Positions 1 to 42,953 of a DNA stretch of 42,953 bases are shown piece after piece. The notes beneath the pieces are model-generated. The model had not been told where the DNA came from. It made no database searches and was given only the letters and a program-made list of their open reading frames with translations. A program made the translations under genes and the position numbers. The DNA comes from Bacteroidales bacterium (GTDB lineage Bacteria; Bacteroidota; Bacteroidia; Bacteroidales; UBA932): the NCBI GenBank assembly GCA_024401855.1, contig JAKSKH010000019.1, positions 1-42,953 of the forward strand, in the 5' to 3' direction. Every line of letters starts with the position of its first letter. Positions within the stretch are counted from its first letter, which is position 1.

Positions 1-131
1 TCGTCTTGAAGGTTATACCTTCCACGCGATTCCCGGTCAGGTTGCACAGAATGCCATTTGCCGTGGAAGGTGATTTGCAGGAAGTCATACGGCTTTGCTC
101 CTCCACCCAAATCATCCATGAAACCGGCCAT
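1..131 (-). CDS. Possible 5' part of an unrecognised gene, cut by the window edge
   Basis: An ATG at 131-129 opens a minus-strand frame that stays open for 43 codons to the left edge of the window. The peptide begins MAGFMDDLGGGAKPYDF and contains QITFHGKWHSV. I do not recognise it. The plus strand of the same stretch also has short open frames, so this could be chance. No convincing promoter is visible upstream. It is listed only because a real gene truncated by the window edge would look like this. Confidence 0.2.
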   Translation of the reverse strand, partial: MAGFMDDLGGGAKPYDFLQITFHGKWHSVQPDRESRGRYNLQD

Positions 132-189
132 ATTTATGGATGATTTGTCAAATTTTTGAATTCGTCCACGAAATCGCGGGTTTTCATGG

Positions 190-468
190 ATGGTTCAGTC
201 AAAGGGGCCGATTGCTGTCCGGACAACACTTTCAATCATTGAGACCTACGCACAAATGCGTGAGATGGCCCGTACTATGGAACAACTTCAGGATGTTGAT
301 GATGAAAGATTGCGAATTTTATGCTGCATAAAAACGCTCAATCATCATGACGTACCTTCAGTTTCTTCGGGGTGCGGACCTGTCGGGAGCCTTCGTCTGC
401 CTGCGGCAGACTCATCCCACCGCTGCGCTCCGCTTGCGGTTCCCCCGCTATCAAGCGCGGGTGCTTAG
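190..468 (+). pseudogene. ORF6N-domain protein remnant (C-terminal fragment)
   Basis: The first ~40 residues of this frame (SKGPIAVRTTLSIIETYAQM, then REMARTMEQLQ) resemble the segment of ORF6N-domain proteins that follows the 'FTEQG...L.S..A' region and leads into 'ETF.K.RELSRT...L'. ORF6N proteins are phage- or island-associated DNA-binding-type proteins. The N-terminal ORF6N core is missing: the upstream in-frame sequence has a stop at 157-159 and no similarity. The downstream part of the frame runs into the structured repeat at 365 and is not protein-like. I read it as a decayed remnant. The family call is from memory of the motif and is tentative. Confidence 0.4.
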
Positions 469-496
469 GGCTTCCCGACAGGTCCGCACCCCGAAG
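365..496. repeat. 132-bp structured inverted repeat with three internal hairpins
   Basis: The outer arms 365-388 and 473-496 are a perfect 24-bp inverted repeat (CTTCGGGGTGCGGACCTGTC... on the left). The stem continues for GCC/GGC (389-391 with 469-471) after a single bulged T at 472. Inside lie three shorter palindromes: 395-401 with 405-411 (GTCTGCC/GGCAGAC), 419-423 with 436-440 (ACCGC/GCGGT), and 444-448 with 457-461 (CCCGC/GCGGG). Together they can draw a cloverleaf with one long closing stem. The element is much more GC-rich than its flanks and lies 95 bp beyond the stop of the leftward yqeY-like gene. It may be an interspersed repeat, a MITE-like element or a structured RNA; only one copy is visible here. 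Confidence 0.7.
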
Positions 497-591
497 AATC
501 CCGATATTATGAATAAACCAATCTAAATGATTTAAGCAATCAAATTACCCTTCCATTCGTTCACTTACAAGGAAAGGTATAACGTCATCGC

Positions 592-1044
592 TCAGGCAAG
601 AAGCTTGCGGACAATGGCGGATATCGTCTTTCCGTCTGCAAGCCCGGCCAGAGTCTTTGTGGCTGCGCCCATAACCTTCCCCATATCTGAAGGGACACTG
701 GCACCGACCTGTGCTATGATTTCCTTGAGCTTTGCTTCTACCTCCTCCTCAGAAAGCATCTTCGGAAGATACTCAGCAAGCACCTTCTCCTCTGCAAGCT
801 CATTGTCGGCAAGTTCCTGACGGCCTGCCGCAGAATACTGCTCCGCAGACTCCTTACGTTGCTTCGAAAGCTTCTGGATAAGCTTGATTATGTCGGCATC
901 CTCAAGCTCCTTACTCCCTCCCTCGGAGGTCTTTGCAAGAAGAATGGCGGATTTGATGGAACGTACTGCACTGAGACGAACGGCATCCTTAGCCTTCATT
1001 GCCTCCATGATATCCTTCTGGATTTTTGTTTCTAGCTGTGACAT
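592..1044 (-). CDS. yqeY: GatB/YqeY domain protein
   Basis: A 150-residue cytosolic protein of the YqeY family, related to the tail domain of the GatB/GatE amidotransferase subunits and thought to interact with tRNA. The start is MSQLETKIQKD. It carries the family segments AMKAKDAVRLSAVRSIKSAI near residue 15 and KQRKESAEQY, EYLPKMLSEEEVE, GKVMGAATKTLAGLADGK in order, and ends in IVRKLL. Length matches the usual ~150. An ATG ten codons upstream (1074) would add MIDKPTDHYN, which the family lacks and which would leave almost no leader after the promoter at 1076-1106, so I prefer 1044. It is divergent from the metallophosphoesterase gene. The molecular role of the family is not firmly established. 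Confidence 0.93.
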   Translation of the reverse strand: MSQLETKIQKDIMEAMKAKDAVRLSAVRSIKSAILLAKTSEGGSKELEDADIIKLIQKLSKQRKESAEQYSAAGRQELADNELAEEKVLAEYLPKMLSEEEVEAKLKEIIAQVGASVPSDMGKVMGAATKTLAGLADGKTISAIVRKLLA

Positions 1045-1075
1045 ATTATAATGATCTGTTGGTTTATCAATCACA

Positions 1076-1106
1076 CAAATTTACACAAATTGCACTCCTG
1101 TACAAA
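1076..1106 (-). promoter_or_regulatory. Bacteroidota-type promoter for the yqeY-like gene
   Basis: On the minus strand a TTTG (1106-1103) is followed after 19 bases by TAAATTTG (1083-1076), a full match to the Bacteroidota -33/-7 pattern TTTG...TAnnTTTG. The gene start at 1044 lies about 30 bases downstream. Confidence 0.65.
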
Positions 1107-1125
1107 GATATCCGAAGAATCTGAC

Positions 1126-1133
1126 TAAATTTG
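1126..1133 (+). promoter_or_regulatory. -7 box for the metallophosphoesterase gene
   Basis: TAAATTTG fully matches the Bacteroidota -7 consensus TAnnTTTG. No good TTTG lies at the expected distance upstream. The box overlaps a TTG triplet that could otherwise be taken as the start codon, so it decides that translation starts at the ATG at 1158 (or 1164). Confidence 0.5.
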
Positions 1134-1157
1134 CTTCAGGAATATCAACAATACAAG

Positions 1158-2186
1158 ATGGCAATGTTCTGGCACTCGATATTCGGCGTCGCTCTTTTCT
1201 TCAGCGCATTCATGGCACTGATTCCGAACCTCTTGTGGCTTATTGTCCGGTGTATAGGCCTGCCCTTTGGGTATCATCTTCCGTATGCTCCTTTCGGTTG
1301 GGCGACTTTGGCCCTGACAGGCCTCGTCTGGATATTATTCGCCGGTGGCCACTACATTGGCCGGTTCCGTTCGAAAGTAACTCAGATAGAATACTCATCA
1401 GCTGAACTGCCACAGGCCTTCGACGGCTACAAAATAGTTCATATCAGTGATCTTCACGTAGACTCCTTCGACAGGCCGGGTCATCTGGAAAAGCTCTTTG
1501 CACTGATTGAAGACCGACACCCGGATATAATTCTCTTTACCGGAGACATCACGACAGGCACCATGGAGAGCCTCCGTGAACATGAAGCGGCACTCTGCTC
1601 TCTGAACGCCAAAGACGGTGTCGTGAGTGTTCTCGGCAACCACGATTTCTTCATCTATGACCATCGATTCCACACCAATGAAGAGCGGAACGACGAGGCT
1701 GACAGACTTACACGGTATGAGCGGCAGACACTCGGGTGGAAAGTCCTCCGCAATGAGTCGTTCATTCTTCATCGCGGTGAGGATTCCATAGCGGTAGCAG
1801 GAGTCGACAACATCAACGGGGGCCAGGGCTTCCACACCATTCAGAAAGGGAATCTCAAAAATGCGGTCAAGGGCCTTGATGGCATCTTCACCATACTGAT
1901 GACTCACGACCCAAGCCATTGGAGGGCGGAAGTACTTCCGGACTCGCACGTACAGGTCACCCTCTCCGGCCACACCCACGCCGCTCAGGTCCGCCTGCTG
2001 GGATGGTCCCTTGCACATCTGATGTTCAACGAATGCGACGGCCGGTACGATCACGAAGGGCGTATGCTATATGTGAATGCAGGCCTTGGCGGTGTGGTCC
2101 CCTTCCGCATCGGATGTCCTTCAGAAATCACGGTTATCACGCTCCGAAGAGCGTTGGACATCTCAAATAAGGAATTTGGAAAGTAA
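1158..2186 (+). CDS. Membrane-anchored metallophosphoesterase (calcineurin-like)
   Basis: A protein of about 342 residues with two N-terminal membrane segments (roughly residues 5-30 and 45-65) and a calcineurin-like metallophosphoesterase domain facing away from them. The metal-binding signature is visible in order: DLHVDS (Asp98, His100), FTGDITTG, LGNHDFF, a conserved His in MTHDPSH, and GHTHAAQ. Family relatives (YkuE/YaeI type) hydrolyse phosphodiesters or pyrophosphates such as UDP-linked lipid precursors, but the substrate here is unknown. The frame could begin at a TTG at 1131, but that triplet is part of a -7 box, so ATG 1158 is chosen; ATG 1164 is also possible. It is divergent from yqeY and 42 bp upstream of the BIG2-calpain gene. 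Confidence 0.88.
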   Translation: MAMFWHSIFGVALFFSAFMALIPNLLWLIVRCIGLPFGYHLPYAPFGWATLALTGLVWILFAGGHYIGRFRSKVTQIEYSSAELPQAFDGYKIVHISDLHVDSFDRPGHLEKLFALIEDRHPDIILFTGDITTGTMESLREHEAALCSLNAKDGVVSVLGNHDFFIYDHRFHTNEERNDEADRLTRYERQTLGWKVLRNESFILHRGEDSIAVAGVDNINGGQGFHTIQKGNLKNAVKGLDGIFTILMTHDPSHWRAEVLPDSHVQVTLSGHTHAAQVRLLGWSLAHLMFNECDGRYDHEGRMLYVNAGLGGVVPFRIGCPSEITVITLRRALDISNKEFGK

Positions 2187-2228
2187 GCCGAAAAAAGTAA
2201 TTCAGACAAACAAAATTCAACCGGACAT

Positions 2229-4373
2229 ATGAAAAAAATACTAATGCTTGCCTTCTGTCTTCTGACAGTTGTTGCCTGTAAGAAAGAACCTGTACACGTA
2301 GTAGGTGTTACTCTCGACCAGACATCTCTTTTAATGGAGCCGGGAGAAAGCCAAAAGCTGAAAGCTACGATATTCCCCGACAATGCCGAGAACAAGAACG
2401 TCAAGTGGGAGTCAAAAGATACAGGAATCGTATCTGTTGATGCAAACGGAACAATAACAGCAATCAGTGACGGAACAACGACAGTCTCCGTAGTTTCCGA
2501 AGATGGAGGAAAAACCGCGTCATGTAAAATCACTGTAAAAACCCCGGTTTCAGGAATCTCTCTGGATGTAAAAAAATTGGAACTCACAATAGGAGAAACA
2601 TATCTCCTGCAGGCAACAATTATTCCCGACAATGCCGGCAACAAAGAACTTGAATGGAAAAGTACTGACGAATCTGTTGCCAGCGTAAACTCATCAGGAG
2701 AAGTTACCGCAATCAGCACCGGAACCGCAGCAATAACAGTTACAACAAAAGATGGGGGAAAATCAGCCACCTGCGTTGTTACCGTAAAATCAGAGACACC
2801 CGGGAAGGCGGTCACTTCAATATCTGTAAGTCCTGAGTCGATAGAAATCATTGAAGGGAATACGGCAGAAATCAAGGTGACCGTACTTCCTGAAGATGCT
2901 GAGAACAAAAATATAGTATGGTTATCAACCGATGAGGGAATAGCAACTGTTGATAATGGAAAAGTCAAGGCCATAAACTCCGGGACAACAGAAATCATAG
3001 CAATAAGTGAGGATGGGAACCACACGGCAAGGTGTTCTGTAAAAGTTCTCAAAGACTTGTCGAAGGGGATATCCGGAAAGTGGTATCTCGGCTATTACGT
3101 GTATGGAGCAAGCCTCCTTCATTTTGACGGAACAGAATATATGAGTTTTAATGGCGACAAGATGGACTGGATGAACAAAGGGGATGGAAACTCATATTAT
3201 ACCTTGACTTATTCAGATGATTTCAAAACATTTACCGGTAAAAATATTGACACTGGGATTGAAACTTTATTTACCATCATTGAATATACGGAAGAACGCC
3301 TTGTCTTGAACAGCGATGGGGCGGACAGATACTTTTATGTATCAACAGCAGCCGCACTTGCGGCTGAACTGAAATTGCCGGTCATAGATCCTTCAAGAGA
3401 TGAATTGACAGATATAAACAGTATCCTGAATTATGCGTATGGTTATACCGACTCCCCTGATACACCTATGGGAGTTCATTATACAGGGAGACACGAAACA
3501 ACGGAATCCGACAGAAATTGGCTTTCCGACCCCACAAAAGAACCTTCCGGTGTTGACAGTTTCACAAAATGGGTAAAGAAGGATGTAAAACTATATCCTT
3601 ATGGCAAACCACTGCCGGCAGATTGCAACCAGCACAGTATCGGAGACTGCTCAGCTATTGCGGTTTTCTCTTCAATGGCTTATCTGTTCCCGGAATTCAT
3701 CATGAACATAATAAAGGACAACGGAGACAACACATATTCAGTATCAATGTTTGACCCGCAGGGAAAGGCTGTCACCGTTTCCGTGTCAAACGCAATACTG
3801 TGTGACGATTATGGCACAATAGTCCAGTGTACGGGTAAGAACAACGCAATCACATGGTCAACCATTTTAGAGAAGGCGATGATAAAATACGAAGATATCT
3901 ATCATGTGGACCAGATTGTTGGAATCGGATCTGAATTTGTGGCTCCACTGTTCACCGGTGATGGCGGGAGCTTTGCATTCAGCCCGAATACACTCTATCC
4001 GAGCGAAATGAAAAAAGTAGTTGAATGGGCGCTCAGTAAAGGAAAGATTTCGATTGGCGGCTTTACGATTGGCAATTTGCTGTGCGACGAGCTGTATTCC
4101 GTAGTGGCACATGCATTCGCATTTATGCTAACAGCTAAAAGCGGTTTCCTTTTCTCAATGAGAAATCCATGGGGAATCGGTGATACACAAGATGGGGTGC
4201 TCAATATTCCTGATGATAAATCCATACTATACACAATAGATATGAGAATCATCAACCCGGGAGCGGCGGCAAAATACCTTACAGAAGAAGTAAGTCCTTA
4301 CATTCCACCTAAATACAAGGTAAAACCGACAGACTTGAAAGTTTCGGACTACCTTATAAAAACAGGACTATAA
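2229..4373 (+). CDS. Lipoprotein with three BIG2 domains and a calpain-like (C2) protease domain
   Basis: A 714-residue lipoprotein: signal peptide with lipobox VVAC (Cys17) followed by KKEP. Three bacterial Ig-like BIG2 repeats follow at about residues 24-104, 106-187 and 194-274, each with the LKATIFPDNAENK...VSVD.NG.ITAIS.GT pattern. A spacer region (275-440) leads to a calpain-like domain: GDCSAIAVFSSMA with Cys474, TWSTILEKAMIKY near 542-554, AHAFAFML with His628, and RNPWG with Asn646. These are the Cys/His/Asn positions of peptidase family C2; Porphyromonas Tpr is a known bacterial member. It is probably a surface cysteine protease displayed on an Ig stalk. The stop is directly adjacent to the converging DapF-like gene. 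The BIG2 call is certain; the calpain call is from motif order. Confidence 0.85.
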   Translation: MKKILMLAFCLLTVVACKKEPVHVVGVTLDQTSLLMEPGESQKLKATIFPDNAENKNVKWESKDTGIVSVDANGTITAISDGTTTVSVVSEDGGKTASCKITVKTPVSGISLDVKKLELTIGETYLLQATIIPDNAGNKELEWKSTDESVASVNSSGEVTAISTGTAAITVTTKDGGKSATCVVTVKSETPGKAVTSISVSPESIEIIEGNTAEIKVTVLPEDAENKNIVWLSTDEGIATVDNGKVKAINSGTTEIIAISEDGNHTARCSVKVLKDLSKGISGKWYLGYYVYGASLLHFDGTEYMSFNGDKMDWMNKGDGNSYYTLTYSDDFKTFTGKNIDTGIETLFTIIEYTEERLVLNSDGADRYFYVSTAAALAAELKLPVIDPSRDELTDINSILNYAYGYTDSPDTPMGVHYTGRHETTESDRNWLSDPTKEPSGVDSFTKWVKKDVKLYPYGKPLPADCNQHSIGDCSAIAVFSSMAYLFPEFIMNIIKDNGDNTYSVSMFDPQGKAVTVSVSNAILCDDYGTIVQCTGKNNAITWSTILEKAMIKYEDIYHVDQIVGIGSEFVAPLFTGDGGSFAFSPNTLYPSEMKKVVEWALSKGKISIGGFTIGNLLCDELYSVVAHAFAFMLTAKSGFLFSMRNPWGIGDTQDGVLNIPDDKSILYTIDMRIINPGAAAKYLTEEVSPYIPPKYKVKPTDLKVSDYLIKTGL

Positions 4374-4805
4374 TCAGGACAACCCGCCCTCGAACCAGGT
4401 AATGATACCTGGAGAAGAAGACACCCCGGCAGAGTCCACAGAAAGAGAAACCACTTTGCAGTCACCGTTCTGGGACAGAATGAAAGCTGGAGAAAGCCCC
4501 AGGGATGTTTCGAAGGAATAATCCCTGGTATGAAAAGGCTTGACTCCCAGAAAATCCGCGAAAGCAACAGTACAGGCACAGGCACATGGAGCCGGCACAA
4601 CTTCAATTCCATCGGAAGAATAGAACTCCATCCTGAAATCGGCGGACGAGTCGGCAGACAGAGCCTTATCCAGAATAACGGCCCCGCTGAAACCGTGAAT
4701 CAGACAAAGGGAATGAAGGAAATCCTTCTTTCTGAAACGCGAGACATCTGAATTGCGCCCGTCAATCATCAGAAAACGGGAATCCCCCGAAGAATATCTG
4801 TACAT
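4374..4805 (-). CDS. Half-length, catalytically degenerate DapF-like protein
   Basis: A 143-residue protein that aligns without gaps to the N-terminal half of diaminopimelate epimerase. MYRYSSGDSRFLMIDGRN matches the DapF opening (K-Y-x-G-T-G-N-D-F-x-M-I-D-x-R). DFRMEFYSSDGIEV then leads into the position of the active-site motif M-C-G-N-G-x-R-C, which here reads P-A-P-C-A-C-A-C (residues 71-78), followed by TVAFADFLGV as in DapF. The catalytic Cys is Ala72 and the GND substrate loop is altered. The second half (DapF is ~270 residues) is absent. The frame is intact and has its own promoter-like box, so it may be a repurposed protein rather than debris. ATG 4814 is an alternative start. Confidence 0.6.
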   Translation of the reverse strand: MYRYSSGDSRFLMIDGRNSDVSRFRKKDFLHSLCLIHGFSGAVILDKALSADSSADFRMEFYSSDGIEVVPAPCACACTVAFADFLGVKPFHTRDYSFETSLGLSPAFILSQNGDCKVVSLSVDSAGVSSSPGIITWFEGGLS

Positions 4806-4820
4806 GGTAAACATATCGTG

Positions 4821-4828
4821 CAAAAATA
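4821..4828 (-). promoter_or_regulatory. -7 box for the DapF-like gene
   Basis: The minus strand reads TATTTTTG here, a full TAnnTTTG match, 15 bases before ATG 4805. A TTTG lies 24 bases further upstream, longer than ideal spacing. It shares the short intergenic region with the divergent rlmD start at 4858. Confidence 0.4.
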
Positions 4829-4857
4829 AATATTATTTTTACACTGAAGAAACAAAT

Positions 4858-5985
4858 ATGGAAGAGTGCAGACACATCAGGAAATGCGGAGCCTGCCGCT
4901 ATCTCGGCAAGGAATACAGGGAACAGCTGGGAATAAAGCGCGAAAGCGTTGCTGAAGCATTCAGCTCACAGGGCCTGAAAATAAAGGTGAACGAGGTTGT
5001 GGGAATGGACTCCCCCTATCACTACCGCAACAAAGTCATCGCCAACGTTTCTATGAGGAACGGCAGGATAAGCTGCGGAATGTATGAAGAAAACACACAC
5101 AAAGTCGTCGGCACGCCTGACTGCCTTCTGCAGAATGAAAAGCTGAACGGAATACTCAACACAATATGCACCGAGCTCGACTCACTGAAGATAAGGGCAT
5201 ACGGATTCGGAGGAGTACTCAAACAGATTCTCCTCAGGATAGGAATACATACAGGACAGGTGCTCGTAGTGTTCGTAACCTCGGATGACATGTTCCACGG
5301 ACGTGCCGACCTCGTGAAGCGGATAACAAAAAAGCATGGCGAAATACGCACAGTAATACAGAACACCAATCCGAGAGAGACAAGCGTAGTGCTGGGCACC
5401 AGGGAAAAGGTACTGTACGGAAGCGGATACATTGTGGATGACCTCCTGGGGCACCGCTTCAAGATAAGCGCAAGGTCCTTCTACCAGATAAATCCCGAAC
5501 AGACGGAAAAACTGTATTCAAAAGCAATAGAACTCGCAGGAATACGCGAAGGCGAAACCGTCCTGGATGCATACTGCGGAATCGGGACAATAGGCATAAG
5601 CGCGGCAGGGAAAGCCGGACGGATAATAGGAGTGGAGATAAACGGTGAAGCCGTGAAGGATGCTGCAGGAAATGCCAGGCACAACAGGATAGACAACGCG
5701 TTCTTCTTCTGCGAAGACGTGAAGGATTTCATGCGCGGCTTCAACTCAGGCACGGACGTGCTGATAGTGGATCCGCCGCGCACAGGATGCGACAGAATGT
5801 TCCTTGACGCAGTGAAAAAGCTGAGACCGTCAAGAATAGTATATATCAGCTGCAACCCGGAAACCCAGGCAAGAGACATTTCCGTCCTGTCGGACATTTA
5901 CAAGTATGGGGAAGCATATCCTTTCGACATGTTTCCCCAGACCAGACATATTGAGAATATAGTTATACTCTCACTTATTTCTTGA
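4858..5985 (+). CDS. rlmD: 23S rRNA (uracil-C5)-methyltransferase, RlmD/TrmA family
   Basis: A 375-residue class I SAM methyltransferase that makes 5-methyluridine in RNA. The N-terminus has the iron-sulphur cysteines C4, C10 and C13 (CRHIRKCGAC) with the fourth in GTPDC, and no TRAM domain. The SAM-binding motif is DAYCGIGTIGI. The catalytic motifs are IVDPPRTGC and YISCNPETQARD, the latter with the nucleophilic cysteine. The start at ATG 4858 is chosen because the family begins just before the first cysteine; the frame is open 35 codons further upstream but that stretch is not family sequence. The 3' end overlaps the converging EF-hand gene by 11 bp. RlmC, RlmD or RlmCD specificity cannot be decided from sequence. 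Confidence 0.9.
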   Translation: MEECRHIRKCGACRYLGKEYREQLGIKRESVAEAFSSQGLKIKVNEVVGMDSPYHYRNKVIANVSMRNGRISCGMYEENTHKVVGTPDCLLQNEKLNGILNTICTELDSLKIRAYGFGGVLKQILLRIGIHTGQVLVVFVTSDDMFHGRADLVKRITKKHGEIRTVIQNTNPRETSVVLGTREKVLYGSGYIVDDLLGHRFKISARSFYQINPEQTEKLYSKAIELAGIREGETVLDAYCGIGTIGISAAGKAGRIIGVEINGEAVKDAAGNARHNRIDNAFFFCEDVKDFMRGFNSGTDVLIVDPPRTGCDRMFLDAVKKLRPSRIVYISCNPETQARDISVLSDIYKYGEAYPFDMFPQTRHIENIVILSLIS

Positions 5986-6436
5986 GAAAGCCTCCGAGAA
6001 TGCTGGTAGCGGCACCGAGGATGCCTGCTCCCTTCTGTCCGTTTCCTCCCTTGAGGGTGATGAGAATATCCTGAAGGTCAACGTCTCCGTCACCATCCTG
6101 ATCCTTGAGGATACCTCCGAGTTTTCCCATTACAACTGGAACCAGTCCGGAAAGAGCGGTAGAGAGAGCGCCGTCAAGCTTGAGGTTCTTGAGAATGTTG
6201 TTGGTGAAGAGGTTGCCTGCAAGAGCGGTGATGGGGCTGCTTGCGGCTGATGTCTTTCCGGTGAGAAGCCCTTTAATGAGTTCAACGCCATTGGGCTTGG
6301 CAACCGTCTGGGTAAGACTGCCGAGAATGGAATCTGAAAGTCCGCCGAGAACCTGGTTCTTCAGGTTGGCAGGAATGTTGACCTTGCCTGCGGAAGCCGC
6401 AACGGTCTGGCTGATGATGTCTGCAATGTTTGCCAT
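5975..6436 (-). CDS. Small hydrophobic DUF937-like protein with an EF-hand loop
   Basis: A 153-residue protein without signal peptide, rich in small and hydrophobic residues, beginning MANIADIISQTVAASAGKVN. It contains an EF-hand or dockerin-like calcium loop at residues 112-123 (DQDGDGDVDLQD, Asp at positions 1, 3, 5, 7, 9 and 12), flanked by helical glycine-rich segments (GLVPVVMGKLGGILK before, GILGAATSILGGFLKK after). The pattern resembles DUF937-type proteins of Bacteroidales, whose function is unknown. It is 26 bp downstream of the MINPP-like gene and may be co-transcribed with it, and it overlaps the rlmD end tail to tail. Confidence 0.75.
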   Translation of the reverse strand: MANIADIISQTVAASAGKVNIPANLKNQVLGGLSDSILGSLTQTVAKPNGVELIKGLLTGKTSAASSPITALAGNLFTNNILKNLKLDGALSTALSGLVPVVMGKLGGILKDQDGDGDVDLQDILITLKGGNGQKGAGILGAATSILGGFLKK

Positions 6437-6462
6437 AACAATTATACTATTGGTTATTGTAT

Positions 6463-7731
6463 TTATTTCTCAACGTGTGCGTCACGCACTTCCTCCGCCC
6501 AGGTCTTGAAGTCGGACCATCTGTAATAGGGGCCGCTCACGGGAGTGAGTTGCGGAAGTTCGGCTTCTGAATTGTTGAGCAGGACTTTGAACAGAATGTC
6601 CGGATTCTTTTTGGAACGGTACAGGACAAACTGAACATTGGCGGCTTTCGGGCAGTTGTAAGACTGGAACCAGTACTTCACATCCTCGGCCCTGTCGGGC
6701 ATATATCCGCCTCCATTAAGGTTCAGAAGAGGAATGAAAGCGTTCAATACAGTATCGTGTCCGAAACGGAGATGGCATTTAACCGGGCCACCTGCTATCG
6801 CTTCATCTGCATATTCAACAATATCCATCAGAAGAGGTATGTTCCTGTACCTGTCCCCTCCGTGGGAAATATAACAGCTGAGGTTCTCGACCTCCCAGAA
6901 ATCGGCAATTTCCTCTGGGGTGAAAAGCCCCTCAAGGAAATCGAGGTCACAGTAATTGTGGTATCCGGCCCAAAGTGCGAAAAGCTCCGATACAAAGCGT
7001 GAACGTCCGCCCATGTCCTCAAGAAAATCCTTGCTGGAGAACAGCCTGTCCGTGATTTCGTCATAATGGCGGGCGCGCAGGTACTCCAGAGCATCCCTTG
7101 AAGGAAGCTTTGGATTGTTCACAAACTTCTGCTGCAGCTCATCCGGGGCGTCCACAGGATAAACCACAACGAGATTTGAGTGGAGGGAGTTCATCTCGAT
7201 GTCCATCCCGGGAGCATTCTTCTGAAGGCTCACACAGAAAGCGGACATGCTCGTAATGGCCCTGGGCGATACGGAAGCGCGTGCAACCACACGGCCGCCT
7301 TTCGCAAAGACTTGAGGGAATTCATCGCACATCTGAGCGGCAATACCGGCATGCTGCCTTGCGCCGAGTTCGGTAAGGTCTCCGGTGTTCACGAATGGAA
7401 TAAGGAAGAACTCGGAATATGCTTCGTACATTTTTTCACCTGCCTCCGTGAGGGAGTTGCTCTTCTTTGCGGCATCGAGGATTTCCTTGATTACGGAATA
7501 GGTGGAGGACTTCCACATATACCTGGAACCGTGTCTGCCATAATGGCTGATGTAGAAAGGTTCATATCCTTTTGGAGATGGGGTCTGCGGAGCCGCATCA
7601 AACCTGTAAGGCCCTTCACATCCGGAGGCCCTGTCCCTGTCGGACATTACCGTTTCCCTGACATCATAGGTCTGGGAAAATGCAGATAATGCCATGAAAA
7701 ATGCAAAAAGAGATAGAAGTAACTTTTTCAT
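6463..7731 (-). CDS. MINPP-like histidine phosphatase (inositol polyphosphate phosphatase / phytase)
   Basis: A 422-residue secreted histidine-phosphatase superfamily (clade 2) enzyme. The signal peptide MKKLLLSLFAFFMALSAFSQ ends near residue 20. The phosphohistidine motif is HYGRHGSRY (Arg66, His67, Arg70) and the proton-donor motif is FGHDT (His325-Asp326). Length and motifs match Bacteroides MINPP phytases, which release phosphate from inositol hexakisphosphate in the periplasm or outer-membrane vesicles. A full -7 box precedes the start. It lies only a few genes from a PI-PLC-like lipoprotein and other phosphatases, which hints at inositol-phosphate metabolism, although it is not in that operon. 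Another acid-phosphatase substrate cannot be excluded. Confidence 0.88.
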   Translation of the reverse strand: MKKLLLSLFAFFMALSAFSQTYDVRETVMSDRDRASGCEGPYRFDAAPQTPSPKGYEPFYISHYGRHGSRYMWKSSTYSVIKEILDAAKKSNSLTEAGEKMYEAYSEFFLIPFVNTGDLTELGARQHAGIAAQMCDEFPQVFAKGGRVVARASVSPRAITSMSAFCVSLQKNAPGMDIEMNSLHSNLVVVYPVDAPDELQQKFVNNPKLPSRDALEYLRARHYDEITDRLFSSKDFLEDMGGRSRFVSELFALWAGYHNYCDLDFLEGLFTPEEIADFWEVENLSCYISHGGDRYRNIPLLMDIVEYADEAIAGGPVKCHLRFGHDTVLNAFIPLLNLNGGGYMPDRAEDVKYWFQSYNCPKAANVQFVLYRSKKNPDILFKVLLNNSEAELPQLTPVSGPYYRWSDFKTWAEEVRDAHVEK

Positions 7732-7739
7732 ACGTCTAA

Positions 7740-7747
7740 CAAATATA
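7740..7747 (-). promoter_or_regulatory. -7 box for the MINPP-like gene
   Basis: The minus strand reads TATATTTG, a full TAnnTTTG match, 8 bases before the ATG at 7731. The leader would be very short. No clear TTTG is seen at the expected upstream distance. The 40-bp gap also serves the divergent ybaK gene. Confidence 0.45.
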
Positions 7748-7771
7748 CGATTTTATTCGTAATTTAGCGAT

Positions 7772-8236
7772 ATGCAGAAAACCAACGTTGCCCGGCTTCT
7801 GGACGCCGCAGGAATAAAATACGAGACCATAGAATACAGCTATACTGAAGAAGACCTGTCAGCACAGCACGTGGCTGCGGAACTGGGAGAAGACATAGAG
7901 CAGGTGTTCAAGACCCTTGTCCTCAGGGGAGACAGGAACGGACTGTTCGTATGCGTGATTCCGGGGAACTTCGAAGTAGACCTCAAGCTTGCCGCAAGCA
8001 TATCAGGCAACAAGAGCTGCGAAATGATTCACATGAAGGAACTGCTGCCTTCTACCGGATACATCAGGGGCGGATGCTCCCCCATCGGGATGAAAAAGAA
8101 ATACCCCACGTTCATCCACGAAAGCTGCCTGCTGCATGATTACATATACATAAGCGCCGGGATTCGCGGAATGCAGATAAAGATAAACCCCCGCGACCTT
8201 ATAAGCTATACGGACGCGGAGATTTATCCCATCTGA
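7772..8236 (+). CDS. ybaK: YbaK/EbsC-family aminoacyl-tRNA deacylase
   Basis: A 154-residue cytosolic protein of the YbaK family, which hydrolyses mischarged Cys-tRNA(Pro) in trans. The family features are in order: MQKTNVARLLDAAGI, the catalytic-lysine segment QVFKTLVLRG (Lys47), VCVIPGNFEVDLKLAA, the glycine-rich stretch GYIRGGCSPIGMKKKYPTFI, and the terminal SAGIRGMQIKI.P.DLI. Length is typical. It stands alone, divergent from the MINPP-like gene, and converges with the end of the large minus-strand locus with only 10 bp between the stops. Confidence 0.93.
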   Translation: MQKTNVARLLDAAGIKYETIEYSYTEEDLSAQHVAAELGEDIEQVFKTLVLRGDRNGLFVCVIPGNFEVDLKLAASISGNKSCEMIHMKELLPSTGYIRGGCSPIGMKKKYPTFIHESCLLHDYIYISAGIRGMQIKINPRDLISYTDAEIYPI

Positions 8237-8246
8237 TGCAACTTCA

Positions 8247-8855
8247 CTAAAAATTGAAGTTATAGCCTATTCCCAGAATATGTTCGGAAGATCTCGATGC
8301 AAAAGTGTAGTAGAGATAATACAAGTCTATCTCGCTGTATTTCCCGAATGAATAGAGCACCCCTGCGTAATGCCTGGTTTTCTCCCATTTCTTCCAGGTG
8401 AACACCTCCATTGCCAGATAAGGAGTCAGAGGCAGCTTGGGAATGGCACACTTCACATTGAGATAACTTCGGAGCACGCTGGAACCGCCGGAAGTCTGAG
8501 GCGTGCAGGCATACATATACCTTTCGCGCCAGGACACGCTCAGGTCTCCCGACTTGACGGTTGCGGTTACATTTCCATAGAACCTGTGCAGGTAGCGGTC
8601 CGGCTCCTTGTAATAATCGTATGCGGCATCCAGTTTGAGCCATGGAAGAACCTTGTATCCTCCGGTCGCCCTTACATACCAGCAGTCGAATTTCGAGAAA
8701 TCCTGCATCTGATCATATTCAAAATACAGGGAAGTATAGAATTTCCCGAATGACTTGTATCCGTAAAGGCTCAGCCACATCCCGGACTCATCCTTTTCCT
8801 GGGATGCGGCGAGCATCGGAAACAGAAGCATGACAAGAACCGCGAGTCTCTTCAT
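8247..8855 (-). CDS. DUF2490-type outer-membrane beta-barrel protein
   Basis: A 202-residue protein with signal peptide (MKRLAVLVMLLFPMLAASQ) followed by alternating aromatic beta strands (WLSLYGYKSFGKFYTSLYFEY, WYVRATGGYKVLPWLKLDAAYDYY) and a terminal GIGYNFNF ending in an aromatic residue, as in small outer-membrane barrels. The pattern fits DUF2490. Its role is unknown. It is the last gene of the long minus-strand operon, 6 bp after the GH3 gene, so it may help pass or sense the degradation products, but nothing in the sequence shows this. Confidence 0.75.
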   Translation of the reverse strand: MKRLAVLVMLLFPMLAASQEKDESGMWLSLYGYKSFGKFYTSLYFEYDQMQDFSKFDCWYVRATGGYKVLPWLKLDAAYDYYKEPDRYLHRFYGNVTATVKSGDLSVSWRERYMYACTPQTSGGSSVLRSYLNVKCAIPKLPLTPYLAMEVFTWKKWEKTRHYAGVLYSFGKYSEIDLYYLYYTFASRSSEHILGIGYNFNF

Positions 8856-8861
8856 GCCCGG

Positions 8862-11051
8862 TTAAATGTTGATATCGATTGACTTGAGGTCCTCATCCCT
8901 TGAGGATCCGCCATAAAGGATACGGTATGCTCCCTTTCTCACGGAAAGTTCATCTATTGAAGCATCGTAGCTCTCGAATGCCCCGTCTCCCAGTTCAATG
9001 GAGACATTGACAGTCTTGCCGGCAGGAATGTTCACCCTGCTGAATCCCTTGAGAGTCTTGATGGGAGCCCCGGGGTTGTCGAGAGACTTTATGTAAACCT
9101 GAACAACCTCGTCTCCGTCAACCGAACCGGTATTCGTAACAGGAACAGTCACGGTATGTCTTGACCCTTTGACCTTGGCCTCTCCATACTCGAAGGTTGT
9201 ATAGCTCAGGCCATAACCGAAGGCGTAAAGAGGCTCTCCGCGGAAATAACGGTAAGTCTTTCCTTCCATATTGTAATCAAGGAAGTCGGGGAGCTGTGAG
9301 GTTGATGCATAGAATGTAACGGGAAGTCTTCCTGCGGGATTGTATTTACCGAAAAGCACATCTGCCACGGCAAGACCGCCGGCCTGTCCGCCGTACCAGG
9401 CCTGGACAAGGGCGTCATACTGCGATTCGATTCCGCCGAACGCGATGGCGGAGCCGGAGCAGTTCACGACAACTACAGGCTTTCCGGTAGCATGCATGGC
9501 CTTCACAAGGTCCTCCTGAATGGAAGGAAGTTCAATCTTTGTCCTGTCCCCACCGAAGAAGCCCTCGTAAGGAACATCCATCTCCTCTCCCTCGAGATGA
9601 GCAGTGAGTCCGGTGACTACAACAATTACATCAGAATCAGAAACCTGTGCGGAGAGCTCGTTGAAATCCGCTACACCCTCCGTTTCTTCAGTAACGTGGT
9701 TGCAGGCCTTGCAATAGAAGACTTCGGCATCGCCAGCGGCGTCCCTGATGGCAGCAACTATTGACTTCTCATGCTCGGGAATGGGCTGTCCGTTATAATT
9801 TCCGAGCTGCATGTATGCATTGTCGGCATTGGGACCTACTACTGCTATCTTCTTGATTCCCGCCTTGAAAGGAAGCACGCCCTCATTCTTGAGGAGGACT
9901 ATTGACTCCCGGGCCGCCTTTCTTGCAAGGGCGGCATGTTCCTCGCTGCTGATGTCTGCGGCACCGAGATTCTTCCAGGGATCAATCTCCTCCGGATCGT
10001 ACATTCCGAGCATGATTCTTTCCCTCATGGCCCTGCGGAAGCAGACGTTGAGATCTTCTTCCGTCATCAATCCCCTTGCGATAGCAAGCGGGATGAATTC
10101 CTGGTAGTTGTCTCCGCACTCCACGTCACAGCCTGCCTTGATGGCGGCGGCACATGCGGACTCCGCATCCGGATGAGTCATATGACGGCCCTCAACATAG
10201 AAATTGTCTATGGCTCCGCAATCGGAAACGACCATTCCGTCATAGTTCCATTTGCCACGGAGAATATCAACGAGAAGACGCTCGCTTCCGTTGCAGGGCT
10301 CACCCTCGTAACGGTTGTAGGCGCCCATCACCTGCTGAACGTGTGCGTCCTTGACAAGCATGCGGAAAGCGGGAAGATATGTTTCCCAGAGGTCGCGCTG
10401 CGATACGCTTACGTCAAATCTGTGCCTTGAAGACTCGGGGCCGCTGTGAACGGCGTAGTGCTTTGCGCAGGCAATGGTCTTATAATGCTCGGGGTCGTCG
10501 CCCTGCATACCGCGGACCGTGGCTGATCCCATTACGCCTGCGAGGAAGGGATCCTCTCCGCAGGTTTCCTGTCCGCGTCCCCACCTCGGATCACGGAAGA
10601 TGTTGATGTTGGGGCACCAGAAAGAAAGGCCGTGCCACCAGGGATCACTGTTGGCTTTGTCTCTGCCGAACTCATTGTGTTCGGTTGTATTCCACCTTGC
10701 CCTGGCTTCATCGGATACTGCCGTGAAGACCTCGAGTTGCTGCGCCTCGTCGAACGTTGCAGCAAGACCTATCGACTGGGGGAAAACGGTCACACCGTCT
10801 CCTGTAATGCCATGGCAGCCTTCAGACCACCAGTTATACGCCGCAATCCCAAGACTGTCGATGGAAATTGAGCCGCTCTGAAGGAGGCCTGCTTTCTGCT
10901 CTATTGTAAGGATGGATACCATATCCTCAACCCTCTCGTCAACGGAGAGAGAAGGGTTACGGAAAGGATGGTCATAAACTGCCTCGTTCTTTGGAGCACA
11001 GGCTGTGGCGGCAAAAGCTACTGCAAAAGCCAGAATAGTTATTTGTTTCAT
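8862..11051 (-). CDS. GH3 beta-glycosidase lipoprotein (beta-glucosidase/xylosidase type)
   Basis: A 729-residue glycoside hydrolase family 3 enzyme. The lipobox is ATAC with Cys18. The TIM-barrel domain (about 30-350) shows WWSEGCHG, DPRWGRGQETCGEDP, AKHYAVHSGPE and the nucleophile motif VVSDCGAI (Asp277). The alpha/beta sandwich domain follows (ESIVLLKNEGVLPF, VVVNCSGSAIA), with a fibronectin-like C-terminal domain (YFRGEPLYAFGYGLSYTTFEY and onward). The overall pattern is that of retaining beta-xylosidases or beta-glucosidases of Bacteroidales. It would trim a beta-linked terminal sugar at the cell surface or in the periplasm. It is the tenth gene of the operon starting with GH92, and only 3 bp separate it from DUF1573. 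The exact sugar cannot be told. Confidence 0.93.
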   Translation of the reverse strand: MKQITILAFAVAFAATACAPKNEAVYDHPFRNPSLSVDERVEDMVSILTIEQKAGLLQSGSISIDSLGIAAYNWWSEGCHGITGDGVTVFPQSIGLAATFDEAQQLEVFTAVSDEARARWNTTEHNEFGRDKANSDPWWHGLSFWCPNINIFRDPRWGRGQETCGEDPFLAGVMGSATVRGMQGDDPEHYKTIACAKHYAVHSGPESSRHRFDVSVSQRDLWETYLPAFRMLVKDAHVQQVMGAYNRYEGEPCNGSERLLVDILRGKWNYDGMVVSDCGAIDNFYVEGRHMTHPDAESACAAAIKAGCDVECGDNYQEFIPLAIARGLMTEEDLNVCFRRAMRERIMLGMYDPEEIDPWKNLGAADISSEEHAALARKAARESIVLLKNEGVLPFKAGIKKIAVVGPNADNAYMQLGNYNGQPIPEHEKSIVAAIRDAAGDAEVFYCKACNHVTEETEGVADFNELSAQVSDSDVIVVVTGLTAHLEGEEMDVPYEGFFGGDRTKIELPSIQEDLVKAMHATGKPVVVVNCSGSAIAFGGIESQYDALVQAWYGGQAGGLAVADVLFGKYNPAGRLPVTFYASTSQLPDFLDYNMEGKTYRYFRGEPLYAFGYGLSYTTFEYGEAKVKGSRHTVTVPVTNTGSVDGDEVVQVYIKSLDNPGAPIKTLKGFSRVNIPAGKTVNVSIELGDGAFESYDASIDELSVRKGAYRILYGGSSRDEDLKSIDINI

Positions 11052-11054
11052 AAA

Positions 11055-11423
11055 TTACTGATTATAGTCGGTATTGGTATATATTACATCCAGCGTAAGA
11101 GTGAAACGCCGGACAGCTTTCTCTCCGGGTCCGTAAAGGACAACGCTGTGCTCGACCTTCCCACGATAGCCTCCCGGCTTTACCGAGACCTTCATATCCA
11201 CGGTCTCGCCCGCCTTTATGACTGTCCGGCCGATATAGGCGTTAACACAGGAACAGCTGCACACAAGTCCGGCAATGCGGAAATCCTCATCGGAACCGTT
11301 GGATATCCTGAAAGTATGGAAGACTGTTCCGGCATTGCCGTCAACCTTCCCGAAATCCCATTCCACGGAATCGAAGGAAAGCGGGGCCAGAAGGGTCAGC
11401 AGAACACATAGAAAAGCCGGCAT
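11055..11423 (-). CDS. DUF1573 domain protein
   Basis: A 122-residue exported protein: a short hydrophobic N-terminus (MPAFLCVLLTLLAPLSF) and then a single DUF1573 immunoglobulin-like domain, recognisable by EWDFGKVDGNAGTVFHTFRI.N, the cysteine-rich VCSCSCVNA, and ETVDMKVSVKPGGYRGKV. Bacteroidales carry many such small domains with unknown roles. The start ATG shares one base with the stop of the PLC-like gene (TGATG), so the two are likely translationally coupled. It is followed closely by GH3. Confidence 0.85.
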   Translation of the reverse strand: MPAFLCVLLTLLAPLSFDSVEWDFGKVDGNAGTVFHTFRISNGSDEDFRIAGLVCSCSCVNAYIGRTVIKAGETVDMKVSVKPGGYRGKVEHSVVLYGPGEKAVRRFTLTLDVIYTNTDYNQ

Positions 11424-12406
11424 CAGTTGAAGTTTCTGTCCACTATCTTCTTCAGGATTACATCCCCCTCGTAATCGGGATCTCCGGAATAATCGATGAG
11501 CACCATTCCGAGAGAGCCTTCGGACGCTTCCGCATCCAGAGCCTTGTTGACAAGAGGCATCACACCGGCGGCGAACTCGTGCGGCCTTGGATGGCCTTCA
11601 CGGTTGAAATAGCCGGAAACATGGTTGACGCTCCATCTCTCGCCCGAACCGGCATTCGCGAAAGCCGAGGCATGCCTTACGAAAGATGCTGTCTTTCCTT
11701 CAGCGAAGGGACCGTCGTTCTCCCATTCATAATCATCCTGAACATCAATGGCCACCTGCTCCGCACAATGCCTTCCGGTAAGAAGGCTTCCTTCATCCCA
11801 GTCCGATGCAAGAGCTCCGCACCAGAATCTGTTTTCCAGATAATTCCTGTTTATGAAAAGGATCTTGCCGCGGAGGTCGGCAACGGTAAGGCCGGGGCGG
11901 AAAGAATCAAGGGCAACGCCAAGGTCATAATATTTCTTCTCCAATGCGCTCAGGCTGTCTTTTGCGGCAGAAAGCACCTCCGGAGTGAAATCATTGTTCT
12001 CGATTCTGAAAACAATCACCGCGAATTCGGAAGGATGCGCGGTCAGCATTCCGGCAATGGCGCCCACGGCTTCGTCAGCGCTTACTCCGGCATCTACGAC
12101 ACTGTGCATGATTCTGAACTCATCTGTGCTGCCGGGGTTGAATCCGGGACGAAGGTCAAAGCATCTGACTCCCTTGAGGAACTGGTCTCCGAGCATGAAA
12201 GTCTGGGTGCCGACGAACTCGCGCGCAGGACTGTCGAGAGGTATTCCTGCAGTTGCGGCATCGTGCGAACCGGGCATGGAGACCTTGCATGCCGACATAT
12301 CGTCCGGAAGGTCTTTCATCCACGATTCCATAGACCTTTCATTTGTACAGGACAATGTGAGAAAGGCCGGAAATATCAGGGAAAATAAAAGTTTTCTCAT
12401 AATCAT
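11423..12406 (-). CDS. PI-PLC-like phosphodiesterase lipoprotein
   Basis: A 327-residue lipoprotein (lipobox TLSC, Cys20) with a phosphatidylinositol-specific phospholipase C X-domain. The first catalytic His is in SMPGSHDAAT (His48), followed by KGVRCFDLRP (Arg81, Asp84) and the second His in RIMHSVV (His101). VIVFRIEN and a C-terminal LGMVLIDY strand complete the barrel. Bacterial members cleave phosphatidylinositol or GPI-type anchors by cyclisation. The overlap ATGA with the nucleoside hydrolase gene and TGATG with DUF1573 places it firmly within one operon. The context of alpha-mannosidase and phosphatases makes a GPI-like or phosphoglycolipid substrate attractive, but this is inference. 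ATG 12400 is an alternative start. Confidence 0.85.
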   Translation of the reverse strand: MIMRKLLFSLIFPAFLTLSCTNERSMESWMKDLPDDMSACKVSMPGSHDAATAGIPLDSPAREFVGTQTFMLGDQFLKGVRCFDLRPGFNPGSTDEFRIMHSVVDAGVSADEAVGAIAGMLTAHPSEFAVIVFRIENNDFTPEVLSAAKDSLSALEKKYYDLGVALDSFRPGLTVADLRGKILFINRNYLENRFWCGALASDWDEGSLLTGRHCAEQVAIDVQDDYEWENDGPFAEGKTASFVRHASAFANAGSGERWSVNHVSGYFNREGHPRPHEFAAGVMPLVNKALDAEASEGSLGMVLIDYSGDPDYEGDVILKKIVDRNFN

Positions 12407-13443
12407 TCTCCAAAACAGGCCGGTTTCCTTGTAAGGTTGTTTACAAGATAATCTCTCAGGACTGAAGCCTGTTCATCGGTAACGGTGACATATCTGTGCT
12501 TCCCGTCAGGACAAGGTGAGAAGCGCGTAACGCCCTCGTCGTCCACATCGATGACACCGGGTTCGGTGGTGGTGAAAAGTGTTTCTCCCTCAACCGCATA
12601 GATTACTGCGGTGGGGTCGAAGGCCCAGTTGTCATAAGGCATTCCGCTGTACCTGATATACGCCTCCTTGAGAGGATGTGCGGATACCCATCCGAAATCA
12701 TTCTCTATGCTGGAAGAAGGATATCTTACAGCTTCACCTATCTCCCAGGGCAGGCATACTATATCGCAAGGCCACTCCGTAAAGAGTTTCCTGGACGCGG
12801 GAATGTTTATCATCACGTTGAACTCAGGGTAGTCATCCTTGAACCTGCCCGCCATGATTGAAAGCATCCTGACCTTCTTCTGAATGAGTTCCTTTCCGGT
12901 GAGAGGTGAAATCTCATCTGCAGGAGTGTCGAGAAGACGCGCAAGGTTTGTAAGGAAGCCCACGGATACTACTACGACAGAATTGTCCGGCTGGGATGCA
13001 AGAAGCTTCCTGTAAAGGATATGAGCGTCGGGCAGGGACTCGTAATCAATACCGGTGGTGGCAAACAAGGGAGTGCCGTCCTCTTTGACAAGAGTGCTTA
13101 CCTGTCCGGCATAATTCTCTGAGGGGTCACTTCCGTCGGGACCGTTGTTGCGGGCGCGTCCGAGCTGAATGTCGGGATGACCGTAGAAAGTGTTCATGAT
13201 GTCGACGAACCTGACGGTGTTCTCCCCTTCCTTGTTGAGACAGATTCCGAGAAGATTGATTTTAGCATCGTCGATATAAAGATTGAGGAGGGCAAGGGCC
13301 TCGGTGTCATCTATGTCATTACCTATGTCGGTATCGAAGATGATATTGACGGGAGTGTCGCACTGCTTCTCCTCCGCCTGTCCGCAGGAAACAAATGAAA
13401 ATGCCGCGAGTGCCAGGCCAAACAGTATGTTATTGAATTTCAT
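12403..13443 (-). CDS. Nucleoside hydrolase lipoprotein (IUNH family)
   Basis: A 346-residue inosine-uridine-preferring nucleoside hydrolase that would split ribonucleosides into base and ribose. The calcium-binding signature is FDTDIGNDIDDTEAL (Asp37, Asp39, Asn42, Asp45, Asp46), and the C-terminal metal-ligand motif is NWAFDPTAVIYA. A lipobox (FVSC, Cys20) shows it is exported and lipid-anchored, unlike the cytosolic enzymes. The next two upstream genes are a sugar permease and ribokinase, which together resemble the nucleoside and ribose part of the Bacteroides rus system. The stop overlaps the PLC start by 4 bp. Confidence 0.9.
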   Translation of the reverse strand: MKFNNILFGLALAAFSFVSCGQAEEKQCDTPVNIIFDTDIGNDIDDTEALALLNLYIDDAKINLLGICLNKEGENTVRFVDIMNTFYGHPDIQLGRARNNGPDGSDPSENYAGQVSTLVKEDGTPLFATTGIDYESLPDAHILYRKLLASQPDNSVVVVSVGFLTNLARLLDTPADEISPLTGKELIQKKVRMLSIMAGRFKDDYPEFNVMINIPASRKLFTEWPCDIVCLPWEIGEAVRYPSSSIENDFGWVSAHPLKEAYIRYSGMPYDNWAFDPTAVIYAVEGETLFTTTEPGVIDVDDEGVTRFSPCPDGKHRYVTVTDEQASVLRDYLVNNLTRKPACFGE

Positions 13444-13462
13444 GGTTGTTGGATAATTAAGA

Positions 13463-14482
13463 CTAAACGTTTCCTGATACGATTATGAGGGCAAGACCAG
13501 CAATGAAGAAAGTGAACATCACGGCAAGCAGGGCCGGAACACCTTTGCCCGCTCCCTTGAATTCCTTCCAGATGAACACTCCCCAGATGGCCGCAATCAT
13601 GGGCGCGCCCTGTCCGAGCGCATAACTTACGGATGCTCCCGCCTTCCCTGCACAAATGTAGTTGAGCGCGGTACCGAGGCACCAGATGGCGCCTCCGAGC
13701 ATTCCGACGATATGGGTTTTTGCATCTCCATCCCTGAAGTACTGGCTGTAGCTGACAGGTCCGCCCACGAAGGGTTTCTTCATGACTATGGTGTTGATGA
13801 CAGTATTGCTGAGGAAAACACCTATGGAGAATACTACAATTGCAGTATATGGGGTGCATTTCCCGGCTGCCGGATTGGCGAAGTCCGCAAGGTCGACTCC
13901 GTTATAGACGAGAGCGGAGAAGAAGGACATGATAAGACCGGCGAGAACGGCAAGGATGATTCCCTTGCGGTTCTGTCCGGCATCGCGGACCTCCGTAGAT
14001 ACCTTGCCGGACGCAATGCCGTTGCAGACAATGGCAATAACGATAAGGGCCACACCGATGAACAGGAGGGAGAGATTCTCGTCGCCCTTGGGGTGCAGAA
14101 GGATATTGTTGAACACGCCTACCACCAGCGCGAGACCGACTCCGAGCGGGAAGGCAACCGACATTCCCGCAATTGAAATGGATGCGGAAAGAAGTATGTT
14201 CGAAACGTTGAAGACCACCGCTCCCAACAGAATCCAACCTATGCTGGCCCATGATGCCTGGGCGATGTCGGCAAGGAAAGGACGTCCTTCGGATCCGATG
14301 CTTCCGAAAGTGAATGCAAGAATGAGTGAGAATATCACCATTCCTATCACGTAGTCCCAATAAAACAATTCGTAGCGCCAGCTCTTGGCCGCAAGTTTCT
14401 GGGTATTTCCCCAGGATCCCCAGCAGAGCATCGTGACAAAGCAGAGAATGACTGCGAGGGCGTAACTGTTGACAATAAACAT
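13463..14482 (-). CDS. GRP/RhaT-like sugar permease, probably for ribose
   Basis: A 339-residue integral inner-membrane protein with about ten hydrophobic segments, beginning MFIVNSYALAVILCFVTMLCWGSW. It belongs to the drug/metabolite transporter superfamily, glucose-ribose porter branch (CWGSWGNTQKL, SFPLGVGLAL-like segment, KAGASVSYALGQGAPMIAAIWGVFIWKEF). It sits 10 bp after ribokinase and 19 bp before a nucleoside hydrolase, so ribose is the likely substrate, as for RusT of Bacteroides. The frame is open upstream to 14689, but that part overlaps ribokinase in antisense frame and lacks membrane character, so the start is ATG 14482. Confidence 0.85.
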   Translation of the reverse strand: MFIVNSYALAVILCFVTMLCWGSWGNTQKLAAKSWRYELFYWDYVIGMVIFSLILAFTFGSIGSEGRPFLADIAQASWASIGWILLGAVVFNVSNILLSASISIAGMSVAFPLGVGLALVVGVFNNILLHPKGDENLSLLFIGVALIVIAIVCNGIASGKVSTEVRDAGQNRKGIILAVLAGLIMSFFSALVYNGVDLADFANPAAGKCTPYTAIVVFSIGVFLSNTVINTIVMKKPFVGGPVSYSQYFRDGDAKTHIVGMLGGAIWCLGTALNYICAGKAGASVSYALGQGAPMIAAIWGVFIWKEFKGAGKGVPALLAVMFTFFIAGLALIIVSGNV

Positions 14483-14492
14483 AATTATTAAA

Positions 14493-15380
14493 TTAAATAT
14501 CTTTACGGTAAGGTATGGATTCCTGCGCTCCCAGATGCTGCACCGTGACGGCGCTGGCACGGGTGGCGAACTCCACGGCTGAACGCAGGCTCTCCCCTTC
14601 TGCAAGGGCAACGCACAACGCTCCGCAGAAAGTATCGCCTGCAGCTGTTGCATCAACGGCCTTGACCTTGCAGGCGGGAACCATCTCAAGGGCGCTTCCG
14701 TCCCAGATGGCGGCGCCCCTGCTTCCCAGAGTCATGACTACCTTGTCCACGCCGGATTGGCAAAGCTTGCGCATTACGGCCTCAACGTCGTCGCTGATGC
14801 CCGTGAACAGAGCCGCCTCCGTCTGGTTGGGAGTCATGATGGACACGTTCCTGAATATCTCCGGAGGGAGCTCACAGGCCGGAGCCGGATTCAGAATCAC
14901 ACATGCGCCGGCATCGTGGGCTATCTGTGCCGCCTTCGCTACGGCATCGACCGGAATTTCGAGCTGAAGAATGACGTAATCGGACGATTCTATCACGGAA
15001 CGCACGCTCTCGATATCATCGACGGTGACGTCTCCGTTGGCACCTGGGGCAACGGATATCACATTCTCCCCCTCATCGTCAACAAGAATAAGCGCCACGC
15101 CGGAAGGCTTCTCCGAAAAGAAGGTGTACCGGGTGTCTATCCCGTCCTTTGCATACCCTGCAAGCGCCTTCTCTCCGAGCATGTCGCGCCCCACCTTGCA
15201 GATAAAGGTGACGTCACCTCCCAACCGGGCGGCGGCGACAGCCTGGTTGGCTCCCTTGCCTCCGGGTCCCATCTTGAAATCGCCTCCGAGAATGGTCTCG
15301 CCCGGGACGGGAATCCTGGGCGACTTGATGACCATATCTGTATTGCTGCTGCCTATGACAGTTATCTTCTTCACATCCAT
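14493..15380 (-). CDS. rbsK: Ribokinase (PfkB family)
   Basis: A 295-residue cytosolic kinase that phosphorylates ribose to ribose 5-phosphate. PfkB signature 1 is GPGGKGANQAVAAARLGGDV near residues 38-57, and signature 2 is DATAAGDTFCGAL with catalytic Asp249. The sugar-binding N-terminus is GSSNTDMVIK, and NPAPA, TPNQTEA and MTLGSRGA are as in RbsK. The start codon overlaps the stop of the GH123-like gene (TGATG). Together with the downstream permease and nucleoside hydrolase it forms a ribose-salvage module embedded in a glycan-degradation operon. Confidence 0.93.
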   Translation of the reverse strand: MDVKKITVIGSSNTDMVIKSPRIPVPGETILGGDFKMGPGGKGANQAVAAARLGGDVTFICKVGRDMLGEKALAGYAKDGIDTRYTFFSEKPSGVALILVDDEGENVISVAPGANGDVTVDDIESVRSVIESSDYVILQLEIPVDAVAKAAQIAHDAGACVILNPAPACELPPEIFRNVSIMTPNQTEAALFTGISDDVEAVMRKLCQSGVDKVVMTLGSRGAAIWDGSALEMVPACKVKAVDATAAGDTFCGALCVALAEGESLRSAVEFATRASAVTVQHLGAQESIPYRKDI

Positions 15381-17008
15381 CAGAATTTGTTCAACTCGGA
15401 CTTTATTAGACTGACTTTCTCTGCGGCATTTATGGACTCATCTAGAACGATGGTCCTGAGCGGTTCCAGAAGCTTTTCGAGTTTGGAAACTATCTTCGGA
15501 TTGCCTTCCTGCCTGAGTATCCTGATTTTCTCATAGTCCTGAATGCCTTCTATCAGACGCTCGAAACGGACACTGCTGCCTTCAGGATAAAGGAGGTAGG
15601 TGTCACCGCTGAGCCAGTTGCCGAAACGGCTGTCCTTGCAGGGATCTTCAGGCCAGCTGCATAGAGCCCACCTGAGATAACCGGAGTAATTCCTTGCCGC
15701 CAGTGACAGACCGAGGTATTCCTGCTCGGCATAAGGCGAGAACGTGAATGTGTTGGGATGGTCGGGACCGCAGCAGGTATAGTTCGTGGTCACCTTGCCG
15801 GCGGCGTTACGCTGCTCCACCGCTTCCTGGGGGAAGGTGATGGAATGACCGAGACCTATGCTGATGTCGTGCATGATATCCACCACCTCGGGAGAATAAT
15901 TCACGGCTCCGGCGATTTTGAACTCCGGGTCCGCCTTGCTCACGAGATTCCTTGCCGCAACCATCTGGTCCGTGGGACGTTCATCCATGGCTATGCAGGT
16001 CCTGTCAAACCATCCTTTGCTGCGGAGATGCTTTGCAAAATCAGTAAGGAAAGGGAGAAGGATATCTTCATAAGCCTGCTCTCCGGGATTGCAGGAAACG
16101 TGCTTTACTGTTGCCGAAGCAAGGTCAAGATATTCGAAGGAATAACCCCAGGGCACAATCGTGTAGCAGTCTATCTGCTCGGAGACGCCGCAGGAGAACA
16201 TGAATTCAACCCATTTGTCAAAGACGCTGTAGTCATAGCTCCAGCCGCCGTCGAGCTGTTTTGTCTTGAGGACCATGCTCTCGAAAGGATCGTAGGTCTG
16301 GCAGTTCCAGGGATGCTGTATGATGGAGGCGGTGATTACCTTGCCACCGGCAGAAGCATATTTCTCTACAATGGGACGCATCTTGGCAAAATGCTCCTCG
16401 CTCCAGAGAGGAACATTGAAGTACCTGGCAACTGCGTAAGGGTTCTGCCACAGGTCAAGATGAAAAGTCCATTGAGACGGTGCGGGAAGGATTCTGCCGG
16501 AAACATTGAGTTCCAGAGGAAGGGTTTTCTCAAAACCGTCCGCAGACATTTTTATAAATCCTTTGTATTTTCCGGGAACGGCGTCCTCAGGCACACTGAC
16601 CGTAACCCACACTGGGCAGGTCTTTCCGGCCTCAGTCTTCCATCCATCAGCCTTCACCAGTCTGTCCGGCTGGAGGGATACGGCCTCGGACATTCTCTCG
16701 AAATAATCTGCAATGACGTAATCCACTACATTGCACTCGATGCAGTTCGAAGAAATCTTTCCATTATGAGAGCGGAGGTCGGTGGCGGTTACGGTAACGG
16801 TGCCATCAGAGGCGGGAACGATTACAGCCTGGGCGTTGACTCTCTCCCCTCTCCACGCGGAAAGGGAGGGAGCCTTGCAGGCTGCAGGTTTTTCGTCCTG
16901 CATGTAGCGTACGTCTTCGGAACCCCATATGAAAGCCGGGCTGCCGGGCTGCGCAATGGCGGAAAGGCAGCATGCGGTGAAAATCAATGAAATGACTGTT
17001 CTTCTCAT
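15380..17008 (-). CDS. GH123-like / DUF4091 exported glycosidase
   Basis: A 542-residue exported protein (signal peptide ending ...CCLSAIAQ). An N-terminal beta-sandwich (about 25-175, with AWRGERVNAQAVI and VPGKYKGFI) precedes a TIM-barrel region of DUF4091 type (FHLDLWQNPYAVARYF, YLRWALCSWPEDP, LLYPEGSSVRFERLIEGIQDYE). Adjacent acidic residues Asp342-Glu343 in AMDERP sit where GH123 beta-N-acetylgalactosaminidases have their catalytic Asp-Glu pair, and the terminal FERLIEGIQDYE is typical of the group. It would therefore be predicted to remove beta-GalNAc or a similar sugar. The catalytic role is from family analogy. It lies 9 bp after the EEP gene and is coupled to ribokinase. Confidence 0.82.
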   Translation of the reverse strand: MRRTVISLIFTACCLSAIAQPGSPAFIWGSEDVRYMQDEKPAACKAPSLSAWRGERVNAQAVIVPASDGTVTVTATDLRSHNGKISSNCIECNVVDYVIADYFERMSEAVSLQPDRLVKADGWKTEAGKTCPVWVTVSVPEDAVPGKYKGFIKMSADGFEKTLPLELNVSGRILPAPSQWTFHLDLWQNPYAVARYFNVPLWSEEHFAKMRPIVEKYASAGGKVITASIIQHPWNCQTYDPFESMVLKTKQLDGGWSYDYSVFDKWVEFMFSCGVSEQIDCYTIVPWGYSFEYLDLASATVKHVSCNPGEQAYEDILLPFLTDFAKHLRSKGWFDRTCIAMDERPTDQMVAARNLVSKADPEFKIAGAVNYSPEVVDIMHDISIGLGHSITFPQEAVEQRNAAGKVTTNYTCCGPDHPNTFTFSPYAEQEYLGLSLAARNYSGYLRWALCSWPEDPCKDSRFGNWLSGDTYLLYPEGSSVRFERLIEGIQDYEKIRILRQEGNPKIVSKLEKLLEPLRTIVLDESINAAEKVSLIKSELNKF

Positions 17009-17017
17009 AACCCTGTC

Positions 17018-17908
17018 CTAAAGTTTGATCTTTGCCATTACCGGGCAATGGTCCGAAATGAACTTTCCGTCCGAACTCTTCTGAGGGAGCATCTCATAAT
17101 ATGAACAGCTTCCCTCGCTGATGAAGATATAATCAATAATATTGGGCTGGAACTGTGCGGGGATTTTCTTTGCAAGTTCAGCATAGTCATGATAACCGTG
17201 GTAGCTTGAAGGGTTGAGAGTCTTCCTGACAGCAATGTCATAGGCATGGATGAGGCCGACGCTCTTGACGTACTTGATATCATCGGATTCCTTGCTTGAA
17301 TTGAAGTCTCCGGTGATTATCATGGGGCAGTCGCCACCAATCTCATGAGCCTTCCTGCAAAGTAGGTTCACACCCTCACGGCGTGCAACCACTCCGACGT
17401 GGTCAAGATGGGTGTTCACAAAGAAGAAACGCTTGCCTGTGGAGATTTCCTCAAGGAAAGCCCAGCTTGCAATACGGATGCAGGCGGCATCCCATCCCTT
17501 GCTGGGGACTTCGGGGGTTTCGCTGAGCCAGAAGTTTCCGCACTCAACTGCCCTGAAACGGTCATTGCGGTAGAATATGGCTGAATACTCACCTTCCTCC
17601 TTGCCGTCTTCGCGGGCAACACCTACGGAGCTGTAACCGGGAAGTTTCTCCTCAAGGAATTTTTTCTGGAAATTATAAGCTTCCTGAGTACCGATGATAT
17701 CTGCATTCACCCCTGCTATGACTTCCGCATAAGCTTCCTTTCTGAATTCCCAGCTGTTCTCTCCGTCATCGGCAACACCAAGGCGGATATTTGTTGTAAG
17801 AACGGTAAGGTCAAGGTCGAGGGACTCTTTTTCATCTGTCTGCGCGAATGCAGGAATCTGTCCGCAAAGCAAGGCCGCAACGGCTGCGATCATATAGAAT
17901 CTTTTCAT
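17018..17908 (-). CDS. Secreted endonuclease/exonuclease/phosphatase (EEP) family protein
   Basis: A 296-residue DNase I-like fold protein with signal peptide MKRFYMIAAVAALLCGQIPAFAQ. The conserved catalytic residues are visible: TTNIR (Asn40), IGTQEA (Glu76), VNTHLDHVG (His167, Asp169), ITGDFNS (Asp201, Asn203), IDYIF (Asp259) and SDHCPV (Asp286, His287). The family includes nucleases, inositol polyphosphate 5-phosphatases and sphingomyelinases, so the substrate could be nucleic acid or a phospholipid/inositol phosphate. The open frame extends 33 codons upstream, but the ATG at 17908 gives a clean signal peptide and does not overlap the upstream gene. It lies between two phosphoesterase/glycosidase genes. 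Confidence 0.88.
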   Translation of the reverse strand: MKRFYMIAAVAALLCGQIPAFAQTDEKESLDLDLTVLTTNIRLGVADDGENSWEFRKEAYAEVIAGVNADIIGTQEAYNFQKKFLEEKLPGYSSVGVAREDGKEEGEYSAIFYRNDRFRAVECGNFWLSETPEVPSKGWDAACIRIASWAFLEEISTGKRFFFVNTHLDHVGVVARREGVNLLCRKAHEIGGDCPMIITGDFNSSKESDDIKYVKSVGLIHAYDIAVRKTLNPSSYHGYHDYAELAKKIPAQFQPNIIDYIFISEGSCSYYEMLPQKSSDGKFISDHCPVMAKIKL

Positions 17909-17921
17909 ATCGGAAATAGTG

Positions 17922-19370
17922 TTAATAATTGAAAACATAATCGTATTCAGCGCCTCCGGCACCGATTCTGAACGTGTGTACTTCATTCTTTGCAGGTTTG
18001 ACCGCAATCACGTCGCAGCAGAGGCTCTTTTCAAGGTCTACGTCCGCACGCCTGGTTCCGGGCATAAGCTGAGCCTGGGTGCAGTAGCCCATGCACTGGG
18101 TGACGAAATAGTTCACGTTCCTGTCAACCTCATGCATGTTGAAATGGCTGTCACCGCAGAAGAGACCTATGATATTGTGCTCTTTCTTCATTTCCGCAAG
18201 GACATCCATCATCCTCTCGTTGCTCTGAAGATTGTAGGGAGCCGGAATGTTATGCCAGCGTCCGTTGGGATGAGGCATGTAGTGGCAGGCCACAAGGATG
18301 TTCATCTCCTTGGGTGTTCCGTTGACAAGATTCTTGAACCATTCTACCTGTTCGTCGTCGAAGACATAGCATTTGTCCTGCTGAGTGCCTGTTCCGCAGC
18401 TGTTAAGGAGAACTATCCTGAAGTTCTTTTCAGGAATATCGTAATAATGGTAAACCTTTCCGGGGGTGAGGTGAAGGTTGCCGTCAGCTTTCTCGAGACC
18501 AGGTTTCTGGAAGAGATCCTGGAAACGTTCTTCCGAATTGAAAGTACCCTCTCCGGCATCCCAGTCGTGGTTTCCGGGAACATAGAGGAACACACCGGGG
18601 AACTTGAGCATCTCGTCCCTTACGCTGTTCATGATTGTGGTGGCGATATCCCTGCTTATATGGGCAGGACCGAGATTGATGCCTATGTCACCCAGACAAA
18701 GCATGAAATCATAGTTCCATATATCGCTTGTTGATGCAACGTAGCCGATATGACGGAACCTGTAGTCGTTGTGCGCATGGACATCGGTGAAGATGGGGAA
18801 GGTGATGGTCTCGTCATCTGCCTTCCATGCCTTGTAACGCTCGTAAGCCTCAGTTACTTGAGGCACTACGAAATCAGGCATTTCATCCGAAGGTGCCAGG
18901 GTGCCGTATTCACGTGGAAGTTCTCCCTCGGTATAGAGTTGCAGCTTCAGATACTGGCCCATATAATCCTCGAAGTACAGAACCTTGATCTGATGCCTGC
19001 CCTTGCTGAGGACAATCTTGGCCACTGATGAATTTCCGGAACCGTTGAGTTCTATTAACGTTTTTCCATCAATGATAAGCCTCGACTCGTCATCTGAAGT
19101 GAGCAGGAAACTGAATTCCTTCTCAGCGGGCACGGTAAAGGTGGAAGTGAATTCGGCGGCAAAATGGTCTATAGCCTCATCGCTGTGGCTGCCGAGAGAA
19201 AATGTCGGGGCAGTACCGCATTCATCGGGCTGGCCGAGTGTGGAGAAGTCGGGAAGTTCTATCTTGTCATAAGCATCCCAGAATTTGTAGCTGACCTCAC
19301 CCTCACTGTACTTGGGAGCACAGGAGCAGATGACTGCAAAGGCGGCAGCGATATAAAGTACCTTTTTCAT
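17922..19370 (-). CDS. PA14-domain metallophosphoesterase lipoprotein
   Basis: A 482-residue lipoprotein (lipobox ICSC, Cys17). A PA14-like carbohydrate-binding domain spans about residues 22-148 (FLLTSDDESRLIIDGKTLI, LSKGRHQIKVLYFED), followed by a calcineurin-like phosphoesterase domain at about 190-420 with FTDVHAH (Asp196, His198), CLGDIG (Asp228), PGNHDWD (Asn267, His268), ACHYMPH (His363) and CGDSHF (His409). The binding module suggests action on a phosphorylated glycan or on nucleotides near one. The start ATG shares its A with the TAA stop of the GH92 gene (TAATG), so translation is coupled. An upstream ATG-equivalent at 19409 would extend into GH92 and is not preferred. Confidence 0.88.
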   Translation of the reverse strand: MKKVLYIAAAFAVICSCAPKYSEGEVSYKFWDAYDKIELPDFSTLGQPDECGTAPTFSLGSHSDEAIDHFAAEFTSTFTVPAEKEFSFLLTSDDESRLIIDGKTLIELNGSGNSSVAKIVLSKGRHQIKVLYFEDYMGQYLKLQLYTEGELPREYGTLAPSDEMPDFVVPQVTEAYERYKAWKADDETITFPIFTDVHAHNDYRFRHIGYVASTSDIWNYDFMLCLGDIGINLGPAHISRDIATTIMNSVRDEMLKFPGVFLYVPGNHDWDAGEGTFNSEERFQDLFQKPGLEKADGNLHLTPGKVYHYYDIPEKNFRIVLLNSCGTGTQQDKCYVFDDEQVEWFKNLVNGTPKEMNILVACHYMPHPNGRWHNIPAPYNLQSNERMMDVLAEMKKEHNIIGLFCGDSHFNMHEVDRNVNYFVTQCMGYCTQAQLMPGTRRADVDLEKSLCCDVIAVKPAKNEVHTFRIGAGGAEYDYVFNY

Positions 19371-22315
19371 TATTTTATGAAGTAATTTTCTGATGGTATC
19401 TCCTCCCACTTGCCGTCGCGTTCCCAGACTGCCTTGAGCACCTGGTCCTCATAGCTTTCGAGATATTTGAGCGTGAACGAATGGATGCCCGCCTCCAGAG
19501 GTATGAACCCTCTCATCATGGTAGCGGAATGTGTCCCGTCATTGTCAACGGCATCCGCACCGTCAATCTGAAGAACACCGCCGTCATCACACAGCAGACC
19601 GAACTTCCATACATCGGTGGAAGGCACGTTCAGGTAGCCTGTATAGATGAATCCGTAGTAGTCTTCCTGCTCAGCGGGATCAAGGGACGGCTTCTCCAGA
19701 GTCCCCTCCTTCACGAAAGTACCGAGCTTGAGAATGTCGTCGGTGCACTTGAAGTCTCCGGTGTAATACTTGTAATTCACCCCGTTCTCCGTGCATTTGA
19801 CATCAAGAGCCGGCATATAGTGGCACTTGCGGGCAAGAGCTTTTAGCTCTATGCTCTCATTGCCGTCCTTGAAGGCCTTTGCCCTTATGGTTGCAGTTTC
19901 ATCCAGAGTGAATGTGCCTGTGTAAAGGGGTGATTCCATTGTGGGTTCACTGCCATTAACGGTATAATGAATCTCCGCGCCCTCAGTCAGAGTCCCGAGT
20001 GTCATGTCGAGCTTGTCGAGGAAAAGGTCCATCCTTCCGCCCTCTATGGTGTAATATACCGGAGAGATGGTCTGAGTGCCATCGGAAAGTGAATACGGCC
20101 TTGAATCAACTGAGGTCCAGAGGTCCTTGCAAGGCTTAGAGCAGAGTGTGAAGTGCAGCTCACCGCCCTTCAGGAGTTCAGGATACGTGATATAGCATTT
20201 GTCAAGAACCTTGCCGTTGAATTCCACGGACTTGATATACTTGTTGCGTGCCGGATTGTCGGCAGTGACTGTAAGTTTCTTTGCGCTGGGAAGGGCTATG
20301 GTGGCCTTGTCGAACAAAGGCGTCGTCAACACGAATTCGTTGCTTCCGGGGCAGACCTCATAAAGACCGAGGGCGGACATCACGTACCATGCAGACATTT
20401 GACCGCAGTCCTCGTTTCCGGAAATTCCTTCCGGAGTATCGTCATACATCTCATCGAGCATGCGGCGGGTGAGCTCCTGGGTCTTCCAGGGCTGGCCGAG
20501 GTAGTTGTAGATATAAGTGATGTGGTGGCTGGGTTCATTGCCGTGAACGTACTGGCCTACAAATCCGGTCATGTCGCTTACGTGTCCCGCTGTCTCCGAA
20601 GGAGCGGAGAACAGTCCGTCCATCGCCTCGATGAATTTCCCGTCCCCGCCCAGAAGATCTCCAAGACCCTTGAAATCCTGGGGTGCGAAAAATCTGTACT
20701 GCCATGCGTTGGCCTCAGTGTACTCCCTGCTGGTCTCGAAGGGGTTGAAAGGCTCGACAACGGTACCGTCCAGATTGCGTCCGCGGAGGAAGCCGGTGCT
20801 TCCGTCGAAATAATTCACGTAGTTCTTTGCACGCTTATAGTATTCTGAAGCCACGTCCGTTCTTCCTATGCTTTCCGCAAAGCGGGCGATGCACCAGTCG
20901 TCATAGGCATACTCAAGACCGCAGGAAACAGATTCGCGGAGTTTGTTGGCGGGAATGTATCCGAGTTCCTTGTAGTAGGAAGAACCTTTGGCGTTCGTGT
21001 TTGAGGAAACCACCATTGCCTCCAGGGCATATTCGGGGTCAAGCTCGGGGACTATGCCCTTGAACCACGCGTCAACGATGAAAGGCACGGAATGATACCC
21101 TATCATACACTCGGTCTCACCTGATGCAAGAGGCCAAAGGGGCAGCATTCCGGTGGAATGATAATCGTCAAGAAGAGAGAATACTATGTCGTGCAGCTGT
21201 CTGGGATAAATGAATGAAGACAATGGGAGCCATGCACGGAAAGTATCCCACAGTGAAAGTGTTGAATATGCCTTGTTGGTTGAGAAAGTCTTGGAGATTT
21301 CGTTGTCCATACGGCGGTAGTATCCATAGGCATCTGAAACGACGTTAGGCACTATTGCAGTATGATAGAGAGCTGTATAGAATGTTCTTTTCTGAGACTT
21401 GGTACCGCCTTCAACGGTAATGGTACCGTTAAGGAATTCGCTCCACTGACGGAATGTGTCACTGCATACGGCATCAAAGTTAAAGGCGAAAATGCCGCCT
21501 TCGACTTCAAGATTATCCAATGCGCTCTGATATGATACGGAAGACAGACCGACCTTGGCTACAACCGGACCGCTCCCATCCTTGAATGAGAGGACAACCT
21601 GACGGTTGAGACTCGTACATTCATCCGGAGAATTCACGAACTTATGGTCATCGACATACCTGACAGACTCGATATCGCTTGAGAACTGGGCGACAAAATA
21701 GACATAGTGCCCCGGAGTCCAACCGTCCGTGAGCCTCATACCCGAGATTTCGTTCGGTGCAGTCTGTTTCAATTCCACCTCACGGATAACGTCTCCGTCA
21801 GAAATCACGTGGTTCATATCTATTACAATGTTGTGAGGCTTCCCTTTTGAGAAAGTATATCTGTGCCATCCGGTATGTGCTGTGGCGCTTACCTCGGCCT
21901 TGAGTCCCTCATCCTTGAAGAATACGGAGTAGTATCCGGGCCTGGCCTCCTCGTCCTTATGGCTGAACTTGAGGTGCTCGTAGATGTCTCCTTCCAGAGA
22001 AAGGTCAACGTCGCTGCAACTCGGATGGAAAAGGACATCCGCAAGGTCTGAGCAACCGGTTCCGCTCAGATGAGTGTGGGAGAAACCGATGATTGAATCC
22101 CTGTCATGGTGGTATCCGGAGCATGCGTCCCAGACATTACGGTAGTTGTCAGGACTGAGCTGGACAGAACCGAAAGGCGTGGTTGCACCGGGATAGGTAT
22201 GGCCATGGAATCCCGTTCCGATAAACGGATCGACATAGTCTACAGGGGACATAGTTTTGTTTGTACACGCTAAAAGAGAGGAGATGACAGTTAGAAATAC
22301 TAGAATTTTCCGCAT
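19370..22315 (-). CDS. GH92 alpha-mannosidase with chitobiase-like and PA14 C-terminal domains
   Basis: A 981-residue lipoprotein (lipobox LLAC, Cys17). GH92 N-terminal and catalytic domains span about 22-740: VDPFIGTGFHGHTYPGAT, FGSVQLSPDN, SHTHLSGTGCSD, YTEANAWQY and GNEDCGQMSAWYVMSALGLYEV, all hallmark segments of calcium-dependent exo-alpha-mannosidases. A chitobiase/hexosaminidase-type C-terminal module (about 775-830, HYTVNGSEPTMESPLYTG) and a PA14 domain (about 845-981) are added; plain GH92 enzymes are about 750 residues, so the tail is an extension. It would remove alpha-linked mannose at the surface. It is the first gene of the long operon, 26 bp downstream of a -7 box, and the next gene also carries PA14. 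Confidence 0.93.
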   Translation of the reverse strand: MRKILVFLTVISSLLACTNKTMSPVDYVDPFIGTGFHGHTYPGATTPFGSVQLSPDNYRNVWDACSGYHHDRDSIIGFSHTHLSGTGCSDLADVLFHPSCSDVDLSLEGDIYEHLKFSHKDEEARPGYYSVFFKDEGLKAEVSATAHTGWHRYTFSKGKPHNIVIDMNHVISDGDVIREVELKQTAPNEISGMRLTDGWTPGHYVYFVAQFSSDIESVRYVDDHKFVNSPDECTSLNRQVVLSFKDGSGPVVAKVGLSSVSYQSALDNLEVEGGIFAFNFDAVCSDTFRQWSEFLNGTITVEGGTKSQKRTFYTALYHTAIVPNVVSDAYGYYRRMDNEISKTFSTNKAYSTLSLWDTFRAWLPLSSFIYPRQLHDIVFSLLDDYHSTGMLPLWPLASGETECMIGYHSVPFIVDAWFKGIVPELDPEYALEAMVVSSNTNAKGSSYYKELGYIPANKLRESVSCGLEYAYDDWCIARFAESIGRTDVASEYYKRAKNYVNYFDGSTGFLRGRNLDGTVVEPFNPFETSREYTEANAWQYRFFAPQDFKGLGDLLGGDGKFIEAMDGLFSAPSETAGHVSDMTGFVGQYVHGNEPSHHITYIYNYLGQPWKTQELTRRMLDEMYDDTPEGISGNEDCGQMSAWYVMSALGLYEVCPGSNEFVLTTPLFDKATIALPSAKKLTVTADNPARNKYIKSVEFNGKVLDKCYITYPELLKGGELHFTLCSKPCKDLWTSVDSRPYSLSDGTQTISPVYYTIEGGRMDLFLDKLDMTLGTLTEGAEIHYTVNGSEPTMESPLYTGTFTLDETATIRAKAFKDGNESIELKALARKCHYMPALDVKCTENGVNYKYYTGDFKCTDDILKLGTFVKEGTLEKPSLDPAEQEDYYGFIYTGYLNVPSTDVWKFGLLCDDGGVLQIDGADAVDNDGTHSATMMRGFIPLEAGIHSFTLKYLESYEDQVLKAVWERDGKWEEIPSENYFIK

Positions 22316-22341
22316 ATAGAGAAGTTAATTGAATAATTTAA

Positions 22342-22376
22342 CAAATATAACACGTTTTGCATTAACGGACAACAAA
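22342..22376 (-). promoter_or_regulatory. Promoter of the GH92-to-DUF2490 operon
   Basis: On the minus strand TTTG (22376-22373) is followed after 23 bases by TATATTTG (22349-22342), a full -7 match. The GH92 ATG at 22315 lies 26 bases downstream. The TTTG is inside the very end of the preceding gene, so the operon may also receive read-through. Confidence 0.55.
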
Positions 22377-25148
22377 CCAGTTGTATCCGTTTGCAGGAAT
22401 TGTCACCTTAAGCCTCACGGAATAATCGCGTTCAAGCCTTGCCGTTATGGTCTTTCCGTCCTGTTCGCTTATGCGGGCCCTGTCTGTCAGACCCGTATAG
22501 TACAGAGGAACGGAGATCGTACGGGTGATTTCCTCGTCTGTAGGGTTGAAGACCATTATGAAACCCTTCTCTTCCAGGCCGGGGTTGACGTGTATGAAAC
22601 CGTCCCAGTCAACACCGTCGGGCCTGCGAAGATGAACCACATCGCTGCAAAGTATGTCGCGGTATTCCTTATACCATGAAATGACTTCCTTTACACATTC
22701 TTTCGTGCGCTCCGTATCATAAAGGCGGAAGCCGCGGTAGCATGCCTGCACGCCGGAACCGTAGTTCTGAATCATGTGCGCCTTGTAGGCATCGAGGTGT
22801 TCGTCAAGAGGCTCAAGTGTTGCGGCCGCTCCGCCGCCATGGTACTGCACCAGCGGAACAAAGGTCCAGCTGTTTGTCGCCGTACGTTTCCACATTCCAT
22901 CATATATGTTCTGGCGGCCGAGAATAATCTGCCTGTCACGCGGAAGAGACCAGTTCACTTCACGGTATCCCACAGCGCTCTTGTTTGAGCCGACATAGCG
23001 GAATCCGTCGTCGGGCACATTCATGAAGATGCCCTTTGCACACATCCATCTGTACATATCCTCGATAACCTTGTGCTGTTTCCACTGGGAATCTTCGAGC
23101 CCCGTGTGATAAGCGTGGGAAGTGGACGCGCAGGGATCACCGTTGTATGATCCGTCATGTTCCAGGACATCGAAACCGGTTTTCTCGAAGAAGGACCTTA
23201 TCTTACGGAAATAGTCATAGCCCCATTCAGTGCAGATGCAGGGAGAACTGCCGAAGGTCATGCCGCCCCTCTTGCCGGTAGCCGGGTTTATCAGGTCCAC
23301 TTCATCGCTTATCCACCGGCTTGCATAAAGGGAATACCCTCCGAGTTCAATTCCCTTCGAATGCGCGTAGTCGGCAAGAGCCTTGAACTTGGATATGTTT
23401 TCCGCCGATTCATCCTCCATGTCCAGGCCGGAGCCGAAACTGAGGATGACCATTTCATATCCGGTCTCAGCGCACTGGTCTATGGCGGTTCTGACAACAT
23501 CCGGATCGGTGGATGTACAATGCATGAATATGGGATTTTCGCTTGTCCAAGGGGCTATGTGATTGCAGAATCGTTTGAAGGAAAGGGACTTTCGCTCCCT
23601 GTCCTCAGAATCATACGGCATTATCCAGTTTCGGAAGCTGGAAAAGCTTCCACCGGCGCATATCGCTTCCTGAGGCCCGCGGGGAAGCCTTACCTGAAGC
23701 TGACATGGAGTGTCAAGCGCATAACTTACCTGTGAGGTATATCTCGGATCTTTTTCCCAATGGGTTGTGAAGCCTTCATCCCAGTCGCTTTCAACATATA
23801 TGTTGAGCGGACGGAATTTCTGCGGACCATCTACAATTGATTCCGGCTCCACCATTGCCAGGTCTTCAAGCATGAATTCGTTCAGCATGAATGCATAATC
23901 GGATTCATTTTGTATGTCGAACCATTTGCTTATGATGGGGAATCCGTCATATACGGCGACGTGGAGGTCAACCTTGAGGTCCTTCAGAAGCCCGGGACCG
24001 GCCAGTTTGAAAACAATCTCCTTTCCGGAAGGTTTCCATTCCTTTACCAACGCCCAGCGCCTATGCTTCCACTCCATACGCGGCTGAAGATCGCGGACTT
24101 CGAAATCAACCACCTGGAAGGAATCCGGGATTGGAGAGAATCCGTCAATCCACTTGGGTAATGTATATCCATATTCGAACTGTCCCGTAAGACCGCCAAG
24201 GCTATAGATGTGTCCGTCAATCTTAAGTGAACCCTCGGCACTGGGAGAGCGCAGCAGCGCTTCTCCTGTCATTGCATTGAATATGTCGATGGTTGCCAGA
24301 TTTGGCAATACCCTGAAACTCCGGGATACAAGTCCGTTGCCGATTACAACGGTCTTGCCGTCTGCTGTCCCGTGAACGCTTGTACAGAAGCCGCTGTTGT
24401 CTATGAGCCAGTCTTTTCGGGGCCTGTCAGCCCTTGCAGGAAGGACGGGGAGAGCCGAGATTTTTTCTCGAAGGGGTGCCGCTATTTTTTCATCAAGGAC
24501 GAATTCCGAAACGCGGGATTCAATTTCGGCAGGAGCAGGTATGATTTCAAAATAATCGAATACGGCATCTATCAGATCCGCATGGTCTCCGCTGATTCCG
24601 TCTCCGGCATCATCAACTATGAGTTCCAGAGTCTGAATGCCTCTGATTTCAAGGGAGACTGGCTTTACCGCCTCACCGCCATGCATAACACCACTGTTGA
24701 AGATTTCCTCTCCGTCGCCTAAAACACGGAAGACGATACTTCCGGGGCTCACGGTTCCATCTGCGGCGCCTATTCCTTGAAAAGATTTTCCCTTGTCCAA
24801 TGATGAATAGAAAATCACGGTTCCGTCGACAAGGGGAATCTTGATTAAATCAGGATTGTTGTAATTCAGTCCCTTATCATTAACGCCAATCTTGCAGCTG
24901 AATGAATTTGAATTTCCCATCAGGTTGAATTTCATCCTGAACGATGAATGTACTCCCAGACCTTCAGAGTATGACAAACCGCCCACCTTGAGCGGTTCTC
25001 CCGATACTGACTTGTTCTTTTCCGGGGTGCCGAAAGCTTGGGAAACCTTTGACATGTCCAGATCTGTAAGTTTGACAAGATTCTGGCCGGAAAGAGGAAC
25101 AGAAAGCACAAGAACAATTAATGAGATGAACAGACGGAAATATCCCAT
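22362..25148 (-). CDS. NPCBM-domain glycosidase-like protein (clan GH-D-like TIM barrel)
   Basis: A 928-residue exported protein (signal peptide MGYFRLFISLIVLVLSVPLSG). An NPCBM (NEW2) carbohydrate-binding domain spans about 22-205 (GGLSYSEGLGVHSSFRMKFNL, FRVLGDGEEIFNSGVM, VDDAGDGISGDHADL). A beta-sandwich follows (LVSRSFRVLPNLATIDIFNAMTG), then a TIM-barrel-like region (GYEMVILSFGSGLDME, IELGGYSLYASR, KTGFDVLEHDGSYNGDP) and a C-terminal all-beta domain. The layout recalls GH36-type alpha-galactosidases; the Asp in EHDGSY sits where a nucleophile would be, but I cannot confirm the family or catalytic residues. It is separated from susD by a terminator and from GH92 by a promoter, so it may be transcribed on its own. 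An alpha-galactosidase or alpha-N-acetylgalactosaminidase is the best guess. Confidence 0.65.
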   Translation of the reverse strand: MGYFRLFISLIVLVLSVPLSGQNLVKLTDLDMSKVSQAFGTPEKNKSVSGEPLKVGGLSYSEGLGVHSSFRMKFNLMGNSNSFSCKIGVNDKGLNYNNPDLIKIPLVDGTVIFYSSLDKGKSFQGIGAADGTVSPGSIVFRVLGDGEEIFNSGVMHGGEAVKPVSLEIRGIQTLELIVDDAGDGISGDHADLIDAVFDYFEIIPAPAEIESRVSEFVLDEKIAAPLREKISALPVLPARADRPRKDWLIDNSGFCTSVHGTADGKTVVIGNGLVSRSFRVLPNLATIDIFNAMTGEALLRSPSAEGSLKIDGHIYSLGGLTGQFEYGYTLPKWIDGFSPIPDSFQVVDFEVRDLQPRMEWKHRRWALVKEWKPSGKEIVFKLAGPGLLKDLKVDLHVAVYDGFPIISKWFDIQNESDYAFMLNEFMLEDLAMVEPESIVDGPQKFRPLNIYVESDWDEGFTTHWEKDPRYTSQVSYALDTPCQLQVRLPRGPQEAICAGGSFSSFRNWIMPYDSEDRERKSLSFKRFCNHIAPWTSENPIFMHCTSTDPDVVRTAIDQCAETGYEMVILSFGSGLDMEDESAENISKFKALADYAHSKGIELGGYSLYASRWISDEVDLINPATGKRGGMTFGSSPCICTEWGYDYFRKIRSFFEKTGFDVLEHDGSYNGDPCASTSHAYHTGLEDSQWKQHKVIEDMYRWMCAKGIFMNVPDDGFRYVGSNKSAVGYREVNWSLPRDRQIILGRQNIYDGMWKRTATNSWTFVPLVQYHGGGAAATLEPLDEHLDAYKAHMIQNYGSGVQACYRGFRLYDTERTKECVKEVISWYKEYRDILCSDVVHLRRPDGVDWDGFIHVNPGLEEKGFIMVFNPTDEEITRTISVPLYYTGLTDRARISEQDGKTITARLERDYSVRLKVTIPANGYNWFVVR

Positions 25149-25231
25149 ATCAATAAAAATTTATAACCAACTGCAATTTAAATTAAAAGTCACAAATCAG
25201 CAAGTGCTCTGACTCGGTCGGACAAAGCAAT

Positions 25232-25264
25232 AAAAAAACAAGGTGGCCGGAACGACCACCTTGT
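25232..25264 (-). terminator. Intrinsic terminator after susD
   Basis: Reading the minus strand, ACAAGGTGG (25264-25256) pairs with CCACCTTGT (25246-25238) around a short loop that can pair further (TCG/CGG), giving a 9-12 bp stem, followed directly by seven T. It lies 22 bases beyond the susD stop and closes the SusC-SusD transcript. It would limit read-through into the NPCBM gene. The remaining gap 25149-25231 has only partial -7 matches (TTGCTTTG at 25230-25223 and TAAATTTT near the ATG). Confidence 0.88.
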
Positions 25265-25285
25265 AATTATGTATACAGTTATCTA

Positions 25286-27163
25286 TTAATAACCTGCATT
25301 CTGCTTGAGAGCGCCTGCAGACTTGGAAACCTGCTGTGAAGGATAAGGGAATACTGCAAGATGTGCATCCCACTTGGCGTTCTTGTTCATATCAATGTAA
25401 TCCTTGTAAGGACCTACACCGGCAGGCTGACCATCCATAAGATTGGTTTCAATACTGGCATATTCTGCCCCTTTACGCATAGCCATATCTGTGCCTATAA
25501 CCTTTTGATTTTCATCTTTGAGGAAAATGAGCACTTCCCCAAGTTCTACTGTATTTCCCGTTGGATCTACACCCTGACCTACAGGAGAACCAGGATAATT
25601 ACGATATACGTGGAACAGTGCGCGGGGGTGACCTTCGAGGCAGGCAATGGCCTTGTTCTTCATCCAAGTGTCAACACCTTCGCCGATTGCCCAACGGATA
25701 AGGTCAATGCGGCTGTCAGAGAGAGTTTCGAACATAAGTTCGCAAACACGCTCGTGATAAAGTTCTTCCCAAGTTCCGGTGCAATTCTCGACAAGACCTG
25801 CACGTTTGCGGATAGCATTGAGATCCTTGGCGGCTAACTCAGCTTTGTTTGCGTGAAGATAAGCCTCTGCGCGGAGAAGGAGAGCGTCTGCAAAACGAAT
25901 TACGTGGAAGTTGACACGGGCTGAAGGCCAGCTACCACCGGACTCGTTGACATAACCTGTATTGACAAAATCAAAATGTTTGAAAGGTTCCATCCATTTG
26001 TTGATCTGGAATCCTGTCTCGACATCCTGATCACCGTAATATTTCATCTTGGAGCCATAATACTCAAACTCCTGTCCGTACTGAAGGATAGAGCGATATA
26101 GACGTTCATTGACCATTTTTCCGTCAGCCTTGAGAGCTGCCTTTCCGGTCTCGTGGTCGATGGAGTCACCATCCTTGAGGAATTCCTCGAAAGCGTCGTA
26201 TGAGGGCTTGAACTGACCCCATCCGTTGTAAACACCCCAGCCTTTGTTCTCAAGGCAGACACCAGGGAATTCGCAACCCGTACGTGGATTGTAACCTCCG
26301 TTGGAAGGAATTGACCAGCAATACTCCTTGTTCCACCAGGTAGCAACTTCGTCATTGAACATTTCAGAGAATGTAGGCATAAGAGCCCTGCCGTATGTAT
26401 TCTCAAGTTTGTTGACCGTAGCGATCACGTTATCCCACTGTTTGGCGTCCCAGGTTGCCCAATATGCATATGTACGCGCCATCATAGCACAAGCTGCCTC
26501 CTTTGAAGCGCGGCCCTTCTCCTGGGTGGAATAGGAATCAATCGTTCCGAGATATTTCTCGGCCTCCTGGAAGTCGGCGACGATCATTGCATAGTTGTCG
26601 CAGACAGACGCGGCCTGAGGAGGAATAGAATAGTCGTAAGGTGTGTCGGGGAATGCAACCTCATACTGCACTGCGGGAACACCGAGTTCCTTGGTACCGT
26701 AACGGCTTGCGATTGTGAGCGAGAGCCATGCCCTCATGAAATATGCCTCACCGAGACTTCTCGTACCAACGTAAGAAAGGGTTTCACCTGCTTTCTCCTT
26801 GTCTGTAAGGGCCTTGATGATCCAGTTCGCGCGTGAGCCGAACCTGTAGCACATATCAAATACGGAACGGAGAGGTGATTCGTCACCGTTCCACTGGAGA
26901 CAGAAGAGCTGAGGCCAGTCACGGGTACGTCCGGGAACCATGTTGATTCCGACGCACTGCTCCCAGTGATAGTCACGGCCGAAGAGGTCGTCACCGTCTG
27001 CAAGAGGAGAGTAGATGGACTTCACTGCGGTTTCAATCTGAGAATCGTTAGCGAAGTATGTATCCGTTGTAGGAGTACCCTGAGGTTTCACGTCAAGGAA
27101 TTCCTTACACCCGGTTACAGCAAGAGTTGCAAGAGCAATAGCGAAAATTATAATCTTTTTCAT
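25286..27163 (-). CDS. SusD/RagB-family glycan-binding lipoprotein
   Basis: A 625-residue outer-membrane lipoprotein that would form the lid of the SusC transporter. Lipobox VTGC with Cys19 and the typical CKEFLDVKPQG start; helical TPR-like core segments (TYFANDSQIETAVKSIYSPL, GEAYFMRAWLSLTIASRYGT, RFADALLLRAEAYLHAN, DLNAIRKRAGL, ERVCELMFE, DLIRW) in the order of SusD proteins. Aromatic-rich central loops (WWNKEYCWSIPSNGGY) are likely to line the glycan-binding site. It follows susC by 15 bp and ends before a strong terminator. Confidence 0.96.
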   Translation of the reverse strand: MKKIIIFAIALATLAVTGCKEFLDVKPQGTPTTDTYFANDSQIETAVKSIYSPLADGDDLFGRDYHWEQCVGINMVPGRTRDWPQLFCLQWNGDESPLRSVFDMCYRFGSRANWIIKALTDKEKAGETLSYVGTRSLGEAYFMRAWLSLTIASRYGTKELGVPAVQYEVAFPDTPYDYSIPPQAASVCDNYAMIVADFQEAEKYLGTIDSYSTQEKGRASKEAACAMMARTYAYWATWDAKQWDNVIATVNKLENTYGRALMPTFSEMFNDEVATWWNKEYCWSIPSNGGYNPRTGCEFPGVCLENKGWGVYNGWGQFKPSYDAFEEFLKDGDSIDHETGKAALKADGKMVNERLYRSILQYGQEFEYYGSKMKYYGDQDVETGFQINKWMEPFKHFDFVNTGYVNESGGSWPSARVNFHVIRFADALLLRAEAYLHANKAELAAKDLNAIRKRAGLVENCTGTWEELYHERVCELMFETLSDSRIDLIRWAIGEGVDTWMKNKAIACLEGHPRALFHVYRNYPGSPVGQGVDPTGNTVELGEVLIFLKDENQKVIGTDMAMRKGAEYASIETNLMDGQPAGVGPYKDYIDMNKNAKWDAHLAVFPYPSQQVSKSAGALKQNAGY

Positions 27164-27178
27164 ATTGTAACTCCTTTT

Positions 27179-30100
27179 TTAGTATGTAAGTTTTACACCA
27201 AATGAGAGAACTCTTGAAACAGGGTACTTGAGGGCATCCCAGCCACCGCACTCAGGATCCATTCCGGAGTATTTGGTGATTGTGAAGAGGTTCTCACCTG
27301 AGAAGTATACCTGGAGAGAGCTTCCGCGCTCGTTGAAGTGAGCGGCCTTGCGGAGAGCGCTTGTAAGGTCATAAGAGAGGGTCACGTTCTTGAGACGGAT
27401 GTAGGAAGCGTCCTCAAGATACCATGAAGAAGGAGTTGTGAAGTTTCCGTTCTTGTCATCCCTGGTAAGACGAGGAATGTTGGATGACGGGTTGTTGGCT
27501 GTCCAGGCATTGAGGATGTCCTTGCCGCGGTTGAAGTTACCGTCACCGTTGCTGTAGAGAGAGTACTTGGCCATGTAAGCAGCCTGTGCTCCCTGAACAC
27601 CCTGGAACATTGCGCTGAAAGAGAGGTTCTTCCAGGTGAATCCTGCGTTGAGTGCGAAGGTCCAGTCAGGAGTTGCATTTCCAAGATACTGGCGGTCCTT
27701 TGAGTTGTCGATCTTGCCGTCGCCGTCGAAGTCCTCGAACTTGAGGTCACCTGCCTGTGCATAAGGCTGGATCTTCTCGCCATTGGCGTTCTTGTAGTTG
27801 TCGGCCTCTGCGTCGCTCTGGAAGATGCCGAGGCACTTAACCATATAGAATGAGTTGAGAGGCTGGCCTTCCGCTGTCTGATAGATGTAAGCAACGTTAC
27901 GATAGCTGCCACCGCCTGTCCAGACACCCTTTAAGCCGTCACCACCGACAACGCCGATGTCGCTGACCCAGTTCTTGTTGTACGCAGCGTTTGCGTTCAC
28001 ATAGTATGACCAGTTGCCGACCTTGTCCTGCCAACCGATCTGCATTTCGAAACCGCGGTTCATCACCTCACCGAGGTTAACCTTCATGGCGTCAACACCG
28101 ATTGTTGAAGGCCATCCTGAAGACTGGTCCTGGATAAGATTCCAGGTGCGCTTGTTGTAGAAGTCGAAGCTCATTGAGAGACGGTCCTTGAACATGTCAA
28201 CGTCAAGACCGAGGTCGAACTGCTCTGAAGTCTCCCATGTAAGGTTCGGGTTCAACGCTTTGCTAAGAAAATAGAACTTGCCGGTAAGAATACCTCCGGT
28301 TGTTCCGTTACCGCCATCGCCGAGACCGTACCACATAGACTGACCACCCCAGTTGGTGCTACCGAGAGTAGGGCTCTTGTAGTTCCAGCCGATGGAGTTG
28401 ATGTTACCGATACGTCCCCATGATGCGCGGAGCTTGAGGAGGGTGAGAGTGTCGTTCTTCTGGAAGAAAGGCTCGCTGGAAATCTTCCATGCACCTGTTA
28501 CAGCGGGGAAATCACCGTAGTTGCAGTTTGAAGGAAGACGGCCGGCGTAGTCACGACGCCATGATGCTGTTACGAAGTAACGGTCATCGAAGCTGTATGA
28601 AAGACGGGCGATGAGGGCGACGTTGGAATCGGGTCCGTTGTAGTAGTCGCTCGCATCCCTTGATTCAGCATAGCTGAGGAACTGGAAGTTGGGGTCCTCA
28701 TCAGCGAACACCTTGCCGCTTGCGCTGAATCCTCTCTCCTGCGCATAGTTTGCAGTTGTAGAAAGGAGGGCACCCACGCTGTGCTTGCCGAATGTGCGGT
28801 CGTATGAGAGAGTGTTCTCGGTCTTCCAACCGTCATTCCTGTAAGTTGACTCGTTGAGGTTGTTTCCTGCCTCGGGCTTACCGACTTCGAGGATGCTGGG
28901 TTTGAATTCCTTGGAGATGCCGTTGTTTACATAGTATGTGAAGCGGCTGTTGAACTTGAGACCCTTTACGAGGTTTGCAAACTCAAGACCTGTTGTAGTG
29001 TAGAGTGAGTTCCACCTGTTGTAGCGGGTGTTGGCGTCGAGTCCGCGGAAAGGATTGACAACGTCTCCGTGGATACCACCCCAGTCACCGTACTGTGCAA
29101 GGTACTCGGGATCCTCGTTGGCTGTTCCGCCGTAACCTGTTCCGTCCCATGAGTAGCGAGATGCGCTCTGAGGCATAGCGATTGCACGGTAGATTGTTCC
29201 TGAATAACCATTGGAATCAGTATCGGTACCCTTGCTGTCGCCCTGGCGCCAGTTGAGGTCCTCGGTGATCTTGATCCACTTGTTGACCTGGAACTCGCCA
29301 CGGTAGTTGATACCGAGCTTGTCGTTGTATGTGTTCTTGAGAACACCCTGGTTGTTGTCAAGCATGAAGCTCAGGCGGTTCTTTGCCTTGTCTGTACCGG
29401 CATTGAGAACTACATTGTGACGATGATAGAGGGCGGTGCGGAAAATCTCGTTAACCCAGTCGGTACGTGTTGTTCCGATGTAGGGATTGACTGCGGTGTT
29501 CCATCCGTCAGGAAGGGTCTGGCCTGCAGCTGTGTAAGAACGCTTTTCCATCTCGATCTGCTCCTCTGCATTGAGGGACTGAACTACGTTGGTAGCCTGG
29601 CGAACGCCGACCAAACCGTCATAGCTTACAGATACACCCTTGGTACCCTTCTTTGTGGTAACGAGGATAACACCACCGGCTCCTGACTGCGCACCATAGA
29701 TGGCGGCTGAAGCGGCGTCCTTCAGGACAACGATGCTCTCGATATCGGAAAGGGAGTTGATAGGTGCTCCGGGGATTCCGTCAACAACCCAGAGAACTGA
29801 GTCTCCGTTCTTGGAACCTTGTCCACGGATGACGATGCTGGGGGTAGATGTAGGGTCACCACCGGCTGCGGTTACGGTAACACCAGGGATCTGGCCCTGA
29901 AGCATGGCCTCTGTAGAGGTTACAGGGTGCTGGGCGAGTTTTTCAGGAGTTGCGACAACACCGACAGATGCTGAAAGGTCTTTCTTCTTGGTTGCGGCAC
30001 CGTAACCGAGAACGACTGCGTCTGCCAGAAGCTCATTGTCTTCTGAAAGAGTGAAGTTAACTGCTGTGCGGCCGTTGAGGGGCTCAGATACGGTCTTGTA

Positions 30101-30328
30101 ACCGATGCATGAAACCTCGAGGACTGCATTTGCAGGTGCACTGAGAGTGTAGTTACCGTCAAGGTCGGTGGTGGCACCAACGGTGGTACCCTGTACCATG
30201 ACAGCAGCTCCCATGACGGGACCTACCGCATCCTTGACTGTTCCTGACACTTTGACGTTCTGTGCGTTCGCATTGACTGCGAATACCATTGACAGAACTG
30301 CAAACAGAGTAAACAGTGTTTTTTTCAT
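27179..30328 (-). CDS. SusC/RagA-family TonB-dependent transporter
   Basis: A 1049-residue outer-membrane transporter for oligosaccharides. Signal peptide MKKTLFTLFAVLSMVFAVNANAQ; carboxypeptidase-regulatory-like domain at about 25-105 (VKVSGTVKDAVGPVMGAAVM); plug domain at about 115-235 (LGYGAATKKKDLSASVG, the TEAMLQGQIPGVTVT segment, IVIRGQGS, LWVVDGIPG, KDAASAAIYGAQSGAGGVILV, all classical); 22-stranded barrel to the terminal SFGVKLTY. The pair with SusD marks a polysaccharide-utilisation locus. A 232-bp upstream region holds the leader but no perfect -7 box. Confidence 0.97.
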   Translation of the reverse strand: MKKTLFTLFAVLSMVFAVNANAQNVKVSGTVKDAVGPVMGAAVMVQGTTVGATTDLDGNYTLSAPANAVLEVSCIGYKTVSEPLNGRTAVNFTLSEDNELLADAVVLGYGAATKKKDLSASVGVVATPEKLAQHPVTSTEAMLQGQIPGVTVTAAGGDPTSTPSIVIRGQGSKNGDSVLWVVDGIPGAPINSLSDIESIVVLKDAASAAIYGAQSGAGGVILVTTKKGTKGVSVSYDGLVGVRQATNVVQSLNAEEQIEMEKRSYTAAGQTLPDGWNTAVNPYIGTTRTDWVNEIFRTALYHRHNVVLNAGTDKAKNRLSFMLDNNQGVLKNTYNDKLGINYRGEFQVNKWIKITEDLNWRQGDSKGTDTDSNGYSGTIYRAIAMPQSASRYSWDGTGYGGTANEDPEYLAQYGDWGGIHGDVVNPFRGLDANTRYNRWNSLYTTTGLEFANLVKGLKFNSRFTYYVNNGISKEFKPSILEVGKPEAGNNLNESTYRNDGWKTENTLSYDRTFGKHSVGALLSTTANYAQERGFSASGKVFADEDPNFQFLSYAESRDASDYYNGPDSNVALIARLSYSFDDRYFVTASWRRDYAGRLPSNCNYGDFPAVTGAWKISSEPFFQKNDTLTLLKLRASWGRIGNINSIGWNYKSPTLGSTNWGGQSMWYGLGDGGNGTTGGILTGKFYFLSKALNPNLTWETSEQFDLGLDVDMFKDRLSMSFDFYNKRTWNLIQDQSSGWPSTIGVDAMKVNLGEVMNRGFEMQIGWQDKVGNWSYYVNANAAYNKNWVSDIGVVGGDGLKGVWTGGGSYRNVAYIYQTAEGQPLNSFYMVKCLGIFQSDAEADNYKNANGEKIQPYAQAGDLKFEDFDGDGKIDNSKDRQYLGNATPDWTFALNAGFTWKNLSFSAMFQGVQGAQAAYMAKYSLYSNGDGNFNRGKDILNAWTANNPSSNIPRLTRDDKNGNFTTPSSWYLEDASYIRLKNVTLSYDLTSALRKAAHFNERGSSLQVYFSGENLFTITKYSGMDPECGGWDALKYPVSRVLSFGVKLTY

Positions 30329-30560
30329 AAAATAAATAATAAAGTTAGTAATATAATGAATTGGTATTCATTTGTCTTAGTTCCATTGTAACCGTAACTG
30401 AAAGTACGCAAAAACCCCACAACCAACAAACAGATTAACAGTAAAAAATCAATAAATCGGTTGTTCAGTTACACGTCCCTACAGTAAAACAGTCGCGGTT
30501 AGTTGGGCAAAAATGCTAATTTTCTCTGATATATCCAACAAAATGAGAGAAAAATTAATA
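30329..30560. promoter_or_regulatory. Upstream region of susCD
   Basis: This 232-bp gap between the ROK kinase stop and the susC start is the longest in the minus-strand locus. It is AT-rich and contains an 8-bp inverted repeat (GTAACTGA at 30394-30401 and TCAGTTAC at 30465-30472). No perfect TAnnTTTG is present on the minus strand, so the promoter may be weak, activator-dependent or sigma-factor dependent. No regulator gene is nearby. Confidence 0.35.
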
Positions 30561-31385
30561 TTACATGCATATGGAAGCTGCACCGTACAGACCGATATGC
30601 TCTATCGAAGTACAGCAGACCTTGAATTTCTCAACGGTCCCGGAATAAGGGAAATGCGAAATTTCCTCATACATCGAATCCTTGAAATATTCAAAAGCAT
30701 TCGCTATGCTTCCCCCAAGTACAACAGCTTCGGGATCGAAGGCAAAAAGAATGAGATTCATCAGTTTTCCCACATGCACCCCGAAATCCTTCATTATTTC
30801 AAGCGCTTCCGCATCTCCGGAGGCACAGGCGGCGGCAACATCCTTCCCTGTAGTCCCAAGCCCCTCAAAATAGCGGCTGCTGCAATAATACTCATAATCC
30901 TTGTCAAGATAAGGTATGCTTCCTATCTCCCCTGCTCCTGTATTGGCGCCCCGATAAAGTTTGCGGTCGATTATTATTCCCGAACCGACACCTGTCCCGA
31001 GCGTGACACATACGGAATTCCTGAAAGGTCGGGCCTCTCCGAAGGTAGCTACACCGAGAGCGAAGCAGTTGCAGTCGTTGTCAACGCTCACGGGAAGGGA
31101 ATACTTCCTCTCAAGCTTCTCCTTAAGATGCACTTCCTTCCATGAGGGGATGGCTACGACATCGTAGACGATTCCGCGCTCAGCGTCCACCACAGAAGGC
31201 ACACCGATTCCTATAGCGGTCACGGCAGGATTCAGAAGGGCGTCTATCATTGAACACAACTGTCCGACCACTTCGTCTTCAGGACCGTCCGCCCTGCATG
31301 GTTGCGTGATAATGTTGCTGACGGCATCTCCGTCAACGAGGCCGGCCCTGATTTTGGTTCCGCCCAGATCTATTGCAATTATCAT
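30561..31385 (-). CDS. ROK-family sugar kinase lacking the zinc-binding motif
   Basis: A 274-residue cytosolic kinase of the ROK family. The phosphate-binding motif is AIDLGGTKIRAGLV, the catalytic DNDCN has Asp104, and GTGVGSGIII and GANTGAGEIG (Glu153) are in place. After GEIG most ROK kinases have His and then CxCGxxGC to bind zinc; here Ser156 replaces the His and the cysteine cluster is absent. Such zinc-less forms occur among Bacteroidetes glucose/mannose kinases. It overlaps the GH63 stop by 4 bp (ATGA) and would phosphorylate the sugar freed by that enzyme. There is no DNA-binding domain, so it is a kinase and not a NagC-type repressor. Confidence 0.88.
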   Translation of the reverse strand: MIIAIDLGGTKIRAGLVDGDAVSNIITQPCRADGPEDEVVGQLCSMIDALLNPAVTAIGIGVPSVVDAERGIVYDVVAIPSWKEVHLKEKLERKYSLPVSVDNDCNCFALGVATFGEARPFRNSVCVTLGTGVGSGIIIDRKLYRGANTGAGEIGSIPYLDKDYEYYCSSRYFEGLGTTGKDVAAACASGDAEALEIMKDFGVHVGKLMNLILFAFDPEAVVLGGSIANAFEYFKDSMYEEISHFPYSGTVEKFKVCCTSIEHIGLYGAASICM

Positions 31386-32992
31386 AATGTCACCTTGCCG
31401 CTTTTTTCAACACGTACGGTACTGCTCTTTCCGTCTCCCCAGAGAACGGTAAGATTGAAAGGTTCATCCGTACTTACTGTAATGACCGGAGTTTCATCAG
31501 CGCTCCTGCGCGCGGCGGCCTTCAAGTTGACGGAAGCCTTCGGACCGAAAGGATAACGCTCGATTCCATGCTCTTCGAGTTTGGTGATATCCCACTCAAT
31601 CTTTTCTTCAGAATAATCCGATTTGATTCCGAGCACATACTCTATGAATACGGCAATGGGGGGAAGCCCGGTCCAGCCGACAAAATCTTTTCTGGCCATG
31701 AAACCGGGATCCTTGGTTTCGGGAGCGTAATATTCCCAGAAAGTACCCGTTTTCTTCCATACATCGAAAACACACTCGTAATGATTGGCGGCGATTTCTC
31801 TTGAAAGCTTCTGATATCCGTTACGCCAGAGTCCGTCTATTACCATATAATTGGTACCCGGCCAGATACCGCCCTGCCAGTAACGGCCGCCAGGATTGTA
31901 TTTGGGATGGTCGGCAGAAAGGGAAGGAACCCTGTGGGTGCGGTTGAACTCTGATTCGTCTGAAAGGTGGGCGACAAGCTTGTCCATCTTGTCCTTGTCA
32001 AGCACCGGAGACTCGAGAGCCCAGAATGCGCTTATCCCCTTGGTATCACAAAGAGAGCCGTCTGCATATCTGTCATGAAGGAAATTGTCCTCATCGCTCC
32101 ACATCTTCGTGCTTATGTGCGATTTGAGGAATTTCATCTCATCCTCCATTTCCTCGATTTCCTGCCAGCGCTCGGTATAGAATCCGATCTGGAGAAGGCA
32201 GTCATCAACCAGATACTGCTGAAGGTTTGCATCGAGCCACTCCATATGACCGTTTGACCAGATGGGGTTGTACTCGTCCTTCACACGGGGCATGTTGTCC
32301 ATTCCGGTTCCCCAGCCGCTGGTCCAGTATGTTCCGTTGGGCCATGTACGGTTAAGTTTCCACCACTTGGCATAACCGCAGAGTGCGGGGAAGATGGCAT
32401 GGAGCCTGTCAAGGTCGCCATACTGACGGAAATACGCAAGCTCCACCCACGGAAGGAGATTCGGACCTGTGGAAGTGGGATCGAAACGCTCGAAGCAGTC
32501 AGAACCGTCTGCACGGATCTCACGGCAGATGAATCCGTCTGGATGCTGCTTTGCATAGAAGTTGTCAAGCGAATTCTGGAACGGGAAGAATCTGTATCCG
32601 TAACGGGCGAACATCATCATGAAGCAGGTGTCCCACATGAAGATGTTGCCGTTATATGCAACATCGAGGTATGAGGAGACAAAACCGGACCCGTCCTGAG
32701 GCTGACAGATATGGGAGATTGCAAGCTTCCACGCATGCCAGTACATGTCAATCTCGGATTTGTGACCTGCCCAGATGGGAGAAGGGAGAACTTTGCGGGC
32801 TTCCTCGAAAGTCCCCGGCATTGTCTTTACGGCTTCCTTCGTCCTGAACTCGTTCTCGGCCACGAAAACTTCTTTGACATAAGTGTTCTTATAGGGAAGT
32901 TTATAAGGGCCCGACTTGAGATCCTGGGCATTGGAAATAACGGCGGAGGCAACAAGAGCCAGAACAACACCGGCAATTTTCATCCTTGACAT
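31382..32992 (-). CDS. GH63-type glycosidase (mannosylglycerate hydrolase/glucosidase group)
   Basis: A 536-residue exported (alpha/alpha)6-barrel glycosidase with signal peptide ending near SNAQ. Family segments in order: FMWDTCFMMMFARYGY, SGWGTGMDNMPR with the proposed catalytic acid Asp232, GGRYWQGGIWPGTNYMVIDGL, and FWEYYAPETKDPG (Glu420, Glu425) as in GH63 and related GH37 enzymes, followed by FVGWTGLPPIAVFIEYVLGI. Members of GH63 remove alpha-linked glucose or mannose from N-glycan-type oligosaccharides or mannosylglycerate. A small C-terminal beta domain ends in VEKSGKVTL. It is 3 bp after the phosphatase fusion gene and overlaps the ROK kinase. ATG 32983 is an alternative start. Confidence 0.88.
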   Translation of the reverse strand: MSRMKIAGVVLALVASAVISNAQDLKSGPYKLPYKNTYVKEVFVAENEFRTKEAVKTMPGTFEEARKVLPSPIWAGHKSEIDMYWHAWKLAISHICQPQDGSGFVSSYLDVAYNGNIFMWDTCFMMMFARYGYRFFPFQNSLDNFYAKQHPDGFICREIRADGSDCFERFDPTSTGPNLLPWVELAYFRQYGDLDRLHAIFPALCGYAKWWKLNRTWPNGTYWTSGWGTGMDNMPRVKDEYNPIWSNGHMEWLDANLQQYLVDDCLLQIGFYTERWQEIEEMEDEMKFLKSHISTKMWSDEDNFLHDRYADGSLCDTKGISAFWALESPVLDKDKMDKLVAHLSDESEFNRTHRVPSLSADHPKYNPGGRYWQGGIWPGTNYMVIDGLWRNGYQKLSREIAANHYECVFDVWKKTGTFWEYYAPETKDPGFMARKDFVGWTGLPPIAVFIEYVLGIKSDYSEEKIEWDITKLEEHGIERYPFGPKASVNLKAAARRSADETPVITVSTDEPFNLTVLWGDGKSSTVRVEKSGKVTL

Positions 32993-32995
32993 ATA

Positions 32996-34924
32996 TTATT
33001 TTGTGATTTTACGGATTTTACGGGGAATGTCGATATTCATATAGGTTCCGAGGAACTCATCGGAATGAGGTCCGTATGCGAATACGGGAAGAATGGTGGG
33101 TGTGTGGTCGTTTCCGAAATACAGTCCCATGATCCTGCCGGTCTTTTCGTCACCGTCAAGTATCACGAGTCCGCCGGTCTCGTGGTCTGCAGACACGACT
33201 ACGAGAGTCTCTCCGTTGGAATCGGCGAATTTGAGAGCCTCTGCAATCGCCATGTCGAAACTGAGCATCTCAAGAACTGAACCGGGCAGACACATTGAAT
33301 GTCCGGCGTAGTCTATCTTTGCTCCTTCTATCATAAGGAAGAAGCCCTTCCTGCTGAGCTTCTGGAGCTGGGCTATTGTCTGGCGGGTAGCGTCCGCAAG
33401 CATTCCGAGGTTATTCTCATCGGCGGCGTCATCCATCCTGCGGTCTATGCAGAGAACCCTGCCGTCCTGCTCCGAAATCTTGCTGTAGTCCTCTATCACG
33501 CTGTATTTCCCGGCAAGTTCGCCAAGAAGGTTGGTCCTGCCGTCATGACGGCGTACGAAGTCACCCATTCCGCATCCGCAGAGGATGTCGAGCTTTGAAG
33601 AAAGAAGGTCGACGGTGAGGTCATCGGAATCGTCCCTTTCAACATTGTGTCCGTAGAAGGCGGTAGGTGTTGCGTCAACCATGTGTCCGAGTGTGAGGAC
33701 ACCGGTGGCGAGACCCTTGTCTGCGAAGAAATCAGTCAATGAAGGATAGGGATTCCCTTCATCATCAGCGGCTATGTGACGGTTTGAATGCCTTTCACCG
33801 GTGGCAAGCGCGCTTCCTCCTGCGGCGGAATCTGTCGTGAACTGATCCTTGGCGTTGTTGTGCTGGAAGCCCACGTGCTTCATATTGAATACGCTCAGAC
33901 CGTGGTTTGCATAATCACCTGCAAGAATCTGATTGAGTCCCATTCCGTCGCCGATGAGGAAGATGACATTCTTGATCTTCCTGTTGGCACCGTCATTGAG
34001 ATATGTGGGGGTATAAACGTCGATACCCTTGCTGAGCTGGAGCTTTGAATGCTGGAAACCGGCAAAGTTGCGGGTCACCTTGTCAAGCTTGGATGTACCT
34101 GACACTCCTTCCTCAGATGCGTTCTTGACTCCGATCTGGAAATTCTTGTCGCCCCACTTCGAGAAGAAGATGGCGCACTGTTCAGGGATGTCCGTATTGA
34201 AGTAGTCGATTCCGAAATTATAGAAGGTATAATATGCGGTAAGCGTCTCGGGACCTCCCCAGAAGCGGATTTTCTTACCCATGGAATGAGCCACATCTAT
34301 AGCTTCCCTGACCTTGGCCTCCTGATCGGGGATGAGGGATCCCTTGCCGTTCCAATGAGCATAGTCAGTGAAACACTCGCTTATGAGGGCGACGCGCTGA
34401 AGCTGGTCTTCCGTATAGTTGACACCGATATTGCCGTCGAACATAAGCCACTGCGGATATTTGCAGAAATCTGCAGGCTTGGGACGGTTGCCGGTGATTG
34501 TGATTGTAACTCCACCGTTGCAGAAGACATCGGCATACTTTGAACTTACAAGATTCACGATGGCGGAGAGCGAAGGCTCCGTATCTTCCTTGATGTCTAT
34601 GAGAAGCTGAAGGCTTTTTGATGCATCCTTGTAGGGATGTCCGCCATTTTCCCTGTAGAACCAGGCAATGGGAGCCAGATAAAGGGTCTCGAGTGAACGG
34701 GAATCCTTGATATCCTCCCTGTTGTGCGCTACAAGCAACTTGCCGTCCGCGTAATAGATATCGGCCTCGATGGAAGCGGCGCCCTGCGAGTATGCCTGAT
34801 AGAAAGGAACGGCTCTGTCGTAATCATTATGTGAATGAATAAGCATGGGTGTCTGCGCACCTGCGACGAAAGCGGACATAAAAAGTCCGAGTGCAATGGG
34901 AATGAATCTGGTTATTACCTTCAT
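32996..34924 (-). CDS. PLC/GDPD-like (AIM6-type) phosphodiesterase fused to alkaline phosphatase
   Basis: A 642-residue exported protein (signal peptide ending VAGAQ). The N-terminal half (about 25-260) is a phospholipase C/glycerophosphodiesterase-like barrel of the AIM6 kind: IHSHNDYDRAVP (His30, His32), SIEADIYYADGKLLVAH (Glu53, Asp55), SLETLYLAPI. The C-terminal half (about 315-642) is an alkaline phosphatase: IFLIGDGMGL (Asp326), TTDSAAGGSALATG with Ser366, GHMVDATPTAFYGH, MIEGAKIDYAGH and SADHETGG (Asp580, His581). The fusion could cut a phosphodiester and then release phosphate from the product. The start at 34924 is taken because it gives a clean signal peptide and lies just after a -7 box. 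The first of three coupled genes. Confidence 0.9.
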   Translation of the reverse strand: MKVITRFIPIALGLFMSAFVAGAQTPMLIHSHNDYDRAVPFYQAYSQGAASIEADIYYADGKLLVAHNREDIKDSRSLETLYLAPIAWFYRENGGHPYKDASKSLQLLIDIKEDTEPSLSAIVNLVSSKYADVFCNGGVTITITGNRPKPADFCKYPQWLMFDGNIGVNYTEDQLQRVALISECFTDYAHWNGKGSLIPDQEAKVREAIDVAHSMGKKIRFWGGPETLTAYYTFYNFGIDYFNTDIPEQCAIFFSKWGDKNFQIGVKNASEEGVSGTSKLDKVTRNFAGFQHSKLQLSKGIDVYTPTYLNDGANRKIKNVIFLIGDGMGLNQILAGDYANHGLSVFNMKHVGFQHNNAKDQFTTDSAAGGSALATGERHSNRHIAADDEGNPYPSLTDFFADKGLATGVLTLGHMVDATPTAFYGHNVERDDSDDLTVDLLSSKLDILCGCGMGDFVRRHDGRTNLLGELAGKYSVIEDYSKISEQDGRVLCIDRRMDDAADENNLGMLADATRQTIAQLQKLSRKGFFLMIEGAKIDYAGHSMCLPGSVLEMLSFDMAIAEALKFADSNGETLVVVSADHETGGLVILDGDEKTGRIMGLYFGNDHTPTILPVFAYGPHSDEFLGTYMNIDIPRKIRKITK

Positions 34925-34945
34925 AATATTTAGTGTTATATCCTG

Positions 34946-34980
34946 CAAATATAAGAAAATTACTCGTGTTTTACACCAAA
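34946..34980 (-). promoter_or_regulatory. Promoter of the phosphatase fusion-GH63-ROK genes
   Basis: On the minus strand TTTG (34980-34977), 23 bases, then TATATTTG (34953-34946), a full -7 match; the ATG is at 34924. Spacing and -7 sequence are the same as at the GH92 promoter (22342-22376). The -33 part lies in the last codons of the TolB-like gene. Confidence 0.55.
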
Positions 34981-36387
34981 AGGTATCCTGGCATCCCCAT
35001 TGATGGCCCGGGCAGCCTTCGTGTGGCTGAACGATACCGGTCCGCTCACGAATTCGGGGACATTATATGACATGAACAGAGTCCCGTAGTAACGGCGCGG
35101 ATTCTTCTGAGGCAGCATGAAAGCCTTGGAGAAACAACCGTTTTCGTCCACGTGGGCGATGTAGAGACGGGTGAACTGACCGTCATCCCTGCGGCTGGAA
35201 AATACCATCCAGCGTGAGTTGGACGAGAAGTTATGGAAACTCTCGGTGTCGCCGCTGTTCACTTCGACGGCAGGAGATGTCTCACCTGAAAGAAGATCCA
35301 ATTTCCACAAATCCGCCTCGTGATGCCAGATTGAGAACTGGCCGTAGTCTGAAAGGGTATATACAAGGAATCTACCATCGTAGGACGGCCTGGGGAACGA
35401 AATGCTCTTGCCGTCCGACTCCGCATCAATCACCAGTTCCACATCGTCTCCAATAGTGCCTGATTCGGGGTCGAATGACACTTTGTACAGATTATACCTT
35501 ACAGATTCCAGCTCCGTATCGATGTTCTTTTCACTCGCGGCGCAGAAAAAAAGAGTCCTCCCGTCCGCGGAGAAGACGGGGAAAGTTTCCCACATTCCCT
35601 TCTGCCGGACTGAAGGATTGAGAATCAAACAATTATGTTCAACGTCATAGACCTGAACGTCCGATGCAAGGTCAAAGACCTCAATGAGTTTCTCCGCCTT
35701 CGTATGGTATGACTGCCTGGTGTTGTTGGTGGAGTATGCGATATATTTCCCGGACGGATGCCAGTAGGGATAAACGCAGAATCCGGAAGTGGAGTCAGTC
35801 TTGGTGTCGTAAGCTTCTATCCTGCCTTCCTTCATCAGAAGAGTGGCGCCATGGTCTCCACGGATGTGCAGAGTCATTCCGGACGGGTCCGCCCTGTTGT
35901 ATGCGTGACAATTCACGCATCCGCTGAAATCGTTGTTGTCGATGAGAGTGCGCTGCCTGAAGGACGAAAGGTCCCTCTCGTATATTCCCATCTTGCTGTA
36001 AACCTCATATCCCGGTTCCAGCAGACGGTAATTCAATCCATAGTCTATATCGTCACCGCTCACGTGAATCGTCCAGCTACGGTCAATTACGGAACTTGTC
36101 ACCTGGATATCGTTGTCTGTTGCGGCGGAAAGCAGCCTGCGCCAGTTCCCGGCATTCCATCTTATTTCGGGTCCCTTGAACCTGTACGTGAGATCCCCGT
36201 ATGAAAATACAGTCACTGCATCGTCGGCAGGGATGCAATAATCAAAGTTCAAAGGAGCAATGCCGGCAGGAACCGTAACATCCATATAGTCCGGATATAT
36301 CGGACAGCCGCATCCGAAATTCTGACTCACCTCCCCCGAACAGGACATTATAACCAGTGCGGATATAGCAAAAACAAAGCGTCTCAT
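34960..36387 (-). CDS. TolB-like beta-propeller lipoprotein with a CxxCH haem motif
   Basis: A 475-residue lipoprotein (lipobox IMSC, Cys16). After a cysteine-rich start (NFGCGCPIYPDY) and a beta-sandwich region, it has a single c-type haem attachment motif CVNCH (Cys157, Cys160, His161). From about residue 180 it shows TolB/PD40-type propeller blades: YPYWHPSGKYIAYSTN, FPVFSADGRTLFFCA, RPSYDGRFLVYTLSDYG, FSSNSRWMVFSSRR. The function is unknown; a redox or haem-binding surface protein is possible. Start ATG 36387 overlaps the DUF6057 stop (ATGA), which decides it over 36408. The two genes look like a fixed pair. Confidence 0.78.
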   Translation of the reverse strand: MRRFVFAISALVIMSCSGEVSQNFGCGCPIYPDYMDVTVPAGIAPLNFDYCIPADDAVTVFSYGDLTYRFKGPEIRWNAGNWRRLLSAATDNDIQVTSSVIDRSWTIHVSGDDIDYGLNYRLLEPGYEVYSKMGIYERDLSSFRQRTLIDNNDFSGCVNCHAYNRADPSGMTLHIRGDHGATLLMKEGRIEAYDTKTDSTSGFCVYPYWHPSGKYIAYSTNNTRQSYHTKAEKLIEVFDLASDVQVYDVEHNCLILNPSVRQKGMWETFPVFSADGRTLFFCAASEKNIDTELESVRYNLYKVSFDPESGTIGDDVELVIDAESDGKSISFPRPSYDGRFLVYTLSDYGQFSIWHHEADLWKLDLLSGETSPAVEVNSGDTESFHNFSSNSRWMVFSSRRDDGQFTRLYIAHVDENGCFSKAFMLPQKNPRRYYGTLFMSYNVPEFVSGPVSFSHTKAARAINGDARIPFGVKHE

Positions 36388-38096
36388 CTGTACAAACTGT
36401 AGAACCAATAAGTATCTCCGTAATACTTGTGCATATATGACTCGGATCTCCGGGCCTGTATGTCCTTGATGAAAGATTGCAGACGGCTGACATTCTCTTC
36501 CGACACCATGTCCGGAGCATCCTCCAGCATCGCTCCGGAAGAAATAAGGTTGAGAAGGACAGCTTCCTGGAAGTGTTTCGGCACAGGCACTTTACGACCG
36601 GGATCAAAATGTTTCATGAACGACTCCAAATCCTTGTTGAGAAGGTCCCAGGCAAGCAGACAGTCATACGCACGGCTGTTCTCCGGTTTCTCTTCAAGGA
36701 TGATTTCCAGAACGGAGTCTATCCTTTTGTCGCTGAACATGTAATCTTTCCCATTGCTGCGGATGCTCCCTTTTTCCAGGAGGTAATCGCAGGCGAAGGG
36801 CGCGGAGTCCATGTCGCCGAGCCTTTCCCTTGCCCATTGTCTGTAGAACAAGGTGTTGCAGAGACTGTTCAGGTAGCGTCTGGCCACATCATAGTTTCCA
36901 TTGACTATGTTCGTTTCTGCGAGCCTCTTGTATATGCGTGCACTTTTCTGGAAATCGGGAATGGCTTCCTGAGCCTCAAACATATAATTCTGGCAGGCAT
37001 TGACCATTCCGACCCTCCAGAACAGTTCGGCAACCGGAATTGGTGAGGTATATGAAATCTTGAACGGCGGGAAAAGTCCGGCAATGCCGTTCTGATAATA
37101 ATTGAACATATCATCAGGCATCCTCCCCTCCTCCATCAGAGCCAGATTCAGGCAGCATACGGAAAAGGGCTTGTCGGCCGGATGGACATTCTGCCTTGAG
37201 ATGATGCCCTTCCAGTCTTCTGATCTGACAAGACGGTCACACAGCATTATTTCTTCATTGGAAAACTCCGCATTCTTCATCACCGCCGTTACAAAGGACA
37301 GGACAACCGCCACGAAGGACACCGCACAGGCGGCATACATCTTCCTCTCTTTCACGGCTTGCAGTGCAGGAATGGAGAATATTGCCTGATACAGCACGAA
37401 GGACAGAGCTGAAAGCCACAGGACAACAGGTACATCCGTCTGATAACGGTAATAATGTATGCCGGCGAACAGACGCCAAAGAGGAAAATGAAATAAAAGC
37501 GAAGATGCAAAAGGACATGCAAGCAGCACGAGCAATGCGGCAAGTACGGTATAAATCCTCTTCCAGTCTCCGGCCGCAATGACAAACAATACGGAAAGCG
37601 GTCCGCAGAGGAAATACAGGACAGGAACGGCGGCAACATAAGCTGCGCTCCCGAGCATTTTACCACGGACGGCGCGGACTGCGACAGATGCAGTCAGAAC
37701 CAGCACGAAAGCGACGGCGGCTCCGACAAGAGCCTTATCGTCAAGGAAGAACAGAAGCAGGATACATGCAGGAACAAGACTCCAGATGCGGGACAGCAGG
37801 CTTGCAGTCCCGGAGAGCTTGAAAGAGAGAGCCTGGACGGCATAAAGCAGCAGCGCGATTATGGCCGCCCCGGCCCACGGACAGATGAAGAACTGTGTCA
37901 GAAACCTTCCGCACCAGTCGGAAAAGCCTCCGGGGACAGAAGCGACATCTGCAAAATACCCCCATGTCCATTCAAAAAGCTGGTACTGTTCCTGATAACA
38001 CAAATGTGAAGGATACGCCAGACCCAGAAAAAGAAAAGTGGACAAAAAAAGCAAAAGGGATGGAATCCTGCAAATAATCCTGTCAGAATGAAGCAT
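36384..38096 (-). CDS. DUF6057-type polytopic membrane protein with TPR-like C-terminus
   Basis: A 570-residue inner-membrane protein. About nine or ten hydrophobic segments fill residues 10-270 (SLLLFLSTFLFLGLAYP, AAIIALLLYAVQAL, ACILLLFFLDDKALVGAAVAFVLVL, VLWLSALSFVLYQAIF, ACAVSFVAVVLSFVTAV). The remaining ~300 residues are soluble and helical, with TPR-like arrangement (ARIYKRLAETNIVNGNYDVARRYLNSL, LEEKPENSRAYDCLLAWDLL). The pattern fits DUF6057, known from Bacteroidetes and without function. It is coupled to the haem-motif lipoprotein downstream and lies 15 bp after the GH43 gene. Confidence 0.75.
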   Translation of the reverse strand: MLHSDRIICRIPSLLLFLSTFLFLGLAYPSHLCYQEQYQLFEWTWGYFADVASVPGGFSDWCGRFLTQFFICPWAGAAIIALLLYAVQALSFKLSGTASLLSRIWSLVPACILLLFFLDDKALVGAAVAFVLVLTASVAVRAVRGKMLGSAAYVAAVPVLYFLCGPLSVLFVIAAGDWKRIYTVLAALLVLLACPFASSLLFHFPLWRLFAGIHYYRYQTDVPVVLWLSALSFVLYQAIFSIPALQAVKERKMYAACAVSFVAVVLSFVTAVMKNAEFSNEEIMLCDRLVRSEDWKGIISRQNVHPADKPFSVCCLNLALMEEGRMPDDMFNYYQNGIAGLFPPFKISYTSPIPVAELFWRVGMVNACQNYMFEAQEAIPDFQKSARIYKRLAETNIVNGNYDVARRYLNSLCNTLFYRQWARERLGDMDSAPFACDYLLEKGSIRSNGKDYMFSDKRIDSVLEIILEEKPENSRAYDCLLAWDLLNKDLESFMKHFDPGRKVPVPKHFQEAVLLNLISSGAMLEDAPDMVSEENVSRLQSFIKDIQARRSESYMHKYYGDTYWFYSLYR

Positions 38097-38111
38097 ACGC
38101 TAAAGGTTAAT

Positions 38112-39056
38112 TCAATCAGGGTCAACTATCCTCAGGCTGTCGCCGGTGTCTTCAAGCGTGAACAGCCTGGCCCTCTCCATGCCGCCTCCGTTAGGAGAAT
38201 GAAGGACAAGGCGGAGATTCCCGTCCAGGTCGGTGAAGATCATGGCATGGCCGCCATCCTTTTTGAAAAGCGGCTCGCTCTGCTGACGCCACGGGCCCGA
38301 GATCTTGCCCGTGAGGGACTCGGCTACGCACTCTGCGTAGCCGTCCGGGCCGAAGCTTGCCCATATCATGAGCAGTTTCCCCGTTCTGGTACGATACATG
38401 AAGCATCCGTCGGTAACGTAGGACTCCCCCGGCTCGGCAACGCAGCACGCTGATCCGTTGAACATTCTTACGGGACTGCCTATGGCTTCCGCAAGATCTT
38501 TGTCGAGCCTGACATATTCGACGGTACCATCCACTATCTGCACCCATTCGTGACAGAAGACCATATAAGGCTGGTTGTCCTCCACATACAGAGTGCCGTC
38601 AAGAGCCATGTAATCAATCGGTGTCTGAGGCATGTCGGATGTCGCCGTGAAAGGCCCGGTAGGAGAATCCGAACGGAAAATCTGAGTTCCCCTGTAAATG
38701 TAGTCCGGCCATCCTTCACGGCTCATCTTCCATTTGGTCATTTCATTTATAGTGGCAAACAGATAGTATCCGTCTTTGTACTTGTGAACTTCCGGCGCCC
38801 ATACATGACCTCTGGACCAGTTCCCCTCGGGAAGGGTCATGACCTGGGTCTTCTCTGTCCAGTTCTTCAGATCCTTGCTTGTATATACCGCCACTCCCCC
38901 TGCATCGCCCACCGAAGAAGATGCGTACATGTAGTAGGTATTGTTGTCAACAAGGATAAAAGGATCTCTGATATGGATATCCTGAAGCGTCAGATTCTGT
39001 CCCTGAAGGCAGATTGACAAAAGCAGAAAAACTGAAAGAGAGACTATCTTTCTCAT
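38112..39056 (-). CDS. GH43-family glycosidase
   Basis: A 314-residue exported five-bladed beta-propeller enzyme with signal peptide ending LQGQ. The catalytic base is Asp31 in IHIRDPFIL; SVGDAGGVAVYTSKDLKNW, VWAPEVHKYKDGYYLFAT, ALDGTLYVEDNQPYMVFCHEW, VTDGCFMYRTRTGKLLMIWASF and KKDGGHAMIF follow as in GH43 alpha-L-arabinofuranosidase / beta-xylosidase / beta-galactosidase type enzymes. The subfamily and the acid Glu are not assigned with confidence. It lies between GH97 (18 bp upstream) and the DUF6057 gene (15 bp downstream), so it is co-transcribed. Confidence 0.9.
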   Translation of the reverse strand: MRKIVSLSVFLLLSICLQGQNLTLQDIHIRDPFILVDNNTYYMYASSSVGDAGGVAVYTSKDLKNWTEKTQVMTLPEGNWSRGHVWAPEVHKYKDGYYLFATINEMTKWKMSREGWPDYIYRGTQIFRSDSPTGPFTATSDMPQTPIDYMALDGTLYVEDNQPYMVFCHEWVQIVDGTVEYVRLDKDLAEAIGSPVRMFNGSACCVAEPGESYVTDGCFMYRTRTGKLLMIWASFGPDGYAECVAESLTGKISGPWRQQSEPLFKKDGGHAMIFTDLDGNLRLVLHSPNGGGMERARLFTLEDTGDSLRIVDPD

Positions 39057-39074
39057 ATTACTACAGCATTGAAA

Positions 39075-41066
39075 TTACTTCCTGGTTATAATGGCGACAT
39101 AACCTCCGCCGGATGCCAGATGAGCCTTGATTGTCTTGCAGGAAGGAAGTTCGCAGGTAACTTTCTTGTAGTCTCTTGCGGCCCTGTCTGCATTGACGCC
39201 GTCCTTATAAACGGTAATATTGTAGTTGCCTTCGCCGAGGAAATCAAGTTTGAGTTCGACGTCGCGGCTGTCCCAGTTGTTAAGTATTCCAACGTACCAG
39301 TCATTCCCCTTGCGGCGCGCCACGGCAATGTACTCGGCCACCTTTCCGTCAAGTGCGATTGTCTCGTCCCAGACTTCGGGAACCCCGGCTATATAGCTGG
39401 TGCATTCAGGCTCATTGATGTAATTGGACGGAGAATCACAGAGCATGTTGAGAGGAGAAGAGAACACAACGTATTCCGCAAGCTGGTGGCAACGTGTACC
39501 CTGGCTCATTCCCTCATCCCAGACGGAGCGGTAATTGTCCCTGTTGGCATTGCGCATTGCACCCTGTGTATAATCTGCAGGACCGGCGAAGAAACGGATG
39601 TAAGGAAGAGTCACGTCATATGTAACCTGATCGCAATCCTGGTTCCACTTCATGTTCTCAAGACCGAAGATTCCCTCGTAATTGATGATGTTGGGATGGG
39701 TTCTGTTGAGTCCGGTAGGCTTGTAAGTGCCGTGGAAGTCAAGCATCATATGATATTTCTCTGCAATTTCGGCGGCCTCGCGGTGGAAATCCACTGCAAC
39801 CTGGTCGCAGGTATCCATGAAGTCAACCTTGAAGCCCTTGATTCCCATCTCCGAATAAAGTTTGCAGGCTTTTTCAATATCGTTTGCAAAAGGACGGTAG
39901 CCGGCCCAGAGAATGATGCCGACATTTCTTTCCTTTCCGTATGCGATGAGTTCCTCAAGATTAATTTCAGGCACTACGGTAAACAGATCCTCGAACCCGA
40001 CAGACCATCCTTCATCCATGATTATGTACTGAACGCCGAATTTGGATGCGAAATCGATATAGTACTTATATGTGTCATTGTTGATTCCGGACTTGAAGTC
40101 AACTCCGTATATGTTCCAGTCGTTCCACCAGTCCCAGGCAACCTTTCCGGGCTTGACCCAGCTGTAATCCGATTTGGGATCCGCAGGTGTTGCAAGACGG
40201 TAGATCATGTCATTGTCCGTCATTTCCCAGTCATGCCTTGAAATGGCGACAACCCTCCAGGGGAAAGAGCATCCCGCATTGCACCTGGCGATATAGTCAG
40301 CTGTGCTCTCGACGTAGAAATTACGTCCGTCACCGTCTCCTATGCCCCTCTTCGTAGGGTACTTGGGAAAACGTCCGGTAAGGGTCCTGCTTCCGTCACC
40401 GTTATAGAGGAACATTCCGGGATAGCTCAAAAGATCGGATTCGCTGATGCAGAGCTTGACTCCGTTTTCAGCCTCAACCATGAGAGGAAGGAATGCGAGA
40501 TGGGTTTTGTCCCAGTCTGCAATGCTCTCATGCTTGTAAGTGTTCTCGAAGGAATTGTGGAACTGCTCCTCAAGAGCACCCTCGTCATTCTGGTTTACAT
40601 AAGGGATATATGCATTCCAGTTATCGGGGAAGGCAAATTCCACTTTCTCATCCCTTACTTCGAAATTCTTTTTTGACAGACTGACGAAACGGTATGCGAC
40701 ACCGTCATCGTATGCCCTGAAAAGGACCTTGAATGCCTTGTAGGTAAGTTCGAGCTGATTGTAGTTGTCGTTGATCTCCGATTTTCTGTAAATCTGAGCC
40801 TTGATTACATTCCGGACGCTGGTCTTCACGGCCTTGCGGAGGGTCTCACTGCCTCCGTAAACGGTGCCGTCATTGAGTGTAATGGCGATTTCTGAAGGGG
40901 CAAGGACCTGATTGCCGTCAACGGAAATGCTGTAATTCAGACATTTGTCCGTGTTCACGGTCACAGCAATCTTGCCGTCAGGAGATGTGAGGGAGTGCAG
41001 TTTGGGAGCCGCTGTTGCGGAAATGGACATAACAGCCAGAACTGTAGCGAGAAGAACTTTTTTCAT
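39075..41066 (-). CDS. GH97 retaining-type alpha-galactosidase
   Basis: A 663-residue exported glycosidase of family 97 (signal peptide ending SATAA). N-terminal beta-sandwich (about 20-290: LTSPDGKIAVTVN, YRFVSLSKKNFEV), TIM barrel (about 300-560: KPGKVAWDWWNDWNIYGVDF, YIIMDEGWS, ILWAGYRPF) and a C-terminal beta domain. The motif GFKVDFMDTCDQ has Asp415 where retaining GH97 enzymes have their nucleophile, as in BtGal97b of B. thetaiotaomicron, and not the inverting SusB glucosidase arrangement; this points to alpha-galactosidase. It lies 24 bp after the PAP-like gene and 18 bp before GH43. Confidence 0.93.
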   Translation of the reverse strand: MKKVLLATVLAVMSISATAAPKLHSLTSPDGKIAVTVNTDKCLNYSISVDGNQVLAPSEIAITLNDGTVYGGSETLRKAVKTSVRNVIKAQIYRKSEINDNYNQLELTYKAFKVLFRAYDDGVAYRFVSLSKKNFEVRDEKVEFAFPDNWNAYIPYVNQNDEGALEEQFHNSFENTYKHESIADWDKTHLAFLPLMVEAENGVKLCISESDLLSYPGMFLYNGDGSRTLTGRFPKYPTKRGIGDGDGRNFYVESTADYIARCNAGCSFPWRVVAISRHDWEMTDNDMIYRLATPADPKSDYSWVKPGKVAWDWWNDWNIYGVDFKSGINNDTYKYYIDFASKFGVQYIIMDEGWSVGFEDLFTVVPEINLEELIAYGKERNVGIILWAGYRPFANDIEKACKLYSEMGIKGFKVDFMDTCDQVAVDFHREAAEIAEKYHMMLDFHGTYKPTGLNRTHPNIINYEGIFGLENMKWNQDCDQVTYDVTLPYIRFFAGPADYTQGAMRNANRDNYRSVWDEGMSQGTRCHQLAEYVVFSSPLNMLCDSPSNYINEPECTSYIAGVPEVWDETIALDGKVAEYIAVARRKGNDWYVGILNNWDSRDVELKLDFLGEGNYNITVYKDGVNADRAARDYKKVTCELPSCKTIKAHLASGGGYVAIITRK

Positions 41067-41090
41067 TTCTTGATAGTTTTATGTTAATAA

Positions 41091-42251
41091 TTACAAATTC
41101 ATTGAATTGATTACCCTGCCGTTTACATCGACGGTCCTGATACTTATGCTCGAAGCAGTTGCTTCAAAATCAAGCCTTTCATTACAGCCGTTCGTCACAA
41201 TGGTGAAATCATTGCCGAATTCGCCGGGTTTTGCCACGATATATTGATGATGATGGCCGGAAAGCATGAGCTTGACGCCAGCCTTGTTCAGGACGGGTGT
41301 GAAATTCTTCGCAATCCAATGCTGGGAATACCATGCACTTGGACCGTCGAATGCGGGAATATGCATTATCACAACCTTCTGCGGGGCATTCTTGAACTCC
41401 GGGGTTTCCACAACTTTCTTAAGCCACTCCAGCTCTTCTGCCCTGTATTGGTCGAAGGCGGCCTGGTCTGAATACTCGGGATCGGAGTCCGGCTTGTCCT
41501 CTCCCGCATCGAGTACAAGGAAGGCCACGGGCCCCTGCCTGAAGGAGAAGTAGAATTCACCGGTATTGGAAGGGAACGCCTCCCGCGCCAGATACCACTC
41601 GGCACCCCTTCCTTCGTGATTTCCTCTTGCATAAATGACGGGGAAATCCGCGGCGATCTCACTTATGGGACCGAAGGTATGCCTGATGAGGGTGTCCTGG
41701 GCATTGGAGAATGAAATGATATCTCCGTTCAGGACGATAAAATCGGCTTTTTTCTTATCCATACCGTCCATAAGCTTTGAATACTTCTCATCATCGAAGT
41801 GCATGTCGTTCACCATGGGGAAGCAGCAGGTCTGAGCATTGTAATCCAGGGTTTTCACCTTGTGGACTCCGGTTCCCGCCCTTTCGGCACCGTATGCGAT
41901 GGCATAGGGGTTGCTGTCGTCCGTAACAGGTTTGCCCACAATCCTGTACTGATACGTTGTGGCCTTGTCAAGTCCGTTTATGGTAACTCTGTGGAAGGTA
42001 CCATAGTATTTCCTTCCGCTGATGACTTCGAAATATCTGGTATGGTTGTCCTGCTGATACCAGGTGGTTCCCTCATCCCTGGACATCTCCACCCAGGAGA
42101 GTGTCTTCTCCTCAGTGGTCCAGAGAATGGTGACGGAATTCTCAGTCACGTTCTGAATCCAGGGTCCATAGACAATTTCCATCGGGTCCGTACCGGCATT
42201 GACGGATACGGACACGGCCATCATAATGAAGAATAGAACAAATCTTTTCAT
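41091..42251 (-). CDS. Purple-acid-phosphatase-like metallophosphoesterase
   Basis: A 386-residue exported protein (signal peptide ending VSVNA). An N-terminal fibronectin-like domain (about 25-110: VYGPWIQNVTENSVTILWTT, TTYQYRIVG) precedes a calcineurin-like domain with NDMHFDD (Asp149, His151), LNGDIISF (Asp177), ARGNHEGRG (Asn211, His212), IMHIPAFDG (His297) and LSGHHHQYIV (His333-His335 region). This layout is that of purple acid phosphatases. It would cleave phosphomonoesters outside the cell. It lies 9 bp after the partial gene at the right edge and 24 bp before GH97, within one operon. Confidence 0.88.
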   Translation of the reverse strand: MKRFVLFFIMMAVSVSVNAGTDPMEIVYGPWIQNVTENSVTILWTTEEKTLSWVEMSRDEGTTWYQQDNHTRYFEVISGRKYYGTFHRVTINGLDKATTYQYRIVGKPVTDDSNPYAIAYGAERAGTGVHKVKTLDYNAQTCCFPMVNDMHFDDEKYSKLMDGMDKKKADFIVLNGDIISFSNAQDTLIRHTFGPISEIAADFPVIYARGNHEGRGAEWYLAREAFPSNTGEFYFSFRQGPVAFLVLDAGEDKPDSDPEYSDQAAFDQYRAEELEWLKKVVETPEFKNAPQKVVIMHIPAFDGPSAWYSQHWIAKNFTPVLNKAGVKLMLSGHHHQYIVAKPGEFGNDFTIVTNGCNERLDFEATASSISIRTVDVNGRVINSMNL

Positions 42252-42260
42252 TTTATCCCG

Positions 42261-42953
42261 TTATTTCAATTCCAAGGTCTTCTCTGAAAGGTGATATGGA
42301 TAAGTGCTGATGAAAACCTTGATATCGAGGTCGTCATAGCCTTCCTTCTCTTCCACGCTCATAACGACAGCGTCAAACGACGCGCCCTTCATATCGGCTG
42401 AAAGGGGAAGGTAATAGGTGTAGTTGCCGTCTGTCGTTGCAGCGCGGCATTCCCAGGCATTCACCCAATACGCCGGAGCACGGTCAGGACATCCCGTCGG
42501 TTTCCCGTTTATCCTGAAGCTTGCAAAAGCGCCGTCCTGCCCGCACTTACCGTTCACCGCCACACAAAGATATGAGTTTTGCGGAATTTCGTCAAGAGTA
42601 AAGCTTGCAGTCCATGTCTTCTGAGGGTGTGTGTACCACCCGTCATATTCATGGAACTGGTTGTTGGCCTTCCATAAACTGCGGTCAACGGCCTTTCCGT
42701 CCCTGTATCCTGTAAGTTCCCTGACTCTGAGCGGAGACTGGCTGAAACGCAGATACCTGAACTCTCCGCAATCCGAGCAGTCAAGCGTGCAGTGAGGTCC
42801 GGGAATCAGGAAGGTATGCTTCTCCCAGTTCTGCAGGTCGCTGGAAACATAGAAGAAAGCCCCTTCGAATATCTTGTAAGGCTGCATGGAATAGTAGTCG
42901 AAACTGTCCAGAGTCAGGCTGTCAAGCTGCATCACGGCACCCATGTCAAGCAT
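42261..42953 (-). CDS. C-terminal part of an exported multidomain protein (cut by window edge)
   Basis: At least 230 residues of a protein whose start lies beyond the right edge; the ATG at the very edge is probably internal. The visible part begins with a discoidin-like (F5/8 type C) segment (MLDMGAVMQLDSLTLDSFDYY, FFYVSSDLQNWEKHTF, FRYLRFSQSP) and continues into a jelly-roll carbohydrate-binding-like region (YDGWYTHPQKTWTASFTLDEI, LCVAVNGKCGQDGAFASFRINGK), ending in LSEKTLELK. These look like accessory modules at the C-terminus of a glycoside hydrolase or sulfatase-like enzyme. It is 9 bp before the PAP-like gene, so part of the same operon. Confidence 0.6.
   Translation of the reverse strand: MLDMGAVMQLDSLTLDSFDYYSMQPYKIFEGAFFYVSSDLQNWEKHTFLIPGPHCTLDCSDCGEFRYLRFSQSPLRVRELTGYRDGKAVDRSLWKANNQFHEYDGWYTHPQKTWTASFTLDEIPQNSYLCVAVNGKCGQDGAFASFRINGKPTGCPDRAPAYWVNAWECRAATTDGNYTYYLPLSADMKGASFDAVVMSVEEKEGYDDLDIKVFISTYPYHLSEKTLELK

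Follow-up and report, generated by a model that had tools for sequence, protein, structure and literature searches.

What does a Bacteroidales bacterium of the UBA932 lineage feed on with a glycan-utilisation locus that encodes nearly as many phosphoesterases as glycosidases? We examined this in the whole 42,953-nucleotide stretch of contig JAKSKH010000019.1 (the window), for which a first-pass annotation had proposed a system degrading GPI anchors or phosphoglycans. Our observations concern which genes are present, the families to which they belong, which active-site residues are conserved and how far the set recurs in relatives.

Gene content of the locus

Positions 8247-42953 form a co-directional SusC/SusD locus on the minus strand, running off the contig end. 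Thirty window ORFs were scanned against Pfam (cut-off E 0.01); export signals and lipoproteins were called by eye only. Pfam identifies a tandem SusC/SusD pair and six glycoside hydrolases (GHs); the five phosphoesterases lie among these. The CAZymes are on the same strand and closely packed, the majority of intergenic gaps being <50 bp, with larger gaps upstream of the 22362 gene (137 bp) and of SusC (232 bp). The features are:

6463..7731, minus: MINPP-type histidine phosphatase (His_Phos_2), outside the operon (PDB MINPP 4fdt, E 4e-34; 7r5y, E 3.9e-44)
8247..8855, minus: DUF2490 protein (Pfam; homologs adjoin the L153 and L155 PULs)
8862..11051, minus: GH3 (Pfam)
11055..11423, minus: DUF1573 protein (Pfam)
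11423..12406, minus: PI-PLC, putative lipoprotein (PDB phmmer, invariant active-site columns, model, Foldseek)
12403..13443, minus: nucleoside-hydrolase-like protein, putative lipoprotein (PF01156, 7e-17; DTDxxxDD motif)
13463..14482, minus: ureide-permease/RhaT-type permease, RusT-like by context (Pfam; NCBIfam below cut-off; family conservation)
14493..15380, minus: ribokinase (TIGR02152, 354 bits against a cut-off of 299.65)
15380..17008, minus: GH123 (Pfam)
17018..17908, minus: EEP phosphatase (PF03372; PDB 4c1r)
17922..19370, minus: PA14-metallophosphoesterase, putative lipoprotein (Pfam PA14 and Metallophos)
19370..22315, minus: GH92 alpha-mannosidase with CHB_HEX and PA14 domains (Pfam; 6f8z alpha-1,2-mannosidase, E 2.4e-159)
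22362..25148, minus: NPCBM protein (Pfam, PDB search; NPCBM the sole Pfam match)
25286..27163, minus: SusD-like (Pfam)
27179..30328, minus: SusC-like TonB-dependent transporter (Pfam)
30561..31385, minus: ROK-family sugar kinase (Pfam; NCBIfam below cut-offs)
31382..32992, minus: GH63/MGH1-like glycosidase (Pfam; PDB)
32996..34924, minus: alkaline phosphatase (ALP) with N-terminal HSHNDY domain, possibly GDPD/PLC superfamily (Pfam, PDB, orthologs)
34960..36387, minus: PD40 beta-propeller protein (Pfam)
36384..38096, minus: DUF6057 protein (Pfam)
38112..39056, minus: GH43 (Pfam)
39075..41066, minus: GH97 (Pfam)
41091..42251, minus: purple-acid-phosphatase-like metallophosphoesterase (Pfam Metallophos and purple-acid-phosphatase N domain)
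42261..42953, minus: C-terminal part of a protein with a 785-aa homolog in L011, cut by the contig end (no Pfam match)

An opposite-strand gene separates the MINPP-type gene from the operon; the first-pass annotation had overlooked the MINPP-type gene, as well as the precedent of the Flavobacterium phosphate utilisation systems (PUS) discussed below. The five phosphoesterases it had named are borne out by Pfam, PDB, Foldseek and motif comparisons, and inspection found in all five the active-site motifs usual in working enzymes. Its view that the locus is unusually rich in such enzymes also holds: two of the 15 Metallophos matches in the 2.03 Mb genome fall within these 34.7 kb (~0.26 expected), as does one of the genome's two EEP matches. 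SusD (PF07980) has three matches in the genome, one of them here. Among the glycosidases, GH92, GH123, GH97 and GH63 were named correctly and GH3 and GH43 were missed, while a 'GH36-like' protein finds no support, 22362-25148 matching NPCBM only and 42261-42953 nothing in Pfam.

The PI-PLC and its distribution

The 11423 protein has no Pfam match at E 0.01 (PI-PLC-X falls below the cut-off, at E 0.048); phmmer against PDB sequences matches it to PI-PLC 1gym at E 1.3e-11. Its model (pLDDT 91.5) contains the PI-PLC X-type barrel, and its best 24 Foldseek matches are all bacterial PI-PLCs (E 2.5e-18 to 1.5e-16). Residues H48, D49, R86, H101, R187, D224 and Y226 are invariant across 29 aligned PI-PLC sequences, the window's included; H101 is the equivalent of H82, from which it is shifted by one column when the two sequences are aligned, and R134 that of K115. 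Given the catalytic and inositol-pocket roles of these residues (the His pair, Arg, Asp and the pocket), alignment and model indicate that the protein is likely a true phosphatidylinositol phospholipase C. It has fold, catalytic and inositol-pocket residues in common with the PI-PLCs of B. cereus, S. aureus and Listeria, at ~20% identity in the fold alignment, and unlike them sits inside a glycan PUL. Bacterial PI-PLCs cleave GPI anchors (PMC10216265).

The locus might be a horse-gut system dedicated to glycosyl-inositol phospholipids, be they GPI anchors or similar lipids, from ciliates, fungi, plants or the host; we regard this as rather unlikely. PI-PLC would free the anchor, metallophosphoesterases or phosphodiesterases would strip ethanolamine-phosphate (removed in eukaryotes by Ted1/Cdc1/PGAP5), and GH92, GH123 and MINPP would take the mannoses, the beta-GalNAc side chain and the inositol phosphate, respectively. 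No enzyme cleaving GlcN-inositol or an ethanolamine amide was recognised by Pfam in the contig-cut window, in which the 22362 and 42261 proteins are without assigned activity. GH43, GH3 and GH97 point to a glycan that is larger or mixed, and the ribose module described below does not fit a GPI-only target.

PI-PLC is rare: at E 1e-3 it matches in five of the 149 genomes of the family, and at 1e-20 in two of 393 at order level, our genome included in both counts. PUL-linked PI-PLCs split into two separate clades. The second homolog in our genome (L013) lies ~670 bp upstream of a GH92 gene on the same strand, and a divergent PI-PLC in G044/UBA1722 lies between a 42261-protein homolog and GH63; that of G537 is off the PUL contig and that of G080 (L010) is among unrelated genes, far from the G080 PUL genes. 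Plasmid-borne PI-PLCs comprise 11 distant records, with no Bacteroidales among the organisms listed. A SusD-based scan of named genomes gave no match; a PI-PLC alignment scan gave 200 relatives, of which 80 were kept. GH92 is near PI-PLC in 12 of these 80 loci, all within the 50 closest and none in the remaining 30, against 2.1 expected for the 50 closest, to which the background count was confined. The association is weak once loci are clustered (5 clusters against 2.0, P ~0.04; 3/8 with clustering at 40% identity, P 0.11).

Candidatus Minthomonas equi has an in-frame fusion of the PI-PLC ortholog with a MINPP-type phosphatase, itself an ortholog of the 6463 protein (L009:4366-6576); the fusion gene lies ~14 bp behind GH92. 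Other contigs of this genome carry orthologs of the ALP fusion (79%) and of the PA14-metallophosphoesterase (69%).

Phosphatases and glycosidases

The EEP protein is homologous to 4c1r (E 3.1e-46, third of five PDB matches), deposited as a mannosyl-6-phosphatase, and has homologs in the L157, L080, L086, G032, G001 and G129 loci. The nearest PDB matches are alpha-1,2-mannosidases for GH92, which recurs in related loci, and for GH63 a Chaetomium alpha glucosidase (E 7.2e-12) and a mannosyl-oligosaccharide glucosidase (E 6.8e-6). These enzymes favour a phosphomannan-type target, that is, fungal or protist mannans or N-glycans with mannose-6-phosphate or mannosyl-phosphate, processed by GH92 and EEP with PI-PLC as an accessory. 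We nevertheless consider such a target unlikely, as GH76, GH125, GH18 and GH38 are all missing by Pfam from the 30 ORFs scanned in the contig-cut locus, CcMan5 supplies the two weakest of 14 GH92 matches, and PI-PLC and GDPD are left unexplained. The yeast alpha-mannan PULs of Bacteroides thetaiotaomicron likewise combine GH92 with an EEP phosphatase homologous to 4c1r. GH76 endo-mannanase is typical of such PULs, whereas in our locus no GH76 or GH125 was seen up to the contig end and PI-PLC, the ALP fusion, the PA14-metallophosphoesterase, GH63 and GH123 are extra.

We rejected the GH92 motif GNQP as a mark of CcMan5-like phosphomannosidases, since 2wvx and 2wzs, deposited as putative alpha-1,2-mannosidases, also have it. 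GNQP occurs in the GH92 enzymes directly upstream of PI-PLC in L102, L103, L109 and L120 and in those near PI-PLC in L076 and L085; the window enzyme has GNEP.

The 32996 protein carries alkaline phosphatase PF00245 at residues 325-595, behind an N-terminal domain of ~290 residues which, searched alone, gave no useful Pfam match. The corresponding domain of the L080 ortholog matches GDPD_2 at E 7.4e-5, below the cut-off, and by sequence the HSHNDY domain possibly belongs to the GDPD/PLC superfamily. The model of the fusion is poor (pLDDT 62.6), and its 50 best Foldseek matches are alkaline phosphatases only. The PA14-metallophosphoesterase has orthologs in L157 (74%) and G026 C267 (69%). Proteins so labelled by blastp in L080 and L086 were discarded, as the match covers the PA14 part only and Pfam assigns them to type-I phosphodiesterases (PF01663).

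Related loci

The first-pass annotation had proposed looking for the same co-occurrence in other Bacteroidales, and the set does recur in two further genomes whose names point to horse gut: their loci, orthologous in part, hold five and six phosphoesterases, a divergent PI-PLC among them. The L086/L155 PUL contains GH63 (63%), ROK, SusCD, GH92 (71%), a type-I phosphodiesterase, the ALP fusion and PI-PLC, together with GH2, GDPD, GH95, GH92 and EEP (64%); the L080/L153 PUL follows this pattern and adds a Metallophos enzyme and a GH97::GDPD fusion. The contig-cut L157 locus shares SusC-SusD-GH92-PA14 metallophosphoesterase-EEP-GH123.

GDPD in L080 and L086, the weak resemblance of the ALP fusion in L080 to GDPD_2, and GH97 would fit degradation of teichoic or other bacterial glycerophosphate polymers. 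We judge this very improbable: the window itself has no Pfam match to GDPD, and the inositol pocket of PI-PLC and the MINPP fusion would go unexplained.

Across the family, the recurrent core consists of SusCD, GH92, GH63, ROK and the two-domain alkaline phosphatase. Both domains of the ALP fusion are matched in nine other family genomes; in seven of these the fetched stretch also holds GH92, GH63 or both. None of the stretches fetched for the core loci of G001, G129, G032, G041 and G080 contains PI-PLC; at E 1e-3 it has no match anywhere in the first four genomes, and of the five only G080 has one. Absence of PLC-like and phosphatase genes from orthologous loci had been named as evidence that would count against the original proposal. 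The outcome is mixed: the phosphatases are present, but PI-PLC is limited to two orthologous PULs and to two short contigs where it adjoins PUL genes (L009, L011).

A regulator with a sugar-binding-protein-like domain and an AraC HTH (Pfam-typed in L155) occurs in PUL stretches of six genomes and, by its domains, suggests sugar induction. It was not found in the stretches of G129, G032, G026, G044 and G090 or in the window, where no adjacent PUL regulator was found up to the contig end. Such a regulator sits poorly with phosphate scavenging, in which the locus would act in the gut as the Flavobacterium PUS do, cleaving many organophosphates when phosphate is limiting. In the available text of PMC8115612, PUSI has PusCD and a pair of periplasmic phosphodiesterases, of which one is listed as a phosphoinositide PLC and the other as CpdA-like, and the PhoA1 of PUSII carries an extra pf13653 domain, which recalls our ALP fusion. 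Both resemble the locus in placing a SusCD-like pair beside phosphodiesterases (PF16670, PF00149) or PhoA with pf13653. The same text, however, describes PUS loci as phosphate-responsive and contrasts them with CAZyme PULs (PMC8115612), whereas our block holds six Pfam-assigned GHs and a bacterial, 1gym-like PI-PLC, and related loci the sugar-type regulator. Pfam recognised no phoBR, Pst or Pit genes in the window, and scavenging appears decidedly unlikely.

The ribose module

The ribokinase, RusT-like permease and nucleoside-hydrolase-like genes form a three-gene module (12403..15380). The first-pass annotation had raised a 'mixed nucleotide/glycan diet' as an alternative and overlooked this module, which gives that alternative real content: the phosphoesterases would strip nucleotides, and the module would salvage ribose. 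Of 16 stretches around the permease gene elsewhere in the family, 12 hold SusC, 10 a ribokinase and six a nucleoside hydrolase, a set like that of the rus locus BT2803-2809 (PMC12596196). The likeness is one of gene content, our locus having only the three-gene module within a larger PUL; rus, too, combines ribokinase, RusT and a nucleoside hydrolase. It has its own SusC/SusD for ribose or nucleosides, and in the window one SusCD pair was found. PDB searches gave no match for the permease and nothing useful for the nucleoside-hydrolase-like protein, whose motif near the C-terminus seems, by eye, to be without the usual His, a point against such a diet. The L080, L086 and contig-cut L157 PULs, moreover, keep the phosphoesterases, but the module was not found in what was fetched of them, and we hold the mixed diet to be highly unlikely.

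A possible function for the locus

The reading that we favour, though we would put it at somewhat less than an even chance, is a carbon-harvesting PUL-type locus for a phosphodiester-bearing, alpha-mannosylated glycoconjugate, which PI-PLC extends to glycosyl-inositol phospholipids such as GPI. Activities, substrates, order of action, localisation and co-regulation are as we infer them. Phosphate groups that would otherwise block exo-glycosidases would be removed by surface and periplasmic phosphoesterases (the ALP with its possibly GDPD-like domain, EEP, the PA14-metallophosphoesterase and the purple-acid-phosphatase-like enzyme), GH92, GH63 and accessory GHs would trim the glycan, its import would go through SusC/D, and the sugar would be phosphorylated by ROK. 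PI-PLC, added in this organism and some relatives, would cut inositol-phosphate anchors, opening GPI, GIPC and PI-mannosides, after which the MINPP-type phosphatase could dephosphorylate the inositol phosphate.

The phosphoglycan half of the original proposal is thus supported by the phosphoesterase-rich make-up conserved in related loci. A GPI target is plausible from the intact inositol pocket, the recurrent GH92 company and the MINPP::PI-PLC fusion behind GH92, but GPI itself is unproven, as five core loci have no PI-PLC, four of the genomes concerned giving no match to it anywhere, and no inositol-glycan-cleaving enzyme was recognised. Among the papers listed by targeted searches of the open-licence literature, none described such a PUL, which is weak evidence of absence. 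If the favoured reading is true, PULs would extend to phosphorylated and lipid-anchored glycans, and GPI coats on the surfaces of protists and fungi in the gut, or of host cells, would be bacterial food.

The locus and its PI-PLC

The block at 8247-42953, a SusC/SusD-type glycan-utilisation locus (PUL), comprises 23 minus-strand genes and is cut by the contig end at 42953; the assembly (2.03 Mb, 67 contigs, 85% complete) has three SusD matches, and Pfam assigns six glycoside hydrolases (GHs) in the window. From the gene spacing, the block appears to fall into two units: one from 42953 to 30561, the other from SusC (30328) to 8247, separated by a gap of 232 bp. The gene at 2229-4373 encodes a calpain-like (Peptidase_C2) domain and Big_2 repeats.

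Pairwise alignment placed H32, D33, R69, K115, E117, R163, D198 and Y200 of the B. cereus PI-PLC, which we take to be catalytic or inositol-pocket residues, opposite H48, D49, R86, R134, E136, R187, D224 and Y226 of the 11423 PI-PLC, and by eye H101 aligns with the His neighbouring B. cereus H82. Among 29 aligned sequences, the window included (locus L100 was omitted for a stop), H48, D49, R86, H101, R187, D224 and Y226 are invariant, E136 is nearly so and R134 is not. In a structure search, the predicted model (pLDDT 91.5) matched bacterial PI-PLCs far better (TM about 0.7) than GDPDs (E 0.03).

PI-PLC among relatives

PI-PLC homologs were found in five of 149 family genomes at E 1e-3 and in two of 393 order genomes at 1e-20, the window's own genome being included in both counts; from a named-genome collection, 80 of 200 PI-PLC relatives were kept. 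At loci L076 and L085 the match sits in a very long reading frame, of 1260 aa in the former and 1274 aa in the latter. The first-pass annotation had proposed a search of other Bacteroidales for the same co-occurrence of genes: two PULs have PI-PLC together with further phosphoesterases, and four core-locus genomes have no PI-PLC match at all.

These PULs, 2/80 of the PI-PLC loci and partly orthologous to the window, are L080 (Cand. Cryptobacteroides onthequi) and L086 (a horse faeces MAG). Identities to the window in L080 and L086 respectively are 76% and 71% for GH92, 65% and 64% for the EEP protein (17018), 54% and 52% for the alkaline phosphatase (ALP) fusion (32996), and 29% and 31% for PI-PLC. 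Both also have GH63, ROK and SusC/D, with DUF2490 adjoining. Pfam adds GDPD and type-I phosphodiesterase in these PULs and a Metallophos enzyme in L080, thus giving six phosphoesterases in L080 and five in L086; in L080 the GDPD domain is fused to GH97 (L080:13586-16363). L157, from another horse faeces MAG, has the order SusC-SusD-(lipoprotein)-GH92 (73%)-PA14 metallophosphoesterase (74%)-regulator-EEP (78%)-GH123 (62%), reaching near the contig end, and the PI-PLC of that MAG (52%) lies on a separate contig between alpha-fucosidase and alpha-rhamnosidase genes. In L011/L114 (UBA1722), PI-PLC (28%) lies between a 42261-protein homolog and GH63, and GH97 is also present.

Candidatus Minthomonas equi (G026) and Cand. 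Cacconaster scatequi (G080) belong to the same family as the window genome. In the former (L009/L073), GH92 (80%) is followed by MINPP (86%) fused in frame to PI-PLC (64-67%; fusion gene L009:4366-6576, G026:C170), and the fused PI-PLC is without a signal peptide; other contigs carry the ALP fusion (79%) with PD40 and DUF6057, and the PA14 metallophosphoesterase (69%). Also on the fusion contig are a GH116-like fragment and a gene of the phage-integrase family.

In the PI-PLC tree the window, L009 and L074 form one supported clade and L011, L080 and L086 another; two recruitments or an old link may account for this, and the tree does not decide between them.

Core loci and the ALP fusion

Core loci lacking PI-PLC, by genome
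G001: EEP, ROK, GH63, ALP, GH92, SusD, SusC
G129: GH92s, SusCD, EEP, ROK, GH63, ALP
G080 (Cand. Cacconaster scatequi): SusD, SusC, ROK, GH63, ALP; on a separate contig GH92, GH3 and a second SusCD
G032: ROK, GH63, EEP, GH92, ALP, SusD, SusC
G041: GH92, ALP, GH63

The G001 locus further encodes a protein with a weak, below-cut-off resemblance to AP-superfamily phosphodiesterases. The ALP query matches 14 of 149 family genomes, own included, and the matches reach into both domains in nine of the 13 others (G026 is contig-cut; G044 is partial, in two pieces). GH92 and/or GH63 occurs in the fetched stretch of seven of these nine; the contig-cut G090 stretch has SusCD only, and that of G107 has neither GH92 nor GH63. 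As the fetched stretches are unequal in length, gene absences are weak evidence. In G079 and G134 the query matched the phosphatase half alone. G014 and G144 carry the N-terminal domain by itself beside an opposite-strand GH92, with the phosphatase half located elsewhere; the ALP fusion therefore joins two separable enzymes.

GH92 near PI-PLC

GH92 flanks 12 of the 80 PI-PLC loci, all within the first 50 and none in the last 30; for the first 50, GH92 counts give an expectation of 2.1 (P = 6e-7, assuming independence). When PI-PLCs were clustered at 50% and 60%, GH92 was found in 5/22 and 5/32 clusters (expected about 2.0, P = 0.04), and at 40% in 3/8 (P = 0.11); after clustering the association is suggestive only. 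The own genome has a second, larger PI-PLC homolog (L013:6825-8663, C9; the match spans only 65 residues), followed by one small ORF and a same-strand 1104-aa GH92 (9331-12645). At L102, L103, L109 and L120, in gut Bacteroidales MAGs mostly from ruminants, PI-PLC comes directly after a GH92, about 14-264 bp downstream; the GH92 of L102, the only one searched, is 2wvx-like.

The ribose module

A rus-like module of ribokinase, permease and nucleoside hydrolase lies inside the PUL (12403-15380). Of the 149 family genomes, 30 (the window's own among them) have a match to the permease; around it, in 16 fetched stretches, SusC-like genes (12/16), ribokinase (10/16) and nucleoside hydrolase (6/16) recur, surroundings which resemble in gene content the ribose-scavenging locus rus as described in PMC12596196. 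The module was not found in the L080 and L086 PUL stretches and thus looks like an addition in the window PUL. GH97 and a MINPP homolog (30%) lie close to a rus-like locus at L184.

Carbon or phosphate, and the likely target

The nearest precedent we found is the phosphate utilisation system (PUS) of Flavobacterium, whose loci show that SusCD loci can serve phosphate (PMC8115612). A homolog of the regulator at L155 (the L086 PUL) (Peripla_BP_3 + AraC by Pfam, the L155 protein alone being scanned) occurs in six of 33 stretches tested (genomes G549, G543, G041, G537, G080 and G001), and the window and the stretches from G129, G032, G026, G044 and G090 showed none. The CAZymes in the window and the regulator in six genomes favour carbon rather than phosphate as what a window-type locus serves.

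As to the substrate, PI-PLC, MINPP and GDPD are suggestive of inositol phospholipids and GH92 of alpha-mannose. According to PMC10216265, the GPI core has an ethanolamine-phosphate bridge and three mannoses, in some species also GalNAc side branches, and is cleaved by bacterial PI-PLCs; Ted1/Cdc1/PGAP5 are GPI side-chain phosphodiesterases. The Paramecium surface is described in PMC12113882 as wholly covered by GPI proteins, and we conjecture that ciliates are a source of GPI in the horse gut. A locus aimed at GPI alone is at odds with the wide range of GHs, the missing steps and the patchiness of PI-PLC among relatives, and GPI-type lipids thus seem an unlikely target. For these reasons we prefer, tentatively and at somewhat short of even odds, a phosphorylated alpha-mannosyl glycoconjugate as what this locus may degrade.
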